A DNA stretch of 64,000 bases from Myceligenerans pegani (GTDB lineage: Bacteria > Actinomycetota > Actinomycetes > Actinomycetales > Cellulomonadaceae), in contig NZ_JADBGR010000104.1 in assembly GCF_014892515.1 (NCBI RefSeq), positions 47,826 to 111,825 of the forward strand, written 5' to 3'. The position numbers were made by a program, and so were the translations under genes. Positions 1 to 64,000 of the stretch are shown in pieces (positions within the stretch are counted from its first letter, which is position 1; every line of letters starts with the position of its first letter). The notes beneath the pieces were generated by a model. The model was not told where the DNA came from. It did not search any database and was given only the letters and a program-made list of their open reading frames with translations.

Positions 1-23
1 GCTACCAGCTGCGCCACAGCCCC
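1..23 (-). tRNA. tRNA-Ala, 5' portion only (cut by window edge)
   Basis: The reverse complement of these bases is identical to the first 23 nt of the complete tRNA-Ala gene at 2553-2625 (acceptor strand GGGGCTG and D-arm). The anticodon lies outside the window, so the isotype is inferred from the identity of the visible part and of its promoter. Confidence 0.75.
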
Positions 24-48
24 AGAGCCCACGTGAGCGGGCCCCGCA

Positions 49-78
49 AGCATACGCAGCGCCGGGCACACCCGCCAA
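49..78 (-). promoter_or_regulatory. tRNA-Ala promoter, minus-strand copy
   Basis: On the minus strand, TTGGCG (78-73) and TATGCT (54-49) are separated by 18 bp, a good housekeeping-sigma promoter, about 25 nt before the tRNA 5' end. The identical promoter serves the plus-strand tRNA-Ala at 2498-2527. Confidence 0.65.
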
Positions 79-112
79 ATTCGCACCCAGGATCAACTAG
101 TAGCCTGCCTAC

Positions 113-433
113 ATGAAGGCCGACGCGCTCCGCGGGCACCTCGACTCCCTGATCCTGGCCGTCGTCGAGGACGAGCCGTTGCACGGGTACGCGATCATCG
201 AGGCGCTGAGCGCGCGCAGCGGCGGCGAGCTCGGGCTTCCCACCGGAACCGTGTACCCGGCGCTCCGGCGGCTGGAGCGGGCGGGCTACCTCGACAGCGC
301 CTGGTCCACCGTGGGCGGGCGGCGTCGTCGCACCTATTCGCTGTCGCACGCCGGGACGAAGGCGCTGGCGCGGCACCGCGAGGAGTGGCGCACTTTCTCG
401 GCGGTCGTCGGCCGGGTGCTCGGTGAGGCGTGA
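113..433 (+). CDS. PadR-family transcriptional regulator
   Basis: This 106-residue protein has the compact PadR winged helix: an N-terminal helix (LDSLILAVV), the signature LHGYAIIEAL, the recognition segment LPTGTVYPALRRLERAGYL (about 42-60) and the wing (GRRRRTYSLSHAG). PadR proteins usually repress neighbouring transporter or membrane-protein genes and respond to small toxic compounds. The ATG at 113 lacks an obvious ribosome-binding site and may be nearly leaderless. The next gene overlaps its end, so the two are probably translationally coupled and the product may repress its own operon. The family call is firm. The ligand is unknown. Confidence 0.9.
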   Translation: MKADALRGHLDSLILAVVEDEPLHGYAIIEALSARSGGELGLPTGTVYPALRRLERAGYLDSAWSTVGGRRRRTYSLSHAGTKALARHREEWRTFSAVVGRVLGEA

Positions 434-1136
434 TCCGGAGGATCTCGGCGTCGAACCAGGGGCAACCCTGATGCGGTCGCGCCCGCGAGCCACAACCATG
501 GACGGCGTGTCCGCCGTTACCGCCTACCTGGCCGATCTCGAGCACGCGCTCGTCGGCCCCTCGCGCGTTCGTCGCGACCTCGTGCAGGAGGCCGCCGACC
601 ACCTCGAGGACGCGACCGCGGCCTACGTTCGCGCCGGGTGCGACGAGCGCCGGGCCGCCGAGCGTGCCGTCGTCGACTTCGGAACGGTCGACGACGTCGC
701 GCCCGGCTTCCAGGCGACGCTGGCGGTCTCGTCGGCGCGTCGCACCGCGATGCTGCTCCTCGCCTTCATGGTGGTCCAGCCGTTCGCCTGGGACGGACCG
801 TTGATCTCGACCGGTGCCCCGACGCCGGGCGGCGCCGTGTACGCGGCTCTCGACAGCGCCGTCGAGGCGACGGGGACGGTGATGATCGCGGTGGCGGCGC
901 TGCTGCTCGTCGTCACCGGGATCGGCGGACGATGGTTCGACGCCGGCCGCCGGGCCGCGCTCGTGACCGCCGGGTTCGCCATGGTCTCGTCGGTGGTGCT
1001 GGTGGGCATCGGCGCGACGACGACCGCCGTGGGGGCCGGGCCGGACCCGAACAGCTGGCTGGTGCTCGGAGTCGTCGTGGGACTTCCCATGGCGGCCGTC
1101 GCCGTGTCGGCGCGCCGCACTCTCGCGACCTGCTGA
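423..1136 (+). CDS. PadR-partner membrane protein with HAAS-like N-terminal domain
   Basis: The C-terminal two thirds has about four hydrophobic segments (near residues 103-120, 145-165, 175-195 and 208-228 counted from the GTG at 423). The N-terminal soluble part contains a helical domain (YLADLEHAL to AERAVVDFG) typical of the permease-prefix or HAAS domain found next to PadR regulators. The GTG at 423 overlaps the padR stop. An ATG at 498 starts right at the conserved domain and could be the true start, giving 212 residues. Neither start has a strong Shine-Dalgarno sequence. The molecular role is not established. Such pairs often act as a membrane effector and its repressor. Confidence 0.7.
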   Translation: MRRDPEDLGVEPGATLMRSRPRATTMDGVSAVTAYLADLEHALVGPSRVRRDLVQEAADHLEDATAAYVRAGCDERRAAERAVVDFGTVDDVAPGFQATLAVSSARRTAMLLLAFMVVQPFAWDGPLISTGAPTPGGAVYAALDSAVEATGTVMIAVAALLLVVTGIGGRWFDAGRRAALVTAGFAMVSSVVLVGIGATTTAVGAGPDPNSWLVLGVVVGLPMAAVAVSARRTLATC

Positions 1137-1160
1137 ACCGTGTTCGAGCCGCCCTGCCGG

Positions 1161-2282
1161 TCAGCCGCTGAGCCGCCGCAGCAGCACCTCGGCCGGCCCC
1201 CGATGTCCCGCCCGGTGCAGCCAGTACGCGCCCGCCAGCGAGACCAGCCACGTCCCGAACGCGATTCCGGCGGCCCCCACATACCGGACCTCGCCGCCGA
1301 GCCCGAGCGCGAACGGCGCCATCAGGCCGACGAACGCCACCGACTGGAACAGGTAGAACGTCAGCGACCGCTGCCCCAGCGCCTGGACCGCCACGACCAC
1401 GGGATGCGCGGGCACGGGGACGCGGAGCGCCGCCAGACCGATGAGCGCGGCCGCACCCACGCCGCCCGCGTACCCCGTGACCCCGTGCACCACCGCCGCG
1501 ACCCCGGCCACGACCGCCGTCGGCCCCTGCCAGAAACCGGCCTCCATCAGCGCGAACGGCACGCCGCCCAGCACCGACACGCCGAGCCCCAGCGCGGCCG
1601 TCCGGGTCAGGAGCGTGCGGTGGCGGTGCGGCTCCTCCAGGATCCGGCGCCGTGCCGCCCAGATGCCCAGCAGTACTCCGGGCAGCACCTGCCACGTCAT
1701 GAAGGTCGCCATGCGCAGCCACTCCAGGACGCGGTCCCACGGCGTGAAGATCGGGCTGTCCGCGCCGATCACCAGGGTGAACCCCTCGGTCGCCGAGAGC
1801 GCGCCGTAGACGGCGAACGCCATCGCCACGCCGGCGAGGGCGAGTCGGAGCACCTGGAGCAGGCGTGCGTCGGACCAGGTGAGCGCTCCGGCGAGGATCA
1901 GGCTCGCGATCCCGTACATCGTCAGCACGTCGTAGAACAGCAGCATGACGTGCAGCAGACCGAGCAGGAGCAGCCACAGGCCCCGCCGCCGCACGAGACG
2001 GCGTACCGCATCCCAGCTCTCGCCCCGGCCGCGGCAGCGCAGCGCGAGCTGGGCGAGGCCGTAGCCGAACAGGAGGACGAACATCGGGCGGGCCCGATGG
2101 TTCACGAACACGTCCTCGAGGAACACCGTCACGCGGTCGCCGAGGCCGAGCGCACGAACGCCGTCGACCGCGTACAGCAGCAGACACGAGTGGGCGAGCG
2201 CGATCGAGAGGAGCATCAGTCCGCGCGCCAGGTCCGGCGCGGGAGCGCGGGCGGGAACGCGTGCGCGAGCGCTGAGCAGCAC
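1161..2282 (-). CDS. DUF418 family multi-pass membrane protein
   Basis: This 373-residue protein has roughly eight to ten hydrophobic helices. It opens with the family hallmark DLARGLMLLSIALAH and carries RARPMFVLLFGYG (near 64-76) and GQRSLTFYLFQS (near 309-320), all typical of DUF418 (YeiB-like) proteins of unknown transport function. The first usable codon is a GTG at 2282 directly preceded, in the same frame, by a TAG stop. Upstream of that stop the frame is open back to a well-placed ATG with a strong ribosome-binding site. The gene therefore may have lost its natural N-terminus to an amber mutation, or may begin by re-initiation. It faces the PadR pair, with 24 bp between the stops. Confidence 0.8.
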   Translation of the reverse strand: MLLSARARVPARAPAPDLARGLMLLSIALAHSCLLLYAVDGVRALGLGDRVTVFLEDVFVNHRARPMFVLLFGYGLAQLALRCRGRGESWDAVRRLVRRRGLWLLLLGLLHVMLLFYDVLTMYGIASLILAGALTWSDARLLQVLRLALAGVAMAFAVYGALSATEGFTLVIGADSPIFTPWDRVLEWLRMATFMTWQVLPGVLLGIWAARRRILEEPHRHRTLLTRTAALGLGVSVLGGVPFALMEAGFWQGPTAVVAGVAAVVHGVTGYAGGVGAAALIGLAALRVPVPAHPVVVAVQALGQRSLTFYLFQSVAFVGLMAPFALGLGGEVRYVGAAGIAFGTWLVSLAGAYWLHRAGHRGPAEVLLRRLSG

Positions 2283-2345
2283 CTACGACCGGTCCGCTGA
2301 CGCCACGAGGCCGCGGGCCGTCGGTCTGCGGTGGGGCATGAACAT
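2283..2345 (-). other. Short upstream frame ending in amber codon before DUF418 gene
   Basis: A strong ribosome-binding site (GGAGG, 4 nt before the start) precedes an ATG at 2345 with a second ATG at 2339. The frame encodes MFMPHRRPTARGLVASADRS and stops at TAG (2285-2283), immediately followed in the same frame by the GTG of the DUF418 gene. Basic, proline-rich N-termini of this type are usual in DUF418 proteins, so this looks like the true N-terminus separated by one stop codon. The alternatives are a leader peptide that drives re-initiation, or a sequencing error. Confidence 0.5.
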
Positions 2346-2495
2346 GGTTCCTCCGGATCGGCGGTGGTCAGGCGGGCGCGGCAGAAACTCGCACACCCAA
2401 CCAGGTCCTGGTGAACGGCGCGGGCCGGGCGGGTGAACCCGCGGGACTGGCCCGATGCACAGTGACGAGGCCCACGCGGTGGGATTCCGGATTCG

Positions 2496-2575
2496 ATTTG
2501 GCGGGTGTGCCCGGCGCTGCGTATGCTTGCGGGGCCCGCTCACGTGGGCTCTGGGGCTGTGGCGCAGCTGGTAGC
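2496..2575. repeat. Right arm of 80-bp perfect inverted repeat
   Basis: This arm is the exact reverse complement of 1-80 and covers the tRNA-Ala promoter, the leader and the first 23 nt of the tRNA. The two arms enclose 2.4 kb with the PadR pair and the DUF418 gene. Confidence 0.9.
2498..2527 (+). promoter_or_regulatory. tRNA-Ala promoter
   Basis: TTGGCG (2498-2503), an 18-bp spacer and TATGCT (2522-2527) lie 25 bp before the mature tRNA start. The same promoter is found in inverted orientation at 49-78. Confidence 0.7.
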
Positions 2576-2625
2576 GCACCTGCATGGCATGCAGGGGGTC
2601 AGGGGTTCGAGTCCCCTCAGCTCCA
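2553..2625 (+). tRNA. tRNA-Ala (anticodon GGC)
   Basis: The 73-nt gene folds into a standard cloverleaf. The acceptor stem is GGGGCTG with CAGCTCC (one G-T pair) and the discriminator is A at 2625. The D-arm is GCGC-AGCTGGTA-GCGC. The anticodon stem CCTGC/GCAGG has loop ATGGCAT, giving anticodon GGC. The T-arm contains GGTTCGAGT. CCA is not encoded. The anticodon reads GCC alanine codons, the most common Ala codon in this G+C-rich genome. Confidence 0.95.
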
Positions 2626-2635
2626 CGAGACGGTG

Positions 2636-2671
2636 GACGGCGTGTGCTCTCCGATGGAGAGCCACGCCGTC
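2636..2671 (+). terminator. Intrinsic terminator after tRNA-Ala
   Basis: A long hairpin has outer arms GACGGCGTG (2636-2644) and CACGCCGTC (2663-2671) and inner arms GCTCTCC/GGAGAGC. T-rich sequence (TCGTCATTTCTTGT) follows. A second small hairpin (2684-2702, GTGGGGGC/GCCCCCAC) lies just downstream. Confidence 0.75.
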
Positions 2672-2768
2672 TCGTCATTTCTTGTGGGGGCGCAGCCCCC
2701 ACGCCCCGCCCGGGGCTTTGCCCCGGACCCCCACCTGGGTGGCGGGTTCAGATCAGTTCGCTCCCCGG

Positions 2769-4679
2769 TCAGTTGCGGTGGGCGTGCCCTCGGCAGGCGT
2801 TGTCGGCCACCACCTCGCCGTCGGCCGTCAGGTCCAGCGTGACGACGTCGTCGTAGACGCGCCGCTCGGTGCCAGTGACGTCGTACTCGGCGTCCATCAG
2901 CGGGAACAGGTAGACCGGCGTCAAGGTCAGCTCGGAGCCGCATCGGGTGCGCCGCAGGTCCAGCTGCAGGTGGCCGTAGTGCAGGCCGCCGTCGATCAGC
3001 CGCGGGTCGCCGTTCGCGCCGGTCTCCCACCGCTCGGGTTCGTCCACCGCGGCCGACCACTCGGAGTGGGTGTTGAACCGGATCGGCTCGTAGGTGCCGT
3101 CTCCCGTCCTGTGCAGCTGCTCACCGCGCAGCCCGTCCGCGGCGACGCCCACGTCGTAGACCTGCACGCCCACGCCGTCGCCGTTGGAGTCGACGAGGGA
3201 CCGCTCGAACATCTCGTCGTGCCCGCTGATCACCGCGGTCACGCCGTACTCCTCGAACATCGGGGTCCAGGCGCGCATCGCGACGCCGGACTGGTTGTCG
3301 GCGAACTCGTGGTTGGGCGGGGTGCCGTGCACGCCGCTGGAGTAGGCCGCGTGGTGGAACTGCACGATGATCACCTGACCCTGTGCGCGGGCGTCGGCGA
3401 GTTGCGCCCTGGCCCACTCCCACTGCGCGCTGCCCTCGCCGATGTCCGGCAGGTCGGGCTCGCCGGCGTCGGTGCCGTACACGTCCGCGAAGGCGGTGGC
3501 GTACTCCTCGGCCGTGAACGAGCCCTGGGTGTCGGTCGACATCCGCTCCGGGGAGAGGTTCGTGTCGTCGCCGGAGAACACCTCGCCGGAGAGCATCCCG
3601 GTGGCGGTGTTCTCGTCGGGCAGCCCGTTGGTGGAGTCGAGCGTGAGGATCGTGACCGGGCCGTGGTCGAGGCGGTAGTAGGAGTCGCGCACCTGCGGGC
3701 TCGCCGGATCGCCCGGAGTGACCATGTAGTCGAGGTAGCGGTTGCGTGAGACCACCACCGGGGTGCGGTCCTCCGGGGTGCCGTACCCGCCGCTGATGCC
3801 GGCGTACGTCTCCCAGTTGCCCAGTGCGGTCACGAGCGGGACGTTCGAGGCGAGATCGCCGGACTCGCCGGCGAAGTGCCGCCAGAACTCGTCCCAGGCG
3901 GGCTGATAGCCGGAGCCCTGCACGAGGTCACCGGCGATCAGCATCAGGTCCGGGTCCTGCTCGGCGATGGTGGCGATGTTCGCGTCGAGCGCGTCGGCCT
4001 GGGTCAGCGGATAGCGCACCAGCTCCTCGCCGTAGCGCACGGCGGTTCCGTAGCGTTCCGCCCACAGGGAGTCGACGCCGGGCCGGTCGGCCGATCCCTC
4101 CGCCAGGCCGGCCCATGCCGTCTCCCACTCGCGGTTCTCGAATCGGCCGGCGGGTTCGGTCTCCGTGTCGGCGAAGGCCACCAGCCGCACGTGCTTCCAC
4201 CGGCCCGCGTCCGGGGCCGTGGCGAACGTCGCGGTGTGCTTCACGCCGTCCTGGGTGACGGTGTAGCGGTAGGTCTTGCCCGCCTTCAGGCCGTCGATCC
4301 GCACCACGTGCTGGTAGTTGCTGTCGGAGTGGAGCCAGGATCCCTGGTCCAGTCCGTCGATGCGCTCGCCGAGCTCGGCGTCGGAGTACTCCATCAGGCC
4401 CAGATACCGCGGGTCGCTGGCGAAGGTCCGTCGTCCGATGCCGGGGCCGACGACGGTCACCCTGCCGGAGGTGTCGAGCTCGCTGATCCACACGAGCGTC
4501 ATCGAGTCCGACGACGGCGCCTGCAGATAGGGCAGCACCCGGAAGCCCGGCTGGGGTGCCGCGGGCGAGGACCCTGCCGAAGGCAGCGGCGTCCCACCGG
4601 GCGGCGAGGCGACCGCGGGACCGGCCAGGACGGTGGTGGCAGACAGAGCGAGCAGCATCGCGGCGGTTTTTCGGCGCAC
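2769..4679 (-). CDS. Secreted calcineurin-like metallophosphoesterase (purple acid phosphatase-like)
   Basis: The start chosen is GTG at 4679, preceded by AAGGAG and followed at once by a signal peptide (VRRKTAAMLLALSATTVLAGPAVA), giving 636 residues. An ATG farther upstream lacks a ribosome-binding site. Residues about 45-155 resemble a fibronectin-like purple acid phosphatase N-domain (MTLVWISE, AGKTYRYTV). The metal-binding core follows: FADTE, AGDLVQG, ALGNWE, QFHHAAYSS and SGHDEMFER. The last motif has Glu where many relatives have His (GHxH). The protein probably hydrolyses phosphate esters outside the cell. The substrate is unknown. It stands alone, with a terminator between it and the protease gene. 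Confidence 0.85.
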   Translation of the reverse strand: MRRKTAAMLLALSATTVLAGPAVASPPGGTPLPSAGSSPAAPQPGFRVLPYLQAPSSDSMTLVWISELDTSGRVTVVGPGIGRRTFASDPRYLGLMEYSDAELGERIDGLDQGSWLHSDSNYQHVVRIDGLKAGKTYRYTVTQDGVKHTATFATAPDAGRWKHVRLVAFADTETEPAGRFENREWETAWAGLAEGSADRPGVDSLWAERYGTAVRYGEELVRYPLTQADALDANIATIAEQDPDLMLIAGDLVQGSGYQPAWDEFWRHFAGESGDLASNVPLVTALGNWETYAGISGGYGTPEDRTPVVVSRNRYLDYMVTPGDPASPQVRDSYYRLDHGPVTILTLDSTNGLPDENTATGMLSGEVFSGDDTNLSPERMSTDTQGSFTAEEYATAFADVYGTDAGEPDLPDIGEGSAQWEWARAQLADARAQGQVIIVQFHHAAYSSGVHGTPPNHEFADNQSGVAMRAWTPMFEEYGVTAVISGHDEMFERSLVDSNGDGVGVQVYDVGVAADGLRGEQLHRTGDGTYEPIRFNTHSEWSAAVDEPERWETGANGDPRLIDGGLHYGHLQLDLRRTRCGSELTLTPVYLFPLMDAEYDVTGTERRVYDDVVTLDLTADGEVVADNACRGHAHRN

Positions 4680-4767
4680 AGTGACTCCTTCGGGTGATGC
4701 GCTCATCGTCGAGGGACGACGTGACTCCGTCATGGCCGGGTGGTGTTGTGGAGGTGAAACACTCCGG

Positions 4768-4806
4768 GCCGGACGCCCAGGCACTCGCGTGACCTGGGCG
4801 TCCGGC
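4768..4806 (-). terminator. Intrinsic terminator of the S8 protease gene
   Basis: A 14-bp perfect stem, GCCGGACGCCCAGG (4768-4781) with CCTGGGCGTCCGGC (4793-4806), lies 15 bp beyond the protease stop codon and upstream of the phosphatase start. It should separate the two minus-strand transcripts. Confidence 0.75.
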
Positions 4807-4821
4807 GTCGCGGGTTCTCGG

Positions 4822-7800
4822 TCAGTCGACGGCGTACGCCCGGACGACCGTCTTGGTCACGGTCGCGCCCGCCGCGTCCCACGCCTCGACCCTGAGCGAG
4901 ACGTGCTCGGTACCGGCCGGTGCCCTGACCGGCGCGGCGTAGGTGCCGTCACCGATCCGCAGAGCCTTCGTCCGGTGCCACGTGTCGCCGTCGTCGGCCG
5001 ACCACCACAGGCGGGCGCCCTTGACCTCCGACGTGTCGTACGCGCCGTCCTGGTGGTCCGCCCGGACCCGCACCCACGTGGTCCCGGGTGCGGAGCCCGA
5101 CAGGTCGAGCCCGCGCACGTCCCACGTGGTGTCGAGCAGCGGCGGGCGGGCGTCGTCGGCGACGTCGGAACGCGCGCGGAAGGTCCATTCGCCGGTCACG
5201 CTCGTGGCGAGCCGGTAGGCGGGGTCGTCCGGTGTGCTCTCGAGCAGCATCCGGTAGTCCGCCCCGCCCTCGGGGACGGTCGGGAACGCGTAGGGCTCCG
5301 GGACGTCCTCGATCAGTTCGCCGTCCTGCCAGACGCGCAGGCGTTCCACGATGTCCGAACCCCACAGCACGCCGCCGTTGTCGTCGACCCGGCCGGACGG
5401 GGTGAGCCAGAGATCACTGCCCCACTGCATGACCGGCGTGATCGGCGAGTTGCCGGGCGCCAGCACACCCGCGGCGAGTCCCTGCCGGTCCCGGCCCGGC
5501 GTGTCCCAGCTGCGCCGGGTGCTCTCCGCGAGCACCACGCCCACGCCGTCCTCCTGGATCTCGGACCGCAGGAGCCATTCCCCGGGCCCGGCGGTCACGT
5601 ACTCGGTACGGCGAGTGCCGACGGGGACGGGGTCCGCCGCGGCGGCGACGACGATGCTGCCGGGGTGCCAGTACAGGCGCTGGGCGAGGTGCGTGTCGCC
5701 GACCGAGGCGCCGTAGGTGGTCTCGACCGCGACGGTCGTGCGGTCGTCACCCCGCAGCGCGGGAACCTCGACGCCCTCGCTGTGGTGGGCGAGGTCGTAG
5801 CGGTAGGCCGCGGCCTCGTCGCCCGTGGTCGGCGCCAGCAGCGTCGCCTGGACGAGGGCGTCGTAGTCGCCGTGGCTCGCCGCCGGAACCGGCGTCAGCG
5901 CGACGTCGGTCCCCGGACCGTAGGTCACGTTGACGCCCGCGGAGGCCGCCTCCGCCGAGTCCTCGACGTCCACGTCGATGCCCAGCGTCGCCGGTTCGGC
6001 GGGACGGTGCGTCAAGGTGGTGATCTCCTCGGCCGTCGTCCCGTCCAGGAGCACCTCGACGTCGGACGTGGCGTCGACCTCGCCGCTCCCGAGGAACAGC
6101 GCGTCCGTGACCTCGCCGTCCTCACCGAACGTCTCGAGGTACACCATCGGGCTGTACACGCCGGGGATCACGCGCGCCGTGGCGACGCCGTCCTCGAACG
6201 TGAGGCCCGTGCCGAACACCCCGCCGTGCTCGGGGTCCAGCTTGATCGCCGCGCCCCACGTGTCCGCGGGTACGGATCGGCCGTTCCGGTCGACGGCGCG
6301 CACCGTCAGGTCCACGTACTCGCGCTCCTTCGCCCAGCCGACCGGCGTGCGCACCGTCTCGCCGTCGGCTCCGGTCGCGACGAGCGTCCCGCCGATCGCG
6401 CCGATCGCGCCCGGCCCGTCGGCCACGGTCACGTCGACCGACACGGTCCCGCCGGCCGGGACGACGACGGAGTCGGCCGACAGCGTGACCGCGTCGTCCA
6501 CCGAGGCGCCTGCTGCGTCCCTGACGTCGGTCGCAAGGGTGAGCGCGACGTCGTCGGCCCCCGCGTTCGTGTACGTCACGGTGCCGGAGGCCGATTCGCC
6601 GTCGTGCGGCCAGGTGAAGGTGCCGAACGAGACCGACGGCGTGGCGGCGACCTGCTGCGCGATGGCGCCGGGGACCGTGATCCGTCCCGCGCCCTCGGAC
6701 CAGACGTCCGCGCCCGTGGGTTCGGCGGACCCCATCAGGGCGGACTTGAGGGCGGTCGCGTCGAGGTCCGGCCGGGCCTGCTTGAGCACCGCGGCCGCGC
6801 CCGCGACGTGCGGGGCCGCCATGGAGGTGCCGCTCTCCGCGACGTGCAGGTCGTCGACGATCACGCCCATCGTCGTGCCCTCCGCCCGTGCGGCGACGAT
6901 CCCGTCGCCCGGCGCGACGACGTCGGGCTTGAGCAGCCCGGCGTCGGCGCCGCCGCGGCTGGAGTAGGGGGTCACGGTGTCGGCGTCGTCGACGGCGCCC
7001 ACCGTGAGGGCCGACGCGGCGATGCCGGGCGAGCCCACGCTGCCCTGGCCGAGTTCGCCGAAGTTGCCCGCGGCCACCACGAACAGCGTGCCGTACTGCT
7101 CGGTCAGCTCGTCCACCGCGACCGCGTCCGGGGACGGGACGTCGAAGAACAGGCTGCCCAGCGACAGGTTCACGACGTCGGCGCCCTCCGCGGCCGCCCA
7201 TTCCATGCCGTCGATGACGTCCGATGTCTCGCCGTAGCCGTCGTCGTCCAGGACCTTGCCGACCAGCAGGTCGGCGTCCGGGGCGACGCCCCGGTTCGCG
7301 CCGTCCGACGCCTCGCCCGACCCCGTCAGGATCGAGGCGACGTGCGTGCCGTGGCCGTGGCCGTCGGTCACGTCGCCCTTGCCGGTGAAGTCCCGCTCGC
7401 CGGCCACCACGTCGTCGAGGTCGGGGTGCGTCGCGTCGATGCCCGAGTCGAGCACGGCGACCGTGACGCCCTCGCCCGTGAACCCCGCCTCCCACGCCTC
7501 GGGGGCGCCGATCTGCGGCGTCGAGTCCGCGTCCGACGCCCGGACCGGCTGGTCCAGCCAGACGTACCCGACGCCGTCGGGGGCGGCACGCTTCGTGGAG
7601 ACGTCCGTGCCGGCCGGCTCCCCGGCCGGCGCGAGGGCGTCGAGCAGCTTCGTCGCCCGGCCCTTCGGCAGGACGTCGGCCACGGCTCCGACCGACTCCA
7701 GTTCCATGTCGGGCGTGATGCCCGACGACGCCCAGTCGTGCTTGGCCGGCGCCGCGACGCGGGCGCTGTCGTCCGGAGAGCCGGCCGTGTCGGCGCCGGC

Positions 7801-8253
7801 GACGGCCGCGGTGCCTTCGGCCGTCGCCGCGGCGGCCGCCGCGGTCTGGACGATCACGGGCAGCGAGTCGCGCGAGGCGTCGTCGTACCCGGCCTCGACC
7901 AGGCCGGTCACGTCGAACAGCGCGCGGTCCAGGCGGCCGGGCACGAGCGGTGCGACGTCGCGCGGGATGACGTAGAGATGGTCCCCCTCACGCTGCTGGA
8001 AGAAGGCCATGTGTTCGCGGCCGGGGCCGGGCCGCACCGTCGCCGTGACCGAGCCGTCGGTCGCGGTCCGCACGGTGACGACGTCGCCCGTCAGCAGCGT
8101 CACGGACGCGGGACGATCCTGCGCCGCGGTCCCCGGCCGGCCTTGTCCGAGATGTGGTACCGGTGTGTCCTGCGGAACGACCGCGGTCGCCCACGTCCCC
8201 CCGCCCAGTGCGATCGCCATCGCGACCGCCGCTGCACTTGCTCTCCTGCGCAT
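4822..8253 (-). CDS. Secreted subtilisin-like serine protease (S8 family)
   Basis: The start is ATG 8253, with GGGAG upstream and a signal peptide MRRRASAAAVAMAIALGGG. An in-frame ATG at 8388 lacks these. The product has 1143 residues. After a propeptide-like region (TLLTGDVVTVRT) the catalytic triad is complete: Asp in VAVLDSGIDATHPDLD (about 268), His in GHGTHVAS (about 303) and Ser in GTSMAAPHVAGAA (about 475), with the oxyanion Asn in AAGNFG (about 396). About 600 further residues form beta-rich domains, as in the large Streptomyces extracellular S8 peptidases. No anchor is visible, so the enzyme is probably released. It divergently shares a 211-bp region with the MarR gene. Confidence 0.92.
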   Translation of the reverse strand: MRRRASAAAVAMAIALGGGTWATAVVPQDTPVPHLGQGRPGTAAQDRPASVTLLTGDVVTVRTATDGSVTATVRPGPGREHMAFFQQREGDHLYVIPRDVAPLVPGRLDRALFDVTGLVEAGYDDASRDSLPVIVQTAAAAAATAEGTAAVAGADTAGSPDDSARVAAPAKHDWASSGITPDMELESVGAVADVLPKGRATKLLDALAPAGEPAGTDVSTKRAAPDGVGYVWLDQPVRASDADSTPQIGAPEAWEAGFTGEGVTVAVLDSGIDATHPDLDDVVAGERDFTGKGDVTDGHGHGTHVASILTGSGEASDGANRGVAPDADLLVGKVLDDDGYGETSDVIDGMEWAAAEGADVVNLSLGSLFFDVPSPDAVAVDELTEQYGTLFVVAAGNFGELGQGSVGSPGIAASALTVGAVDDADTVTPYSSRGGADAGLLKPDVVAPGDGIVAARAEGTTMGVIVDDLHVAESGTSMAAPHVAGAAAVLKQARPDLDATALKSALMGSAEPTGADVWSEGAGRITVPGAIAQQVAATPSVSFGTFTWPHDGESASGTVTYTNAGADDVALTLATDVRDAAGASVDDAVTLSADSVVVPAGGTVSVDVTVADGPGAIGAIGGTLVATGADGETVRTPVGWAKEREYVDLTVRAVDRNGRSVPADTWGAAIKLDPEHGGVFGTGLTFEDGVATARVIPGVYSPMVYLETFGEDGEVTDALFLGSGEVDATSDVEVLLDGTTAEEITTLTHRPAEPATLGIDVDVEDSAEAASAGVNVTYGPGTDVALTPVPAASHGDYDALVQATLLAPTTGDEAAAYRYDLAHHSEGVEVPALRGDDRTTVAVETTYGASVGDTHLAQRLYWHPGSIVVAAAADPVPVGTRRTEYVTAGPGEWLLRSEIQEDGVGVVLAESTRRSWDTPGRDRQGLAAGVLAPGNSPITPVMQWGSDLWLTPSGRVDDNGGVLWGSDIVERLRVWQDGELIEDVPEPYAFPTVPEGGADYRMLLESTPDDPAYRLATSVTGEWTFRARSDVADDARPPLLDTTWDVRGLDLSGSAPGTTWVRVRADHQDGAYDTSEVKGARLWWSADDGDTWHRTKALRIGDGTYAAPVRAPAGTEHVSLRVEAWDAAGATVTKTVVRAYAVD

Positions 8254-8425
8254 CGGGTCTCCCGTCCGGTTCGAGCGCGCCGCCTGTGCGGCGCCATGCC
8301 AACCAGACGCAGCAGACCCGCCGGGAGGTTGCATGCGGCCCGGACGACGTCGGTCGCTCAGCCGGGCGTGCCCGCCGAGAACGCGCACTTCACGGGCGCT
8401 CGCTTGCGTGCTCGCGACGATCAGA

Positions 8426-8454
8426 TAGTAGCCATGTACTTAGTAGCCATGTAC
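8426..8454 (+). promoter_or_regulatory. Tandem operator upstream of marR-dehalogenase operon
   Basis: The 14-bp sequence TAGTAGCCATGTAC occurs twice (8426-8439 and 8441-8454), 15 bp apart, ending 10 bp before the MarR start codon. It is A+T-richer than its surroundings. It probably overlaps the promoter and is a likely binding site for the MarR product. The rest of the 8254-8464 gap shows no gene. Confidence 0.55.
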
Positions 8455-8464
8455 AGTATCTCGT

Positions 8465-8908
8465 ATGAACGGGAAACCCACACCGGGCGCGTTGGTCTGG
8501 CGGCTGTCGATGAAGTGGCGGGTCGCCGTCGACCGCGCCCTGGCGCCACTCGGCCTGACGCATGCGCAGTACGTGCTGCTGTCCTCGCTGTACGGCATGG
8601 CGGGAGCCGGGAAGTGGCCGAGCCAGCGAGAACTGGCCGACCACACCGGTCTCGAGGCGCTGTATGTGTCGAAGCTGGCGCGTGCCCTCGAGGGCGACGG
8701 CCTGGTCGAGCGCACCCGGGACCCGGCGGACACCCGCACGGTGCGGCTCGCTCTCACCGACCGCGGACGGGAGGTCGTCACCCCGGCCCTCGCCGAGGTG
8801 CGGGTGCTGCTCGACCGGCTTCTCGCTCCGTTGGGCGGCCGCGGCAGCGACCGCACGGCGGCCTTCGTTCGCGACCTGACGACATTGCTCGACGCTCCAC
8901 TCGACTGA
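8465..8908 (+). CDS. MarR-family transcriptional regulator
   Basis: This 147-residue protein has the MarR layout: dimerisation helices at both ends and a central winged helix (LTHAQYVLLSSL, PSQRELADHTGLEALYVSKLARALEGDGLVERTRDPADTRTVRLALTDRG). The basic wing D-x-R-x3-R is present (DPADTRTVRLALT). It is followed after 13 bp by the haloalkane dehalogenase gene, so it is probably the ligand-responsive repressor of that operon, acting at the direct repeats just upstream. Confidence 0.9.
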   Translation: MNGKPTPGALVWRLSMKWRVAVDRALAPLGLTHAQYVLLSSLYGMAGAGKWPSQRELADHTGLEALYVSKLARALEGDGLVERTRDPADTRTVRLALTDRGREVVTPALAEVRVLLDRLLAPLGGRGSDRTAAFVRDLTTLLDAPLD

Positions 8909-8921
8909 CCAGGAGGCGGAA

Positions 8922-9779
8922 ATGCCCGAGATCAACGTGCTCGACTCGACCATCCACAACGAGGACTCCGGCAGCGGCACGACCTTCGTGCTCCTGCACG
9001 GAAATCCCAGCTCCTCGTACGCGTGGCGGAACGTCGCCCCGCACCTCGGTGCGGGGCGGATGCTCGCCCCCGACCTCATCGGAATGGGCAGTTCCGGTAA
9101 GCCCGACATCGCCTACACCTTCGCTGATCACGCCCGGTACCTCGACGCCTGGTTCGACGCGCTGCGCCTGGACCAGGTGATTCTCGTCGGCCACGACTGG
9201 GGCGGCGCACTCGCCGTCGACTGGGCCGCCCGGCATCCGGAGCGGGTGCGCGGCCTCGCGTTCTTCGAGAGCATCGTCAAGCCCATGGCGTGGGACGAGT
9301 TGTCGCCACCGGCACGCAAGCGTGTCGAGACCTTCCGCACGCCCGCCGGTGAGGAACTGGTCCTCGACCAGGACTCGTTCGTCCGCCAGGCGTTCACCGG
9401 CGGCGTGCTGAACCCGGTGGACGACCTCGGGCCCTATCTCGCGCCCTTCCCGAACCGCGAGAGCCGCCGGCCGATCCTGGCCTGGGCGCGCCAGATGCCG
9501 GTCGGCGGCGAACCCGCGGAGCTCGTCGCCCGTATCGAGGCGTACGACGCGTGGCTCGCGAGCAGCGCGACCACCCCCAAGCTTCTGCTCACCTTCGAGG
9601 GCTCGCCGACGTTGCTCATCACCCCGGCGATGGCGGACTGGTGCCGCGAGAACATCGCCGCCCTCGAAGTCGTCCACGTCGGCGAGGCCGGGCACCATGC
9701 ACAGGAGGACCGGCCCAAGGAGATCGCCACTGCCGTCTCCGACTGGGCGGACCGGCACGGGCTCCGGGGTCAGGCCTGA
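8922..9779 (+). CDS. dhaA: Haloalkane dehalogenase (alpha/beta-hydrolase)
   Basis: This enzyme hydrolyses carbon-halogen bonds to alcohol and halide. All subfamily II (DhaA/LinB-type) active-site positions are visible in 285 residues. Asn28 in LLHGNPSSSYAWRN and Trp93 would bind halide. Asp92 in VGHDWGGA is the nucleophile, Glu116 in FFESIVKP the catalytic acid and His258 in GEAGHHAQEDRP the base. Also typical is DLIGMGSSGKP. A good Shine-Dalgarno sequence (AGGAGG) precedes ATG 8922. The gene is co-directional with the MarR gene 13 bp upstream, which suggests induction by a halogenated or related compound. The natural substrate cannot be told from the sequence. Confidence 0.9.
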   Translation: MPEINVLDSTIHNEDSGSGTTFVLLHGNPSSSYAWRNVAPHLGAGRMLAPDLIGMGSSGKPDIAYTFADHARYLDAWFDALRLDQVILVGHDWGGALAVDWAARHPERVRGLAFFESIVKPMAWDELSPPARKRVETFRTPAGEELVLDQDSFVRQAFTGGVLNPVDDLGPYLAPFPNRESRRPILAWARQMPVGGEPAELVARIEAYDAWLASSATTPKLLLTFEGSPTLLITPAMADWCRENIAALEVVHVGEAGHHAQEDRPKEIATAVSDWADRHGLRGQA

Positions 9780-9803
9780 GATCGGTGACGGATTCGCCGA
9801 TGG

Positions 9804-9858
9804 TTGACGGGAATACCTGCGCCGGGTACATGTTGGTTCCTATACCCTGTGGGGGTAT
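9804..9858 (+). promoter_or_regulatory. Copper-responsive promoter with CsoR-type operator
   Basis: A promoter can be drawn as TTGACG (9804-9809), a 17-bp spacer and TACATG (9827-9832). Just downstream, ATACCCTGTGGGGGTAT (9842-9858) matches the pseudo-palindromic pattern bound by CsoR copper-sensing repressors, ATACCC-GGGGGTAT. No csoR gene lies in the window, so the repressor would act in trans. Confidence 0.75.
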
Positions 9859-9882
9859 CGATCTTCGAGGAGAGGAGAGATC

Positions 9883-9975
9883 ATGAGCACGAGCGAGTAC
9901 CGGGTGCCGGGCGTGAGCCGCGGACACCGCGAGGTCGTGGCGGATGCCGGATACCGGGCGGCAGCGGTCCGATGA
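9883..9975 (+). pseudogene. Decayed HMA/CopZ-like copper chaperone remnant
   Basis: The ATG at 9883 has a purine-rich ribosome-binding region (GAGGAGAGGAGAG) and opens a 30-residue frame, MSTSEYRVPGVSRGHREVVA followed by DAGYRAAAVR. CopZ-type chaperones begin with a strand like YxVxGMTCxHC and end with a segment like xAGYxA. Here both ends are recognisable, but the metal-binding cysteines read as Arg (RGHR) and the middle of the roughly 70-residue domain is missing. It overlaps the ATPase start by ATGA. It is probably a deletion remnant kept because its start drives coupled translation of the ATPase. Confidence 0.6.
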
Positions 9976-12185
9976 GCACCACGGGCGGGCACGATCACGA
10001 CCATCACGTGACGGCGGGTGAAGGCGGGCCCACGCCTCGCGAGCACGGCGTCGCCGGGCTCGACGGGCACGGTGCTGCGGGGCACGACGGGCACGGTGCT
10101 GCCGGGCATGCCGGGCCTGACGCACACATGAGCCATGGCGACCACGCGGGTCACGGCGACCACGGAGACCACGTCGGCCAGTTCCGGAACCTGTTCTGGG
10201 TCATGCTGCTCATCGCGATCCCCACCGTGGCTCTGTCGGGGATGTTCGCCATGATCCTCGGTTACACGCTGCCCGATGTCCCCGGCCTGACCTGGATACC
10301 TCCGGTCCTCGGGACCGTGATGTACGTGTGGGGAGGCAGGCCGTTCCTCGTCGGCGCGGTCGCTGAGATCCGCACTCGCAGGCCGGGGATGATGCTGCTC
10401 ATCGGCCTCGCGATCACGGTCGCGTTCATCGCGTCGTGGGGCGCGAACCTGGGCGTGCTGGACCACGAGCTCGATTTCTGGTGGGAACTGGCGCTGCTGA
10501 TCGTGATCATGCTGCTCGGGCACTGGATCGAGATGCGATCGCTCGCGCAGACGACCTCGGCCCTGGACTCGCTGGCGGCCCTCCTGCCCGACGAGGCCGA
10601 GCGCGTCGAGGACGGGCGGACCGTCACCGTCTCACCGGCCGACCTCGTGGTCGGCGACGTGGTCGTCGTCCGCCCTGGCGGCAGCGTTCCCGCCGACGGG
10701 CGGGTCGTCGACGGCCGCGCCTCGATGGACGAGTCCATGGTCACGGGCGAGTCCCGCACGGTCGCCCGCGGTCCGGGCGACATGGTCACCGCGGGCACCG
10801 TCGCGACCGACTCCGGGCTGCGCATCGAGATCACCGCGACCGGGGACGACACCACTCTCGCCGGGATCCGGCGTCTGGTCACGGAGGCGCAGAACTCCTC
10901 CTCCCGGGCACAGCGTCTGGCCGACACCGCCGCCGGGTGGCTGTTCTGGTTCGCCCTCGGCGCCGCCGCGGTCACCGCGATCACCTGGTCCCTCGTCGGG
11001 TCTCCCGACCAGGCGGTCGTCCGCACCATCACGGTTCTCGTGATCGCCTGCCCGCACGCGCTGGGTCTTGCCATTCCGCTCGTGGTCTCCATCGCGACCG
11101 AGCGTGCCGCCCGCGGCGGCGTGCTCGTCAAGGACCGGCTCGCGCTGGAGAGCATGCGTACGGTCGACACCGTCCTGTTCGACAAGACCGGCACCCTCAC
11201 CAAGGGCATGCCGACCGTCTCGGACGTGTCGGCCGCCGGCGGGATCGAACCGGATCGGCTGCTGACGCTGGCCGCGGCCGCCGAGGCGGACAGCGAGCAC
11301 CCGCTCGCGAGAGCGATCGTCCGCGCGGCCGCGCAGAAGCACCTGACCGTACCCGCGAGCAGCGACTTCAGCTCCTCGCCCGCGGTCGGCGTCACCGCGA
11401 CCGTCGAGGGTACGACGGTCCGCGTCGGCGGCCCTCACCTGCTCGCCGAGGAAGGAGCCGAGGAACTTCCTGTCACCGCCCGGTGGCGCGCCGGCGGCGG
11501 GATCGTCCTCCATGTCCTCCAGGACGACCGCGTGGTCGGCGCGCTCCAGCTCACCGACGAGATCCGCGCGGAGTCCCGGCAGGCCGTCGACGCGTTGCAC
11601 GACCAGGGCGTACAGGTCGTGATGATCACCGGCGACGCCGAGGCTGTCGCCGGCACCGTCGCACGCGACCTCGGCATCGACCGGTACTTCGCCGGTGTCC
11701 GCCCGGAGGACAAGGCGGCGAAGGTCCAGGAGCTCCAGGGCGAGGGCCGCAAGGTCGCGATGGTCGGCGACGGCGTCAACGACGCCCCCGCGCTGGCCCA
11801 GGCCGACGTCGGACTGGCGATCGGTGCCGGCACCGATGTCGCCATCGCGTCGGCCGGCGTCATCCTCGCCGGCGACGACCCGCGTTCGGTGCTGTCCGTG
11901 ATCGAACTGTCCCGGGCCGCCTACGGGAAGATGAAGCAGAACCTCTGGTGGGCCGCCGGCTACAACCTCATCTCCGTGCCACTGGCAGCCGGCGTCCTCG
12001 CGCCCATCGGATTCGTGCTCCCGATGTCCGTCGGCGCGATCCTGATGTCGCTGTCCACCGTCGTCGTCGCCCTCAACGCGCAACTCCTGCGCCGCCTCGA
12101 CCTCCGGCCCGAGACCGCTACCCACGCCGTCCTCGACCGATCGCCGGAACCGGCATCGGCTCGCGGAACCGCGACGCATCGCTAG
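9972..12185 (+). CDS. copB: CopB-type copper-translocating P-type ATPase
   Basis: This 737-residue pump starts at ATG 9972, overlapping the upstream remnant. A His-rich N-terminus (repeated GHD/GHG/HAGH, residues 6-65) replaces HMA domains. The ion-binding motif is CPH (IACPHALGLA), which marks the CopB (P1B-3) subgroup linked to copper or silver export, not the CPC of CopA. The actuator motif MVTGES, phosphorylation site DKTGTLTKG, the nucleotide-domain EHPLARAI (HP motif) and GDGVNDAPALAQADVG are all present, with about eight membrane helices. The CsoR-like operator upstream indicates copper induction. A strong terminator follows. Confidence 0.92.
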   Translation: MSTTGGHDHDHHVTAGEGGPTPREHGVAGLDGHGAAGHDGHGAAGHAGPDAHMSHGDHAGHGDHGDHVGQFRNLFWVMLLIAIPTVALSGMFAMILGYTLPDVPGLTWIPPVLGTVMYVWGGRPFLVGAVAEIRTRRPGMMLLIGLAITVAFIASWGANLGVLDHELDFWWELALLIVIMLLGHWIEMRSLAQTTSALDSLAALLPDEAERVEDGRTVTVSPADLVVGDVVVVRPGGSVPADGRVVDGRASMDESMVTGESRTVARGPGDMVTAGTVATDSGLRIEITATGDDTTLAGIRRLVTEAQNSSSRAQRLADTAAGWLFWFALGAAAVTAITWSLVGSPDQAVVRTITVLVIACPHALGLAIPLVVSIATERAARGGVLVKDRLALESMRTVDTVLFDKTGTLTKGMPTVSDVSAAGGIEPDRLLTLAAAAEADSEHPLARAIVRAAAQKHLTVPASSDFSSSPAVGVTATVEGTTVRVGGPHLLAEEGAEELPVTARWRAGGGIVLHVLQDDRVVGALQLTDEIRAESRQAVDALHDQGVQVVMITGDAEAVAGTVARDLGIDRYFAGVRPEDKAAKVQELQGEGRKVAMVGDGVNDAPALAQADVGLAIGAGTDVAIASAGVILAGDDPRSVLSVIELSRAAYGKMKQNLWWAAGYNLISVPLAAGVLAPIGFVLPMSVGAILMSLSTVVVALNAQLLRRLDLRPETATHAVLDRSPEPASARGTATHR

Positions 12186-12197
12186 CCGATGCCACGA

Positions 12198-12233
12198 CGC
12201 CCGGGGCGAGGGACACGCACCTCGCCCCGGGCG
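12198..12233 (+). terminator. Intrinsic terminator of copper operon
   Basis: A 14-bp perfect stem has arms CGCCCGGGGCGAGG (12198-12211) and CCTCGCCCCGGGCG (12220-12233) and an 8-nt loop. It begins 13 bp after the ATPase stop codon. Confidence 0.75.
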
Positions 12234-12314
12234 CCGCAGGGTGGGACACGGATTGCGACGAGACCGTGACACGGCGACGACGGCGCCGATGAACGGCCTC
12301 GGGACGCTGACGGC

Positions 12315-13073
12315 ATGCGCAAGGCACATGCCCTATCGGCTCACCACAGGAATCGGCTGCTCGCCGGCGGCGCTCTCGCCGCCCTGCTCACCGTCGCCAC
12401 GCTCGTCACGGCGACGGTCACCTGCCTGCCCGGCACCGTACCCTCGGACGACGTCGGGGACGGTCCCGTCCCGGAGGCCGACGGGGCGTCGTCGCACCAT
12501 GTTCCCGTCGTCCACCGGGTGGACACCGGCGAGCCGGTCGTCTTCGTCACCATCGACGACGGACTCCACGCCGGCGGCGAGGCCCTCGACGTCGTCCGCG
12601 AGCACGACATCCCTGTCTCGTTGTTCCTCAACGAGGGCCCCGTCGCCGACGACGCCTCGTACTTCGCCGAGTACATCGCGATGGGCAACCACGTTCACTC
12701 CCACACGCTGACCCACCAGGAGCTCACGAGGCTCGACGCCGCCCGGCAGACGCACGAGATCTGCGGCATGGTCGACGTTCTCCGCGACCACTACGGCGAC
12801 ACCGGTCACGTGGGCTCGCTGCTGCGGGCCCCCTACGGCGCGTCGAACGAGGACACGGCCGCGGCAGCGCGAGCGTGCGGCCTGGACGCGATCGTCCACT
12901 GGAGCGTCACCGCGGAGCACGGCCGGCTCTCCTTCGCCGCCGGCGACGAGCTGCGGCCGGGCGACATCATCCTGACCCACTTCACCGAAGACCTTCCGGA
13001 CAATCTCGACCGCATCCGCGAGCTCGCCGACGAGGAGGGACTGATCATCGCACGCCTCGAGGACTACCTCTGA
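12315..13073 (+). CDS. Membrane-anchored polysaccharide deacetylase (NodB domain)
   Basis: The 252-residue protein has an N-terminal hydrophobic anchor (about 15-37) and then a NodB/CE4 domain. Motif 1 is FVTIDDG (catalytic and metal Asp), motif 2 is HSHTLTH (two metal-binding His) and motif 3 is LRAPYGASN. Later motifs fit DAIVHWSV and DIILTHF. Such enzymes remove acetyl groups from cell-wall glycans or chitin oligosaccharides. The gene appears monocistronic and no strong Shine-Dalgarno sequence precedes ATG 12315. The enzymatic class is secure, the polymer is not. Confidence 0.88.
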   Translation: MRKAHALSAHHRNRLLAGGALAALLTVATLVTATVTCLPGTVPSDDVGDGPVPEADGASSHHVPVVHRVDTGEPVVFVTIDDGLHAGGEALDVVREHDIPVSLFLNEGPVADDASYFAEYIAMGNHVHSHTLTHQELTRLDAARQTHEICGMVDVLRDHYGDTGHVGSLLRAPYGASNEDTAAAARACGLDAIVHWSVTAEHGRLSFAAGDELRPGDIILTHFTEDLPDNLDRIRELADEEGLIIARLEDYL

Positions 13074-13236
13074 CGCCGGAAGCGTGCTACGGGTCAGGCC
13101 GAGGGCACCTGTTTCATGTGTCCTCCGTCCGCGGAGCGCGATGGTCGACGCGACGGAAAGCACCCCTCCCGCCGACCGAGGCGGGTCGCGGGGCGACAGC
13201 CGCCCGCTCGCCGGCGCGGCGTCGTACGGTAGAGGT

Positions 13237-13536
13237 ATGGCCGATCACAAACGGTCGGACGACGGCCGCGAACGCTGGTCCCAGCGGGTGACCGAGGGCA
13301 GTGACGCCCTGGACCTGGAGGAGGGCGTCTTCACGTGGAAGGACCCGGCGCGCATCGCCGCGTCCCTCAAACGCTCCGCGGAAGCGAGCGACCGGCGCAA
13401 GAGTTCCCCGTACCGCTCGGCGATGTCGATGCTGACCTTCTACGTCAACCGCGCCGGCAAGGACCTGAGCGCCGACCAGAAGAAGATCCTCGAACGCGCC
13501 AAGGACGAGCTGCGCAAGCAGTTCGGGCGTGCCTGA
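13237..13536 (+). CDS. DUF3175 domain protein
   Basis: This 99-residue, charged protein starts at ATG 13237 behind TAGAGGT. An in-frame start farther upstream would add 51 low-complexity residues and is rejected. The sequence (RWSQRVTEGSDALDLEEGVF, then ARIAASLKRSAE and SMLTFYVNRAGKDLS) matches the conserved DUF3175 pattern. It has no signal peptide, no cysteine and no known catalytic motif. The function is unknown. The helical Arg/Lys-rich C-terminus could bind nucleic acid, which is only a guess. It has no obvious operon partner. Confidence 0.8.
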   Translation: MADHKRSDDGRERWSQRVTEGSDALDLEEGVFTWKDPARIAASLKRSAEASDRRKSSPYRSAMSMLTFYVNRAGKDLSADQKKILERAKDELRKQFGRA

Positions 13537-13561
13537 GCGCCTGTCCCGGCGAGGCGTTCGG

Positions 13562-13597
13562 CAGCCACCTCAGCCACCTCAGCCACCTCAGCCACCC
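13562..13597. repeat. Four tandem 9-bp repeats
   Basis: CAGCCACCT is repeated three times exactly and once as CAGCCACCC. The array overlaps the stop codon (13588-13590) of the minus-strand gene and lies 25 bp after the DUF3175 gene. It could arise by replication slippage and would let the end of the minus-strand protein vary. Confidence 0.85.
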
Positions 13598-14754
13598 AGG
13601 GGCGGCGTCCGCGCGCGTGTCCGGAGGGCCCCTGCGCGCTCCACGGCCGTCCCGACCGCGGTGAGGCGCTCCGCCGACAGCAGCCCCAGGTGGTAGAGGT
13701 ACGCGGCGTCGAGTCCGGCGATCGCACGCGGCCAGGTGTCGGCCACGGCGGCCGGCGTCGTCGGCGGCAGGGCCACGAAGTAGCCGCCGACCTCGGCGGC
13801 GGGCACGGCGGCGCGCAGGTCGGCCGCCGTGGCCCCGCCCGCCGTGACGAGGTCCCCCGGGACCACGATCCCGTCGAACAGGTGCGCGTCCTCGAACAGG
13901 GCGGCGAACGGTCCCGTGGCCCAGGGGTCGGGCTGGGCGTGCGCGACGACCCGCGGGACCGCCGCGGCGGCCTCCCGGACGGCCGAGGCCAGCGCCTGTC
14001 GGACCTGTGCCCGCGTCCCGAGCACCTGCGGTGCGTCGGTGAGGTGGTCCTCCATCGTGCCGTGCCGGCCCGCGGACTCGGCAGCGAGGCCCGCCCGTAC
14101 CTCGTCCCGCAGGCGTCCGACGTCGGTGCCGGAGCCGTGGAGCCGTTTCCGGCAGGCGTCGCAGAAGCAGATCGACAGCAGGTTCTCCGCGACGGGCGAC
14201 CAGTCCGCCCCCTGGGTCTTCTCGTGGCGGCCGACGTGCCCCACGCCGAGGGGGCCGCACGCCTCGATCATGAGCCCGTCCGGGTCGGCCGCTCGGACGA
14301 CTCCCTCGACGACCCGGCGCGCGTAGTCCCTGACCTCGGGGGCCGAGGGGCACAAGGCATAGGGGTACCGCTCGCCGTAGGCGTTCCGCACGGTGAGCCG
14401 CGGGTGGCGACTGCCGACGTAGGCGGAGTGGGTCAGGACGACCCACGCCTCGACCCGGAGCCCTGCCGCGCGTGCGACGGCGGCTGCGCGCGGGAACGCG
14501 TCCTGGCCCGCCCACGGGGTGGCGGTAGTGGGCCGGAGTGCGGCGCCGTCCCAGATCCGCTCGTCGAGCGACAGGTAGTAGGCGGCGTCCGTGGCGTCGA
14601 CGAGTGCCCGATGCGGATGCATCGGCGTGGCCGCCCGGACGGAGTGATAGGCGGCGGCGATCACGACGCCGTCGGCGCCGGCCTCGGTGACGCGGCCGGT
14701 CGCGCGCGGGTCGTCCAGCAGGTCCCACGGATACGCGCAGAACGTCGTCGTCAT
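13588..14754 (-). CDS. Putative TIM-barrel, glycoside-hydrolase-like protein of uronate locus
   Basis: The 388-residue soluble protein starts at ATG 14754, overlapping the IclR stop (ATGA), so it is the third gene of the minus-strand operon. Alternating strand-helix periodicity fits a TIM barrel: DGVVIAAAYHSV, LRVEAWVVLTHSAY, PDGLMIEACGPLG, PRVVAHAQPDPW, LFDGIVVPGDLV, AEVGGYFVALPP. The LxxxCFCDACRKRL segment is of a type seen in family-10-like hydrolase relatives. It has no signal peptide, so it would act on imported sugars. I do not recognise a characterised relative. The role as an oligouronide hydrolase is inferred only from its neighbours. Confidence 0.6.
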   Translation of the reverse strand: MTTTFCAYPWDLLDDPRATGRVTEAGADGVVIAAAYHSVRAATPMHPHRALVDATDAAYYLSLDERIWDGAALRPTTATPWAGQDAFPRAAAVARAAGLRVEAWVVLTHSAYVGSRHPRLTVRNAYGERYPYALCPSAPEVRDYARRVVEGVVRAADPDGLMIEACGPLGVGHVGRHEKTQGADWSPVAENLLSICFCDACRKRLHGSGTDVGRLRDEVRAGLAAESAGRHGTMEDHLTDAPQVLGTRAQVRQALASAVREAAAAVPRVVAHAQPDPWATGPFAALFEDAHLFDGIVVPGDLVTAGGATAADLRAAVPAAEVGGYFVALPPTTPAAVADTWPRAIAGLDAAYLYHLGLLSAERLTAVGTAVERAGALRTRARTPPLGG

Positions 14755-15545
14755 CGGACCCCCGCCGCCCGGAGCCTGGATCCCAGCGCGTCCGCTGCGG
14801 CGACGACCAGACCCGAGACACGTTCGAGTTCGGCGTCCGTGGCCCGCGAGACCGGGATGGAGCAACTGATGGCGTCGGTGGCGGGAATGCGGTAGCCGTT
14901 GGTGGCGGCGACGCAGCAGACGCCCGGGGTGTTCTCTTCGCGTTCGACGGCGAACCGCGCGCGGCGCGTCTCCTCGAGCCGCTCGCCGAGCAGCTGGCGG
15001 TCCGTGATGGTCGCGTCGGTCAGCGCCTCGAGCGGCGCGTCCCCCAGGGCTTCCCCGAGTTCGTCGGGGCTGAGTTCGGAGAGCAGTGCCTTGCCGAGGG
15101 CGGTCGCGTGGGCGGGCAGGCGGCGTCCGACCCGCGAGGTGGCGCGGTGCGAGTCGCTCGTCTCGCGCGTGGCGAGGTAGAGCACGTGGGCCTGCTCGCG
15201 TCGGGCGTAGTGGGTGGTGTACCCGGTTGATTCGCGGAGCGACTCGAGGGTCTCCACCGCCATCGGGAGCGCGGGATCGCGGTCCAGGTAGGACGTCCCC
15301 ACCACGAGTGCCCGCGATCCGATGGCCACGCTGCCGTCCCCGGCGAACTCGACCCAGCCGGACGCCGCCATCGTGTGCACGAGCTGGTGCAGGCTGGAGC
15401 GGGGGATACCCGCCTCGCGGTGCAGGGCCGCGACGGGTACCGGACCCTCGGCGGCGGCCAGGGTCTCGAGGATACGGAGGGTGCGTTCGGCGGATTTCAC
15501 GGACCGCGCCGTGCGCTCGGTGTGCGTCGTCACGCCGGTCACCAT
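14751..15545 (-). CDS. IclR-family transcriptional regulator
   Basis: This 264-residue regulator starts at ATG 15545, overlapping the end of the uronate dehydrogenase gene. It has the IclR winged helix (SAERTLRILETLAAAEGPVPVAALHREAGIPRSSLHQLVHTM) and the effector-binding domain (YTTHYARREQAHVLYL, LPAHATALGKALLSEL, EENTPGVCCVAAT, ATDAISCSIPVSR). IclR proteins near hexuronate genes typically sense uronates or catabolic intermediates such as KDG-like acids. It probably controls the divergent promoters at 16331-16444. Confidence 0.92.
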   Translation of the reverse strand: MVTGVTTHTERTARSVKSAERTLRILETLAAAEGPVPVAALHREAGIPRSSLHQLVHTMAASGWVEFAGDGSVAIGSRALVVGTSYLDRDPALPMAVETLESLRESTGYTTHYARREQAHVLYLATRETSDSHRATSRVGRRLPAHATALGKALLSELSPDELGEALGDAPLEALTDATITDRQLLGERLEETRRARFAVEREENTPGVCCVAATNGYRIPATDAISCSIPVSRATDAELERVSGLVVAAADALGSRLRAAGVR

Positions 15546-16330
15546 GCCACCCCCAGCGGGTGGGACGCATCGGCGAAAGCGCCGCCGATCAGCCCGTTGC
15601 CGGCGTCGTCGGGCATGGCGAACCGAGCGGCGTACTCCTCGGCGTCGTCCTCGGGCTCGTATCCGATCGCCCGGCCCGGTTCCAGGGAGAACCAGCGTCG
15701 CGTGTTGCGTGAGACGGCCCAGACCGGGTGGGCGCCCGGAACCGTGTGGCCGGCCGTCGCCTCGACGAGCCGGACCAGGTCGGGGAAGGACAACCACGTC
15801 GCCAGCGACCGGGGGGACGACGGAGCGGGCTCGACCGTCCCGATGCGGGCCAGGGTGAGAACGAGGTCGTGCCGGTCGGCGAAGGCCGAGGCGAGACCTT
15901 CGATCGCCACCTTGCTGACCCCGTAGTAGGAGTCGGGACGGGACGGGAGGCTCTCCACGCGCCGGGACGGGATCGGCCAGAACCCCACCACGTGGGTCGA
16001 GCTGGCGATGAGCGCGTGCCGGACGTCTGCGCGCACCATCGCCTCGAGCAGGGTTCGTGTGCCGTCGATGTTGGCGTGCGCGATGTCGGACCACGGCCGT
16101 TCGCGGCTGAACCCGCCGAGGTGGATCACCATGTCGACCCCGCGCAGTGCGTCCTGGACGGCCGCGGCGTCGGTCAGATCCGCGCGGATCGCGACCTCGC
16201 CGGTGCCGGCGCGGACCGGCGCGACGTCGAGAAGCACCAGGTCAGCTCCTCGGTCCCGCAGGATCGGCCGGATCCCCGCGGCTGCCGCCCCCGCCGCCCC
16301 CGTGATCAGGTATCGCCGTCGTCTCGCCAC
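15539..16330 (-). CDS. udh: Uronate dehydrogenase (NAD-dependent, SDR/epimerase fold)
   Basis: The enzyme oxidises D-galacturonate or D-glucuronate to the aldaro-lactone with NAD+. The 263-residue protein has the Rossmann motif TGAAGAAAAG, the YxxxK pair in YYGVSK and family-specific stretches that match bacterial uronate dehydrogenases: VIHLGGFSRERPW, NIDGTRTLLEA, ASSTHVVGF, ARIGTVEP and SLATWLSFPDLVRLVEA. It starts with GTG 16330 behind AGGAGGTCC. It is the first gene of a minus-strand operon with the IclR gene, divergent from the ABC importer and glucarate genes that take the pathway onward. Confidence 0.88.
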   Translation of the reverse strand: MARRRRYLITGAAGAAAAGIRPILRDRGADLVLLDVAPVRAGTGEVAIRADLTDAAAVQDALRGVDMVIHLGGFSRERPWSDIAHANIDGTRTLLEAMVRADVRHALIASSTHVVGFWPIPSRRVESLPSRPDSYYGVSKVAIEGLASAFADRHDLVLTLARIGTVEPAPSSPRSLATWLSFPDLVRLVEATAGHTVPGAHPVWAVSRNTRRWFSLEPGRAIGYEPEDDAEEYAARFAMPDDAGNGLIGGAFADASHPLGVAW

Positions 16331-16360
16331 CCGCGGACCTCCTCGTCCTCTCCGGAACAG

Positions 16361-16426
16361 TTGACACCATCTTGAAGGCGATCCTACTGTACGGACACGT
16401 TCGACGACACGAATATGTCTGCATAT
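16361..16426 (+). promoter_or_regulatory. Promoter and palindromic operator of uronate import/catabolic operon
   Basis: TTGACA (16361-16366), an 18-bp spacer and TACTGT (16385-16390) form a good promoter. Downstream, ATATG-TCTG-CATAT (16413-16426) is a perfect inverted repeat in an A+T-rich island, placed as a roadblock or operator before the GTG start at 16445. The divergent IclR regulator is the likely ligand. Confidence 0.6.
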
Positions 16427-16444
16427 GTGAATGGGAGTTCAACG

Positions 16445-17788
16445 GTGAATTCACGAATGACACGAATGGCACGTCTCGGCGCGGGTGCCGCCGTCGGGGC
16501 CCTGGCCGTCGCCGGCCTCGCGGCGTGCTCCGCGGGCGGATCCGGCAACGGCGACGCGGACGGGTCGATCGAGATCTGGACGCGCAGCGCGGAGGAGTCG
16601 GCAGCGAGCTACCAGTTCGCGTTCGACGCCTTCACGGAGCAGACCGGCATCGAGATCGACTACCAGCCCGTGCAGGAGTTCGACACGCAGCTGCAGGCGC
16701 GGGCCCAGCAAGGGGATCTGCCCGACCTGTTCATCAACGACGCGGGATCCCTCGGCAACTACGTCGAGCAAGGGCTGGTCCTCCCCGTCGACCCGCAGGC
16801 GATCGACGGCGGCGACCAGATCCCCCAGTCCACCTGGGACGAGAACATCGGCGCGGACGGCAGCGTGTACGGCGTGCCGTTCTCCCGGCAGGCCAACATC
16901 ACCGTCGTCCGCCGTGACTGGCGGGAGGCGCTCGGCATCGACGCCCCCGAGACCTGGGAGGATCTGACCGCGCTCGCCGAGGCGTTCGCGACCGAGGACC
17001 CCGACGGCAACGGAGAGGACGACACCTACGGGATGGTCGTCCCCGGTTCCGCGCAGAGCGGCTACATCTTCCGGTGGGGTGTGCCCTACATCTGGCAGGC
17101 CGGCGGCGACATCCTCCAGGACAACGGGGACGGGACGTTCGCTGCCGTCTTCGACTCCCCGGAGACCGTCACCGCGATCGAGTGGATCCAGGAGCAGTTC
17201 TGCACGCCGGGCGTCGTGGTCCCCGGATCGGTCAACCTGACGACCGCGGACACGCCCTTCTTCGGCGAGGGGACCGCCGGGATCTATCTCACCGGCCCCT
17301 ACAACCTGTCGACGTTCGACAACCTGGTGGGCCGGGACAACGTCGAGATCGTGCCGATGCCGGCCGGCCCGGCCGGAACCACATCCTTCTCCGAGGGGGA
17401 GAACATCTACTTCGGCGCGAGCTCCGACAAGGCCGACCTCCAGCGGCAGCTCGCCGAGTTCCTCATCACCCCGGAGGCGCAGGAACTCATGATGAAGGCC
17501 GAGGCGAACGACGCCGGGGTCACTGCCCAGCCGGTCGTGCGGATCCCCGTCAACGAGAACGTCGACGTCGGAGCCGTCAAGGACGACGAGCGATGGAACC
17601 TCGTCGCCGACGCCTACGCGGACTCGAAGCACTTCCCGTGGTCGATCGACTTCCTGCCCTACCGGCAGATCGTCGCCGACGGGATGAACGCCGTCGCCGC
17701 CGACTGCCAGGCCGACGCCGCCGCAGGGGTGAGCGAGGTCCAGGCCCAGCTGGTCGCGCAGCTCGAGGCCGACGGTCTGGCCGGATGA
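16445..17788 (+). CDS. Sugar ABC transporter substrate-binding lipoprotein
   Basis: I choose GTG 16445 because GGGAG lies 7 nt upstream. It gives 447 residues with a lipoprotein signal (AVAGLAACSAGG, lipobox L-A-A-C). The mature protein is a family-1 extracellular binding protein (SIEIWTRSAEESAASYQFAFDAFTEQTGIEIDYQPV; later GVPFSRQANITVVRRDW, FFGEGTAGIYLTGPY). With two permeases directly downstream it forms a carbohydrate importer, probably for uronates or oligouronides from pectin or glucuronoxylan given the catabolic genes. No ATP-binding subunit is encoded nearby, so a shared MsmK/UgpC-type ATPase must serve it. Confidence 0.9.
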   Translation: MNSRMTRMARLGAGAAVGALAVAGLAACSAGGSGNGDADGSIEIWTRSAEESAASYQFAFDAFTEQTGIEIDYQPVQEFDTQLQARAQQGDLPDLFINDAGSLGNYVEQGLVLPVDPQAIDGGDQIPQSTWDENIGADGSVYGVPFSRQANITVVRRDWREALGIDAPETWEDLTALAEAFATEDPDGNGEDDTYGMVVPGSAQSGYIFRWGVPYIWQAGGDILQDNGDGTFAAVFDSPETVTAIEWIQEQFCTPGVVVPGSVNLTTADTPFFGEGTAGIYLTGPYNLSTFDNLVGRDNVEIVPMPAGPAGTTSFSEGENIYFGASSDKADLQRQLAEFLITPEAQELMMKAEANDAGVTAQPVVRIPVNENVDVGAVKDDERWNLVADAYADSKHFPWSIDFLPYRQIVADGMNAVAADCQADAAAGVSEVQAQLVAQLEADGLAG

Positions 17789-18672
17789 GGACGGTCTCGG
17801 CCCGGCGCGTCCGCCGGGGGCTCGTCCCGTGGCTCTTCCTGGCGCCGGGTCTGCTGCTGGCGTTCCTGTTCAAGTTCGGGCCGATGCTCGAGGGCATTCG
17901 GATGAGCTTCTTCAAGGTTCAGGTCTTCCTCGGCGACGAGTGGCTCGGCCTGGGTAACTACGTCACCGTCCTGAGCGATCCGCGGTTCGTCGACGCGCTG
18001 GGGCACACGCTCCTGCTGGCGGTCGGGACCACCCTCGGCGCGCTGGTCATCGGCGGTGCGCTCGCCCTCCTCATGGAGGGCACCTCGTGCCGGCTCTGGT
18101 TCGTCCGCACGGCGGTGTTCCTCCCCGTCGTCACCGCGGTCGCCGTCATCGGCGAGGTCTGGCGGGTCATCCTCTTCCCCACCGAGAGCGGCTTCGCCAA
18201 CCAGGTGCTCGGCGCGCTCGGGCTGCCCGCGCAGCAGTTCCTCAGCGACCCGGACACCGCGCTGTTCTGGGTCATGGTCGTCGGGATCTGGACGGCCGCC
18301 CCCTACAACATGGTCATCATCCTCGCGGGCCTGGTCGGGATCGACCGCACGCTCTACGAGGCGGCGGCGGTCGACGGCGTCAGCATCGCCCAGCGCATGC
18401 GCCACATCGTCCTACCGGCCCTGCGGCCCGCCGTCAGCGTCGTCCTCACGCTCGCCGCGATCCGGGCGCTGCGGATCTTCACCGAGGTGTACGTGCTGAC
18501 CGGCGGAGGGCCGGCGGGGGCCACCGAGGTGTGGATGACGCGGACGTTCTCGCTCGGATTCGACGCCAACGACCTCGGCGTCGCCTCGGCGGCCTCCGTT
18601 CTGCTGCTGCTGGCGACGCTGACGCTGACCCTGGTCGCGCGGATCGCGACCCGCCGGAAGGAGCTGGCATGA
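17785..18672 (+). CDS. Sugar ABC transporter permease 1 (MalF-like)
   Basis: This 295-residue inner-membrane protein starts at ATG 17785, overlapping the binding-protein stop. It has six predicted helices and the EAA loop (YEAAAVDGVSIAQRMRHIVLPALRP) that docks to the ATPase subunit. The sequence FLAPGLLLAFLFKFGPM is typical of MalF-like first permeases of CUT1 importers. It pairs with the permease that starts at 18669. Confidence 0.92.
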   Translation: MRTVSARRVRRGLVPWLFLAPGLLLAFLFKFGPMLEGIRMSFFKVQVFLGDEWLGLGNYVTVLSDPRFVDALGHTLLLAVGTTLGALVIGGALALLMEGTSCRLWFVRTAVFLPVVTAVAVIGEVWRVILFPTESGFANQVLGALGLPAQQFLSDPDTALFWVMVVGIWTAAPYNMVIILAGLVGIDRTLYEAAAVDGVSIAQRMRHIVLPALRPAVSVVLTLAAIRALRIFTEVYVLTGGGPAGATEVWMTRTFSLGFDANDLGVASAASVLLLLATLTLTLVARIATRRKELA

Positions 18673-19580
18673 CCACCCTCGACGAGAAGCTCGTCGTCCG
18701 GCGTGACCGGCGCGTGGCCGACGGCCGCTTCGACAGCGCGCTCGGCTGGGAGCCGGGGTTCCGCGCGTCGAACGTGCTGCGGTTCGTCCTGTGCGCGGTG
18801 GTGCTGTGCGTCTTCGCGGTGCCGTTCGTCCTGGTGCTCTCCGGGGCGTTCGACGGCCAGAACGACTCGACCGCCCTGCGGCTCGTCCCCGCCGAGCCCT
18901 CCCTGGCCGCCGTCGCCACGGCGATCGACCGCGGCGTGCTCGGCTACTTCTGGAACTCGCTGGTGATCGTCGGCGGCGGACTCGTCCTGCAGATCACCGT
19001 GGCGATCCTCGTCTCCTACGCCCTGGCGCGCCACCGGTTCCGGGGCCAGGCCGTGGCCATGATGCTCTTCCTGATCACGATGATGCTGCCCGAGGAGATC
19101 ATCGCGATCCCGCTGTCGCAGGTGATCGGTGACGTCGCCGGTACGGGCATCAGCCTGCGGGGAACGCCCTGGGGAGTGATCCTGCCGGTCGCCGTCTGGG
19201 GGTTCTCGATCCTCGTCATGACCGAGTTCATGAAGGAGATCCCGCGCGAGATCGAGGAAGCCGCCCGGCTGGACGGCGTCGGTGAGCTGCGGATGCTGTG
19301 GACCATCATCCTGCCGCTGTCCAGGCCCGTGCTCGGCGTCGTGACGATCTTCGGCTTCATGATGATCTGGGACCAGTACCTGCTGCCTCTCATCGCTGCC
19401 GACACACCTGACGACTACACGCTCACCGTCGCGCTCAGCGTGCTGCGCGTCGACGCCCGGACGGGCTCGGGAGTCCTGCTCGTCGGGGCGCTCCTTGCCC
19501 TCCTGCCGAGCCTGATCATCTACCTGCTGATGCAACGGTCCCTGATCCGCGGCATCGCGTCCGGAGCAACGAAGGGCTGA
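18669..19580 (+). CDS. Sugar ABC transporter permease 2 (MalG-like)
   Basis: The 303-residue partner permease overlaps the previous stop by ATGA. It shows six helices and the EAA motif (EIEEAARLDGVGELRMLWTIILPLSRPVLG), with the MalG-type region MMIWDQYLLPLIAA. It carries a 35-residue charged N-terminal tail before the first helix. It completes the membrane channel of the uronate-locus importer. Confidence 0.92.
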   Translation: MTTLDEKLVVRRDRRVADGRFDSALGWEPGFRASNVLRFVLCAVVLCVFAVPFVLVLSGAFDGQNDSTALRLVPAEPSLAAVATAIDRGVLGYFWNSLVIVGGGLVLQITVAILVSYALARHRFRGQAVAMMLFLITMMLPEEIIAIPLSQVIGDVAGTGISLRGTPWGVILPVAVWGFSILVMTEFMKEIPREIEEAARLDGVGELRMLWTIILPLSRPVLGVVTIFGFMMIWDQYLLPLIAADTPDDYTLTVALSVLRVDARTGSGVLLVGALLALLPSLIIYLLMQRSLIRGIASGATKG

Positions 19581-19582
19581 CC

Positions 19583-20833
19583 ATGATCATCCGAGACCTC
19601 GTCGTCACGCCGATCGCCTTCAGCGATCCTCCGCTGCTCAACGCCGACGGCGTCCACGAGCCGCTGGCCCTGCGCACGATCGTCCAGCTCGTCGTCGACG
19701 GCGGCGTGATCGGGCTGGGCGAGGGCGGCGGAGGGGCCGCCGTGGCCGCCCGGGTCGAGCAGGTCCGGCGGGCCGTCGTCGGGCTGTCCGTCTTCGACCT
19801 CAACGGGATCGAGGCCGCCGTCGACGCGGAGCTCGGGGGAGACGACGGTCCGCTGAGCCGCCGCGAGCGCCGGGTGGTGTACTCGATGCTCGACGTGGCG
19901 GCCCACGACGCGCAGGGCAAGCTCACCGGGCTCCCGGTCGCCGAGCTGCTGGGCGGGCGGGTCCGCGACCGGGTGCCGTACTCGGCGTACCTGTTCTACA
20001 AGTGGGCGGGGCATCCTCGGTCGGCGGACGTGGACGACGCCGAGCCCGACACCTGGGGTGCCGCCCTCGACGCGGCGGGCATCGTCGACCAGGCCCGCGC
20101 ACTCGTGGACCGGTACGGCTTCGGGTCGATCAAGCTGAAGGGCGGTGTCTTCCCTCCGGCCGAGGAGATCGCCGCCGTGCGCGCCCTCCGGGAAGCCTTT
20201 CCTGGTCTCCCGCTGCGGATCGATCCCAACGGTGCCTGGACGCACGAGACCGCGGTGCGCGTGGCCCGCGAGCTCGACGGGGTGCTCGAGTACCTCGAGG
20301 ACCCGGTCCTCGGCATCGACGGCATGGCCGCCGTGGCCCGCGAGGTGAGTCAGCCGCTGGCGACGAACATGTGCGTGGTGTCCTTCGAGCAGCTCGCCGA
20401 GGCGTTCTCGAAGGACGCGGTCCAGATCGTGCTCTCGGACCACCACTACTGGGGCGGGCTGCGGCACACCCGGGAGCTGGCGGCGATCTGCGGCCACTGG
20501 GGAGTCGGGGTCTCGATGCACTCGAACTCCCATCTGGGGATCTCGCTCGCGGCGATGACGCACGTCGCCGCCGCGACGCCCGAGCTCACCTACGCCTGCG
20601 ACACGCACTACCCGTGGAACGGTGCCGAGGACGTCGTGCGCTCCGGAGCACTGGAGATCACCGGTGGCGCCGTCACGGTTCCCGACGCCCCGGGTCTCGG
20701 CGTCGTGCTCGACGAGGCCGCTCTCGAACGACAGCACCGCGTCTACGTCGACTCCGGCCGGTCGGTCCGGGACGACGCCGGGTACATGCGGTGCTTCGAC
20801 CCCACCTACTCGTCCGCTCTCCCGAGGTACTGA
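19583..20833 (+). CDS. gudD: Glucarate dehydratase (enolase superfamily)
   Basis: The enzyme dehydrates D-glucarate (or a related aldarate) to 5-dehydro-4-deoxy-glucarate. The 416-residue protein carries the glucarate-dehydratase signatures: FYKW, IKLKGG (catalytic Lys), RIDPNGAW, EDPVLGIDG (metal ligands), ATNMCV, LSDHHYWGG and MHSNSHLGIS (catalytic His). It begins 2 bp after the permease stop, so it is in the same operon. It receives the product of uronate dehydrogenase after lactone opening. Galactarate dehydration by relatives is possible, so substrate stereochemistry is not settled. Confidence 0.9.
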   Translation: MIIRDLVVTPIAFSDPPLLNADGVHEPLALRTIVQLVVDGGVIGLGEGGGGAAVAARVEQVRRAVVGLSVFDLNGIEAAVDAELGGDDGPLSRRERRVVYSMLDVAAHDAQGKLTGLPVAELLGGRVRDRVPYSAYLFYKWAGHPRSADVDDAEPDTWGAALDAAGIVDQARALVDRYGFGSIKLKGGVFPPAEEIAAVRALREAFPGLPLRIDPNGAWTHETAVRVARELDGVLEYLEDPVLGIDGMAAVAREVSQPLATNMCVVSFEQLAEAFSKDAVQIVLSDHHYWGGLRHTRELAAICGHWGVGVSMHSNSHLGISLAAMTHVAAATPELTYACDTHYPWNGAEDVVRSGALEITGGAVTVPDAPGLGVVLDEAALERQHRVYVDSGRSVRDDAGYMRCFDPTYSSALPRY

Positions 20834-20838
20834 TCGTG

Positions 20839-21819
20839 ATGCCCTTCACCAACGAACCGGCCGTGTCCCGATCCGTCCCGGCGGACGACGGCCTCCTGCC
20901 GCCGTTGACGCGCGCCCTCTTCTTCCCCGTGACGCCGTTCGACGAGCACGACCGCGTCGACGAGGACGTCCTGGCCCGGCACGTCGCCGACGGCGTGGAG
21001 GCCGGTGCGGGCGCGACGTTCGTCGCGTGCGGCACCGGCGAGTTCCACGCCCTGTCCGTCGACGAGTACCGGACCGTCGTCCGGGCGGGCATCGACGCGG
21101 CTCGCCGGACGCGCCGCGTCGGGCGGCTCACCGCCGCCGTCGCCGGGGTCGGCGGGCCCGTCGGCCACGCCCGTCAGTGCGCGCGCCTCGCACAGGACGC
21201 CGGCGCCGAGGCACTGCTCGTGATGCCGCCGTACCTCGTCGCCGCGCCGCAGAGCGGGATCGTGCGCTACGTCGAGGCGGTGGCCGAGGCGACCGACCTG
21301 CCGCTGATCGCCTACCACCGTGCCAACGCGCGCCTCACGGAGGAATCGGTGCTGCGGCTGCTGGACAGCCCGCAGGTGGCCGGGATCAAGGACGGCGTGG
21401 GAGACGTGGCCCTCATGCAGCGGTTCGTCCTCGCCGCCCGCCGCCTGGGGCGCGACGACGTGCAGTTCTTCAACGGGCTGCTCACCGCGGAGTCGAGCCA
21501 GCTCGCCTACCGGGCGATCGGCGTACCCCTGTACTCCTCGGCCACGTTCGCCATGGCGCCCACCATCGCCAACGCGTTCTACGACGCCTACATGACCGAC
21601 GACGCCACGACCCAGCAGGAGCTCCTGGACGGCTTCTTCACACCCCTGGTACGGCTGCGCGACGAGACGCCGGGGTTCGCGGTCTCGCTGATCAAGGCAG
21701 GCCTGCGGCTCCGAGGTATGCCCGTCGGGTCCGTGCGCGCACCCCTCGTCGACCCCAGCCCCGCCCAGGCCGCCGCCCTCGCCAGGATCCTGGCGAGGGG
21801 AGAGGAGATCGCCGCATGA
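20839..21819 (+). CDS. kdgD: 5-dehydro-4-deoxyglucarate dehydratase (DHDPS superfamily)
   Basis: The enzyme decarboxylates and dehydrates 5-dehydro-4-deoxyglucarate to 2-oxoglutarate semialdehyde. The 326-residue protein is a Schiff-base (beta/alpha)8 lyase: LFFPVTPFDEHDRVD, ACGTGEFHALS, VMPPYLV, IAYHRAN and the Schiff-base Lys in AGIKDGVGD. The C-terminal PGFAVSLIKAGLRLRG is typical of KdgD. Start: ATG 20839, or GTG 20836, which is better spaced from GAGGT. It is co-transcribed between gudD and the semialdehyde dehydrogenase. Confidence 0.9.
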   Translation: MPFTNEPAVSRSVPADDGLLPPLTRALFFPVTPFDEHDRVDEDVLARHVADGVEAGAGATFVACGTGEFHALSVDEYRTVVRAGIDAARRTRRVGRLTAAVAGVGGPVGHARQCARLAQDAGAEALLVMPPYLVAAPQSGIVRYVEAVAEATDLPLIAYHRANARLTEESVLRLLDSPQVAGIKDGVGDVALMQRFVLAARRLGRDDVQFFNGLLTAESSQLAYRAIGVPLYSSATFAMAPTIANAFYDAYMTDDATTQQELLDGFFTPLVRLRDETPGFAVSLIKAGLRLRGMPVGSVRAPLVDPSPAQAAALARILARGEEIAA

Positions 21820-23273
21820 GCCCCGCCCGTCCGGATGTCACCGACATCGCCGACGTCGTTCCCGGCCGCGAGGTCAAGGCCGCCGTACGCCGCACCACCC
21901 GGCCGGAGCGCGCCCGGTGGCTGCGAGCCGTCGCCGATGCGCTCGACGAGGCCCGTGACGAGCTGGTTGCCGTCGCCGCCCGCGAGACCGGCCTGCCGAC
22001 CGGCCGGCTGTACGGCGAGGTGGCGCGCACCACGGGACAGCTGCGGCTGTTCGCCGACGTCGTCCTCGAGGGCGGCTACCTCGAGGCGACCATCGACCAC
22101 GCGGTTCGGGATGCCACGCAGCCCCGCCCCGATCTGCGCCGCTGGCTCGTGCCGGTGGGAACCGTCGCCGTCTACTCCGCGTCGAACTTCCCCTTCGCGT
22201 TCTCCGTCGCCGGCGGCGACACCGCATCCGCCCTCGCGGCGGGCTGCCCCGTGGTGGTCAAGGCCCACCCGGGCCACGGGTCGACGTCCCGCCGCACGGC
22301 CCGGATCGTCACCGCGGCCCTGCATGACGCCGGAGCGCCCGACGGACTCTTCGGCCTCGTCGAGGGATTCGAGGCCGGCATCTCGCTGATCGAGCATCCG
22401 GACGTCGACGCCGGCGCCTTCACCGGCTCGGTCCGCGGCGGCCGGGCGCTCGCCGACCGGGCCGCGGGCCGGACGCGACCGATCCCGTTCTACGGGGAAC
22501 TGGGCAGCATCAACCCGGTCGTGGTCACCGAGGCCGCCGACGACGCACACGGCGCGGCTCTCGCGGCCGGCCTCGCCTCCTCCTTCACGCTGGGCGTCGG
22601 ACAGTTCTGCACCAAGCCGGGAGTCGTCCTCGTCCCAACCGGGTCGAAGCTCGCCGCGGCGCTGCCCGGCCTCGTCGAGCCGGGCGCCATGCCGATGCTG
22701 ACGGACACGATCGCCGCGGCATACGTTGCCGGGACCCGCCGGCTCGCCGGGGTCGAGGGCGTCGCCGAGGTCCTCGCGCCCGACGGGCCCGGCTCGCCGG
22801 CCGTCTACTCGGTCGGCGCGGAGCGCTTCGCCGCCGCGGCCGACGTGCTGACCGAGGAGGTCTTCGGCCCGGCCACCGTACTGGTCACGTACGACGGCGC
22901 GGACGAGCTCCAGGCCGCGGTGGACGCGCTGCCCGGATCGCTCACGGCGACGATCCACGGGACCGCGGACGACGACCTGGCGGACCTCGCCGACCAGCTG
23001 TCCACCCGGGCGGGCCGGGTGCTGTTCGACGGATGGCCCACGGGCGTGGCCGTCACGTGGGCGCAGCACCACGGCGGGCCCTGGCCGGCGACCAACACGC
23101 AGCACACCTCCGTCGGCGCCACCGCGCTGCGTCGCTTCCTGCGCCCGGTCGTCTACCAGGACGCACCCGAGCACCTCCTGCCGCCGGAACTGCGGGACGA
23201 CAGCACGGTGCCGCGCCGGGTCGACGGCGCGCTCGTCGCCCGAAAACAGCTCGGGTCACTCCCCGCTCCGTGA
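21816..23273 (+). CDS. 2,5-dioxovalerate (alpha-ketoglutarate semialdehyde) dehydrogenase
   Basis: The enzyme oxidises 2-oxoglutarate semialdehyde to 2-oxoglutarate, the last step of the pathway. The 485-residue aldehyde dehydrogenase overlaps the kdgD stop. Motifs: SASNFPFAFSVAGGDTASALAAGCPVVVKAHPGH (cofactor), FTGSVRGGRAL, YGELGSINPVV (general base Glu), GQFCTKPG (catalytic Cys) and TEEVFGPATVL. These match the KGSADH subgroup found with kdgD. It is the last gene of the seven-step locus visible here. No terminator hairpin is obvious before the next gene 12 bp downstream. Confidence 0.9.
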   Translation: MSPARPDVTDIADVVPGREVKAAVRRTTRPERARWLRAVADALDEARDELVAVAARETGLPTGRLYGEVARTTGQLRLFADVVLEGGYLEATIDHAVRDATQPRPDLRRWLVPVGTVAVYSASNFPFAFSVAGGDTASALAAGCPVVVKAHPGHGSTSRRTARIVTAALHDAGAPDGLFGLVEGFEAGISLIEHPDVDAGAFTGSVRGGRALADRAAGRTRPIPFYGELGSINPVVVTEAADDAHGAALAAGLASSFTLGVGQFCTKPGVVLVPTGSKLAAALPGLVEPGAMPMLTDTIAAAYVAGTRRLAGVEGVAEVLAPDGPGSPAVYSVGAERFAAAADVLTEEVFGPATVLVTYDGADELQAAVDALPGSLTATIHGTADDDLADLADQLSTRAGRVLFDGWPTGVAVTWAQHHGGPWPATNTQHTSVGATALRRFLRPVVYQDAPEHLLPPELRDDSTVPRRVDGALVARKQLGSLPAP

Positions 23274-23285
23274 CATGATCGGCCG

Positions 23286-23687
23286 GTGCTGAAACTCACC
23301 GACTTCATCATCGACTGCCCGGACCCGATGGCGCTCGCGGCCTTCTACTCGCGGGTGACGGGCCGCGCGGTCAAGGAGGACAGCGACGACAGCTGGGCGG
23401 GCATCCGATTCGGCGAGATCGAGCTGGCCTTCCAGCGGGTCGAGAACTACACCCCGCCGACGTGGCCCGGCGACGAGCATCCCAAGCAGTACCACCTCGA
23501 CTTCGAGGTGGACGACGTCGAGGCCGAACAGCGCCGCGTCGTCGAGCTCGGCGCGACGCTCCAGAAGGACTTCATCGGGGACGAGGGCTACGGCTGGCGG
23601 GTCTACACCGACCCGGTCGGACACCCCTTCTGCCTGTGCCGCAACCGTCGAGTCGTCTGGCGCGACGGCGAACCGGTCGGGCTCTGA
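23286..23687 (+). CDS. VOC-superfamily protein (glyoxalase-like)
   Basis: This 133-residue protein starts with GTG 23286, 12 bp after the dehydrogenase. It has the beta-alpha-beta-beta-beta VOC pattern (DFIIDCPDPMALAAFYSRVTG, YHLDFEVDDVEAEQRRVVELGA, VYTDPVGHPFCLC). His and Glu residues at typical metal positions (YHLDFEV) are present, but the partner residues are not certain. Proteins of this subgroup in actinobacteria are mostly uncharacterised. Some confer resistance or act as dioxygenase-like enzymes. It may read through from the uronate operon. Confidence 0.85.
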   Translation: MLKLTDFIIDCPDPMALAAFYSRVTGRAVKEDSDDSWAGIRFGEIELAFQRVENYTPPTWPGDEHPKQYHLDFEVDDVEAEQRRVVELGATLQKDFIGDEGYGWRVYTDPVGHPFCLCRNRRVVWRDGEPVGL

Positions 23688-23744
23688 GACCTGCACCGGG
23701 GTGACCCGTGGCACCAGGGTTCCGGCGCGGCGGGTTCCCTCGAC

Positions 23745-24683
23745 TCATGAGCGAGTGGACCTCGTAGCGCCACCCGTACCCACCCTCCGCGCGAGCGCCG
23801 CCTCGATCTCCGCGCGGTAGGGCATCGCCGGCGCCGCGCCGGGGCGGGTGACGGCGATGGCGGCCGCGGCCGTCGCGGCGCGCACGGCGTCGTCGAGCAC
23901 CGCACCCTCCACGAGCCGGGCGACGAGCACGCCGACGAAGGTGTCCCCGGCCCCCGTCGTGTCCACGGCGTCGACGGCGACGGCCTCGACCGTCGCGAGG
24001 ATCCCGCCTTCGCGCGCGACGAGCGCCCCGCGCGGCCCGCGCGTCACGATCACGGTGCCCACCCGTTCGCTGAGGTGCCGCGCGGCCCCCTCGACGTCCG
24101 CCGCCCCGGACAGCCCGAGCGCCTCCGGTTCGTTGGGCACGAGGACGTCGACGAGCGGCAGGAGGCGCGCGGCGGCGCCGTCGACCGGGGCGGGGGTCAG
24201 CACGGTCCGGACGCCCGCCGCGCGCGCCGCGGAGAGCGCTCGCTCGACGAGGGCGAGCGGGCGCTCGAGCTGCACGACGAGCGCCGACGCGCCGGCGATC
24301 GCCGCGCGGTCCCCGTCGGTGAGCTCGTCCTCGCCGTTCGCGCCGGCGACGATCACGATGCCGTTCTCGCCGTCCGCGAGCACGCTCACCTGCGCGATCC
24401 CGGTGGGCTGCGCGGAGGTCCGGAGGTGTGCGGTGGCGATGCCCTCGGCCTCGAGGAACGCGCGGAGCTCCCGGCCGAAGCCGTCGTCGCCCACGGCGCC
24501 GGCGAACGTGACCTCGGCGCCCGCGCGGCGCGCGGCGACGGCCTGGTTCAGCCCCTTCCCGCCGGCTCCCGTCGCGAATCCGGTCCCCGCGATCGTCTCG
24601 CCGGGCGCGGGGAGGCGCGGCTGTCGCGTGACGAGGTCCATGTTGGCGCTGCCGAGCACCACGATCGGTCCGGTGGGAGTCAT
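23745..24683 (-). CDS. rbsK: Ribokinase (PfkB family)
   Basis: The enzyme phosphorylates D-ribose to ribose 5-phosphate with ATP. The 312-residue protein has the PfkB N-motif (GTGFATGAGGKGLNQAVAARRAGAEVTFAGAVGDDGFG), ribose-binding SANMD near the start, and the C-motif VDTTGAGDTFVGVLVARL with the catalytic Asp. The start at ATG 24683 is preceded by GAGAGG. No ribose transporter accompanies it. It is divergent from the phosphoribosyltransferase gene (105 bp apart). Other pentose or nucleoside kinases of the family cannot be excluded. Confidence 0.88.
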   Translation of the reverse strand: MTPTGPIVVLGSANMDLVTRQPRLPAPGETIAGTGFATGAGGKGLNQAVAARRAGAEVTFAGAVGDDGFGRELRAFLEAEGIATAHLRTSAQPTGIAQVSVLADGENGIVIVAGANGEDELTDGDRAAIAGASALVVQLERPLALVERALSAARAAGVRTVLTPAPVDGAAARLLPLVDVLVPNEPEALGLSGAADVEGAARHLSERVGTVIVTRGPRGALVAREGGILATVEAVAVDAVDTTGAGDTFVGVLVARLVEGAVLDDAVRAATAAAAIAVTRPGAAPAMPYRAEIEAALARRVGTGGATRSTRS

Positions 24684-24788
24684 CCGTTTCCTCTCTCGGG
24701 CGGGTGCGGCCATTCTCGTCGACGCGGCCCCCGGGGCTGTCCGCCGCAGGGCTCGGCGATAGGCTGGGAGGGAGGACACGAGGCGACG

Positions 24789-25457
24789 ATGTTGTTCGAC
24801 GATCGCACCGACGCGGGGCGCCGGCTGGCCCGGCGCCTGGAGGCCCTGCGCGCCGACGACGTCGTGGTGCTCGGGTTGCCGCGCGGCGGAGTTCCCGTCG
24901 CGTTCGAGGTCGCGCGGGAGCTGGGCGCCCCGCTGGACGTCATCGTCGTCCGGAAGCTCGGGGTGCCGCACCGGCCCGAGTACGCGGTGGGCGCGATCGG
25001 CGAGGGCGACGTCCGGGTGCTCAACGACGAGGTCTGGCGCCACGTGGGCATGGACGCCGAGGAACTCGCCGACGTCGAGCGCGCCGAACGCACCGAGCTG
25101 TCGCGCCGCGTGAAGCGGTTCCGGGGAGAGCACGAACGGATCGCGCTCACGGACCGGACCGCGCTGATCGTCGACGACGGCATGGCCACCGGGGCCACTG
25201 CCCGCGCGGCCTGCCAGGTGGCCCGGGCACAGGGAGCTCGCCGCGTCGTCCTCGCGGTGCCGGTCGGGGCGGCCGACGCCGTCCGCTCGCTGCGGGGTGA
25301 CGCCGACGACGTCGTGTGCCTGGCGGAGCCGGCGAGGTTCATGGCCGTCGGCCAGTGGTACGGCGACTTCGGGCAGACACAGGACAGCGAGGTCGCCGAG
25401 CTGCTCGACCGGGCCAGAAGCCGGGGCGAGACCGGATCCGTCCGCCCCGCGACCTGA
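24789..25457 (+). CDS. Phosphoribosyltransferase-family protein
   Basis: The 222-residue protein has a type-I PRTase fold: the PRPP-binding loop is TALIVDDGMATGATARAA (about 126-143), preceded by LPRGGVPVAFEVARELGAPLDVIVVRKLG. The YxxxxxCxxP-type segment and FGQTQDSEVAELL end belong to the group often fused to or found with dienelactone-hydrolase-like proteins in actinobacteria. The substrate base is unknown. ATG 24789 follows GAGG at good spacing. The divergent ribokinase might supply ribose 5-phosphate for PRPP, but this link is speculative. Confidence 0.85.
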   Translation: MLFDDRTDAGRRLARRLEALRADDVVVLGLPRGGVPVAFEVARELGAPLDVIVVRKLGVPHRPEYAVGAIGEGDVRVLNDEVWRHVGMDAEELADVERAERTELSRRVKRFRGEHERIALTDRTALIVDDGMATGATARAACQVARAQGARRVVLAVPVGAADAVRSLRGDADDVVCLAEPARFMAVGQWYGDFGQTQDSEVAELLDRARSRGETGSVRPAT

Positions 25458-25500
25458 TCGGGCCTCCCGCCGGCGCACGGCCCCGGCACAGACTGGGGCC

Positions 25501-26091
25501 ATGAACCGAGCACTGCGAGCACTGATCGTCATCGACGTCCAGGAGTCCTTCCGGGTCCGCCCGCTGTGGGCCCAGACCCTCAACCCGGGCGTCGCGGAGC
25601 CTGTCAACCGGCTCGTCTCCCTGGCCCGCGCGGCCGGCGACCTCGTGGTCTGGGTGCTGCACACCGAGCCCGGGTCAGGCACCCCGTTCGATCCCGAGTC
25701 CGGCCACGTCCGGCTGCTCGAGGAACTGAACGAACCCCTGCCCGGCGAGCCGGTGCTGCGGAAGACCTCCCACAACGCCTTCACCACGACCAACCTGCAG
25801 CAGATCCTCACCACCCACGGCGTGACCGAACTGCGCGTCTGCGGCATCCGGGCCGAGCAGTGCGTGGAGACGACCACGCGCGTCGGCTCCGACCTCGGCT
25901 ACGACATGACGTTCGTCGGCGACGCGACGAGCACGGACCCGCTCGGTCCGTTCAGCGCGGCCGACATCCTCGAACGCACCGAGGCCGTGCTCCGCGACCG
26001 CTTCGCGCGCATCGCCACCGTCGCGGAGCTCGAGGCGGAGGCCGGCCGGACCCCCGGAGCCGCCGCCGAGGTGGCAGCATCGGCCACGTGA
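25501..26091 (+). CDS. Isochorismatase-family cysteine hydrolase
   Basis: This 196-residue protein has the cysteine-hydrolase triad: Asp in LIVIDVQESF, Lys in LRKTSHNAF and Cys in AEQCVETTTR, with the cis-peptide region GIRAEQC. Family members hydrolyse isochorismate, nicotinamide, ureides or other amides. No specific signature decides among these. The GTG of the GlxA-type regulator overlaps its stop, so the regulator probably senses or controls the substrate. Confidence 0.85.
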   Translation: MNRALRALIVIDVQESFRVRPLWAQTLNPGVAEPVNRLVSLARAAGDLVVWVLHTEPGSGTPFDPESGHVRLLEELNEPLPGEPVLRKTSHNAFTTTNLQQILTTHGVTELRVCGIRAEQCVETTTRVGSDLGYDMTFVGDATSTDPLGPFSAADILERTEAVLRDRFARIATVAELEAEAGRTPGAAAEVAASAT

Positions 26092-27080
26092 CCACCGTCG
26101 TCTTCCTCCTCCTGCCCGGGGTGCACCTGCTCGACCTGGCGGGCCCCGCCCAGGCGTTCTTCACCGCCGGAGACTTCGGCCACCGCTACGACCTGCACTA
26201 CGTCGCGGGATCCGGGGACGACGCCGGCAGGGGGCGCGGTCGGGGAGTCGGCACCGGAGCGGGTGACGAACCCGTGCCCGACGCCGGAGTGGTGGCCTCC
26301 GCACAGGGCCTCCCGCTGGTCGCCGGGGCCGAATGGCCGAGCCTCGGCCCGGACGACCTCGTCGTCGTCCCCGGCTGGCGCGTCGGGGACGACCATCACG
26401 CCTGGCCGCACCTGAGCGCCCCGATGCGCGAGCGGCTCGCGGCGCACCACGCGGCGGGCGGCACCGTCGCCAGCGTCTGCGCGGGCTCGGACGCGCTCGG
26501 CCAGGCCGGGCTGCTCGACGGGCGCCGCTGCACCACCCACCACGCCGTGCAGGACGCGCTCGCCGCCCGGTACCCGCGGGCGCGTGTCGTACGGGACGTC
26601 CTGTTCACCACCGATGGCGGCGTGGTCACCTCCGCCGGCATCGCCAGCGGGATCGACCTCTCGCTGCACCTGCTCGCCATGCGCCACGGCCCGGCGCTCG
26701 CGGCGCGGGTGGCCCGGGAGATGGTGGTCCACGCCCGCCGGAACGGGGTCGAGCCGCAGGCCAGCGCGATGCTGCGACACCGGTCGCACGTCGACGACAC
26801 GGTCCACCGCGTCCAGGACCACATCGACGCGCACTTCGCGCGGACCCTCCCGCTCGCCGACCTGGCCGCCCACGCCGGCGTCGCCGAGCGGACGCTGACC
26901 AGATCGTTCACCCGCGCCACCGGGCTCACGCCCCTGCGCTACCAGCAGCTCCTGCGGCGGGAACGTGCCGAGCACCTCATCGGCCACGGCGCCACCGTCG
27001 AGTCGGCGGCCCGGACCGTCGGGTTCCAGGACCCGAGGATGCTGCGCCGTCTCCGTAGCCGGGCGGGTGGAAGCCGGTAG
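26088..27080 (+). CDS. GlxA-type AraC-family transcriptional regulator
   Basis: The 330-residue protein starts with GTG 26088 inside the preceding stop (GTGA). Residues about 1-190 form a DJ-1/PfpI-like amidotransferase-fold domain (VVFLLLPGVHLLDLAGPAQAF, ASVCAGSDALGQAGLLDGRRCTTHH, TSAGIASGIDLSLHLL). The C-terminus carries two AraC helix-turn-helix motifs (LPLADLAAHAGVAERTLTRSFTRATGLTPLRYQQLLR; ESAARTVGFQDPRMLRRL). GlxA-type regulators commonly activate adjacent catabolic hydrolases, here the isochorismatase-like gene. Confidence 0.9.
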   Translation: MTTVVFLLLPGVHLLDLAGPAQAFFTAGDFGHRYDLHYVAGSGDDAGRGRGRGVGTGAGDEPVPDAGVVASAQGLPLVAGAEWPSLGPDDLVVVPGWRVGDDHHAWPHLSAPMRERLAAHHAAGGTVASVCAGSDALGQAGLLDGRRCTTHHAVQDALAARYPRARVVRDVLFTTDGGVVTSAGIASGIDLSLHLLAMRHGPALAARVAREMVVHARRNGVEPQASAMLRHRSHVDDTVHRVQDHIDAHFARTLPLADLAAHAGVAERTLTRSFTRATGLTPLRYQQLLRRERAEHLIGHGATVESAARTVGFQDPRMLRRLRSRAGGSR

Positions 27081-27145
27081 CGCACCGAGCCGCGCGGGAG
27101 CGCCGACCTGACCGTGGCACGGCGCCGGTGACGTGGTCGTGTCGA

Positions 27146-27880
27146 TCAGGGATTGAGCCCGTGCTGGTAGGCCCAGATGGCGAGCTGCGTACGGTCGCGC
27201 GTCCCGGTCTTGTCGAGCATGTTGCCGATGTGCCACTTCACGGTGTTCTCGCCGAGGCTGAGCCGGGTGGCGATCTGCTTGTTGCTCAGCCCTTCCGCGA
27301 GGGCGGCGACCACCTCCAGCTCCCGGTCCGTGAGCAGGTCGGCGATGCTCTCGCCGGCTGCGCCGCCCGCGCCGGCCGCGCCGCCCGGGCCGGGATCGGC
27401 GGGATCGCCGGTGGGGGCAGCCGGTTCCGGAGAGCCCTCGCGGCGGGTGCGCCCGCTGCTGCGCGCGTACTCGGCCAGCAGCCGTTCCCGGACGGCCGGC
27501 GACTGCAGGGCGCTCGCGTTGACGGCCGCGCGGATCGCGGCCGGGATGTCGCCGGGGTTCTTCTTGAGCAAGTAGCCGACGGCCCCGCGCTCGAACGCGC
27601 CGTAGAGGTATTCATCCAGGTGGAAGGTGGTGAACACGAGCACCGGGATGGGGTCGGTCACGCCCGGGCCGCTCAGCGCCTCGATCGCGTCCAAGCCGCC
27701 ACCGCCGGGCATCCGCAGGTCCATGAGCACGACGTCGGGCCGAAGCGTGCGGGCCAGGCGCACGGCGTCGGCCCCGTTGCTCGCCTCGCCGACGACGCGG
27801 ATGTCGTCGGTGGTCTCGAGCAGGAGGCGCAACGAACGGCGGACACTCCCTGCGTCGTCCACGACGAGCGTCGTGATCAC
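27146..27880 (-). CDS. NarL/LuxR-family response regulator
   Basis: The 244-residue protein has a receiver domain (VVDDAGSVRRSL, phospho-acceptor Asp in VVLMDLRMPG, switch Thr in VFTTFH, Lys in LLKKNPGD) and a C-terminal LuxR helix-turn-helix (LTDRELEVVAALAEGLSNKQIATRLSLGENTVKWHIGNMLDKTGTRDRTQL). A Gly/Ala/Pro-rich linker of about 35 residues joins them. It starts with GTG 27880, overlapping the kinase stop (GTGA), so it forms a coupled two-component pair with the kinase gene upstream. Confidence 0.92.
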   Translation of the reverse strand: MITTLVVDDAGSVRRSLRLLLETTDDIRVVGEASNGADAVRLARTLRPDVVLMDLRMPGGGGLDAIEALSGPGVTDPIPVLVFTTFHLDEYLYGAFERGAVGYLLKKNPGDIPAAIRAAVNASALQSPAVRERLLAEYARSSGRTRREGSPEPAAPTGDPADPGPGGAAGAGGAAGESIADLLTDRELEVVAALAEGLSNKQIATRLSLGENTVKWHIGNMLDKTGTRDRTQLAIWAYQHGLNP

Positions 27881-29397
27881 GTGATCGCCTCTCCCTCACT
27901 CGTACCGGGCCTCGCCGGCGCCGGGGTCGGCGTGCGATACGGCGGGTGCGGCAGGAAGGCCTGCACGGCCCACCCCCCGCTGCGCCGGGGGCCGGTGCGC
28001 AGGCTACCGCCCACGGCGGCGAGCCGGTCGCGCATCCCCTCGATCCCGTAGCCGAGGCTCAGACTGTGCGACGCGGTCGCGCCACCGCCCGGATCGGTTC
28101 CCTCCGGGAAGGGGGGCGCCTCGTTCTCGACCCGCAGCAGAAGGCTGGAACCGTCGTCCGTGAGGGTCACGGTGATCTCCGTCCCCGGCGCGTGCTTGCG
28201 GGCGTTGCTCAGCGCCTCCTGCACCACACGGTAGGCGGTGTGGCTGCGCAGGGGCCCCAGCCGCTGGTCGATCTCCGCGAGCCCCGGGTCGTGCCGGAGG
28301 CTCACCCGGACACCGGTGGCGTCGTGGTGCTCGGCCGTCAGGCCGGCGACCTGCGCCACGGTGTGCTGGCCCGCGGCGTGCCCGGGCTGGTGCGACCCGG
28401 CGAGGGTGCGATCGTCGTGGCGCATGCGGGAGACCATGCGCTCGAAGCCCTGGTAGAGCCGCTCGCCCTCGTCGCGGATCTGGGCGATGAGGCGGGGGTC
28501 GGCCCCGACGCCGGACGCCGTGCTCGCCTCGGCCGCGGTGCTGAGCGTGAGGATCGCTGCGAGATGGGCCGACGACGTGTCGTGCAGCTCCTGGGCCACG
28601 GTGCGACGCGCGGCGGTGACGGCGTCCGCGGTCCGGTGCGCCTCGCGCCCCGCGATCTCGTGGGCCAGGGCGGCGATCCGCTCGGCGCGGTCGCGCAACT
28701 GCGCGTACCACGCGCCGAGGAACGCCGGGCCGGCGACGACGCCGACCCCGGTCAGCACGCACACCGCGACGACCGCCGGCGCCCGCCATCCGGGCGCGCC
28801 CGGCGTCGGGTGGAGCGCCTCGTCGGCGAGCAGCACCCCGGCCGTCGTCAGGACTATCACGCCGACGAAGGCGGCGCGACGGCGCCCGGACCGTTCGGCG
28901 GCGTAGCTGAAGACGGCCAGCAGCACACCCGGCTGGAGCAGGAGCGCGTCGGTTCCGCCGATCAGCATCGCGCCGAACCACAGCACGAGGGAGGCGAGGA
29001 GCGTCCCGAGAGCCTGGCGTCCCAGCCAGTGCAGCCAGAGCGCCTGGAAGGCGACCAGCAGGACGGTGGTCGCCACGCGCCAGTCCTCGCTCCGCGCGGT
29101 GTGCACGGCGCCGGTCTGGTCGAGCAGGGTGAACGCGCACAGGTAGGCGGCGATGTTGGCGGCGAACATGACGGCGACGACGTCACGCCCGATCCGCCGC
29201 GTCAGCCGGAGCGTCAGGGCGGGGCGATCACCGACCGCAGGGGGTTTTCGGCCCCCTCCTTTCGGGTGGTCCTCGCGCTCGCCGTGGCCTCGTCGGGCGG
29301 CGCCGACGCCCGTGGCCGCGGCGGGCAACGAGGCCAGGAATCGCGGATTCTCGCCGGTGCCGGGGCCGGCCCTCGGGCTCGTCCACCTCGCGTCCAT
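27877..29397 (-). CDS. NarL-type sensor histidine kinase
   Basis: The protein has five or six hydrophobic helices (about 75-215), a dimerisation/phospho-acceptor box VAQELHDTSSAHLAAIL (His in ELHD) and a HATPase domain (YRVVQEALSNARKHAP, GYGIEGMRDRLAAVGGSL). ATG 29397 has GAGG at good spacing and gives 506 residues, but the first 65 residues are atypical. That stretch overlaps antisense regulatory motifs shared by other leaders of the pst cluster. ATG 29169 is too late, as it cuts the first helix. The start is therefore uncertain. No sensory domain is visible outside the membrane region. Its position beside the pst cluster suggests, but does not show, a link. Confidence 0.85.
   Translation of the reverse strand: MDARWTSPRAGPGTGENPRFLASLPAAATGVGAARRGHGEREDHPKGGGRKPPAVGDRPALTLRLTRRIGRDVVAVMFAANIAAYLCAFTLLDQTGAVHTARSEDWRVATTVLLVAFQALWLHWLGRQALGTLLASLVLWFGAMLIGGTDALLLQPGVLLAVFSYAAERSGRRRAAFVGVIVLTTAGVLLADEALHPTPGAPGWRAPAVVAVCVLTGVGVVAGPAFLGAWYAQLRDRAERIAALAHEIAGREAHRTADAVTAARRTVAQELHDTSSAHLAAILTLSTAAEASTASGVGADPRLIAQIRDEGERLYQGFERMVSRMRHDDRTLAGSHQPGHAAGQHTVAQVAGLTAEHHDATGVRVSLRHDPGLAEIDQRLGPLRSHTAYRVVQEALSNARKHAPGTEITVTLTDDGSSLLLRVENEAPPFPEGTDPGGGATASHSLSLGYGIEGMRDRLAAVGGSLRTGPRRSGGWAVQAFLPHPPYRTPTPAPARPGTSEGEAIT
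29251..29270 (+). promoter_or_regulatory. Shared leader motif, copy A
   Basis: GCCCCCTCCTTTCGGGTGGT is identical at 35628-35647 and differs by one base at 42918-42937. It can form a small CCC/GGG hairpin whose loop, TCCTTTC, matches the anti-Shine-Dalgarno end of 16S rRNA. A stem AGGGGG/CCCCCT overlaps it on the 5' side. It lies 243 bp before the VanY-like gene. Confidence 0.55.
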
Positions 29398-29438
29398 CTC
29401 GACCTCGCCGTTCGTCTACCTGCTTGCCGTTTTCGCGT

Positions 29439-29481
29439 TGTTTGCCCGCCCGGTCAGCCCCTGACGATGATGCCACCGTCC
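29439..29481 (+). promoter_or_regulatory. PHO-box-like direct repeats, copy A
   Basis: GTTTGCCCGCC (29440-29450) followed by GGTCAGCCCC (29452-29461) approximates the 11-bp direct repeats bound by actinobacterial PhoP. The next bases (GATGATGCCACCGTCC) are shared with copy C at 43106-43147. The site lies about 30 bp before the VanY-like start. Confidence 0.4.
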
Positions 29482-29512
29482 GAACCGTTGCCGGGGAGAA
29501 AGGTGGCGTCCG

Positions 29513-31114
29513 ATGACCCGCACCAGTGCCGACCGCGTGCCGGGCCGTGCTCGGCGGTCGTCGCGAGGCCTGCCCCGGCCCGCCACCCCACGGGCTCGGC
29601 TCGGCCGGGCAGCCCTGGCGGGCGGACTGAGCCTCGTCGTGATCGTGTCCACGGCGTCCCAGCCGTCGCCGGCCGCGCTCGCCGTGGCGTTCCCGGCCGG
29701 CTCGGCGCACGCCACGACGTCGGCGAGCGGGACGTTCCCGGCGGCCCCGCCGAAGGAGCAGGCGCCGTTGCGGCCGGTGGCGCACGTTCCGGCCGAGGCG
29801 CACGCCCCGGCGACCGGGCCCGAGGGGGCGGCGCTCGCACAGGTGCGGGCCGTGCTGGAGCATGCCGAACGCAGGATCGAGAAGCAGGGACGGCGTGCCG
29901 ATCCCCGAGTGGTCCAGGCGGCCGGTGAGCTCGGCATGCTGTACTCCACCTTCCGGGCGCAGCAGGCCGCGGCGGACCGACCTCACGACGACGGTCGCCA
30001 CGCCGGCGGCCACGCCGAGGCGGGCCGGCACGACCATGGCGACCCGGTCGAGCTCGACGACCTGGTGCGAGCAGCCAAGCGCCTGGCCGGCCTGCTGGAC
30101 CGCGCGACACGGCGCGGCGACGACGGGGGAGCGGACCGGCGATCGGGCGCGCTGCGGACGAGTGTGATCGACGCGGTCCACCGGTACGCCGAGGAGGCGG
30201 CACGGTACGCGAACGGCCGCATTCCCGCGGACGTGCTGTGCGAACCGGACTTCGCGGCCGGCCACCTGCTGCGGTGCGACGCCGCCGCGGCGCTGGAAGG
30301 GCTGAACCGGAGGTTCGAGAAGCGTTTCGGGAAGCCGATCCCGATCACCGACTCCTACCGGTCGTACGCGGCGCAGGTCCGGCTCAAGAAGGTCAAGCCC
30401 TACCTGGCCGCGGTCCCGGGGACGTCGAACCACGGCTGGGGACTCGCGGTGGACCTGGGGGCACCGATCAACACCGGCCGCAGCGCCGAGTACCGGTGGC
30501 TGCGCGAGCACGGCCCGGCGTACGGGTGGGACAACCCGTCCTGGGCGCGCCTCGACGGGGTCAAGCCCGAGCCCTGGCACTTCGAGTTCTTCGCGTCCGC
30601 GATCGTGCTCGGCGGCCTGCTCGGCGACGCGACGACGGCCGGCGACGCCGCCCGTGCGCGGGACCGGCGGGGTGACGACGACACGAAGTCGTCCGGAGCC
30701 GGGGAGCCGGCCCGGAAGGACGACGCGGACGGCAGGCCGGCGCGGGACACGCAGAGAGACGACGAGGACGAGGCATCGCGACCGGCCGAGCCCGACGACG
30801 CGCCGTCGGGCGGCAGCGGGGACGGAGACACGGACGGCGGTGCCGATGGAACCGGGCCGCGCGACCCGGGGACCGCCGTCGGAACCCCGTCCCCGTCGCC
30901 CTCTCCGTCGCCGTCCCCGGACCCGACGCCCACCGACCCGACGACGACCCCATCCGACGACGACGCCACCTCCGATCCGACCGGATCGCCGACGCCGGAA
31001 CCCAGCGACGAGCCGACGACCGGTCCCACCGAGACGGCGAGCGAGTCTCCGGACGAGGCGGCGGCCGACACGACCACGAGCTCCGCCGGCGCCGGCGAGA
31101 TCACCGGGGGGTGA
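29513..31114 (+). CDS. Secreted VanY/M15-type D-Ala-D-Ala carboxypeptidase-like protein
   Basis: This 533-residue protein has an N-terminal hydrophobic export segment (about 30-55), a helical region, and an M15 peptidase domain (about 240-360) with all zinc ligands: ITDSYRSYAAQ, GTSNHGWGLAVDLG (His, Asp) and EPWHFEF (catalytic Glu region, His). The last 165 residues are low-complexity Asp/Pro/Ser/Thr-rich, with a PSP repeat, as in cell-wall-spanning stalks. No C-terminal anchor follows. It heads the pst operon, 37 bp before pstC. It may trim peptidoglycan where the neighbouring surface proteins cross the wall. Confidence 0.85.
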   Translation: MTRTSADRVPGRARRSSRGLPRPATPRARLGRAALAGGLSLVVIVSTASQPSPAALAVAFPAGSAHATTSASGTFPAAPPKEQAPLRPVAHVPAEAHAPATGPEGAALAQVRAVLEHAERRIEKQGRRADPRVVQAAGELGMLYSTFRAQQAAADRPHDDGRHAGGHAEAGRHDHGDPVELDDLVRAAKRLAGLLDRATRRGDDGGADRRSGALRTSVIDAVHRYAEEAARYANGRIPADVLCEPDFAAGHLLRCDAAAALEGLNRRFEKRFGKPIPITDSYRSYAAQVRLKKVKPYLAAVPGTSNHGWGLAVDLGAPINTGRSAEYRWLREHGPAYGWDNPSWARLDGVKPEPWHFEFFASAIVLGGLLGDATTAGDAARARDRRGDDDTKSSGAGEPARKDDADGRPARDTQRDDEDEASRPAEPDDAPSGGSGDGDTDGGADGTGPRDPGTAVGTPSPSPSPSPSPDPTPTDPTTTPSDDDATSDPTGSPTPEPSDEPTTGPTETASESPDEAAADTTTSSAGAGEITGG

Positions 31115-31151
31115 CGGGACCCATGTCCGAGCCCGGCAGGAGGACCGCACG

Positions 31152-32273
31152 ATGAGTACCGACGCCGACGAGAACTCCGGGGAACCGCGTGGCGGCTCAG
31201 CCGGTGTCCCGGGGGATGTCGCGGTCGCGGAACTGGAGAGACAGCGCAGGGAACTGCGCGAGCTCGGCCTGGAGACGTCTCCCGCCCCGCGTGACGCCCG
31301 CGTGGACCCGACCCGTCCGCTCGTGAGCCGCCGCGGTTGGCAGGACAACGTCTTCCGTGTGGCGGCCCACTCCGGCGGCACCCTGGTGCTCCTGATCATG
31401 ACCCTCGTGGGCGTGTTCCTGCTGTGGCGCGGCTCGCAGGCGATCGACGCCGCCGGCTGGGACTTCGTCACGGAGCAGACCTTCGAGCCGGACAACGGCC
31501 GGTTCGGCATCGCGGCGGTCCTGTTCGGGACGATCGTCATCGGCGTGATCGCCCTGAGCGTCGCGGTCCCGCTGGCACTGCTCACCGCCACCTACATCTC
31601 CGAGTACGCCCCGCAAGGGATCAAGCGGTTCCTGATCGGTGTCGTCGACCTGATGGCCGCGATCCCGAGCGTCGTGTACGGGCTGTGGGGGGCCTTCTGG
31701 CTCGACGGGAACCTGCTGCCAGTGTCGGAGTGGATAAGTACCAACTTCGGGTGGATCCCCATCTTCGCCGTCCCGGCGTTCGACCCGGACGACCCGCTGG
31801 CCACGCCCACGGTGTTCACGGCGACGGCGTTCCTGGCCGGGCTCGTCGTCGCGATGATGGTCGCGCCGATCTCCACGTCGATCATGCGCGAGGTGTTCGA
31901 CCAGGCGCCGGTGGGGGAGCGCGAAGGTGCCCTGGCACTAGGCGCGAGCAGGTGGGGCGTCATCCGGAACGTCGTCTACCCGTTCGGGGCCGGCGGCATC
32001 ATCGGCGGCAGCATGCTGGGCCTCGGCCGCGCGCTCGGCGAGACCATCGCCGTCTTCATGGTGATCAGCCCGATCTACTACATCAACTGGCACATCCTCG
32101 GCACGGGCGGCAACTCGATCAGCGCGCTGATCGCCCTGCGCCACGGCGAGGCCAGCGACTTCGAGGTCTCCGCTCTCATGGCCGCCGGACTGGTGCTGTT
32201 CCTCATCACGATGCTCGTCAACTTCGTCGCCGGCTTCATCATCCAGCGCTCGCGTTCGGGCGCCGCGAGCTGA
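31152..32273 (+). CDS. pstC: Phosphate ABC transporter permease PstC
   Basis: The 373-residue permease has a 75-residue charged cytoplasmic N-terminus and then six helices. PstC signatures: YISEYAPQGIKRFLIGVVDLMAAIPSVVYGLWG, the EAA-like loop GEREGALALGASRWGVIRNVVYPFG and GRALGETIAVFMVI. ATG 31152 follows the VanY-like stop by 37 bp with AGGAGG upstream. It pairs with PstA downstream. The ATPase gene pstB is not adjacent but lies at 46441-47268. Confidence 0.95.
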   Translation: MSTDADENSGEPRGGSAGVPGDVAVAELERQRRELRELGLETSPAPRDARVDPTRPLVSRRGWQDNVFRVAAHSGGTLVLLIMTLVGVFLLWRGSQAIDAAGWDFVTEQTFEPDNGRFGIAAVLFGTIVIGVIALSVAVPLALLTATYISEYAPQGIKRFLIGVVDLMAAIPSVVYGLWGAFWLDGNLLPVSEWISTNFGWIPIFAVPAFDPDDPLATPTVFTATAFLAGLVVAMMVAPISTSIMREVFDQAPVGEREGALALGASRWGVIRNVVYPFGAGGIIGGSMLGLGRALGETIAVFMVISPIYYINWHILGTGGNSISALIALRHGEASDFEVSALMAAGLVLFLITMLVNFVAGFIIQRSRSGAAS

Positions 32274-32289
32274 CCAGGAGCGAGAGATC

Positions 32290-33639
32290 ATGACCGCCAC
32301 CGAGACACCCGCCGGTACACCCCGGACCCCGCGCCGTGCGGACCGGCCGGGCAGGTACACCCGCACTCACCTGCCGGGGCGGGACGGCCGCGTCGCCCCG
32401 CCCCCGCCTGAGACCCGGCGGGTCCTGTCGGGCCTGCAGCGGAAGGACGTGCTACGCGTCGTCGGCGCGGCGGCGGCCGGCATCGCGACGACGGAGTGGC
32501 TGTTCACCCAGGTGCTGCCCGTCCAGGGCGCGCTCCCGTTCGTGCTGATCTCGTACGTGTTCTTCCTGGGCTACTTCGTGATCCTGATCAGCTTCGACGA
32601 CGATCGAGTCACCATCAAGGACCGCGTCGCGGGCGTCGTCATCCACTCGGGCGCCATCGTGCTGCTGCTGGCCCTGGCGGTGGTCGTTTCCTTCGCGCTC
32701 GCCGAGGGGGCACCGGCGTTCCTGAGGTTGAACTTCTGGACGCAGGACCTGTCGCTCGCCGGCCCGCTGGACCCGCTGACCGTCGGCGGCATGGTGCACG
32801 CCGCGGTCGGGACGCTGTTCATGATCACGCTGGCCCTGGCGATCTCGATCCCGCTCGGCGTGCTGACGGCGGTCTGCCTGGCGGAGTTCCCCAGCCCGTT
32901 CACGCGCATCGTCCGCACGGTGACCGAGGCGATGACGGCCTTGCCGTCCATCCTGTGCGGCCTGTTCATCCTGGCCACCTACGTGCTGATGTTCGGCCTG
33001 CCGCAGTCCGGGTTCGCCGCGGCGCTGGCGATCACGATCATGATCCTGCCGATCATCGTCCGGTCCGCCGACGTCGTCCTGCGCCTGGTGCCGCAGACGC
33101 TCAAGGAGGCGTCGTTCGCGATGGGCGCCAGTCACTGGGCGACGATCTGGCACGTGGTGCTGCCGACCAGCCGGTCGGGGCTGGCGACCGCGATCGTGCT
33201 CGGCACCGCGCGCGGCATCGGCGAGACCAGCCCGATCATGCTCGTCGCCGGGTACACCACCTACATGAACTGGAACCCGTTCACCGGGCCGATGGTCTCG
33301 CTGCCTTACGCGACGTTCACGCTCGTCCAGAGCCCGGAGCCGACGCAGATCGCGCGCGGGTTCGGCGCCGCGGCCGTGCTCATGGTGATGGTCTTCGGGC
33401 TGTTCGCCCTCGCGCGCGTGATCGGCGGCAAGGGCGCGGGACAGCTCAGCTCCCGCGGCGCAGCCCGCGCGCGTCGCGCCTCGGCGCGGCTCGCGGCGCG
33501 CTTCGGTCCCGTCGGCCTGGCTGCGGCAGGCGGGACGACGGCGGCCGAGCGCGAGGCGGCCGATGTGCATGCCATCAACGGCGGCCCGCATCCACAGAGA
33601 CCCACCGATACCCCGACCGACAAGGAGACCGGACGATGA
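32290..33639 (+). CDS. pstA: Phosphate ABC transporter permease PstA
   Basis: The 449-residue permease is longer than usual. It has two extra helices before the core (about 50-110), six core helices, and a basic 60-residue tail. Signatures: VTEAMTALPSILCGLFI, the EAA loop KEASFAMGASHWATIWHVVLPTSR and GTARGIGETSPIML. It starts 16 bp after pstC with AGGAGCGAGAG and overlaps pstS by ATGA. Confidence 0.95.
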   Translation: MTATETPAGTPRTPRRADRPGRYTRTHLPGRDGRVAPPPPETRRVLSGLQRKDVLRVVGAAAAGIATTEWLFTQVLPVQGALPFVLISYVFFLGYFVILISFDDDRVTIKDRVAGVVIHSGAIVLLLALAVVVSFALAEGAPAFLRLNFWTQDLSLAGPLDPLTVGGMVHAAVGTLFMITLALAISIPLGVLTAVCLAEFPSPFTRIVRTVTEAMTALPSILCGLFILATYVLMFGLPQSGFAAALAITIMILPIIVRSADVVLRLVPQTLKEASFAMGASHWATIWHVVLPTSRSGLATAIVLGTARGIGETSPIMLVAGYTTYMNWNPFTGPMVSLPYATFTLVQSPEPTQIARGFGAAAVLMVMVFGLFALARVIGGKGAGQLSSRGAARARRASARLAARFGPVGLAAAGGTTAAEREAADVHAINGGPHPQRPTDTPTDKETGR

Positions 33640-35471
33640 CCACCATCACCGCGCAGCGCGCCCGGGTCGCGCGGGCACTCGTCGTCGTGCTGGGAATCGT
33701 GTTCGTGGTCCTGAGCGCGGTGGTCCCTGGGAACACGGCCACGGGAGCGCCGGCGGCCGAGCGGCCCGACGCCGCGCGGGCCGCTGTGCCCGCCGCCGTC
33801 GGGAATGTGCATGCCCCGATCAAGGGGGAAGGTTCCACCTGGTCGGCGAACGCACTGGACCAGTGGATCCGCAACGTGTGGAGCAACTATCAGTGGAAGA
33901 TCACCTACAACCAGCAGGGCTCCACCGCGGGGCGCAACGCGTTCGCCAACGGCACCGCCGACTTCGGCGTCAGCGAGATCCCGTACGCCGTCAGCAACTC
34001 CAACGAGCAGGACCTGCGACCCCAGCGCGACTTCGCCTACATGCCCATCGTGGCCGGTGGCACGGCGTTCATGTACAACCTGCAAATCGGTGGCAAGCGG
34101 GTCACCAACCTGCGGCTGTCGGGCAACACCATCGCCAAGATCTTCACGGCCGAGATCACTCGCTGGAACGACCCGCAGATCAAGAAAGACAACCCGCTCC
34201 TGGCGCTGCCGGCCATCCCGATCGTGCCGGTCGTGCGATCCGACGGGTCCGGCGCGACGGCGCAGTTCTCGATCTGGATGCGGCAGGAGCAGACGGCGCT
34301 CTGGGACGCGTACTGCGAGAAGGCCGGCCGTCCGATGGTGAACGGGCACTGCGGCATCACGTCCAACTACCCGGTGGTGCCTGGGACGGGCTTCGTGTCT
34401 CGCGCCAAGTCGAACGGCGTGGCCAGCTACGTGGCGCAGTCCCACGCGGTGGGGGCCATCACGTTCGTCGAGTACTCCTACGCGCTGAACGCGAAATTTC
34501 CGGTGGCGAAGATGCTCAACGAGTCCGGCTACTACACGGAGCCGACGGCGCAGAACGTCGCGGTCGCGCTGCTGCGGGCCAAGATCAACCAGGACAAGAG
34601 CTCGCCGGACTACCTCACACAGAACCTCGAGGACGTGTACCGGTTCGGTGACCGGCGCGTGTACCCGCTGTCCAGCTACTCGTACATCATCCTGCCGACC
34701 TCGCGGGACGCCGGATTCACGCTGGACAAGGGACTCACCCTGGCCGACTTCGGCGCGTACTTCCTGTGCGAGGGGCAGCAGCAGGCCGACGTGCTCGGCT
34801 ACTCACCCCTGCCGATCAACCTGGTCCAGGCCGGCCAGCAGCAGATCCGGAAGATCCCGGGTGGCGACCCGGTGATCAAGGGCATCCGCGACTGCAACAA
34901 CCCGACGTTCTCGCCCGACGGCGGCAACCGGCTCGCCCAGACCGCGCCCTACCCGCCGGCGTGCGACCGGCAGGGCTCCACGCAGTGCCTCACGGGTACG
35001 GGCGGGGCCAAGGACACGTCGACGTCTCCGTCCGGGGGTGGCAGCAGTGATGGGCCGGACGACGCGAACGGCGGTTCGGGCGGCCCGGGCGATGCCGGCT
35101 CCGGCGGCCGCGACCCGGGCGACTCGGACGGCCCCGACGGTTCCGACGATGGTCCGGGCGGCTCGGGTGACGGCCCCGGCGGCGGCGCCGAAGGAGACGG
35201 GAACGGCGCTACCGAAGACGACCTCGTCGACGGGGGAGGAGACGCGGAGGTGGTGGACGACGCGGCCGTGGTCGAGCTCGTGTCCGCCACTCCGCAGTCG
35301 ATTCCCCTGGCTGAGTCCGGGATCGTGCCGCGACTCACGATGGGCGGCTTGGGCCTGGCGATGATCGCCGGCGCGGTGCTGCCGCCGCTGCTCGGCAGGC
35401 GCGCCCGGCCGGTGCTACCCGGGCCGGCCGGGCTCGGGCGGCGCGGGCTTGCAGGAGGCGCCGCGTCGTGA
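33636..35471 (+). CDS. pstS: PstS phosphate-binding protein with C-terminal membrane anchor
   Basis: The 611-residue protein starts at ATG 33636. A signal peptide (ARALVVVLGIVFVVLSAVVPG) leads into a PstS-type binding domain (about 55-440: KGEGSTWSANALDQWIRN, YNQQGSTAGRNAF, TRWNDPQI, VVRSDGSGATAQFSIW). No lipobox is seen. Instead a Gly/Asp/Ser-rich stalk of about 130 residues leads to a single hydrophobic segment (GLGLAMIAGAVLPPLLG, about 568-585) and an Arg-rich tail. The arrangement resembles a sortase signal without LPXTG. It therefore stays on the membrane on a long stalk, unlike ordinary lipoprotein PstS. Confidence 0.92.
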   Translation: MTTITAQRARVARALVVVLGIVFVVLSAVVPGNTATGAPAAERPDAARAAVPAAVGNVHAPIKGEGSTWSANALDQWIRNVWSNYQWKITYNQQGSTAGRNAFANGTADFGVSEIPYAVSNSNEQDLRPQRDFAYMPIVAGGTAFMYNLQIGGKRVTNLRLSGNTIAKIFTAEITRWNDPQIKKDNPLLALPAIPIVPVVRSDGSGATAQFSIWMRQEQTALWDAYCEKAGRPMVNGHCGITSNYPVVPGTGFVSRAKSNGVASYVAQSHAVGAITFVEYSYALNAKFPVAKMLNESGYYTEPTAQNVAVALLRAKINQDKSSPDYLTQNLEDVYRFGDRRVYPLSSYSYIILPTSRDAGFTLDKGLTLADFGAYFLCEGQQQADVLGYSPLPINLVQAGQQQIRKIPGGDPVIKGIRDCNNPTFSPDGGNRLAQTAPYPPACDRQGSTQCLTGTGGAKDTSTSPSGGGSSDGPDDANGGSGGPGDAGSGGRDPGDSDGPDGSDDGPGGSGDGPGGGAEGDGNGATEDDLVDGGGDAEVVDDAAVVELVSATPQSIPLAESGIVPRLTMGGLGLAMIAGAVLPPLLGRRARPVLPGPAGLGRRGLAGGAAS

Positions 35472-35483
35472 TTCTTGCGGGTG

Positions 35484-35532
35484 CTTCACAGGCGATTCTC
35501 CACGTGAAGAATCGTCTAGCGAGAAATCGCCT
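35484..35532 (+). ncRNA. Candidate leader RNA with mutually exclusive stems
   Basis: Directly after pstS, three overlapping pairings compete: CTTCAC (35484-35489) with GTGAAG (35504-35509); CGATTCT (35493-35499) with AGAATCG (35508-35514); and AGGCGATTCTC (35490-35500) with GAGAAATCGCCT (35521-35532). The stretch is A+T-richer than its flanks. Alternative folds of this kind are typical of regulatory leaders. No known riboswitch class is recognised. Confidence 0.4.
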
Positions 35533-35627
35533 ACGGAGCGCTCCGGGGGAATTCTTCCACGCGGGTGAAATTCTTTCCGCATCGTGGAGGTCGTGCTGCT
35601 CCGCCACCCTCCGGAGGGAGGGGGCTA

Positions 35628-35647
35628 GCCCCCTCCTTTCGGGTGGT
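35628..35647 (+). promoter_or_regulatory. Shared leader motif, copy B
   Basis: This 20-bp copy is identical to copy A (29251-29270). A perfect palindrome GAGGGGGCTAGCCCCCTC overlaps its 5' side. It lies in the 427-bp gap (35472-35898) between pstS and the 903-residue surface protein. The gap has no credible gene. Confidence 0.55.
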
Positions 35648-35747
35648 GTCCAGCGGCGACATCGTGGCGGCCGGATGTGTCGATGCCGCGAGGCGACGAT
35701 CGTGAAGGCGCGTCATGCCGCCGATCCGGGGCATGCCGAAACGCGTC

Positions 35748-35802
35748 GTTCACTTTCTGTCCCGCCCGGTGTCGCCATTCCTCAATTGCCTGTCCATCGT
35801 CC
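35748..35802 (+). promoter_or_regulatory. PHO-box-like direct repeats, copy B
   Basis: GTTCACTTTCT (35748-35758) followed by GTCCCGCCCGG (35759-35769) resembles an 11-bp PhoP direct repeat, and the region to 35802 partly matches copies A and C (CCCGCCCGGT, ATTGCC, CGTCC). It lies about 100-150 bp before the start codon at 35899. Confidence 0.35.
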
Positions 35803-35898
35803 CCATGGTTGCCAAGATCACTGGGCAGGGGCAGCGTTTTCCCCGGCCGGTCCGGTGCGACCCGGAAACGCCGCCCACAAGTCGAACGGAGGACACCG

Positions 35899-38610
35899 AT
35901 GAAGCTCCGCAGCCGCACGATCAGTGCGCTCGGCATGGTCGTCGCCCTGGCATCGGCCGGCGGCCTCGTGGCGATGTCCGCACCGCCGGACGCACGGGCC
36001 GCGGGCGAGACCGACTCGGCGGTGACGCTGAAGTGGGCGGGCGGCAACGGCGACCTGCAGCAGTACCAGCCGGACCGCTCGCGCATGGTCGACGACGCCG
36101 ACGGGTCGGGTCACTGGGACGACTTCAAGGACCTCGAGGTCACGGTCTCCCAGACCGAGGACCTCATCGACCAGGTCGTCACGGTCACCGCCTCCGGGAT
36201 GGCCCCGACGGCGCGGGGAGGAACCGGAAACTCCAACTTTCTGCAACTCATGCAGTGCTGGGGTGACCCGCTGTCGGAGGACTTCAACAAGTCGTGCCAG
36301 TACGGCGGTTACTCAAATATAGAGGTCGGCGGAACAGGCGGTAGCCACCCGGTCATCGACGCGACGCATCGTGGCTACTACCCGGAGCACCAGGTCAAGT
36401 TCCAGGCGGTGACCGGTCAGGAGAACGAGACCGTCGAGATCCCCACCGGCCCCGACACGAGCTACACCAGCCGCGGTCTCGGCGCTTTTTTCGAGGCGTC
36501 CGCCTCCAACGAGCAGCCCTTCGTCCCGGTGGCCGGTGACGGCACGGCCAGGTACAACATGGTGATGCAGTCCGGCGCCGCGCAGCCGTACCTGGGCTGT
36601 GGCAACCCGGAGACCGCGGGGGAGCGGTGCTGGCTCGTGGTCGTCCCCCGGGGCACGCGCTCGGGCACACCCGCCGACGGCTCGGACACGGGTCGTCCCG
36701 CCGACGGCACGCTCTGTGGCAGGCCCGGCATGGGGCCCAGCAACGTCTTCGGCTCGGCGACAACCTGGCAGAACGGCTCTCCTCTGTCCGCGAACTGCAC
36801 CTTCTGGGACAACCGGATGGTGTTCCCGCTCGACTTCCGCAACCCGTTCCGGAGCTGTCCTGCCGGTGCGGCGGAGCGGAGGGTGGCCGGCAGCGAGCTG
36901 ATCGCCGACGCGATGAGTTCGTGGCAGACCGCGCTGTGCGCCGGTGAGGACGGCGCGACCTTCTCCCTCAACACCAACAGCGGCACCCTCACCCGCACCC
37001 AGCTCCTGACCGGGGCGGTCGACTTCGCCGCCGTGGGGCTTCCCCTGACGCCCGACACGATCGGCACCGCGAGCCCGGAGCAGCTCGCCGCGGCCGATCT
37101 GGGCTACGCGCCGCTCGCGAACACGGCGCTGACGATCGGCTTCGTGGCCCAGGACGAGCAGGGGAAGGCCTACACGAACCTGCGTCTCACCCCACGCCTG
37201 GTCGCCAAGCTCCTCACCCAGTCCTACAAGTGGCACGTCCCCAATGTGCTGTTCGGCGCGGGCGAACCGGTGGGCGAGTCCTATGACGTGCTCGGGAAGC
37301 TTGCGGTCGTCGACGACGAGGAGTGGGCCGCGCTTGGCAACCCCACCGACTTCGGCGCGTGGGCCAAGGTGACCTGGATAGTGTCCGGGCCGCGCGGCGA
37401 CGACGCGATCCGGCTCCTGTGGCAGTACGTGCAGGCGGACGCCGACGCCCGGGCGTTCCTCCGGGGCGAGCCGGATCCGTGGGGCAACACGGTCAACCCC
37501 TACTACCTCCCGGCCAGGCACCCCAGGGCCGCGGGAGGCGGGTACGACGTGGACCTGTCCGAAGAGCCTCTCGACATGTTCCCCAAGGCCGACCAGACGC
37601 TCTTCCCGGACAAGGCGACCGCGACCGACGAGTACAAGGACGAGCAGATCGACTCGGACTCCTACAGCCCCTACGCGGAGGACCTCGAGGACAACGCGGT
37701 CCGCGTCGCGAAGGCGGACAGCAGGCGGGTGGAGTCGTGGGACAAGTACTACTACATCGGGGTCGGGATCCCGCCAGGCCGCTGGGCTCGGGACGCACCT
37801 CCGTCGCCGGACCGCCCGAGGCTCATGATGGGCCCGGTGATGACGACGTCGGCGGAGCTGTACGGCCTGAGTACGGCGAGTCTCGCGCTCCCGCTGGACG
37901 AGACCACGGCCGCCGAGAACGTCGCCGATGCCCGTCAGTTCGTGGAAGCTGACGAGGAGTCGATGAGCCGGGCGGTCGCCGCCGTGCCGGTGGACGAGAC
38001 CGGCGTCGGCGTCGTCGACGTGACCGACCTGCCCGACGGCGCCTACCCGCTCACCACGACGGTCCACGCGGCGGTCGATCTGCGCGAGGGGCGCCTGGAC
38101 CCGCAGGCCCGCACCGAGTACGCCCACCTGCTGACATACGCGGCCACCGACGGCAACGTCATCACCGGCGATCGCGGTGGCCTCCCCGAGGGCTACGTAC
38201 CCCTGACCGCCGAGCAGCAGGCGGCGGCGCTCGACCTGGCCGATCGGCTGCTCGCACCACCCGGAGCGGACCCTGGTCCGGAAAGAACCGGCTCGGACGG
38301 CGACGGTGACGGCGGGAGCGACAGCCCCGGAGACTCCGCGGACCAGGGAGGTGATGGTCGCCCCGGCGATGCCGGCGCGACCGTGCCTGTCCCGGTGGAC
38401 GAGGACGAATCGGTTGCCGATGATCCCCCGTCCGACCCCGGAGCCGATGGAGGCCCCGGTGGACCCACGACGACTCAGAACGAGGCGTCGGCGACAGAGG
38501 ACACGGCGCCACTGGCCGCGTCGGTCGCGCTGGGCGGCACGCTCGTGGCGGGCCTGGCCGGGATGATCGGCGCGCCCTTCCTCATGCGACGCCGCGAGCT
38601 CACCGGTTGA
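35899..38610 (+). CDS. Large membrane-anchored surface protein, periplasmic-binding-protein-like
   Basis: The start is ATG 35899 behind CGGAGGA, with signal peptide MKLRSRTISALGMVVALASAGG. The product has 903 residues. The ectodomain (about 40-790) contains segments like substrate-binding proteins (ELIADAMSSWQTALC, LTGAVDFAAVGLPLTPD, LTPRLVAKLLTQSYKW, GPRGDDAIRLLWQYVQ) and eight or more Cys. A Gly/Asp/Ser-rich stalk (about 795-870), a hydrophobic segment (LAASVALGGTLVAGLAGMIGAPF) and an RRREL tail follow, with no LPXTG. Same design as the PstS here. I do not recognise a characterised relative. It is probably a ligand-capturing or scaffold component of the surface complex. Confidence 0.75.
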   Translation: MKLRSRTISALGMVVALASAGGLVAMSAPPDARAAGETDSAVTLKWAGGNGDLQQYQPDRSRMVDDADGSGHWDDFKDLEVTVSQTEDLIDQVVTVTASGMAPTARGGTGNSNFLQLMQCWGDPLSEDFNKSCQYGGYSNIEVGGTGGSHPVIDATHRGYYPEHQVKFQAVTGQENETVEIPTGPDTSYTSRGLGAFFEASASNEQPFVPVAGDGTARYNMVMQSGAAQPYLGCGNPETAGERCWLVVVPRGTRSGTPADGSDTGRPADGTLCGRPGMGPSNVFGSATTWQNGSPLSANCTFWDNRMVFPLDFRNPFRSCPAGAAERRVAGSELIADAMSSWQTALCAGEDGATFSLNTNSGTLTRTQLLTGAVDFAAVGLPLTPDTIGTASPEQLAAADLGYAPLANTALTIGFVAQDEQGKAYTNLRLTPRLVAKLLTQSYKWHVPNVLFGAGEPVGESYDVLGKLAVVDDEEWAALGNPTDFGAWAKVTWIVSGPRGDDAIRLLWQYVQADADARAFLRGEPDPWGNTVNPYYLPARHPRAAGGGYDVDLSEEPLDMFPKADQTLFPDKATATDEYKDEQIDSDSYSPYAEDLEDNAVRVAKADSRRVESWDKYYYIGVGIPPGRWARDAPPSPDRPRLMMGPVMTTSAELYGLSTASLALPLDETTAAENVADARQFVEADEESMSRAVAAVPVDETGVGVVDVTDLPDGAYPLTTTVHAAVDLREGRLDPQARTEYAHLLTYAATDGNVITGDRGGLPEGYVPLTAEQQAAALDLADRLLAPPGADPGPERTGSDGDGDGGSDSPGDSADQGGDGRPGDAGATVPVPVDEDESVADDPPSDPGADGGPGGPTTTQNEASATEDTAPLAASVALGGTLVAGLAGMIGAPFLMRRRELTG

Positions 38611-38648
38611 ACGAACCGCCCGCCGACGACATCTCCACACAGACTTCC

Positions 38649-38749
38649 CGTGCGGGCAAATTCCCCACCCGCGCGCGGAGGCCCCCCACCCGAGCAGCGA
38701 ACCCAGGGTGAGGGGCCGTGTCCCGACGGACACAGGTCGCTCGCGACCT
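38649..38749 (+). ncRNA. Four-hairpin structured 5' leader, copy 1
   Basis: Four consecutive stems: CGTGCGGG/CCCGCGCG (38649-38656, 38668-38675); GGCCCCCCACCC/GGGTGAGGGGCC (38680-38691, 38706-38717); GTGTCC/GGACAC (38718-38723, 38728-38733); AGGTCG/CGACCT (38734-38739, 38744-38749). The start codon of the next gene follows 32 bp later. Copy 2 at 41561-41662 keeps all four stems with base changes that preserve or improve pairing. Confidence 0.7.
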
Positions 38750-38780
38750 TTGAGGGGAAACCCTAGTAGGAAGGCATGCA

Positions 38781-39953
38781 ATGTCCAAGCACCTCCAGCG
38801 CGGGGCCCGCGGGCTCTTCGCCGGCGCGGCGACTGCTGCGCTCCTCCTCGGCGGGGCGGCCACCGCCTCCGCCGACCCGATCGACCCGGGCACCGGCCTG
38901 GTCGACCTGAACCGGACCGTCGACGCGGTCGGTTCCGACACCACCCAGGACCTCAACAACGGTCTCGCGGCCGTCGTCGAGCGCAACGGCCAGCTGATCT
39001 TCGGCTCGTGGGACGCCATCGGTTCCGCGACGATCCAGACCCGCTCGGGCGGCCCGGTCTTCGACCGGCCGAACGGGTCCGGCAGCGGGTTCAACGCGCT
39101 GGGCGCGGCCTGGACCAGCGGTCTGTGGAACGGTGTGCAGCTGAGCCCGGCGGACATCCAGGTCTCCCGGTCGTCGAGCGCGCCGTCGTCCATCGACCCG
39201 AACGGTACGTACTCGTACGTCCCCCTCGCGGTGGACGCGGTCACCTACGCGGTCGCCGGGGACAACACCACCGTGCCGCGGGACCTGACCGAGGCGCAGC
39301 TCATCGACATCTACTCGTCCGACAACGGTGACACCGTCACCATCGACGGCACGGTCTACACCGTGGGCATCGAGGGCAGCGGCGCCGACATCGTGCCGTT
39401 CATCCCGCAGGCCGGCTCGGGCACCCGCTCGTTCTGGCTGTCCACCGCCCTGGACGGTGTCCCCGTCGGAACCGCGGTGTCGGACACGTACTCCGGCGGC
39501 TCGGTGCAGGAGCACGACGGCGCCGTTCTCGCGGCCGTCGAGAACGCGATCGCTCCCTACTCGATCGCGCAGTACATCGCCCAGGGCAACTCCGCGCAGT
39601 TGGAGACGCTCTACCCGGTGACGGTCAACGACCGCCGCAATGGTGCCGAGCTGGCCACCGTGAACGGCGTCGAGCCGCTCGCGGACGGCGTCCTGAACAC
39701 GGAGTTCCCGCTGGCCCGGCCGGTGTTCACGGTCGTGCCGCACGCGGCGATCGTCGCAGGCTCGGACGTCGAGTACCTGTTCAGCGGCGCCGCCGGCGCG
39801 GTGTACAACGCGGCGTCGACCGCCGGGACGTTCACGATCGAGGACTTCGGCTTCGGCTCCCTGATCAACCGGGGCACCGGCGTGAACGGCGTCCAGATCG
39901 CCGACCTGGGCTTCTACGAGGCCGGCGACACGGAATCCTACCGCCGCAACTGA
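38781..39953 (+). CDS. Secreted PstS-like substrate-binding protein
   Basis: The 390-residue protein has a signal peptide (MSKHLQRGARGLFAGAATAALLLGGAATASA) and a phosphate-type binding-protein fold: VDAVGSDTTQDLNNGLAAVV near the N-terminus, VPLAVDAVTYAV, LTEAQLIDIYS and the oxyanion loop PQAGSGTRSFWLS. No lipobox, stalk or anchor is present, so it is soluble or held by partners. TAGGAAGG lies 6 nt before ATG 38781. It is the first gene behind leader copy 1 and the second binding-protein family member in the pst cluster. Its ligand could be phosphate, another oxyanion or a phosphorylated polymer. Confidence 0.85.
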   Translation: MSKHLQRGARGLFAGAATAALLLGGAATASADPIDPGTGLVDLNRTVDAVGSDTTQDLNNGLAAVVERNGQLIFGSWDAIGSATIQTRSGGPVFDRPNGSGSGFNALGAAWTSGLWNGVQLSPADIQVSRSSSAPSSIDPNGTYSYVPLAVDAVTYAVAGDNTTVPRDLTEAQLIDIYSSDNGDTVTIDGTVYTVGIEGSGADIVPFIPQAGSGTRSFWLSTALDGVPVGTAVSDTYSGGSVQEHDGAVLAAVENAIAPYSIAQYIAQGNSAQLETLYPVTVNDRRNGAELATVNGVEPLADGVLNTEFPLARPVFTVVPHAAIVAGSDVEYLFSGAAGAVYNAASTAGTFTIEDFGFGSLINRGTGVNGVQIADLGFYEAGDTESYRRN

Positions 39954-39995
39954 GTCCCGTCGTGGACGTGAGTCTCGGTTGAACTGAGGCCCACG

Positions 39996-40030
39996 CCGGG
40001 GTGCGCCGCCGGTCAGGCGGCGCACCCCGG
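39996..40030 (+). terminator. Intrinsic terminator after PstS-like gene
   Basis: A 15-bp perfect stem, CCGGGGTGCGCCGCC (39996-40010) with GGCGGCGCACCCCGG (40016-40030), has a 5-nt loop and starts 43 bp after the stop codon. Confidence 0.75.
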
Positions 40031-40125
40031 TTCCACCGCGGTGGCCGGAGTGACCGGTGACCGCTGCCCCCATTCCTCGACCCCGCCCCGGACCTCCCGG
40101 GTCGATCCAAGAAAGGACCTCGACG

Positions 40126-41499
40126 ATGCGCATCACATCGGTCCGCCGTGCGGGCCTCGCTCTGGCCGCCGCTCTGGCGGTCACCTTCAGCGGCCTGGTC
40201 GCCGCACCTGCCCAGGCGCTGGCGCCGGATCTGGACCCGGACAACCGACTGGGCGATCTCACACTTGACGTCACCGGCGGTGCGATCTCCTGGGCCGGTG
40301 GCCCACAGCGGCTCACCACGGAGACGGGCTGCCCCGAGGGGTTTCGCCGTTCCTCCCGCGCGTTCATCATCTGGCCGGACGGTACCTGGGTAGTAAGCGC
40401 CTCGCAGTTCGCCGCGACGGTCTTCGTGGCAGCCTCGGAAGGTTCGGGCCTGGACGGCCAGGCGATCGACCGCCAGAACCTGTCGGAGACGATCACGTAT
40501 CAGCGGCACGCGTCCAAGTGGGGCGCGGGTGGGTCCGGGGGGATTCCCACGGTCGCCTTCGACGGGCACAGCGGCGTCGCGACTTACGTGGTCACCTGTG
40601 ATCCGGGGGATGCTCCGACCGGGACCTTCCCGACGAACGCGTCCGGCGTGGGCGACTCGAAGTACTTCTCCGTCGACATCCTGATCGACTGGAACGACGG
40701 TGGCGTCACCGGGTCAGGCACCTGGGAGATCGCCGGCCCGGTCGAGAAGGTCGACACCACCCTCGAGCTCGACCCGACCGCCGGGAACGACGGCTCGGTG
40801 AACCTCACGGCCACCGTCGACCCGCCCGCAGCGACCGGCTCGGTGACGTTCACGAACGTTGGCACCGGCGCCACGGTCGGCACCGCGGACCTGACCGACG
40901 GGACAGCGACAGTGAATGTCTCCGACCTCGAGCCCGACACCCAGTACACCTTCCGCGCAGAGTACGCGGGTGACACCCTGCACAACGCGTCCACGTCCAA
41001 CGACGCCGTCGTCACGACCGTCGGCGAACCGGTGCCGCCGCAGGACACGGAGATCACGGTGACCATCCCGGCCGCGGCGTCGGGTCTCCGGCTCACCGTC
41101 ACCCCCGGTGGCGTCGCGCTCGGCGAGGCAACCCAGGTCAGCTCGGCCTTCGAGGCGACGGGGGAGCTCGGTCAGGTCACCGTGACCGACGACCGGGAGA
41201 CCCGTACGGCGTGGACACTCAACGGGCAGGCGAGCGATTTCGCCAGGTCCGGCGGCTCCGGCGCCATCCCGGCCTCCGCCCTCGGCTGGGAGCCACAGCT
41301 CACCGGTGGAACGAACGCCGGTACGGCCGGCCCCGCCGTCGCGCCGGGTACCGGCCTGGCCGCTCCGCGGACGCTCGCGTCGGCGACCGCCGACGTCACC
41401 ACCGCCCGGACGACCGTCGCCGCGGACCTGACCCTGCGTGCGCCGCAGGACACCCCCGCGGGCGAGTACACCTCCACCTTGACGCTCACCCTCATCTGA
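40126..41499 (+). CDS. WxL-like surface protein with Ig-like repeat
   Basis: The start is ATG 40126 behind GAAAGGA. The 457-residue product has a signal peptide ending at PAQA, an N-terminal domain (about 35-205, DNRLGDLTLDVTGGAISWAG) shared with the protein at 41695, one Ig-like beta domain (about 212-318, TGSVTFTNVGTGATVGTADL), and a C-terminal domain (about 322-457) that resembles WxL domains: AWTLNGQASDF carries the W-x-L motif and the end is YTSTLTLTLI, where the usual second Trp is Leu. WxL domains bind the cell wall non-covalently in Firmicutes. A DUF916-type gene, the usual WxL partner, lies 1.7 kb downstream. Confidence 0.7.
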   Translation: MRITSVRRAGLALAAALAVTFSGLVAAPAQALAPDLDPDNRLGDLTLDVTGGAISWAGGPQRLTTETGCPEGFRRSSRAFIIWPDGTWVVSASQFAATVFVAASEGSGLDGQAIDRQNLSETITYQRHASKWGAGGSGGIPTVAFDGHSGVATYVVTCDPGDAPTGTFPTNASGVGDSKYFSVDILIDWNDGGVTGSGTWEIAGPVEKVDTTLELDPTAGNDGSVNLTATVDPPAATGSVTFTNVGTGATVGTADLTDGTATVNVSDLEPDTQYTFRAEYAGDTLHNASTSNDAVVTTVGEPVPPQDTEITVTIPAAASGLRLTVTPGGVALGEATQVSSAFEATGELGQVTVTDDRETRTAWTLNGQASDFARSGGSGAIPASALGWEPQLTGGTNAGTAGPAVAPGTGLAAPRTLASATADVTTARTTVAADLTLRAPQDTPAGEYTSTLTLTLI

Positions 41500-41560
41500 C
41501 CACCGACCGGCAGCTGCGTCCCCCAAGCCGGCGGGCCAGTGCCGCCGTCCCACAGGTTCC

Positions 41561-41662
41561 CGTGCGGGTGCCGTCCCCCGCCCGCACGTGGAGGCCCCTC
41601 ACCCGGGGAGTCATGCCAGGGTGAGGGGCCGTGCCCAGCAGGGCACAGGTCGTTCGTGACCT
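41561..41662 (+). ncRNA. Four-hairpin structured 5' leader, copy 2
   Basis: Stems: CGTGCGGG/CCCGCACG (41561-41568, 41581-41588); GGCCCCTCACCC/GGGTGAGGGGCC (41593-41604, 41619-41630); GTGCCC/GGGCAC (41631-41636, 41641-41646); AGGTCG/TGACCT (41647-41652, 41657-41662). Relative to copy 1, stem 1 turns a T-G pair into T-A, stem 2 repairs a C-A mismatch to T-A, stem 3 swaps T-A for C-G, and stem 4 replaces G-C with G-T. The ATG follows 32 bp later. Confidence 0.7.
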
Positions 41663-41694
41663 ATGGGGTGAATTCTACGACAAAGGCAGGATTC

Positions 41695-42558
41695 ATGTCT
41701 CACACCACTCTGAGCCGGGTGGCCGCGGGCCTCGCGGCTTCGCTGACCATCGTGCTCGGTGCCGCCTTGGCTGCCCCGGCCGCGCAAGCCGTGAACCCGG
41801 TGCTCGACGCCGACAACCGCCTGGGTGGCATCACCCTTGACAAGACCTCCGGCGCCATCTCCGGCTCCGGCGGCCCTCAGTCCCTGACCACCGAGGCGGG
41901 GTGCCCCGAGGGCTACCGCGGTTCCTCCCGGGTCCTGTTCGTCTGGCCCGACGGGACGTGGCCCGCAGCCAACTCGTCGTCCGACCTCGGCCTCCCGGCC
42001 CTGGTCAAGGTCGCCGGGTCCCCGATCGAGGGATCCGGACTCGACGGCGAGCCGATCAACCGGACGGGTACCTCGGCGTCGCGCTGGGCCGTCTACGGCT
42101 TCCCCGCCGACCGCTTCGACGGCCGCAGCGGTGTCGCCACCTACGTGATCACCTGCGACCCCGGTGACGCCCCGACGACCACCTACCCGACCGCCGCCTC
42201 GGGCGTCGGTGCCTCGAAGTACTTCTCCGTGGACCTCCGCCTGAACTGGAACGACGAGACCAACACGGGCACCTGGGAGCACGTCAAGGAGGCCACCACC
42301 ACGACGCTGACGGCCGACGAGCACTGGCGGTCGGCCACGCTCACCGCCGAGGTCGGCCCGGACTCCGCGACCGGCACGGTGACGTTCGAGAACGTCCGCA
42401 CGGGCGAGACCGTCGGCACCGGCACGGTGACCGACGGCGTCGCCTCGGTCACGGTGAAGGGCCTCAAGCCGTGGAAGACGTACACCTTCCGGGCGCACTA
42501 CACGGGCGACGCCCAGCACGACGGCTCCACCTCGAACAAGGTCCGCGTGAACTGCTGA
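41695..42558 (+). CDS. Secreted Ig-like surface protein, paralogue of the WxL-like protein
   Basis: The 287-residue protein has a signal peptide (MSHTTLSRVAAGLAASLTIVLG, cleavage near AAQA). The N-terminal domain is close to that of the protein at 40126 (LDADNRLGGITLDKTSGAIS; TTEAGCPEGYRGSSR; FDGRSGVATYVITCDPGDAP; SKYFSVDLRLNWND), and one Ig-like domain follows (ATGTVTFENVRTGETVGTG; KTYTFRAHYTGDAQHDGSTSN). It stops there, without the WxL-like domain, so it must be held by a partner or released. It has its own leader (copy 2). The pair probably arose by tandem duplication. Confidence 0.8.
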   Translation: MSHTTLSRVAAGLAASLTIVLGAALAAPAAQAVNPVLDADNRLGGITLDKTSGAISGSGGPQSLTTEAGCPEGYRGSSRVLFVWPDGTWPAANSSSDLGLPALVKVAGSPIEGSGLDGEPINRTGTSASRWAVYGFPADRFDGRSGVATYVITCDPGDAPTTTYPTAASGVGASKYFSVDLRLNWNDETNTGTWEHVKEATTTTLTADEHWRSATLTAEVGPDSATGTVTFENVRTGETVGTGTVTDGVASVTVKGLKPWKTYTFRAHYTGDAQHDGSTSNKVRVNC

Positions 42559-42601
42559 CCCGGAACCGCTGACGACCCGATCGCCGGCGGTCGCAACCCG
42601 A

Positions 42602-42637
42602 CCGGCCCCGGCTCGCGCGCAAGCGGGTCGGGGCCGG
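42602..42637 (+). terminator. Intrinsic terminator after Ig-like gene
   Basis: Stem CCGGCCCCG (42602-42610) with CGGGGCCGG (42629-42637) lies 43 bp after the stop codon. The 18-nt loop can fold further (CTCGCGCGCAAGC). Confidence 0.6.
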
Positions 42638-42917
42638 CTCCGGGACGACTCATGCCCACCGGGCGAGGAGTTCGTCCTGGCCGAGTGCGCCGCCCCTGCT
42701 GACAACGAGCAGGGCCGGCGTTCTCCGTTGCTCCGGGCATGTGGCTCCGATGGGCGCCCAGTTTCTGCAGTTCCCGCGCCCGAGTGGTTCGGTACTTCGT
42801 AACATCGGTGTTGGTGACGTTGGTGCTACCAACAACCGGACTGCCGTCTCCGGTGAGAGACGCACGATGGGCTGATCGGATCGGATCGCCTGCCTCCCTC
42901 CGTTCGGGCAGTGCGTC

Positions 42918-42937
42918 GCCCCCTCCTTTCGGGGGGT
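42918..42937 (+). promoter_or_regulatory. Shared leader motif, copy C
   Basis: 19 of 20 bases match copies A and B (the T at position 17 is G). Here the hairpin CCCCC/GGGGG is longer and again exposes loop TCCTTTC. It lies 293 bp before the DUF916-type gene. Confidence 0.55.
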
Positions 42938-43105
42938 TCTCGCGGCTGGGCCGGGCTCGCCGGCTAGCGCTCGGCGCCGGGGGCTGCGGCCCCGGAGTGC
43001 GATAAAGGCCCAGGTCAGAGCGGTTTCTTCGCGGTCGCGACGGCGTCGTCCACACGCTGTCCACCTGGGCGTCGCCCGGTGGCAACGTGCTCTCCGCCTG
43101 CGCGA

Positions 43106-43147
43106 TGTTTGCCCGCCGTGCGACCCGTCGTGATGATGCGACTGTCC
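43106..43147 (+). promoter_or_regulatory. PHO-box-like direct repeats, copy C
   Basis: GTTTGCCCGCC (43107-43117) followed directly by GTGCGACCCGT (43118-43128) gives an 11-bp direct repeat resembling PhoP boxes. The first unit is identical to copy A, and the following GATGATGC...GTCC is also shared with copy A. It ends 82 bp before the start codon. Confidence 0.4.
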
Positions 43148-43229
43148 AGGCCGGCACCGCCGAGAGCGGGGGTCGGCGCACGTCCCGCGGCCCCGCTCGG
43201 TGCCGCGACCTGGTCTGGAGAGCCTCACG

Positions 43230-44531
43230 ATGATCGTCCGAAGGACTCTCGCCGGCGGCACACTTGCCGCCGGGGTGTTCGCCGCCCTCCTCGGTGCGGC
43301 CGGGCCCGCGGATGCCGCGGCCGCGCACGCGCCCGTCACCGAGGTCGCCGCACGGGCCGGCGTCGCGTCCGTCGTCGTACCGTCCGCCGTCGTACCGACC
43401 GGCGTCGCGTCCGCCGACGACCGCGAGGTCACCTGGAGCGTCCAGCCCTCCGGCCCCGACGGCCGGGACGGCCGTACCGAGCTCGCCTACGACGTCGCGC
43501 CCGGCACCACCATCAGCGACTGGGTGTCGGTCTCCAACTTCTCGGACCGCCGGGCGTCGTTCCGCGTCTACGGGGCCGACGCGACCACCGACTACGACAC
43601 CGGCGCCTTCACGCTGATCGCCGCCGACCAGGCATCGACCGATCTGGGGTCATGGACGTCGGTCGACTCCGGCGCGGCCACCTGCCCGGACACGGACGAC
43701 GACGCCGAGGCCGCCTGCGCGGCCGAGCTCGGCGTCGTCGTGCGACTCGAACCCGGCGCCCGCGCCGACATCCCGTTCACGATCACCGTGCCGCACGACG
43801 CGACGCCCGGCGACCACGCCGCCGGCATCGTGGCCTCCTTCCGGTCCGGGGCCGACGACGGCGAGGGATCCGCCGTGCAGCTGGAGCAGCGGGTCGGTAC
43901 CCGCATCTACCTGCGGGTCGACGGCGAGACGACGCCCGCGCTCGACGTCACCGGCGTGGTGGCCGGGTTCGACGGAGCGGCGAACCCCTTCGGCGCCGGC
44001 ACCGCGACCGTCGGGTTCGACCTCACCAACACCGGCAACACGCGGATCTCCGGCGAGCCGGAGGTTCGCGTCAGCGGGCCGTTCGGCATCGGCCTGGGTT
44101 CGATCGAGACCGAGCCGGTGGAGAACCTGGTGCCCGGCGGCACCGCGCACGTCTCCGCCGAGGTGCCGGGCGTGGCGCCCCTGCTCCTGCTGTTCGCGGA
44201 CGTGACCGTGACCCCGGCCGCCGCGGCGAGCCCCGGCGGGGGAGCCGACGACGACGCACTGCCCGCACCCGTCAGGGCGTCGGCACAGGCCTGGGCGGTG
44301 CCCTGGCCGCTCGCGGGCGTCGTCGCCCTCCTCGCGGGCGGGACCTGGGCGGTCGTGGCGTGGCGCCGACGGTCGCGGCGGCTCCTGGGCGAGGAACTCG
44401 CCGCCTGGACCGAGCAGGTCCGGGCCGAGACGCTCGCGGAGGCACGGTCCGACGCTCCCGCACCGACCACCCCCGGGCAGCGGTCCGGTGCCGCCCCGGC
44501 CCCCGACCACGAGAGCGAGGCCCTGCGATGA
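43230..44531 (+). CDS. DUF916-type (WxL-interacting) membrane protein
   Basis: The 433-residue protein has a signal peptide (RRTLAGGTLAAGVFAALLGAAG), a beta-sandwich domain with the DUF916 pattern (TWSVQPSG, YDVAPGTTISDWVSVSNFSDRRASFRVYGAD, PFTITVPHDATPGDHAAGIVASF), a second Ig-like domain (VGFDLTNTGNTRISGEPEVRV), one C-terminal helix (PWPLAGVVALLAGGTWAVVAW) and a basic cytoplasmic tail. In Firmicutes such proteins bind WxL proteins and peptidoglycan. The WxL-like protein upstream is the obvious partner. It is the first gene of a tightly coupled set of five ending in the PASTA kinase. Confidence 0.8.
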   Translation: MIVRRTLAGGTLAAGVFAALLGAAGPADAAAAHAPVTEVAARAGVASVVVPSAVVPTGVASADDREVTWSVQPSGPDGRDGRTELAYDVAPGTTISDWVSVSNFSDRRASFRVYGADATTDYDTGAFTLIAADQASTDLGSWTSVDSGAATCPDTDDDAEAACAAELGVVVRLEPGARADIPFTITVPHDATPGDHAAGIVASFRSGADDGEGSAVQLEQRVGTRIYLRVDGETTPALDVTGVVAGFDGAANPFGAGTATVGFDLTNTGNTRISGEPEVRVSGPFGIGLGSIETEPVENLVPGGTAHVSAEVPGVAPLLLLFADVTVTPAAAASPGGGADDDALPAPVRASAQAWAVPWPLAGVVALLAGGTWAVVAWRRRSRRLLGEELAAWTEQVRAETLAEARSDAPAPTTPGQRSGAAPAPDHESEALR

Positions 44532-45397
44532 GAGTCCGACACCTCCGGCTCGCCGGCGTGCTCCTGGCCGGGGCGGCGCTCGCGCTCGGCCCGGCCGGCG
44601 CCGGGCACGCCGCCGACGCCGAGGACGGCGAGACGGACACCGGGATCAGCGTGACCATCCCGAGCACGGCGCCAACGGACGACCCCACCGGCGACCCCAC
44701 GGGCGGTCCGACCGGCGACCCCACCAGGGGACCGGGTGCGGGACCGGACCCGTCCGACGGCCCCGGAGGCGGGAACGGCGCGGGCGGAGGCACCGGCACG
44801 GGCGGCGCCCCGGGAGGCGGCGACCCCGGGGGCCCGGGTTCCCCCGGCGACACGCCGGGTGGCGGATCCGGCGACCCCACGGGCGGCCCGGACGCTCCCG
44901 GCGACGGCGGCACGACGGATCCGGAGGAATGCGAGCCCGCCGAGCCGGCGGTGCCCCAGGAGCCGGCCACGGACGGCGACGACGCGACACTGGACGACGA
45001 CGTCCACCTGGCGGGCGACGAGGTCGTCGCGACCGGTAACGGGTTCGGCGACCGCGAGCGGGTGCAGGCCGTGCTGTTCACCGAGCCGCAGGTCGTCCGG
45101 ACCGTCCGCGCGGACGCGAAGGGCGTGGTCGACGCCGCCCTCGAGATCCCGGACGAGACCCCGCCCGGCCCGCGCGCTCTCCAGCTGACGGGCTGGTGCG
45201 GGCAGATCGCGCTCGCGGAGGTCCTCGTGGGCTCGCCCGGCGGCGAGGCGACGGGGCTGAGCATTCCGGCCTGGGCCTGGTGGACCGGCGGCGGCGTCGG
45301 ACTCGCCGGCCTGGGCGCGGGCGGCTGGTACGTGCTGCGCCTGATGCGGGCGCCGGGCGCGGGCCTGCCGGTGGGCGACGCGGGGGTGGCGGCCTGA
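44528..45397 (+). CDS. Low-complexity membrane-anchored surface protein
   Basis: The 289-residue protein overlaps the previous stop (ATGA). It has a signal peptide (VLLAGAALALGPAGAGHA), about 105 residues of Gly/Pro/Asp/Thr repeats (DPTGDPTGGPTGDPT; GGGTGTGGAPGGG), a small Cys-containing beta domain (about 150-245, DEVVATGNGFGDRERVQAVLF; ALQLTGWCGQIALAEVLV) and a C-terminal helix (WWTGGGVGLAGLGAGGWYVL) with a short tail. It resembles the small anchored partner in WxL operons, without LPXTG. No family is recognised. It is probably a structural part of the surface complex. Confidence 0.65.
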   Translation: MRVRHLRLAGVLLAGAALALGPAGAGHAADAEDGETDTGISVTIPSTAPTDDPTGDPTGGPTGDPTRGPGAGPDPSDGPGGGNGAGGGTGTGGAPGGGDPGGPGSPGDTPGGGSGDPTGGPDAPGDGGTTDPEECEPAEPAVPQEPATDGDDATLDDDVHLAGDEVVATGNGFGDRERVQAVLFTEPQVVRTVRADAKGVVDAALEIPDETPPGPRALQLTGWCGQIALAEVLVGSPGGEATGLSIPAWAWWTGGGVGLAGLGAGGWYVLRLMRAPGAGLPVGDAGVAA

Positions 45398-46428
45398 TGA
45401 GCAACCCGGTGACGCCCTCGACCGAGAACGACGAGAAGAGCCTCTCCGACAATCCCAGTCCGGCCGACGCCGAGCCGTCGAACCCCTACCCGGCGCGGAA
45501 CACGCCCGCCTCCCGGCGCCGGAGAGCACGGCTGGCCGCAGCGGTCGCCGCCGTCGGGTCGGCGCCGCGGCCGAAGGCACCGCGCGACGGCCGCTGGTGG
45601 GCCGGTGCCGCGATCATGACCGTGTCGATGCTGCTGATCGCGTTCGTCGGGCACGCGGCGCTGTTCTCCGCGGCACAGCACCACCGGGAGCAGGTGCTGG
45701 CCTACGACGAACTGCGGACGTCGCTGGCGCGGGCCACCACCCCCGTCGGCCAGCTCGATCTGGACGGGGACCTGGTGGAGCCCGGCGCACCCGTCGCGCT
45801 GCTGGAGATCCCGGCACTGGGCCTCAGCGAGGTGGTGGCGGAGGGCTCCACGTCCCGGGTGCTGCGTTCAGGGCCCGGGCACCGGCGTGACAGCGTGATG
45901 CCCGGCCAGGCCGGCACGTCCGTGATCCTGGGCCGCCAACTGACCTATGGCGGCCCCTTCGGCGGGCTCGAGCGGCTCGTGCCGGGCGACGAGATCCGCG
46001 TGACCACCGGTCAGGGCGAGCACACGTTCCAGGTGTTCAACCTGCGCCGCGCCGGGGACCCGCTGCCCGAACCGCTCGCCGCGGGACAGGGACGCCTGGA
46101 GCTGATGACCGCCGACGGGCTGCAGCTCTTCCCGTCCGGCGTGCTGCACGTGGACGCTCAGCTCGTCTCCGAGGTGCAGCCCACGCCCACCAAGGTGCTC
46201 GCCGAACCGGCGCTCCCCGCCGAGGAGCGCGCGATGGCCGGCGACGACGGCGCCTGGTACACCGCCTTCTTCGTCCTCACCTTCTTCGTCGCCGCGGGCG
46301 CCGCGCTGTGGTGGCTGTGGACGTCGTGGGGGAGGTGGCACGCCTGGCTGATCGGCGTGCCCGTACTGCTCGCCCTTGGCGTGACCTGCGCCGACATCGT
46401 CATGGACGCATTGCCGAACCTGCTCTGA
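45397..46428 (+). CDS. Sortase-fold membrane protein lacking catalytic residues (pseudo-sortase)
   Basis: The 343-residue protein has one N-terminal helix (about 68-92), a sortase-like barrel (about 130-265) and two C-terminal helices (about 287-310 and 317-340). The barrel follows class D/E sortases closely (VALLEIPALGLSEVVAEG, LRSGPGHRRDSVMPGQAG, TYGGPFGGLERLVPGDEI). However, the catalytic His segment reads ILGRQLTYG where active enzymes have AGHRTTYG, and the TLTTC position reads LELMTADG, so the Cys is absent. The usual Arg is also not found. It can hardly be a transpeptidase. It may bind the anchored partners. It overlaps the previous stop. Confidence 0.75.
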   Translation: MSNPVTPSTENDEKSLSDNPSPADAEPSNPYPARNTPASRRRRARLAAAVAAVGSAPRPKAPRDGRWWAGAAIMTVSMLLIAFVGHAALFSAAQHHREQVLAYDELRTSLARATTPVGQLDLDGDLVEPGAPVALLEIPALGLSEVVAEGSTSRVLRSGPGHRRDSVMPGQAGTSVILGRQLTYGGPFGGLERLVPGDEIRVTTGQGEHTFQVFNLRRAGDPLPEPLAAGQGRLELMTADGLQLFPSGVLHVDAQLVSEVQPTPTKVLAEPALPAEERAMAGDDGAWYTAFFVLTFFVAAGAALWWLWTSWGRWHAWLIGVPVLLALGVTCADIVMDALPNLL

Positions 46429-46440
46429 GAGGACCGTGGG

Positions 46441-47268
46441 ATGACAGTGGAGCAAACGATCGCAGAGCCGGCCGCGGGCCCGCCGCCCGCCGGTCTCTCG
46501 GTGCTGGAGGCGCGGAACGTGTCCGCGTGGTTCGGCTCGCACAAGGTGCTGGAACGCGTGTCGCTCACCATGCCCGCCGGGCAGGTGACCGCCCTGATCG
46601 GGCCGTCGGGCTGCGGCAAGTCGACGTTCCTGCGCATCCTCAACCGGATGCACGAACTCGTCCCCATCGCCGCGCTCGCCGGCGAGGTGCGCCTGGACGG
46701 CGACGACATCTACGACCGCCGCAAGAAGATCCAGGACGCCCGCAAGGACATCGGCATGGTGTTCCAGAAGCCCAACCCGTTCCCCGCGATGTCGATCTAC
46801 GACAACGTCGTGGCAGGACTGAAGCTCACCGGCGTGCGGGCCACCCGGGACGAGAAGGACGAACTCGTCGAGCGATCCCTCACCTCCGCAGGGCTCTGGA
46901 ACGAGGTGAAGGACCGGCTCGCGCAGCCCGGCGGCGGACTCTCCGGCGGACAGCAACAGCGGCTGTGCATCGCGCGCTCGCTCGCCGTGCGGCCCAAGGT
47001 GCTGCTGATGGACGAGCCGTGCTCCGCGCTCGACCCGACGTCCACCCGGGTCATCGAGGAGACCATGACCGAACTGCAGAAGGAGGTGACGATCGTCATC
47101 GTCACCCACAACATGCAGCAGGCCCAGCGCGTCTCGCAGCAGTGCGCGTTCTTCCTCGCGTCGCAGGGCACGCCGGGCGCCATCGTGGAACACGGCGACA
47201 CCGACGCGATGTTCTCCGAGCCGCAGGACGAGCGCACCTATGACTACGTCAACGGCCGGTTCGGATGA
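46441..47268 (+). CDS. pstB: Phosphate ABC transporter ATP-binding protein PstB
   Basis: The 275-residue ATPase carries Walker [10 protein letters not shown], the PstB-specific [24 protein letters not shown], signature [16 protein letters not shown], Walker [14 protein letters not shown] and switch VTHNMQQA. It ends with the PstB-type YDYVNGRFG. It sits 12 bp after the pseudo-sortase gene and 12.8 kb from pstA, its membrane partner, so the pst transporter genes are split by the surface-protein block. Confidence 0.95.
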
Positions 47269-47284
47269 CGAAGCACCCCGCACG

Positions 47285-49435
47285 ATGAGCGACGACGGCG
47301 GTCCGACGCCGGCTGCGGGGGAGGACGTCCCGGACCAGACGGCACCGGACGGAGCGACCGGCCCGGTGCCCGACGACGCCCTGCTCGACCACGCCCTGTT
47401 CGGCGGGCGGTACGTGCTCGGGGACCTGCTCGGCGTGGGCGGGACCGCGTCGGTGTTCGCCGCCGAGGACATCGGCGCGGACCCCACCCCGAGCGAGGAC
47501 CGCCCGGTGATGCCGGCCGGTGAGCATGCCCCGCCGTCGGCCCTGCGCAGCCCCGACACGTCGTCGCCCCCGGGACGTCCGGTCGCGCTGAAGATCCTGC
47601 ACCCGCACCTGAGTGCCGACGCGGCCTCCCGCGACGCCTTCCTGGCCGAGGCCCGTGCCGCGCAGGAACTGCGGCACCCGAACATCGCCGCGGTCCGTGC
47701 GTCCGGCGTCCAGGAAGCGGCGGGGGTCGTGCTCGCGTGGATCGCCCTCGACCTGGTCGACGGCGGGAGCGTCGGCGAGCGCGTCGAGTCCACCGGGCCG
47801 CTGCCCCCGAGCGAGGCGGCGGCGGTGCTCGACGGCGTGCTGGCGGCGCTCGCCGTCGCGCACGGTGTGCGACTGGTGCATCGCGACGTGTCACCCGCGA
47901 ACGTGCTGCTGCACGGTGCCCGGCCGGGGGAGGCGCTGCGGGCGGAGCACGTGCGCCTCGTCGACTTCGGCCTGGCCGACGCCGCCGGGCGCACCGCCGT
48001 CGGCCGCGGGGTGCTGCGGGCCGGGGAGGACACACTGCGCGACGGGCCCGGACCCGACGGCTCGGCGGTCACGGTCGTGCTCGGCGCGGCGCAGGGCAGG
48101 ACCGTCGCGGCCGCGGGCGCCGGGATCCGGGCCGGCGGCGGGGAGGCGGGCGCCGCGCGGACCGTCGTCGGCAATCCCCAGTTCATGTCGCCCGAGCAGG
48201 CGCAGGGCAGGCCGGTCCGCCCGGCGGGCGACCTGTACCAGGCGGGCGCGCTGCTGTACTACCTGCTCACGGGCCGTCCGCCCTACCCCAGGGGCACGGC
48301 CGCGCAGGTCCTGGACGCGCACGTGTCCGCGCCGCCGCCGGTGCCGTCGGCCCTGGTCCCGGGCGCCCGCGTGTTCGACCGGGTGGTGACGCGCGCCATG
48401 CACAAGACGCCCGTGCGGCGATTTCGCGACGCGGGCGAGATGCGGGCGGCGCTTGCCGAGGCGGTCGAGCGGATGGGCCCGGCGGGCGGGGTCGCGCCGG
48501 GGTCCGGTGGCGCGGCGGACGCCGGGGGGCCGGCGGGGGCGGGCGGGGAGACGGGAGTCCGCGAGCACGTCGTCGGTGGGGACGTCGTCACCGACGACTC
48601 ACCGCACGACGCGGACGCGGCGTCGGCCGGGGCCGCGGGGAACGCGACCGGTGCCGGTCCGCGCAGGGCGGGAGACCTCGAGTACCTGGCCCCGGTGCCC
48701 GAGTCCCAGCAGGTGTCCGCCGCGGTGCCGCGCGACGGTGTCGTGGGCGTGGGCGTCGTCGTGGGCGGCCTGCTCGTCGCCGGGCTGGCGATCTGGGCCG
48801 CCGTCTTCGCCCCCGGGCTGCCGCAGGCCGCCACGACGCCGTCGCCGAGTGCGAGCGTCCTCGCCTCGACCCCGGCGCCCTCCCGCGCGGCGAGTCCGTC
48901 GCCGTCCTCGTCCTCGGAGCCGTCGCCCTCCCCGAGTGCGCCCGCCACCGCGTCGCCGCCGGCCACGCCGTCGCCGTCCGCGACGCCCATCTCGACCGGC
49001 GCTCCGTCGCCCCCGGCACGGGCCCGGGTGCGGGTGCCCGTGCTGGACGGAACGCTGGTCGCGGCGCAGGCGGCGCTCCGCGACGCGGAGCTGGTGCTCG
49101 GCGACGTGGCGCGGGCGGACTCGCCGGAGCCCGCGGGCACGGTGCTGCGCCAGCGGCCGGCGGCCGGCCGGTTCGTGTCGCCCGGGGCCGAGGTGGACGT
49201 CACGGCGGCGAGCGGACGCAACGTCGTGCCCGCGGTCGCCGGCATGACGGTGGGTGCGGCCGTCGCGGAGGTCGAGTCCGCGGGCTTCGAGGCCGTCCTG
49301 GAGCACCCGGACGTACCGCCGACCGCCCCCGCTTCCGGCACGACGCCCATCCCGGGCAAGCCGCTCCGCCTGGGCGTCGCCGTGACGATCCTGGTCGGCG
49401 AACCCGGCCCGACGCCGTCGACCTCCCCGTCGTGA
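47285..49435 (+). CDS. Membrane Ser/Thr protein kinase with PASTA domains
   Basis: Start ATG 47285 (an in-frame ATG at 47240 overlaps pstB); 716 residues. The kinase domain (about 40-395) has GVGGTASVFAAED, the ATP Lys in VALKIL (about 101), HRDVSPANVLL (about 198), VDFGLAD (about 228) and MSPEQAQG (about 301). It contains two unusual insertions: about 40 residues before the VALK strand and about 60 Gly/Ala-rich residues in the activation segment. HRDVSPxN has Ser in place of Lys, as in some bacterial kinases. One helix (about 490-510), a Ser/Pro-rich stretch and two PASTA domains follow outside the cell, which bind muropeptides. It probably couples wall state to the surface complex. Confidence 0.88.
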   Translation: MSDDGGPTPAAGEDVPDQTAPDGATGPVPDDALLDHALFGGRYVLGDLLGVGGTASVFAAEDIGADPTPSEDRPVMPAGEHAPPSALRSPDTSSPPGRPVALKILHPHLSADAASRDAFLAEARAAQELRHPNIAAVRASGVQEAAGVVLAWIALDLVDGGSVGERVESTGPLPPSEAAAVLDGVLAALAVAHGVRLVHRDVSPANVLLHGARPGEALRAEHVRLVDFGLADAAGRTAVGRGVLRAGEDTLRDGPGPDGSAVTVVLGAAQGRTVAAAGAGIRAGGGEAGAARTVVGNPQFMSPEQAQGRPVRPAGDLYQAGALLYYLLTGRPPYPRGTAAQVLDAHVSAPPPVPSALVPGARVFDRVVTRAMHKTPVRRFRDAGEMRAALAEAVERMGPAGGVAPGSGGAADAGGPAGAGGETGVREHVVGGDVVTDDSPHDADAASAGAAGNATGAGPRRAGDLEYLAPVPESQQVSAAVPRDGVVGVGVVVGGLLVAGLAIWAAVFAPGLPQAATTPSPSASVLASTPAPSRAASPSPSSSSEPSPSPSAPATASPPATPSPSATPISTGAPSPPARARVRVPVLDGTLVAAQAALRDAELVLGDVARADSPEPAGTVLRQRPAAGRFVSPGAEVDVTAASGRNVVPAVAGMTVGAAVAEVESAGFEAVLEHPDVPPTAPASGTTPIPGKPLRLGVAVTILVGEPGPTPSTSPS

Positions 49436-49473
49436 GGTTCCCGACGAGGATGACCCGGCGTATACTTCGCGGT

Positions 49474-49722
49474 ATGACTTCGAGTGTGAAGATCGGTGTC
49501 AGCCTGCCGAAGGCCGACATCGAGTTCCTCGACGACTACGCCGCGCGGTCCGGTGTCCGCTCGCGTTCGGCCGCGCTGCACGAGGCGGTGCGGAGTCTGC
49601 GTGACTCCTACCTGGAGGCCGCGTACCTCGAAGCGGACGGCGAGTGGTACTCCTCGGGCGAGGCCGAGGCGTGGGAGTCCGTGACGGCGGACGGCCTGGA
49701 CGACGGCGATGCGGCGCGGTGA
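49474..49722 (+). CDS. Ribbon-helix-helix antitoxin (MazE/ParD-like)
   Basis: The 82-residue protein begins with a ribbon-helix-helix DNA-binding fold (VKIGVSLPKADIEFLDDYAARSGVRSRSAALHEAVRSL) and ends in an acidic tail suited to neutralise the toxin. It overlaps the toxin gene by 14 bp. GTATAC (49460-49465) in the sequence GTATACTTCGCGGTATGAC just before the start gives a -10-like element and a partial inverted repeat, probably the autoregulatory operator. Confidence 0.85.
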   Translation: MTSSVKIGVSLPKADIEFLDDYAARSGVRSRSAALHEAVRSLRDSYLEAAYLEADGEWYSSGEAEAWESVTADGLDDGDAAR

Positions 49723-50062
49723 CGTCTGGTTCGCCGATCTGGATCCCGCCCGGGGCTCCGAGGCGAACAAGGTGCGACCCGTCGTGATCGTCTCGAACGA
49801 TGCCCGGAACCGGAGTGCGGACAGGTCGGCGAGAGGCGTGCTCACGGTCGTGCCGCTCACGTCGAACACCGCGCGGGTCCTGCCCTTCCAGGCCCTGGTC
49901 CCGGCGGGCGCTGCGACCGGGCTCGACACGGACTCGAAGGCTCAGGCAGAGCAGGTGCGCTCGATCGACATGGGCCGTCTGACGAGGCGAGCGGGTGCCT
50001 TGAGTGCCGAGACGATGGCCGTCCTGGACGAAGCGCTGATGCTGCATCTCGGGCTCGACTGA
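49709..50062 (+). CDS. MazF/PemK-family endoribonuclease toxin
   Basis: The 117-residue protein has the MazF/PemK pattern: MRRGDVWFADLDPARGSEANKVRPVVIVSND (catalytic Arg in VRPVV), VVPLTSNTARVLPFQALV and KAQAEQVRSIDMGRL. It would cleave mRNA when free of antitoxin. It overlaps the antitoxin gene, a standard arrangement. The pair follows the PASTA kinase gene but has its own promoter-like sequence. Confidence 0.9.
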   Translation: MRRGDVWFADLDPARGSEANKVRPVVIVSNDARNRSADRSARGVLTVVPLTSNTARVLPFQALVPAGAATGLDTDSKAQAEQVRSIDMGRLTRRAGALSAETMAVLDEALMLHLGLD

Positions 50063-50139
50063 CCGGGGACTCCTCTCGCAGGGTGATCGTGCCGCGTGGT
50101 GCTGGTGATCGCGTCCGGCTGGGCCGGGCTGTACGAGAA

Positions 50140-50340
50140 CACGCCCGACCACAGGATCGCCCGTTCGGCGGGCCAGGGGCCGAGGCCGCCGGCGTCGTTC
50201 AGGTGGCCGGTCGTGCCGGCCTCGATCAGCTCGGTGCCCCAGACGCCGGCCAGTTCCCGGGTCCGGTCCGGGTCCGCATACGGATCGTCGCTGGATGCGA
50301 CGACGGTGACGGGGACCTGGAGCCGACGTCGGACCGCCCT
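50140..50340 (-). pseudogene. C-terminal remnant of RBBP9/YdeN-type alpha/beta-hydrolase
   Basis: On the minus strand a frame without its own start encodes VPVTVVASSDDPYADPDRTR, then AGVWGTELIEAGTTGHLNDA and GLGPWPAERAIL. This matches the C-terminal third of RBBP9/YdeN-family serine hydrolases, including the catalytic Asp (SSDDPY) and His (GHLN) regions. The N-terminal half with the nucleophile is gone, replaced directly by the adjacent amidotransferase-like gene, so this is a truncated fossil. Confidence 0.65.
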
Positions 50341-51059
50341 CAACGGAGGGCCGCCGCGACCTCGGCGATGCGCCGGCCCGCACGTTCCCGGGCGGCCGTC
50401 ACGAACGCGTCGATCACCGCATGCGGCTGCGCGTCCGCGAGCTCCGGCTGGAAGGCGGTGCCCAGCCAGAACGCCTCCCCCGGCAGCTCCGCGACCCGGG
50501 GCTCGCCCTCCGGGCTCGTCCCGGAGATCAGCAGCCCGGCCTCGACCAGGGGCGCGGCGTCCTCGGCCGTGAGCCCGAAGGAGCAGTGGAAGCGCTCGAA
50601 GCTCTGCTCGCCGAGGACGGCGGCCGCCCGGGTACCGGGGACGACGTCGATCTGCCCGCTGTGGCCCTTGAGCGAGCACGCCAGCTCGGTGATGAGCGCG
50701 GTCGACGCCGGAGCGCCCTCCCCCGCGCCGTGACTCTCGGCGTGGTGGGCGGCGATGCCGACGACGTCGCGCGCGTACTCCAGGACCATGTGCTGGTACC
50801 CGCCGCACGTCCCGAGCAGCGGGGTCCCGGCCTCCCGCGCGATCCGGACGACGTCGACCACCCGTTCCTCGTCCGCGTACGGGGAGCCGGGGACCACCCA
50901 GAGGCCGTCGAACGTGATCGCGTCGTCAGGCACGAGCTGTCCGGTGGGGAGCCAGTGGAGGTCCACGTCGTCGTACGCGGAGGCGATGCGCGGGATCTGC
51001 TCGTGCGCGCGGACCGCCGGCGACCGGTCCCCGACCAGGGCGATGCGTGTGGGGTTCAT
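50340..51059 (-). CDS. Class I glutamine-amidotransferase-like protein (CTP synthase C-terminal-related)
   Basis: The 239-residue protein starts at ATG 51059. It has a class I amidotransferase fold with nucleophile Cys in LGTCGGYQHMVLEYARDV (about 98), and family-specific stretches MNPTRIALVGDRSPAVRAH, WVVPGSPYADEE and FHCSFGLT. The usual FHPE catalytic motif reads FQPEL, as in the CTP-synthase-C-terminal-related subgroup, some members of which carry selenocysteine at the active site. Here it is an ordinary Cys codon. The function is unknown. It is divergent from the LysR gene across a 93-bp region with a palindrome. Confidence 0.8.
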   Translation of the reverse strand: MNPTRIALVGDRSPAVRAHEQIPRIASAYDDVDLHWLPTGQLVPDDAITFDGLWVVPGSPYADEERVVDVVRIAREAGTPLLGTCGGYQHMVLEYARDVVGIAAHHAESHGAGEGAPASTALITELACSLKGHSGQIDVVPGTRAAAVLGEQSFERFHCSFGLTAEDAAPLVEAGLLISGTSPEGEPRVAELPGEAFWLGTAFQPELADAQPHAVIDAFVTAARERAGRRIAEVAAALR

Positions 51060-51102
51060 GCGGACCATGCTGTCGGCGGCGCGTGCATCACGTCCAACGA
51101 TG

Positions 51103-51126
51103 AATCCCGATGCATGGATCGCGATT
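51103..51126. promoter_or_regulatory. Palindromic operator between amidotransferase-like and LysR genes
   Basis: AATCCCGATGCATGGATCGCGATT is an imperfect palindrome (AATC/GATT outer arms, ATGCAT centre) midway in the divergent intergenic region. It is the probable LysR binding site controlling both genes. Confidence 0.5.
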
Positions 51127-51152
51127 CCTGATACACGCGGGATACTGCTCGC

Positions 51153-52010
51153 GTGGACACCCGCGCCTTGCTCAGCCTGGTCACCGTCGCCGACACCGGA
51201 TCGTTCTCCCGTGCGGCCGCCGGGCTGGGCTTCACCCAGTCGGCGGTCTCCCAGCACATCGCCGGACTCGAGAAGACGGCCGGCACGCCGCTCCTCACCC
51301 GGCGCCCGGCGGTCGCCCCGACGTCGGCGGGCCGAGAGTTCCTGCGACATGCCCGGCAGATCCTCGCGCACGAGCAGGCCGCGCGGGCGGCGGTGGTGCG
51401 GGTGACCGGGCGCGACGCGGACCGGCCCGTGTCCGTGACCGTCACCCCGGCGACGGAGCACCTCGTCCCGGTGGGCGGCCCGCTGGCCGCCGTCGTCGTG
51501 CACGACGCCGCGGGGGCGGCCGCCGCCCTCACGTCGGGCGGCGCAGAGGTCGCCGTCGTCGACGGGATCGCCGCACCCGGCGATCCGCTGCCCGGTTCGG
51601 AGGCGGACATGCTCGTCAGGATCGTGGCAGAGGCGCCGGTCGGCGTGCTGCTGCCCGCCGATCACCCCCTCGCGGGACGGCCGGGCCTCGACCTGGCCGA
51701 CCTCACCGACGCTCGCTGGCTCGACTCCACCCGGACCCGCTGCGCGACGTCGGACCTCTCCGCCGCCGCCCGGCTCCGCCTGCACCGCGGCGTCGCCTAC
51801 TCGGGGAGTTCGGCGGCCGTGGTGGCGTCCCTGGTCCGCGCGGGCCACGGGCTGCACGCCACGCCGTTGACCGAGGCAGCGCCCGGCGACGGCCTCGCCG
51901 TCGTCCCGCTCACGGCACCTGGGCTCGTGCACCGGGTCGAGGTGCGTACCCACGTCCCGGCACGCCCGGCGGTCCTTGCGATGGCCGACGCCGTCCGAAC
52001 GACATCCTGA
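51153..52010 (+). CDS. LysR-family transcriptional regulator
   Basis: The 285-residue protein (GTG start) has the LysR winged helix at its N-terminus (LLSLVTVADTGSFSRAAAGLGFTQSAVSQHIAGLEKTAGTPLLTRRPAVAPTSAG) and a type-2 periplasmic-binding-protein effector domain (VGVLLPADHPLAG, DARWLDS, AAVVASLVRAGHGLHATPLTEA). LysR proteins usually regulate the divergent neighbour, here the amidotransferase-like gene. The ligand is unknown. Confidence 0.92.
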   Translation: MDTRALLSLVTVADTGSFSRAAAGLGFTQSAVSQHIAGLEKTAGTPLLTRRPAVAPTSAGREFLRHARQILAHEQAARAAVVRVTGRDADRPVSVTVTPATEHLVPVGGPLAAVVVHDAAGAAAALTSGGAEVAVVDGIAAPGDPLPGSEADMLVRIVAEAPVGVLLPADHPLAGRPGLDLADLTDARWLDSTRTRCATSDLSAAARLRLHRGVAYSGSSAAVVASLVRAGHGLHATPLTEAAPGDGLAVVPLTAPGLVHRVEVRTHVPARPAVLAMADAVRTTS

Positions 52011-52156
52011 CCAGCGGGCGACCACCGTCCTGGAGTCAGACGAACGGCATCCTGGAATTCGTACTCGGAGCGGATCCGAAGCGCTACCCGAGCTAGTCGA
52101 AAAACTGTATCCCGAACTGCTCTGAAGAGTGCATCCTCGCCGTCAGGGCCGTCCGC

Positions 52157-52744
52157 TCATGCGGCGACCCGGGCCTCCGTGAGGGCGCGGGCCCACCAGT
52201 GGAGCTGGTCGAGCATGGCCTTGGCGGCGCCGGCGGGCTCGTCCGGCTCGCGCAGCTCGCCGCGCTCGTCGAACAGGAGGTAGTAGCGCGGGAACGAGAC
52301 GTAGTTGCGCACCGTGTGCGCGTTGAGCTCGCTGAACACCTGCCGGAGCGCCTCGATGGCGAGCAGCCCGCCGCTGGCCCCGCTGTACCCGACGAACCCG
52401 ATCGCCTTGCCGTCCCACTGGGTGAAGTGCCAGTCGATCGCCGCCTTGAGCGCAGCGGGGAAGCTGCGGTTGTAGTCGGGTGTGACGACCACGAACGCAT
52501 CTGCCGCGTCCAGACGTCGCGTGAGGTCCGCCATCCCCGAGGGGCGCGGCGGGTTCGGGTCCATCGCGGGCGGGACCGCGGGCAGCTCCAGCGGCAGCTC
52601 GGCGTCGGCCAGGTCGATGACGTCCACCTCGAAGCCGCCGTGCCGCGCCGCCTGGTCGGCGATCCATCGCGCCACCACCGGGCCGAACCGTTCCTGCCGC
52701 ACACTGCCGACGACCACCGCGAGCTCGATCCGTTCCTGGGACAT
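52157..52744 (-). CDS. NADPH-dependent FMN reductase
   Basis: The 195-residue flavodoxin-like protein starts at ATG 52744 behind AAGGAG. The FMN-phosphate loop is VVGSVRQERFGPVVARW, and VVTPDYNRSFPAALKAAIDW with VGYSGASGG supply the isoalloxazine contacts. Family members reduce FMN, quinones or azo compounds with NAD(P)H. It is divergent from an XRE-family regulator (148 bp apart) that may control it. The gap 52011-52156 on its 3' side shows no gene. Confidence 0.9.
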   Translation of the reverse strand: MSQERIELAVVVGSVRQERFGPVVARWIADQAARHGGFEVDVIDLADAELPLELPAVPPAMDPNPPRPSGMADLTRRLDAADAFVVVTPDYNRSFPAALKAAIDWHFTQWDGKAIGFVGYSGASGGLLAIEALRQVFSELNAHTVRNYVSFPRYYLLFDERGELREPDEPAGAAKAMLDQLHWWARALTEARVAA

Positions 52745-52892
52745 GCGTTTCTCCTTGGGGCTCGTCCGGCGACCCGGTCGGCCGCCGTCGTCCCTCACCC
52801 TGCGCCCGTCGCCACCGGCGCAGGAAGGCCGGGCCGATGGTGGTAGCGGCACGGCCACCCTGCGGCCCGCGCAGGCTTGTACCGTGCACAGG

Positions 52893-53753
52893 GTGAGCGA
52901 CAACGAGCTGGGACTGTTCCTGCGGAACCGCCGCGAGGCCGTCACGCCCGCGCAGGTCGGCCTGCCCGCGGGTGCGCGCCGCAGGACACCCGGCCTCCGG
53001 CGGGCCGAGCTGGCGACGCTGGCCGGCGTGAGCGTCGAGTACGTCACCCGCCTCGAACAGGGGCGGGACCGGCACCCGTCGCCGTCGGTCCTCTCGGCCC
53101 TCGCCGACGCGCTGCGCCTCGCGCCCAGCGAGCGCGTCCACCTGTACCGCCTCACCAAGGGCGGCGACAGCGGATTCAGCTGCCTGGGCGACGTGCACCC
53201 CAATCGGGAGGTGCGCCCGGCCGTCCGGGCGATCCTCGAGCGCCTGGAACCGGCGGCCGCCGTCGTCCTCAACCGTCTGACCGAGGTCCTCGCCTGCACC
53301 GACGGATACCGGCGGCTCATGGAGCCCACCGGGTTGTTCGACGACGGCGAGGGGCGGGCCAACCTCGCCCGGTTCGTCTTCACCGATCCCCGCGCCCGCG
53401 CCTGCTACCCGGACTGGGACCACCGCGCCGACGAGGTGGTCGCGACGCTGAAGCAGGGACCCTTCCGCGCCGATGCCGACGTCGCGGCGCTCGCCGACGA
53501 GCTGACGGTCGCCGCGGGCGGGGAGTTCACCCGGCGGGTGGAGACGGTCCCGGGCCTGGCGGCGGCCACCGGCATCACGAGGTTCCACCACCCGGAGGCA
53601 GGCGAGCTCCGTCTCGCCTACGAGGTGCTGGAGCTGTCCGCGGACGACGACCAGCACGTCGTCGTCCACCTCCCGGCTGACGCCGTGGCCGAGTCAGCCC
53701 TCGACGGGCTCGCGGGCAGGCGCCCGGGCAGGCTCCGCGTCGTGGGAGGCTGA
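52893..53753 (+). CDS. XRE-family regulator with MmyB-like ligand-binding domain
   Basis: The 286-residue protein starts at GTG 52893 (a GTG at 52884 is also possible). It has an N-terminal Cro/C1 helix-turn-helix (LGLFLRNRREAVTPAQVGLP, RRAELATLAGVSVEYVTRLEQGRDRHPSPSVLSALADALRL) and a PAS-like C-terminal domain (VVLNRLTEVLACTDGYRRLM, HHPEAGELRLAYEVLEL) of the MmyB type. Actinobacterial proteins of this class often sit divergent from oxidoreductases and repress them. Here the FMN reductase is the neighbour. Confidence 0.9.
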   Translation: MSDNELGLFLRNRREAVTPAQVGLPAGARRRTPGLRRAELATLAGVSVEYVTRLEQGRDRHPSPSVLSALADALRLAPSERVHLYRLTKGGDSGFSCLGDVHPNREVRPAVRAILERLEPAAAVVLNRLTEVLACTDGYRRLMEPTGLFDDGEGRANLARFVFTDPRARACYPDWDHRADEVVATLKQGPFRADADVAALADELTVAAGGEFTRRVETVPGLAAATGITRFHHPEAGELRLAYEVLELSADDDQHVVVHLPADAVAESALDGLAGRRPGRLRVVGG

Positions 53754-53794
53754 CTGCTCCAGCGGGATCACCGACCGCACCTCCCCGCGATCTG

Positions 53795-54883
53795 TCAGTC
53801 ACTCATGCGGTAGAAGCGCCAGAAGTCGTTCTCGATCGGCGCGACCTCGAACGACCCGAATCCGGCCGTGTCGGCCCATCTGGCCACGGTCGGCCCGCGC
53901 AGAATCGTGCCGTTGGCCTCGACCGGATCCTCGGCGAGCGTCGCCGGGAGGCAATGCGTGACCGACCATCCGAACTGGAAGCGCTCGACCAGATCGGCAG
54001 GCGCGGTGAACTCGTCGGCGACGCGCTCGTCGGCGACCAGCACCTCACCTCCTGCGGCCAGGAGGGAGCGGGCGGTGCGCAGGGCCCCGACCGGGTCGCC
54101 CATGTCATGCAACGTCTCGAACATCGTGATCAGGTCGAACGGCCCGTCGGTGGCAAGCGAGGCGGCGTCCGCGACCGTGAAGTGAACCCGGTCGTCCAGG
54201 CGGGCCGCGGCGGCTGCCTGGCGGGCCTCGGCCGCCGAGTCCTCGTCGAGGTCGACGCCGAGGACGCTCGCGCCCGGATACGCGCGCGCGAGCGCGAGCG
54301 TCGACTGCCCGATGCCGCATCCCAGGTCGAGCAGGCGTGGCCGCTCGGCCGCCCGCAGTCGCCCGTCCAGATCGGGGACGGACCTGAGCCAGTTCGGCAG
54401 CTCGTGCAGGTACTGCGGGCGGTTGAAGGCGGCGATGCCGCGGCGGATATCCTCACCGTATTCGCTGTAGGGCACGCCTTCGCCGGTGCGGTACGCCCGT
54501 GGCAGGCGACGCATCACGTCGACGACGCCGCCGAACATGATCACGCCGGGCGCGGCGTGGAAGAGACTGTCGCCGTCGAGCAGCACCTCGGCATGGCCTT
54601 CAGGCAGCAGGTAACGACGCTCCTCGGCGGGTGCCGTGGGGTCCTCGCACGCGATGTACCCGGCGGCGGCCTGCTGTTCGAGCCACTCGCGGGCGTAGCG
54701 TCGGTCGATGTTCGCGGTGTCCGACAGCTTGCCCGGGGTGATCGCGCCGAGATCCGCGAGCGCTCGGTAGAGCCCGAGTTCGAGGCCCAGGTGGACGCTG
54801 AGGGTCTCCAGCGACCGGGTCACATCCTCGATGAGCCGCTCGGCCAGGGCCTCTCGGGGGTCGGTGGTTCCGTCCTCGTCCAT
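53795..54883 (-). CDS. Class I SAM-dependent methyltransferase with N-terminal helical domain
   Basis: The 362-residue protein has an N-terminal winged-helix-like region (SLETLSVHLGLELGLYRALADLGAITPGKLSDTANI) and a Rossmann methyltransferase domain with motif I LLDLGCGIGQSTLALA, acidic ribose contact GVDLDEDS and post-I segment DLITMFETLHDMG. The layout resembles O-methyltransferases and the Rv2258c-like group. The substrate is unknown. It is monocistronic, convergent with the XRE regulator. The 157 bp upstream (54884-55040) hold no gene. Confidence 0.88.
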   Translation of the reverse strand: MDEDGTTDPREALAERLIEDVTRSLETLSVHLGLELGLYRALADLGAITPGKLSDTANIDRRYAREWLEQQAAAGYIACEDPTAPAEERRYLLPEGHAEVLLDGDSLFHAAPGVIMFGGVVDVMRRLPRAYRTGEGVPYSEYGEDIRRGIAAFNRPQYLHELPNWLRSVPDLDGRLRAAERPRLLDLGCGIGQSTLALARAYPGASVLGVDLDEDSAAEARQAAAAARLDDRVHFTVADAASLATDGPFDLITMFETLHDMGDPVGALRTARSLLAAGGEVLVADERVADEFTAPADLVERFQFGWSVTHCLPATLAEDPVEANGTILRGPTVARWADTAGFGSFEVAPIENDFWRFYRMSD

Positions 54884-55040
54884 CGGTCACTCCCTTGCTC
54901 GTCGATGAGCTGCTCCGCTCATTCTCGCCGCCGAAGAGGCCTTCGGCGCGGGAACGACGGGTGAAGTCGTCGGGCGGGTACGTCGTTCACCGTCGACAGG
55001 TCGTTCCGCGCAGGCGGAACCTCCTGTCCGGACGCCCTGT

Positions 55041-55655
55041 CTAGGTGGCGGCCTCGGCGCGGATGCCGTTGATCAGGAGGCGGAGCCCGTACTCGAACTG
55101 TTCCTCCGAGCCCACGGCGAACATCTCCTCACCCGGGGGTCCGTCCGGGAGGCCGGCGACCGCGTGGCTGACCTGCTCCCAGCGGGCGTCGCGGCTGCCT
55201 GCCTGCACGCTCATCGCCAGGGCCGCGGCGAGGTAGGCGATCAGTGCCTGCGAGGACCGCACGACGTCGGCCGGTGCCAGGCCCGCCTCGGCCAGGGCGG
55301 CGAACAGCCCGGCGCCCAGCCGCCTGCCGTTCTCGCCGAGTGGCGGCCGCGCGGCGACGTGCGCGGCGATGCCGGGATGCCGCAGCGCCGAGGACCGGAT
55401 CGCGAAGGTGATCGCGCGCACCCGCTCGTCCCACGGCGTCGCGGGGCCGGGATCCCGCGCGTCCGCGAGTGCGGCGTCCGCGACGGCGTCCAGCAGCGCC
55501 TCGCGATCGGCGAAGTGGCGGTACAGCGCCATCGGGTCGCAGTCGAGGTCGGCGGCGATGCGGCGCATCGACATCGCGGCGGCGCCCTCGCGGTCGCCGA
55601 GCCGCAGCGCCGCCGCCGCGATCGCCGCGGGAGTGAGGCGTGCGGGCCTGGCCAT
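55041..55655 (-). CDS. TetR-family transcriptional regulator
   Basis: The start is ATG 55655; an upstream in-frame extension is not supported because it would run over the operators. The 204-residue protein has the TetR helix-turn-helix (LTPAAIAAAALRLGDREGAAAMSMRRIAADLDCDPMALYRHFADREALLDAV) and a TetR_C-type ligand domain (HPGIAAHVAARPPLGENG). Two strong palindromes in the divergent region (55685-55735) are the likely binding sites, controlling itself and the membrane-protein gene at 55821. Confidence 0.92.
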   Translation of the reverse strand: MARPARLTPAAIAAAALRLGDREGAAAMSMRRIAADLDCDPMALYRHFADREALLDAVADAALADARDPGPATPWDERVRAITFAIRSSALRHPGIAAHVAARPPLGENGRRLGAGLFAALAEAGLAPADVVRSSQALIAYLAAALAMSVQAGSRDARWEQVSHAVAGLPDGPPGEEMFAVGSEEQFEYGLRLLINGIRAEAAT

Positions 55656-55684
55656 GTGAACCCTTCGTTCGAGAGGGCTTCCGA

Positions 55685-55735
55685 GTCTACGACGTAGACA
55701 TCGGCATGCCCGTATGTCTACGCTGTAGACATACG
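55685..55735. promoter_or_regulatory. Paired palindromic TetR operators
   Basis: GTCTAC-GAC-GTAGAC (55685-55699) and CGTATGTCTAC-GCT-GTAGACATACG (55711-55735, 11-bp perfect arms) share the core GTCTACNNNGTAGAC. Centres are 31 bp apart, about three helical turns, so two dimers would bind on one face of the DNA. Confidence 0.8.
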
Positions 55736-55820
55736 GGCGGATCGGTTCGGCATCGGCTGCCCGCGTGGGATCTGCCGTGCGGGACGCCCGTGCGGAATCG
55801 CTCGACCGGAGGAGACCGGA

Positions 55821-56192
55821 ATGCGCATCATCACGACCGGCAGGGTGGCGGCGCTCGCGCTGAGCGTCGCCACGTTCGCCTTCCTGTTCATCCACGACTC
55901 ATGGCGACCGGACAACCTGTTCCTGGTCCCTGACCTCGTCCTGTGCGTGACCCTCGTGGCCGCCGCGCTGACCCCGGCGCGCTGGGCGAGCCGCGCCCTG
56001 CTCTTCGCGTTCGGGCTCACCGCGGGTGTGCTCATGACGTCCGTCGCGTCGTACGCGGTCGACGGGCGGTTCGGCGGGGCGAGCCTGCTCGGCGCCGTGG
56101 CCGCGGTGGTCCTCGCGGCGTTGATCGCCCGGTCGGGGCCGGCCGCGATGACAGGACCTGCCGCCACGACAGGACCGGGCGCCACGGAATGA
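55821..56192 (+). CDS. Small four-helix membrane protein
   Basis: The 123-residue protein starts at ATG 55821 with GGAGGAG upstream. Four hydrophobic segments are visible (about 8-24, 32-50, 57-77, 86-103) with a Thr/Gly/Pro-rich tail (AAMTGPAATTGPGATE). No family is recognised with certainty. Small proteins of this kind beside TetR genes are common in actinobacteria. Its likely regulation by the divergent TetR protein suggests a membrane-stress or efflux-related role. Confidence 0.7.
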   Translation: MRIITTGRVAALALSVATFAFLFIHDSWRPDNLFLVPDLVLCVTLVAAALTPARWASRALLFAFGLTAGVLMTSVASYAVDGRFGGASLLGAVAAVVLAALIARSGPAAMTGPAATTGPGATE

Positions 56193-56316
56193 CCGGCCAC
56201 GGAATGACCGGCGACAAGACGACCGGCGAAGGCACGATCGGTGACCACGGGACGACCAGCCGGGGCACGATGACCGGTCACGACATGACCCGCCGCCACG
56301 CGACCGGTCGGCACGT
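56193..56316 (+). repeat. Degenerate short repeats (ATGACCGG-like)
   Basis: Units resembling ATGACCGGYCACG and ACGACCGGC recur six or more times and continue the Thr/Gly-rich end of the preceding gene (ACAGGACC units). Read in a second frame they give MTGHGMTGDKTTGEGT-like repeats. They look like slippage-derived sequence, not a gene. Confidence 0.5.
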
Positions 56317-57297
56317 ATGACGGCCGTCCGGCGGAGCGTCGTCGTGGAGCGGTTCGGCGATCCCTCGGTGCTGCGCCCGCGGACGGACCCGCTCCCGCTG
56401 CCAGGGCCGGGACAGGCGCTGGTGCGCGTGCTCGCGTCCGGTGTGGCACGAGCCGACGCGCTGATGCGCTCCGGCCGGTATCCCCGCGGGCCCAGGCCAC
56501 CGTTCGTACCCGGCTGGGACGTCGCGGGTCACGTCGAGGACGTCGGGGGCGGGGTGCCGGCCGAATGGCTCGGCCGGCGGGTGGTCGCCCTGGTGCCGGC
56601 CGGCGGCTACACCAGCCACGCCGTCGTACCGGCCGAGCGCCTGGTCCCCGTCCCCGACGGGACCGACCTGCACGCGGCGGCCTGCCTCCCGCTGAACTAC
56701 GTCACGGCGTACCAGCTGCTGCATCGGGTGGCCGACGTCGGGCCGGGGGACCGGGTCCTCGTGCGCGGCGCCTCCGGCGGCGTGGGGACGGCGCTGCTCG
56801 ACCTCGCCGCGCGGGCCGGCGCGGTCGTGTTCGGCAGCGCCTCGGCGCGCGGCCGCGACGTCGTGCGGTCGTTCGGCGCCGAGTTCGTCGACGACGCGTC
56901 GGCGGACCTCCGCGGGATCGCGCCGGACGTCGTCCTCGACTCGATCGGCGGCGACGGGCTGACCCGCTCCCTGCGGGCGCTGTCCGACGGCGGCGTGCTG
57001 GTGTCCTTCGGCTTCTTGGCGGGACTCGACCGGCCCGCGCTGCTGCGTCAGGCGGCGCGCGTGCTCGGGTGGTCGGCGCTGCCGAACGGCAGGCGGGTCC
57101 GGACGTACCGGTTGAGCGCGGCGGTGCGTCGCGCACCGGGCCAGGTCCGCGACGACCTCGCCACGCTCGTGGGCCACCTCGCGGCCGGTGAGCTGCGAAC
57201 ACTCGTGGCCGGTGCGCTGCCGCTGGACCGGGCCGCCGACGCCCACCGCGCGCTGGAGGACCGCGCCGTCCGTGGCAAGCTCCTGCTCACGCCGTGA
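56317..57297 (+). CDS. Zinc-type alcohol dehydrogenase-like / quinone oxidoreductase (MDR family)
   Basis: The 326-residue protein has the GroES-like N-domain (GPGQALVRVLASGVARADALMRSGRYP, PFVPGWDVAGHVEDVG) and a Rossmann domain (LVRGASGGVGTALLDLAARAGAVVFGSAS). The catalytic and structural zinc Cys/His residues are missing, so it belongs to the NADPH-dependent quinone-oxidoreductase-like branch. The substrate is unknown. It is convergent with the macrodomain gene. Confidence 0.88.
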   Translation: MTAVRRSVVVERFGDPSVLRPRTDPLPLPGPGQALVRVLASGVARADALMRSGRYPRGPRPPFVPGWDVAGHVEDVGGGVPAEWLGRRVVALVPAGGYTSHAVVPAERLVPVPDGTDLHAAACLPLNYVTAYQLLHRVADVGPGDRVLVRGASGGVGTALLDLAARAGAVVFGSASARGRDVVRSFGAEFVDDASADLRGIAPDVVLDSIGGDGLTRSLRALSDGGVLVSFGFLAGLDRPALLRQAARVLGWSALPNGRRVRTYRLSAAVRRAPGQVRDDLATLVGHLAAGELRTLVAGALPLDRAADAHRALEDRAVRGKLLLTP

Positions 57298-57339
57298 GCG
57301 ACGCGGGCGTGCGCCGACCACCGCAGATCACGCGATCTC

Positions 57340-57867
57340 CTAGCGGTGGCCCTGGTCGTCGCGGCGGGACAGGGTCAGCTGCCGCTCGACCTCGCGGAGG
57401 AGCTCTTCGCTGAACGCGACCACCGTGATCACCTCGACCCGCGACGGCGTCGTGGCGAGGGTCTCGACGGCGACCCGGACGGCGTCGTCGACCGGCCAGC
57501 CGAACGATCCCGCGCCGATGAGCGGGACGGCGATCGTCGTCGCGCCCAGCTCGTCGGCGGTCTCCAGGACGCGGCGGTAGCACGACACGAGGAGCTCCCG
57601 GTCGCGCTCGCCGCGGTTCCAGTTGGGCCCCACGGTGTGGATCACCCATCGCGCCGGCAGGTTCCCGGCGGTCGTCCAGCCGGCGTCACCCGTCGCCAGG
57701 CCGTTCGGGAACCGCCGGCGGCAGTCGGCGAGGATCTCGGGCCCGCCGACGCCGTGGATCGCGCCGTCGACCCCGCCACCGCCGCGCATCGCGCGGTTCG
57801 CGGCGTTCACAACGGCGTCCACGCGCTGCTCGGTGATGTCACCGCGCACGGCCCGGATCGTGGTCAC
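57340..57867 (-). CDS. Macrodomain protein (O-acetyl-ADP-ribose deacetylase-like)
   Basis: The 175-residue single macrodomain has the ADP-ribose-binding signatures GDITEQRVDAVVNAANRAMRGGGGVDGAIH and VPLIGAGSFGWP, plus WVIHTVGPNW. This matches MacroD/YmdB-type enzymes that hydrolyse O-acetyl-ADP-ribose or mono-ADP-ribosyl esters. It starts with GTG 57867. No ADP-ribosyltransferase gene lies adjacent, so it is probably a stand-alone housekeeping or NAD-metabolism enzyme. Confidence 0.92.
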   Translation of the reverse strand: MTTIRAVRGDITEQRVDAVVNAANRAMRGGGGVDGAIHGVGGPEILADCRRRFPNGLATGDAGWTTAGNLPARWVIHTVGPNWNRGERDRELLVSCYRRVLETADELGATTIAVPLIGAGSFGWPVDDAVRVAVETLATTPSRVEVITVVAFSEELLREVERQLTLSRRDDQGHR

Positions 57868-57898
57868 GAGACGATTGTCCCAGGCAGGCGCGGGTCGG

Positions 57899-58696
57899 TC
57901 ACCGGTTCGCGTCCAGCAGGTCCAGGTCCGGCGGGACGATCGTGCGGGACGCCATGAGCTCCACCACCAGGTTGTGCTTGAGCCGGTTCCCGACGGGGCT
58001 GCCGACCTCGGCCGCAGTCAGGCCCGGGACGCCCTTCGAGGACAGGCGCTCCCGCACGCCGTCCACGATCCGGCCGACCTTGGACTTGCTCCATCGTTCG
58101 CCACGGTCGACGTCGCGCAGCAGGGCCGCGACCGCCTCCCGGGACCACGGTTCCGGGTGCCGCTCGTACAGGAGGTAGGGCTGGGCGGTCGCCACGACGG
58201 CGAGCTTCTCCGCGGGGGAGAGCGCCCACGTCTGCCCGTCGAACGTCGGCTCCCCGTACACGGGCCGCGGCCCGTTGCCCGTCCCGTCGGACACGTAGAT
58301 CTCGACCAGGTGCGTCCGGCTCGCCGAGGTCCGGATGAACACGGGCGTGTACCCGGGGGTGAGCGGGTAGGGCGCGCTCTCGTGGAAGAGCTGCGTCGTG
58401 CCCGGGAGCTGGAGGTTGCGCCGGCCGCTGTTGCGCAGCCACCAGGCGCCGTCGTCGTACCGCAGGACGCCGTGCCTGCGGCTGACGCTGCGGTCGTCGC
58501 CGCCCACGAGCACCTGAACCGCGGGCTTCTCGCGACCGAACGTGACCTCCACCCCCGGCTGCGGCGGATGTTTCACCCCGCCGCCGAAGGAGAGCACGTA
58601 CAGGGTCCCGGGATCGCGGTCCGCCACCCCGTGCGCCAGGCTCGCCTGCGTCGGAGGGAGCTTCTCGAGCTTGCTGTCGTGCTGCGTGGTCGTCAT
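57899..58696 (-). CDS. FHA-domain protein, partner of adjacent Ser/Thr kinase
   Basis: The 265-residue protein starts at ATG 58696 behind AGGAGG. Residues about 45-115 form an FHA domain (VTFGREKPAVQV, DRSVSRRHGVLRYDDGAWWLRNSGRRNLQL) with the Arg, Ser and Asn residues that bind phosphothreonine. The C-terminal 130 residues (AEKLAVVATAQPYLLYERHPEPWSREAVAALLRDV, SKSKVGRIVDGVRERL) look like a winged-helix region, as in actinobacterial FHA regulators. It lies 74 bp downstream of the kinase gene on the same strand, so it is probably its substrate or reader. Confidence 0.85.
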   Translation of the reverse strand: MTTTQHDSKLEKLPPTQASLAHGVADRDPGTLYVLSFGGGVKHPPQPGVEVTFGREKPAVQVLVGGDDRSVSRRHGVLRYDDGAWWLRNSGRRNLQLPGTTQLFHESAPYPLTPGYTPVFIRTSASRTHLVEIYVSDGTGNGPRPVYGEPTFDGQTWALSPAEKLAVVATAQPYLLYERHPEPWSREAVAALLRDVDRGERWSKSKVGRIVDGVRERLSSKGVPGLTAAEVGSPVGNRLKHNLVVELMASRTIVPPDLDLLDANR

Positions 58697-58770
58697 GTCG
58701 GCCTCCTGAGTCGCCTCGGCGGGAAGCGTGGCACGAGGGTACCGAGACCCCTCCCGGTCCGCTCCCGACC

Positions 58771-60630
58771 TCAGCCCGGCAGCGCCTCGGCGACCGCGCG
58801 TGCCGCCGCCGTCGTCTCGTTGCACAGCGTCTCGAGCGGCTTGTCGCCCGTGCCCTCGATGACGACGCGCACGAGATCGGCCGTGGTCGAGGCGCCGCCG
58901 TCGGCGTCCGGGCGCTCGGCGGCCACCACGCTGACGATGCACGTGTCCCGCCCCCAGGAGTCCTCGCCCACGTACGCGTCGTACCCGCCCAGGGTGATGC
59001 GGCGGCCGTCGTGGTCGCCGAGCGGCTCGTGGTGCTGGAAGAGCACGCGGAGCTCCTCCCCGGCGGCGTTGTCCCAGCGGCAGTCCCACGCGGCGAAGCC
59101 CACGACCCGGTCCTCGAGCGGGCGCCCGTCCAGGAAGGCGTCGACGGCCGCGTCCTCTCCCAGGTGGCAGGCGTTCTGGCTGAGCAGCGCCCCGGGTTCC
59201 GGCGTGAAGAGCCGGCGCGGGATCTCGCCCGCGTTGAGCCGCGCGACGGCGGTCTCCACGGCGGAGTCCGCGACCGCGCACAGGTCGTTCACCTCGGCCT
59301 CGCTCGTCGCGTCGACGGCGACGACGTGGTCGCCCGTCGGCAGGAGCAGGTCCCGCTCGCAGAACCCGGACGGGTCGGGGGCGGCCCGCACGACCCCGAC
59401 GACGCCGTGCTGCTCGGCCTCGCCCGCCCCGTCCAGCCGGGACGAGCTGCGCCACATCTTGAGCTCGACGAAGAGCTCGGCGCCGGACGGCTCCGTGATG
59501 CTCACGTCGCACCGGTTCAGCTCCCGGCGGTCGGTGTCCAGGCGCGCTTCGCCGAAGCTCGCGAGCGTGTCGACGTCGAGCAGCGCGCACGGATCCGCCG
59601 TCGCCTCGTCGCCGACCGCACCGGGCTGCCCGGCCGCCTGGGCAGGGCTCGAGGGGGCCGGCGTGAGGGCCGCACCGGGCGGGATCCCCGTGTCCGACGA
59701 CGGACCGAGCATCCGCCACAGGCCGAACACGAGCGCGCCCACGGCGGCGACGGCGGCCGCCGCCAGGAGCACGGACCGGCGCCGGCCCGTGACACCCCGC
59801 CGGACCGCGTCGCCCAGCCCGGCGCGCGGCTCGCCGGCGACGGCGGCGAGGTCGCCTCGGATCCGCTCGAGCGTGGGGCGGCCGCGCGGACTGGTGCTGA
59901 GCATCCGCCGCACGAGCGGCGCGATCTCGCCGCCGCGGGTGAGCGGGTGGACGGGCTGCGTCTGGGTGCGGTGGAGGAGGGTGCGTTCGTCGCCGGTGCC
60001 GTACGGGCTGGTGCCCTCCAGGGCGTGGTAGAGCGTGGCGCCGAGGGAGAAGACGTCGCTCGCCTCGTTCACGTCGGCGGTCTCGGCCGCCTCGGGGGAC
60101 AGGTAGCCCGGGGTGCCGATCAGCCGCGCGTCGCCGCTCAGCGTGGTCAGGCCGTGCAGGTCTCGCGCGACGCCGAAGTCCGCCAGCTTGGCGACGCCGT
60201 CGTCGGTCACGAGCACGTTGGACGGCTTGATGTCCTGGTGCAGCACGCCCGCCTCGTGCACGCTCGCCAGGCCGCCGGCGAGCTGTGCGCCGTACCGGGC
60301 GACGTCGCGCACCGGGAGCCGGCCCAGGTCCGCGAGCGTCCGCCCGGGCACGTACTCCATGACGAGCCAGATCCGCGTGACGTTCCCGTCGGCGTCCTTC
60401 TCGGCGACGGTGCGGTGGACGGTGACCACGTTCGGATGGTTGACCCGCGCGAGCTTGCGGGCCTCGCGAAGGAGCCCGCGCGCGGCGCCGGGCTCGGGAC
60501 CGGGCGCCAGCTTCAGCGCGACGTGGCGTTCGAGGTGCAGTTCCACGGCCTTCCAGACCTCGCCCTGCCCGCCCCGGCCCAGGCGCTCCTCGAGCCTGAA
60601 CTGGCCCGCGATCGTCTGCCCGCTCTCCAT
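58771..60630 (-). CDS. Membrane Ser/Thr protein kinase with cysteine-rich extracellular domain
   Basis: The 619-residue protein has a kinase domain (about 10-270): GRGGQGEVWKAVE, VALKLA, LHQDIKPSNVLV (HQD in place of HRD), LADFGVA, GTPGYLSPEA. A helix (about 287-307) follows, then an extracellular domain of about 310 residues with eight Cys (DPCALLD, NRCDV, GFCERD, LCAVAD, NACHLG, WDCRW, DTCIV, LCNETT), which resembles DUF3558-like lipoprotein folds. Gln in HQD is found in some active kinases. Together with the FHA protein it forms a likely signalling pair sensing something outside the membrane. Confidence 0.88.
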   Translation of the reverse strand: MESGQTIAGQFRLEERLGRGGQGEVWKAVELHLERHVALKLAPGPEPGAARGLLREARKLARVNHPNVVTVHRTVAEKDADGNVTRIWLVMEYVPGRTLADLGRLPVRDVARYGAQLAGGLASVHEAGVLHQDIKPSNVLVTDDGVAKLADFGVARDLHGLTTLSGDARLIGTPGYLSPEAAETADVNEASDVFSLGATLYHALEGTSPYGTGDERTLLHRTQTQPVHPLTRGGEIAPLVRRMLSTSPRGRPTLERIRGDLAAVAGEPRAGLGDAVRRGVTGRRRSVLLAAAAVAAVGALVFGLWRMLGPSSDTGIPPGAALTPAPSSPAQAAGQPGAVGDEATADPCALLDVDTLASFGEARLDTDRRELNRCDVSITEPSGAELFVELKMWRSSSRLDGAGEAEQHGVVGVVRAAPDPSGFCERDLLLPTGDHVVAVDATSEAEVNDLCAVADSAVETAVARLNAGEIPRRLFTPEPGALLSQNACHLGEDAAVDAFLDGRPLEDRVVGFAAWDCRWDNAAGEELRVLFQHHEPLGDHDGRRITLGGYDAYVGEDSWGRDTCIVSVVAAERPDADGGASTTADLVRVVIEGTGDKPLETLCNETTAAARAVAEALPG

Positions 60631-60740
60631 GCACAGTCCCCCTGACGGCGATTCGCCCGGATCGCGTCCCGTGGAGCCAGGCTAGTGCACGGAATATGGC
60701 ATGGACCAGGGATGTCGGCGAGGAAGCGGTCCGGTCCCGC

Positions 60741-61994
60741 TCACCGCGTCCGGAGTGCCGGGACCTGTCCGGTCACGATCGTGCCCGCGCCGCGTGCGCT
60801 CGTGACCTCGATCGTGCCGCCGGCCGCTCCCAGGCGGTCCGCCAGGTTCTCGAGCCCGCTCCCGCCCCGCACCGTGCCGGGGTCGAATCCGCGGCCGTCG
60901 TCGGCGACCTCGAAGAAGAGCACACCGTCGTCGCCGTCGCGGAGGCGGACGTGTGCCACGGCCTCGTGGCCGGCGTGCTTCGCGACGTTCTGCAAGGCCT
61001 CGACGCAGCAGAAATAGACCGCCGCCTCCACCTCGGGCGGATACCTGGACACGCCCGCCAACGACATCGTGACGGTGTTGGGCAGGCGGTCGGCGGCGGA
61101 CTGGAGCGCTGCCACGAGCCCGTGCTCGGTCAATACCTGCGGGAACATCCCCTGCGTGAGCCGGCGCAGCTCGGCCTGCGCCTCGCGCACGTCGTGGCGG
61201 AGGTTCCCGACGGCGAGGGCCGCCCGCTCCGGGTCACGCAGGCACTGCTCCCGGATCATCGAGAGCTTCAGCCCCATCGCGACGAGCCGTTGCTGGGTCC
61301 CGTCGTGCAGGTCGCGCTCCATGCGCCGGCGCTCCCGGTCGGTGGCCGCGACGACCCGTGCCCGCGACGCCCGCAGCTCCTCGGCGTGGCGGCGCAGCGC
61401 CGACTGCGAGGCCAGCAGCCTCTCGTTGGAACGGTGCGTCTCGTCGAGCAACCTGCGCAGCCGCGCGTTGTTCGACAGGCCGAGGTGGGCGATCATGCCG
61501 CCCAGGAACGGTGTGAAGAAGATGATGACGGTCGGGGGAAGCCAGTCCGGAAGTTCTCCGGTGAGTCCGGAGAAGTCCTGGAGCAGGCCGAGAGCCGCGA
61601 CCCCCATGGCGACCGCCAGTGACACCACCAGGTAGGGCCGGAGACGGCCGGCGGAGGTGTAGGGGGCCGCGAAGACCGCCGGCAGCAGGGCGGCGAGGAC
61701 CATCAGCGGCCAGGCGAAGGTGGCGACGGCGGTCGCGCCCATCGCGATCGCCCAGTTCGCGACGGCGAGCCACGACACGGTGCGGCCCGCCTCGCCCCGG
61801 GCGAGCGGCCGCAGGCCCGCCAGCATGGCCAGGCCGGCGCAGCCCACCATCACCGCCAGGGCGAGCAGCCACGGGGACCGGTGGACCAGGAGCCAGGCCG
61901 CCAGCAGCACCACGACCGCGGTGCCGCAGGTCCCGGCGTCGAAGAGCACGAACCTGCGGAGCCTCCCGTCGTGAGACGGGTGGTCAACGGGCAT
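60741..61994 (-). CDS. NarL-type sensor histidine kinase
   Basis: The 417-residue protein has about six hydrophobic helices (20-175), a coiled linker, the HisKA_3 phospho-acceptor ATDRERRRMERDLHDGTQQRLVAMGLKL and a HATPase domain (YFCCVEALQNVAKHA, EVADDGRGFDPGTVRGGSGLENLADRLGAAGG). It overlaps the response-regulator gene upstream by 11 bp, so the two form a two-component pair. The signal is unknown and no extracytoplasmic domain is seen. Confidence 0.92.
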   Translation of the reverse strand: MPVDHPSHDGRLRRFVLFDAGTCGTAVVVLLAAWLLVHRSPWLLALAVMVGCAGLAMLAGLRPLARGEAGRTVSWLAVANWAIAMGATAVATFAWPLMVLAALLPAVFAAPYTSAGRLRPYLVVSLAVAMGVAALGLLQDFSGLTGELPDWLPPTVIIFFTPFLGGMIAHLGLSNNARLRRLLDETHRSNERLLASQSALRRHAEELRASRARVVAATDRERRRMERDLHDGTQQRLVAMGLKLSMIREQCLRDPERAALAVGNLRHDVREAQAELRRLTQGMFPQVLTEHGLVAALQSAADRLPNTVTMSLAGVSRYPPEVEAAVYFCCVEALQNVAKHAGHEAVAHVRLRDGDDGVLFFEVADDGRGFDPGTVRGGSGLENLADRLGAAGGTIEVTSARGAGTIVTGQVPALRTR

Positions 61995-62664
61995 GCTCGG
62001 GGTCGCCGGCGAGGAAGAGCAGGACTGCCTTCACCCGGCGGTTGACCTCCGGATCGTCCACGAGCCCGAGCTTGGCGAAGATCGAGTTCGCGTGCTTCTC
62101 CACGGCGTGGCGGGTGACGCCGAGCGACTCGGCCACCGCGGCGTTGCTGCTCCCGGTGGCGATCTCGGCCAGCACCTCCCGCTCCCGCTGCGTGAGGGTA
62201 GCGATCGGCGAGTCCACGAGCCGTGACCGGGACCGGATCATCGTCTCGACCACCTCGCCGTCGATGTAGGACCCGCCCGCCGCGGCGGCCCGGATCGCGT
62301 GGACCAGCTGGTCCAGGTCGTCCACGTGGTCCTTGAGCAGATAGGCCCGGCCCCGCGACCCGCCGCGCAGCACCTCGAGCGCGTAGACGGGATCGGCGAA
62401 CTGGGAGATCACGACGACCCCGATGTCGGGGTACTCGTCGCGGAGCACGCGAGCCGCCCGGACGCCCTCGTCGGTGTTGTCGGGAGGCATCCGGATGTCC
62501 GTGAGCACCACGTCCGGGACGTGCCGGCGTACGGCGGACAGGAGCTCGGGCAGAGAGCCGCAGACCGCGCACAGCTCGAACCCCTCGACACCGCGGAGAA
62601 GGCTCGCCAGCCCCTGCCGCACCAGCAGGTTGTCCTCCGCGAGCACGAGCCGCAAGCCACCCAT
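61984..62664 (-). CDS. NarL/LuxR-family response regulator
   Basis: Start ATG 62664 (a GTG at 62673 is possible); 226 residues. Receiver: LVLAEDNLLVRQGL, phospho-acceptor Asp in VVLTDIRMPP, Ser in VVISQF, Lys in YLLKDHV. The LuxR helix-turn-helix is LTQREREVLAEIATGSSNAAVAESLGVTRHAVEKHANSIFAKLGL. It is divergent from the FG-GAP protein gene. The perfect palindrome between them (62708-62730) is a candidate target. Confidence 0.92.
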   Translation of the reverse strand: MGGLRLVLAEDNLLVRQGLASLLRGVEGFELCAVCGSLPELLSAVRRHVPDVVLTDIRMPPDNTDEGVRAARVLRDEYPDIGVVVISQFADPVYALEVLRGGSRGRAYLLKDHVDDLDQLVHAIRAAAAGGSYIDGEVVETMIRSRSRLVDSPIATLTQREREVLAEIATGSSNAAVAESLGVTRHAVEKHANSIFAKLGLVDDPEVNRRVKAVLLFLAGDPEHAR

Positions 62665-62707
62665 GTCCGCCACAGTAGTCCACCGCGTGCCACCGGGTCG
62701 GGGTGCC

Positions 62708-62730
62708 TTCCGCACCGTCACGGTGCGGAA
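62708..62730. promoter_or_regulatory. Perfect palindrome in divergent region
   Basis: TTCCGCACCG-TCA-CGGTGCGGAA has 10-bp perfect arms. It lies 44 bp before the response-regulator start and 114 bp before the FG-GAP gene. It may be the binding site of the adjacent response regulator or a bidirectional attenuator. No T-run follows on either side. Confidence 0.55.
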
Positions 62731-62844
62731 AGCCCTACCGGCGACTGCAGGTCGACGGTGGTGCTGGTCCTCTGTCGCGAACCGGCGACCTCGCAGCAGG
62801 CTGGGCGGGTCCAGCTCCACCGTCCTCATGCGAAGGAGGCAACC

Positions 62845-64000
62845 ATGGCACCGTACCGGTTGCTGTCATCCGTCCTCGCCGCCACGCTGGCACTCGTCGT
62901 CCTCCCCGTACCGGCCGGGGCGGCGGCGGACCCGCCGGATCCGGACGAGACCGTCTGCGACTTCGACGACGACGGCCACAACGACCTCGCCGTCGGGGTT
63001 CCCGGAGAGGACAATCGCGGGGCGGTGAACATCGAGTACCACGACGGGTACTTCCCGCACGTGCCCGCGATCATCCACCCGCCCGGGGACGTCGAGGGCG
63101 GCTCGGACTTCGGTGCCGCGCTGTCCTGCGGCGACTTCGACCACGACGGGGTCGCCGACCTCGCCGTCGGCGCTCCCCAGGCGCGGCCCGGCGGGCGCGT
63201 CTACATCTACTGGGGCGACACCCAGCGGCCACTGAGGTCCTACGTCTGGTTCTCCCAGAACAACAGCCACGTCCCGGGGACGGCGTCGTCGGGGGAGTGG
63301 TTCGGGTTCTCCCTCGCCGCCGGTGACTTCAACGCGGACGGCCGGGACGACCTGGCGGTCGGCATCCCGCGCGACTCCGATCCGGAGAAACAGGCCGGTA
63401 GCGTCGCCGTCGTCTACGGCAGCGCCGCCGGCTGGCTCAACGGGCCGCTGGGGCCGGTGTCCCTGCTCACCGGCGGCTACAAGGAGAACCCGCTCGAGAA
63501 CTCGCACCAGCTCTTCGGCTGGTCGCTCGCCGCGGCCCCGCTCGTCGCCGGCGGAGGTGACGACCTCGCCGTCGGAGCTCCCGCGACCTCTGTGCCCGGC
63601 GACGGCTTCAACTGCACGTGGGAGTGCATTCTCTACGCCGGGCGCGTCTACGTGTTCCGCAGCCAGGTCGACAGCCTGCTGTCGTACCAGATGCTGGAGG
63701 CCTCGGACTTCGCGGCCCCGGCCGGCCAGCAGTTCGCCCGCTTCGGCACCAGTCTCGCGGCCGGCGACTTCGACGGTTCCGGCGGCTCGGCCGGCCTGGC
63801 GATCGGAGCGCCGGACCACGACGTCCCCGGCGCGTCGTACGCCGGCCTCGTGTACGTGGCGCGCGGCAGCGGGGCGGGCCCGGTCCCCGAGTACGACGGT
63901 GTGCTCGAACAGTCCGACGCCGGCGGTGCGGTCGAGACCGGGGACCGGTTCGGTACCGCACTGGCCGCGGGCGACCTGGACGTCGACGGCATCGACGACC
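62845..64000 (+). CDS. Secreted FG-GAP (integrin alpha-like) repeat protein, 3' end outside window
   Basis: ATG 62845 lies behind AAGGAGG and opens a frame that runs to the window edge (385 codons visible). A signal peptide (MAPYRLLSSVLAATLALVVL, cleavage near GAAA) is followed by at least six FG-GAP repeats with calcium-binding DxDxDGxxD loops: CDFDDDGHNDLAVGVP, CGDFDHDGVADLAVGAP, AGDFNADGRDDLAVGIP, GGDDLAVGAP, AGDFDGSGGSAGLAIGAP and AGDLDVDGIDD. They form a beta-propeller typical of secreted surface proteins. The function is unknown. Regulation by the divergent two-component system is plausible. Confidence 0.88.
   Translation, partial: MAPYRLLSSVLAATLALVVLPVPAGAAADPPDPDETVCDFDDDGHNDLAVGVPGEDNRGAVNIEYHDGYFPHVPAIIHPPGDVEGGSDFGAALSCGDFDHDGVADLAVGAPQARPGGRVYIYWGDTQRPLRSYVWFSQNNSHVPGTASSGEWFGFSLAAGDFNADGRDDLAVGIPRDSDPEKQAGSVAVVYGSAAGWLNGPLGPVSLLTGGYKENPLENSHQLFGWSLAAAPLVAGGGDDLAVGAPATSVPGDGFNCTWECILYAGRVYVFRSQVDSLLSYQMLEASDFAAPAGQQFARFGTSLAAGDFDGSGGSAGLAIGAPDHDVPGASYAGLVYVARGSGAGPVPEYDGVLEQSDAGGAVETGDRFGTALAAGDLDVDGIDD

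Follow-up and report, generated by a model that had tools for sequence, protein, structure and literature searches.

Gene content of the locus

The window analysed here is a 64,000-nucleotide stretch of the Myceligenerans pegani genome, in which genes for a phosphate-type ABC transporter are interspersed with genes for binding-protein-like, surface and sortase-fold proteins (Table 1). The sequence-only reading had listed these pst and surface genes, and all of them were recovered at the claimed places and on the + strand, with intervals of roughly 170 to 670 bases between several of them. A tRNA-Leu call at 45226-45316 was taken as false, because it is unmatched by Rfam and lies inside the low-complexity gene.

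Table 1. Features of the locus, with window coordinates and the basis of each assignment
Feature	Position	Strand	Basis or remark
VanY-type peptidase	29513-31114	+	5' of pstC
pstC, variant-clade permease	31152-32273	+	TIGR02138 245.4 bits (cut-off 196.45)
pstA	32290-33639	+	TIGR00974 190.4 bits, E 3e-56 (cut-off 193.45, about 3 bits under)
S, pstS product with C-terminal transmembrane anchor	33636-35471	+	PF12849 E 1e-35
BP, 903-aa anchored pseudo-PstS with extra N-terminal domain	35899-38610	+	hhalign, Foldseek
Hairpin RNA element upstream of S2	38663-38759 (model core 38675-38735)	+	No Rfam match
S2, secreted PstS-like protein	38781-39953	+	TIGR02136 E 1e-10 (well below cut-off)
W1, Ig-like protein with WxL-like C-terminal domain	40126-41499	+	Big_3_5 E 7e-12
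RNA element, second copy, upstream of W2	41576-41672 (model core 41588-41648)	+	
W2, W1 paralogue without WxL-like domain, 287 aa	41695-42558	+	
D, DUF916/WxLIP-type anchored protein	43230-44531	+	PF06030 22.7 bits, E 1e-4 (cut-off 27.3)
Low-complexity anchored protein	44528-45397	+	Sequence; matched by profile at 25 loci
T, pseudo-sortase, class E-like fold	45397-46428	+	PF04203 E 2e-14
pstB ATPase	46441-47268	+	PF00005 E 1e-35; Walker A, signature, Walker B
PASTA Ser/Thr kinase	47240 or 47285 to 49435	+	PF00069 E 6e-23, PASTA E 2e-11

The Walker A, signature and Walker B motifs of PstB look intact when its translation is read by eye, and the 81 variant PstC rows form one clade with a support of 100/100. 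Judged from their sequences, all three of PstC, PstA and PstB belong to the working type. Two more pst-like sets are present in the genome (G000:C45 and C94), and a further pstC-pstA pair was found in all 17 genomes with BP that were checked. Pairwise distances correlate at 0.67 between BP and PstC and at 0.71 between PstC and PstA, dropping to 0.29 for S2 and PstB; common descent confounds all of these values.

The gap between BP and S2 carries, in some loci, a covarying two-hairpin RNA. The genome holds two copies, both in the window, which are 79% identical over 97 nt. When the model was run on the genomes of 19 relatives, a single weak match (29-40 bits) turned up in each of 5 others; one of these five, in G535 (39.9 bits), comes from a genome without BP. 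Since the model is unspecific at low scores, it is position in the gap that supports those locus matches scoring 28-40 bits. The alignment (A9) was fitted to the model; it also contains the same palindromes again as three reverse-strand hits, which biases its counts of covarying pairs upward.

Binding proteins, pseudo-sortase and proposed wall attachment

The pocket residues of S are given in what we take to be the E. coli PstS numbering (Asp56, Ser96, Thr141, Arg201, Ser205, and Gly206). Among 78 S sequences, Ser96, Arg201, and Gly206 are kept in all and Ser205 in 77, and the equivalent of Asp56 is Glu in 75. The window S has Ala at the Thr141 position, and in the S of locus L118 Gln replaces the pocket Arg; because of these three substitutions, the ligand may differ from phosphate. 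The window S scored 186.5 bits against TIGR00975 (cut-off 205), lacks an N-terminal lipobox Cys and has a C-terminal membrane helix. S is predicted to be a PstS that keeps most pocket residues and has a C-terminal membrane anchor. S2 is, by the same kind of evidence, PstS-like and secreted, and has its own set of motifs (GSDT, RSS, and GSGTR) conserved among 82 sequences; an Ig domain was found in 5/5 long S2 proteins tested.

BP is related to the S family (hhalign probability 98, E 6.5e-14) and to PstS structures (Foldseek E 5e-11, the top four having a TM by target of 0.70-0.80). The phosphate-binding Arg is missing from BP in 48/48 sequences, its column being taken from a profile alignment, not from superposed structures. 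The N-terminal domain found no match in the PDB (best E 0.02). BP is accordingly described as a predicted PstS fold, anchored, in which the phosphate Arg is lost and an N-terminal domain added. A strict shared tail pattern, suggestive only, fits 52/78 S and 20/48 BP proteins.

The catalytically empty sortase fold that had been proposed for T was borne out: neither the catalytic Cys nor the catalytic His is present in any of 72 sequences. As a control, the genome's sole other PF04203 match aligns its His to Arg180 and its Cys to Ala239 of T. Three membrane helices are predicted, and T is, by sequence, a sortase fold without catalytic residues that is held by several membrane helices.

W2 is 53% identical to residues 1-296 of W1 and corresponds to W1 minus the WxL-like C-terminal domain. 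With an E-value limit of 1, the WxL profile PF13731 matched 9/31 members of the W family (best 2.8e-7), leaving W1 itself unmatched, and gave no match at E 0.1 in the genome of the window. With a limit of 0.1, PF06030 (DUF916) matched 25/27 members of the D family, the window's included (best 9e-10), and the second domain, DUF3324, matched none of the 27 D proteins. The WxL/DUF916 character assigned to these proteins is sustained by the WxL and WxLIP homology visible in relatives. In the window, both D and W1 score below the Pfam cut-offs. Strong W matches (>100 bits) occur only in loci with D (23/23), and weak ones (32-84 bits) also without it. The non-covalent assembly proposed for the surface proteins would fit the WxL type only, because 9 of the 30 full loci without D encode a protein with a LAxTG/LPxTG-type tail. 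Three of the 55 full loci show none of the three proposed wall routes (WxL plus WxLIP, LAxTG/LPxTG, or Ig domains fused to S2).

Recurrence of the gene set and possible phosphate regulation

BP has 449 confirmed relatives in the genome collection, and the loci read were those of 80 kept relatives. After dropping repeated records (L047, L048, and L067) from the 91 loci scanned, 88 remained, with near-identical pairs such as L057/L097 kept. The full core, pstC-pstA-pstS-BP-S2-T-pstB, is present in 55/88 loci; among these 55, the exact order occurs in 36 and a single strand in 53. The other 33 loci miss a called core gene, many of them apparently short or stopping at a contig end; a core gene is missing inside a continuing stretch in L032 (S2), L093 (pstA), and L102 (pstB). 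In five genomes from outside the class (L115, L116, and L118-L120) the order is altered and the content mostly retained. As this arrangement recurs, the layout of the window is not due to chance, and the same gene set across many actinobacteria looks like a real, widespread system. The view that the surface genes belong with pst in a single unit conserved in actinobacteria is thereby upheld, and the set is not confined to this strain.

The distribution is patchy: counting the genome of the window, the set was found in 17/121 Cellulomonadaceae genomes and in 9/396 genomes of a phylum sample; none of the three other Myceligenerans genomes has it, and no copy was matched in a plasmid collection of 72,556 records. 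Flanks vary, with no flanking protein family in more than 8/88 loci. The VanY-type peptidase, named earlier as preceding the set, was excluded as a part because its profile matched one scanned locus only (L031, 1/91). The PASTA kinase does follow pstB in the window but proved optional, with a match in 14/55 full loci and none in 41/55. Among the matches listed in a search of open PMC papers, no title concerned a linkage of pst and surface genes.

Upstream of pstC, 17/71 regions contain PHO-box-like pairs with a score of 12 of 14 or more, compared with 3/710 random windows and 3/710 shuffles; 54/71 of the relatives' regions scored below 12. In the window, a search of eight stretches yielded no convincing PHO box and two weak 11-of-14 pairs: the first, at 29381, has a shuffle P of 0.01 and falls within the beginning of a kinase frame that runs divergently; the second is at 43048 (shuffle P 0.045). 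The proposed link to phosphate is supported by the repeats upstream of relatives' pstC and by the pocket residues of S, but not by the window's own gaps.

Proposed function and comparison with known systems

Taken together, these results somewhat favor an additional actinobacterial Pst-type ABC importer, whose binding proteins would be tied to membrane and wall and which would probably be used at phosphate limitation. T and BP would form a non-catalytic scaffold around the permease, and S2 and the Ig-like proteins would be placed further out, held to peptidoglycan. The wall could be reached through WxL plus WxLIP, as in the window, through a LAxTG/LPxTG protein, or through a fusion of Ig domains with S2. 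Phosphate captured there would pass to S and on to PstCA, to be imported with ATP, and the RNA element probably tunes how much S2 is made compared with the anchored parts. More tentatively, and with somewhat less confidence than an even chance, the loci may represent a phylum-wide class of wall-tethered ABC importers. Here a sortase and a PstS, both dead, would have been recruited as a scaffold connecting the membrane transporter, across the thick wall, with secreted binding proteins, and a dedicated RNA element would set the ratio of the importer's parts.

The same machine may instead take another ligand from the wall or environment, such as a phosphorylated compound, a phosphonate or another oxyanion, with only the transporter scaffold being Pst-like. 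We consider this rather unlikely: the family-wide Asp-to-Glu change in the S pocket points that way, as does the further pstC-pstA pair in 17/17 genomes, since plain phosphate uptake may already be served by it; however, the four well-kept pocket residues and the PHO-box enrichment upstream of relatives' pstC argue for phosphate, and the variable flanks give nothing for a different ligand. That BP and T, two main parts, are without active residues, that a kinase match accompanies 14 full loci, and that host attachment has been proposed for Firmicutes WxL/WxLIP proteins (PMC10599100) would fit a low-phosphate sensor or adhesive surface structure, in which PstS-like domains sense or attach and import is secondary. 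This is improbable given the apparently intact PstB motifs, the lack of a kinase match in most full loci and the persistence of transporter subunits with the surface genes after rearrangement. Two unrelated modules, adjoining by chance or through a shared promoter only, would agree with the gaps between several window genes and the varied neighborhoods beyond the core, but are contradicted by the recurrence in fixed order, the content kept after rearrangement and the single permease clade, and are very improbable.

The preferred wall-tethered importer bears on the question of how Gram-positive bacteria keep binding proteins working beyond a thick wall, and its defined gene set occurs in genera that include cultured species (Streptomyces, Cellulomonas, Microbacterium, and Promicromonospora). 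If correct, it would mean that a sortase fold has been retained for binding instead of catalysis and that WxL/WxLIP biology reaches Actinomycetota and nutrient uptake, and it would suggest a reason for more than one Pst system in some genomes.

The system resembles the PstSCAB importer in having PstC, PstA, PstB, and a PstS in which most of the pocket is kept, and in the PHO-box-like sites of some relatives. It differs in the C-terminal membrane helix of the window PstS, the absence from that protein of an N-terminal lipobox Cys, the mostly Glu equivalent of Asp56, the addition of BP, S2, and T, and the separate clade of PstC. S, S2, and BP belong to the PstS/PtsS_2 family of binding proteins, from which BP departs by lacking the binding Arg and by its N-terminal domain without a PDB counterpart. 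T is like class E sortases in fold and sequence (PF04203; NF033747 below cut-off), but lacks the catalytic His and Cys throughout, has extra membrane helices and carries a largely conserved GHRRD..PGQ motif. Compared with the WxL/csc clusters of Firmicutes, as described in two papers (PMC9772566, PMC10599100), the locus likewise has a WxL-like domain and an adjacent DUF916/WxLIP protein, whereas DUF3324 is unmatched in the D proteins, the window shows no pairing of a small with a large WxL protein, and the set sits inside a pst operon, in Actinomycetota.

Gene content, order and distribution of the cluster

All genes of the 20 kb lie on the + strand: vanY, pstC, pstA, pstS (S, a PstS with a C-terminal membrane anchor), BP (a 903-aa anchored PstS-fold protein), S2 (secreted, PstS-like), W1 (an Ig protein ending in a WxL-like domain), its paralogue W2, which lacks that domain, D (a DUF916/WxLIP-type anchored protein), a low-complexity anchored protein, T (a sortase-fold protein), pstB and a PASTA kinase. 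ARAGORN called a tRNA-Leu at 45226-45316, within the low-complexity gene; it is probably false, because Rfam makes no call at the same place. Genes resembling, by eye, those of a two-component histidine kinase and regulator lie on the minus strand at 27146-29397, divergent from vanY, and a kinase similar by eye to this one lies near 5 other loci (L032, L035, L039, L065, and L080).

The arrangement is not peculiar to one strain. With BP as the sole query, matches were found in 12/149 genomes of the order (own genome included). In a phylum sample, 9/396 genomes matched (own included), seven of the nine spanning most of BP. An alignment-based BP scan of one genome per species yielded 479 stretches, 449 of which encode relatives; genera with relatives include Promicromonospora, Microbacterium, Cryobacterium, Curtobacterium, Cellulomonas, Aeromicrobium, Streptomyces, Kitasatospora, Actinoplanes, and Jiangella. 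Occurrence is patchy, at 17/121 genomes of the family (own included) and none of the three other genomes of the genus. Profiles of the 13 window proteins were run against ninety-one loci (11 neighbourhoods and the best 80 of the 449 relatives), and 88 were counted after the removal of 3 duplicates. The sequence-only reading had described pst genes intermixed with surface genes, and this observation holds and proved stronger than stated: pstC, pstA, S, BP, S2, T, and pstB are all present in 55 of the 88 loci, and the counted genes share one strand in 53 of these full loci. The exact order C-A-S-BP-S2-T-B (C, A, and B being pstC, pstA, and pstB) occurs in 36 of the 55. Five genomes from other classes (L115, L116, and L118-L120) have a different gene order, yet C, A, B, S, BP, S2, and T remain together; here the L118 S2 is a weak match whose frame is cut by the stretch end, and the L120 BP candidate scores slightly better with the S profile than with the BP profile. 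The BP-like frames of L119 and L120 are short (647 and 613 aa) and lack most of the N-terminal domain. In a Streptomyces locus, L105, portions of two such clusters apparently adjoin (1-4012 and 14917-17521), D, T, and pstB from one cluster preceding the other.

A separate Pst lineage and PHO-box-like sites

The own genome has two further pst-like sets, an operon with two PstS-like genes (G000:C45) and a third set (C94); the window set is therefore an additional one. At least two pstC-pstA pairs occur in 17/17 genomes that have a BP match (in two of these, a contig end cuts the match) and in 2/2 with partial matches; G112 and G070 have the variant pair on a contig other than that of BP. By the PstC tree (104 rows), the Pst of the cluster is a separate lineage: 81 cluster rows fall on one side of a branch that has support 100/100 and was recovered in all 200 bootstrap trees. 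The remaining 23 rows are from canonical or other loci; some of them, on very long branches of which the tree program warned, are probably PstA or other permeases. Pairwise distances correlate at 0.67 for BP-PstC, 0.71 for PstC-PstA, and 0.29 to 0.71 over all core-protein pairs, to which common descent contributes.

The PHO box, as given in passages of PMC4415409, has the unit GTTCACC and is built of two 11-base units. Within 400 bases upstream of PstC, PHO-box-like pairs with a score of at least 12 of 14 were found in 17/71 loci, compared to 3/710 random windows and 3/710 shuffles (Fisher 3e-16); at 11 of 14, the counts were 30/71, 28/710, and 17/710. No convincing site was found in the window itself. 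The earlier proposal, capture of phosphate or phosphorylated polymers and hand-over to Pst, is plausible for phosphate and unproved as to ligand, hand-over, and assembly.

Apparently dead and live parts

As judged from their residues, two parts of the cluster are dead, T without the catalytic His and Cys and BP without the phosphate-binding Arg. Aligned with the only other sortase of the genome, T has Arg180 for His and Ala239 for Cys. Of 72 T sequences, 71 have Arg and one has Lys where the His would be, and the sortase domain contains no Cys in any of them. A GHRRD..PGQ motif is largely conserved in place of the catalytic residues, and a C-terminal P-N-x-x is found in 69/72. BP residues 325-786 align to S (hhalign probability 98, E 6.5e-14), and all 35 structure matches of the predicted BP model (pLDDT 83, pTM 0.83) at E up to 0.001 are phosphate-binding proteins (best E 5e-11; best four with TM by target 0.70-0.80, rmsd 5-7 A). 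The alignment column of the phosphate-binding Arg contains no Arg in any of 48 BP sequences, and the acidic position is not retained. The BP N-terminal domain has four invariant Cys, and its predicted model (pLDDT 86.5, pTM 0.88) found no match in the PDB.

S, S2, and PstB look alive. Pocket residues of E. coli PstS were mapped onto S through alignments. All 78 S proteins have Ser96, Arg201, and Gly206, and 77 have Ser205; the equivalent of Thr10 is Thr or Ser, that of Phe11 is Trp, that of Asp56 is Glu (75) or Asp (3), and that of Thr141 is Thr (42), Ser (20), Ala (15, including the window) or Glu (1). The Asp56-equivalent position is Asp in 3 of 7 further S proteins, and in that of L118 Gln replaces the Arg. 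Gly51, Ser52, Thr54, Arg130, and Ser132 occur in every one of 82 S2 proteins, most of which also retain GSGTR; these residues would form a pocket. PstB has the ATPase motifs by eye.

RNA element and possible wall attachment

Copies of the two-hairpin RNA element in the window
Feature	Coordinates	Location	Note
Two-hairpin RNA element	38663-38759	gap before S2	97-nt repeat
Second copy of the element	41576-41672	gap before W2	97-nt repeat

The two copies are 79% identical, with no third copy found in the own genome, and fold with z = -2.2 (first) and -4.6 (second). A covariance model built on six copies (window, L031, L034, and L037) matched after the BP end in 14 further loci of the 87 searched at E up to 0.1, and in 13 of the 14 the match ends upstream of S2 (the S2 start of L039 was not placed). 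Loci with the element include L031, L034, L037, L050, L058, and L075, and L031, like the window, has a second copy before W2. In an alignment of 20 rows fitted to the model, three being reverse-strand hits, 12/20 pairs changed on both sides, which none of 500 shuffles reached. Weak matches (29-40 bits) occur singly in 5/18 other relatives' genomes, so a low score does not by itself identify a true copy. Rfam gave no family match for the window or for any of six loci examined. This covarying element is a candidate for a new RNA motif, unspecific at low scores.

D is present in 25 of the 55 full loci, and W matches above 100 bits in 23, always with D; weaker ones (32-84 bits) are also seen in loci lacking D, mostly those of Streptomyces relatives. 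Of the 30 full loci without D, 9 encode a protein whose tail fits an LAxTG or LPxTG pattern, as do three loci with D; 18 others have an S2 frame of at least 574 aa, and three have none of these. The Ig domain Big_3_5 was found in 5/5 long S2 proteins and 2/4 tail proteins scanned from loci without D, and was absent from one tail protein scanned from a locus with D. We infer that D/W, the tail protein, and the long S2 may be three ways of placing an Ig-bearing part on the wall.

PMC7866108, which reviews how Streptomyces and related genera transport phosphate, does not contain 'second pst', 'two pst' or 'sortase' by a text-term search, and none of the literature matches listed links pst with these surface genes. 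PF06030 matches 25/27 D family members, and WxL PF13731 matches 9/31 W family members (E up to 1 counted, best 2.8e-7). WxLIP is described in passages of PMC10599100, and a study of WxL clusters (PMC9772566) places more than 91% of 938 WxL sequences in Firmicutes.
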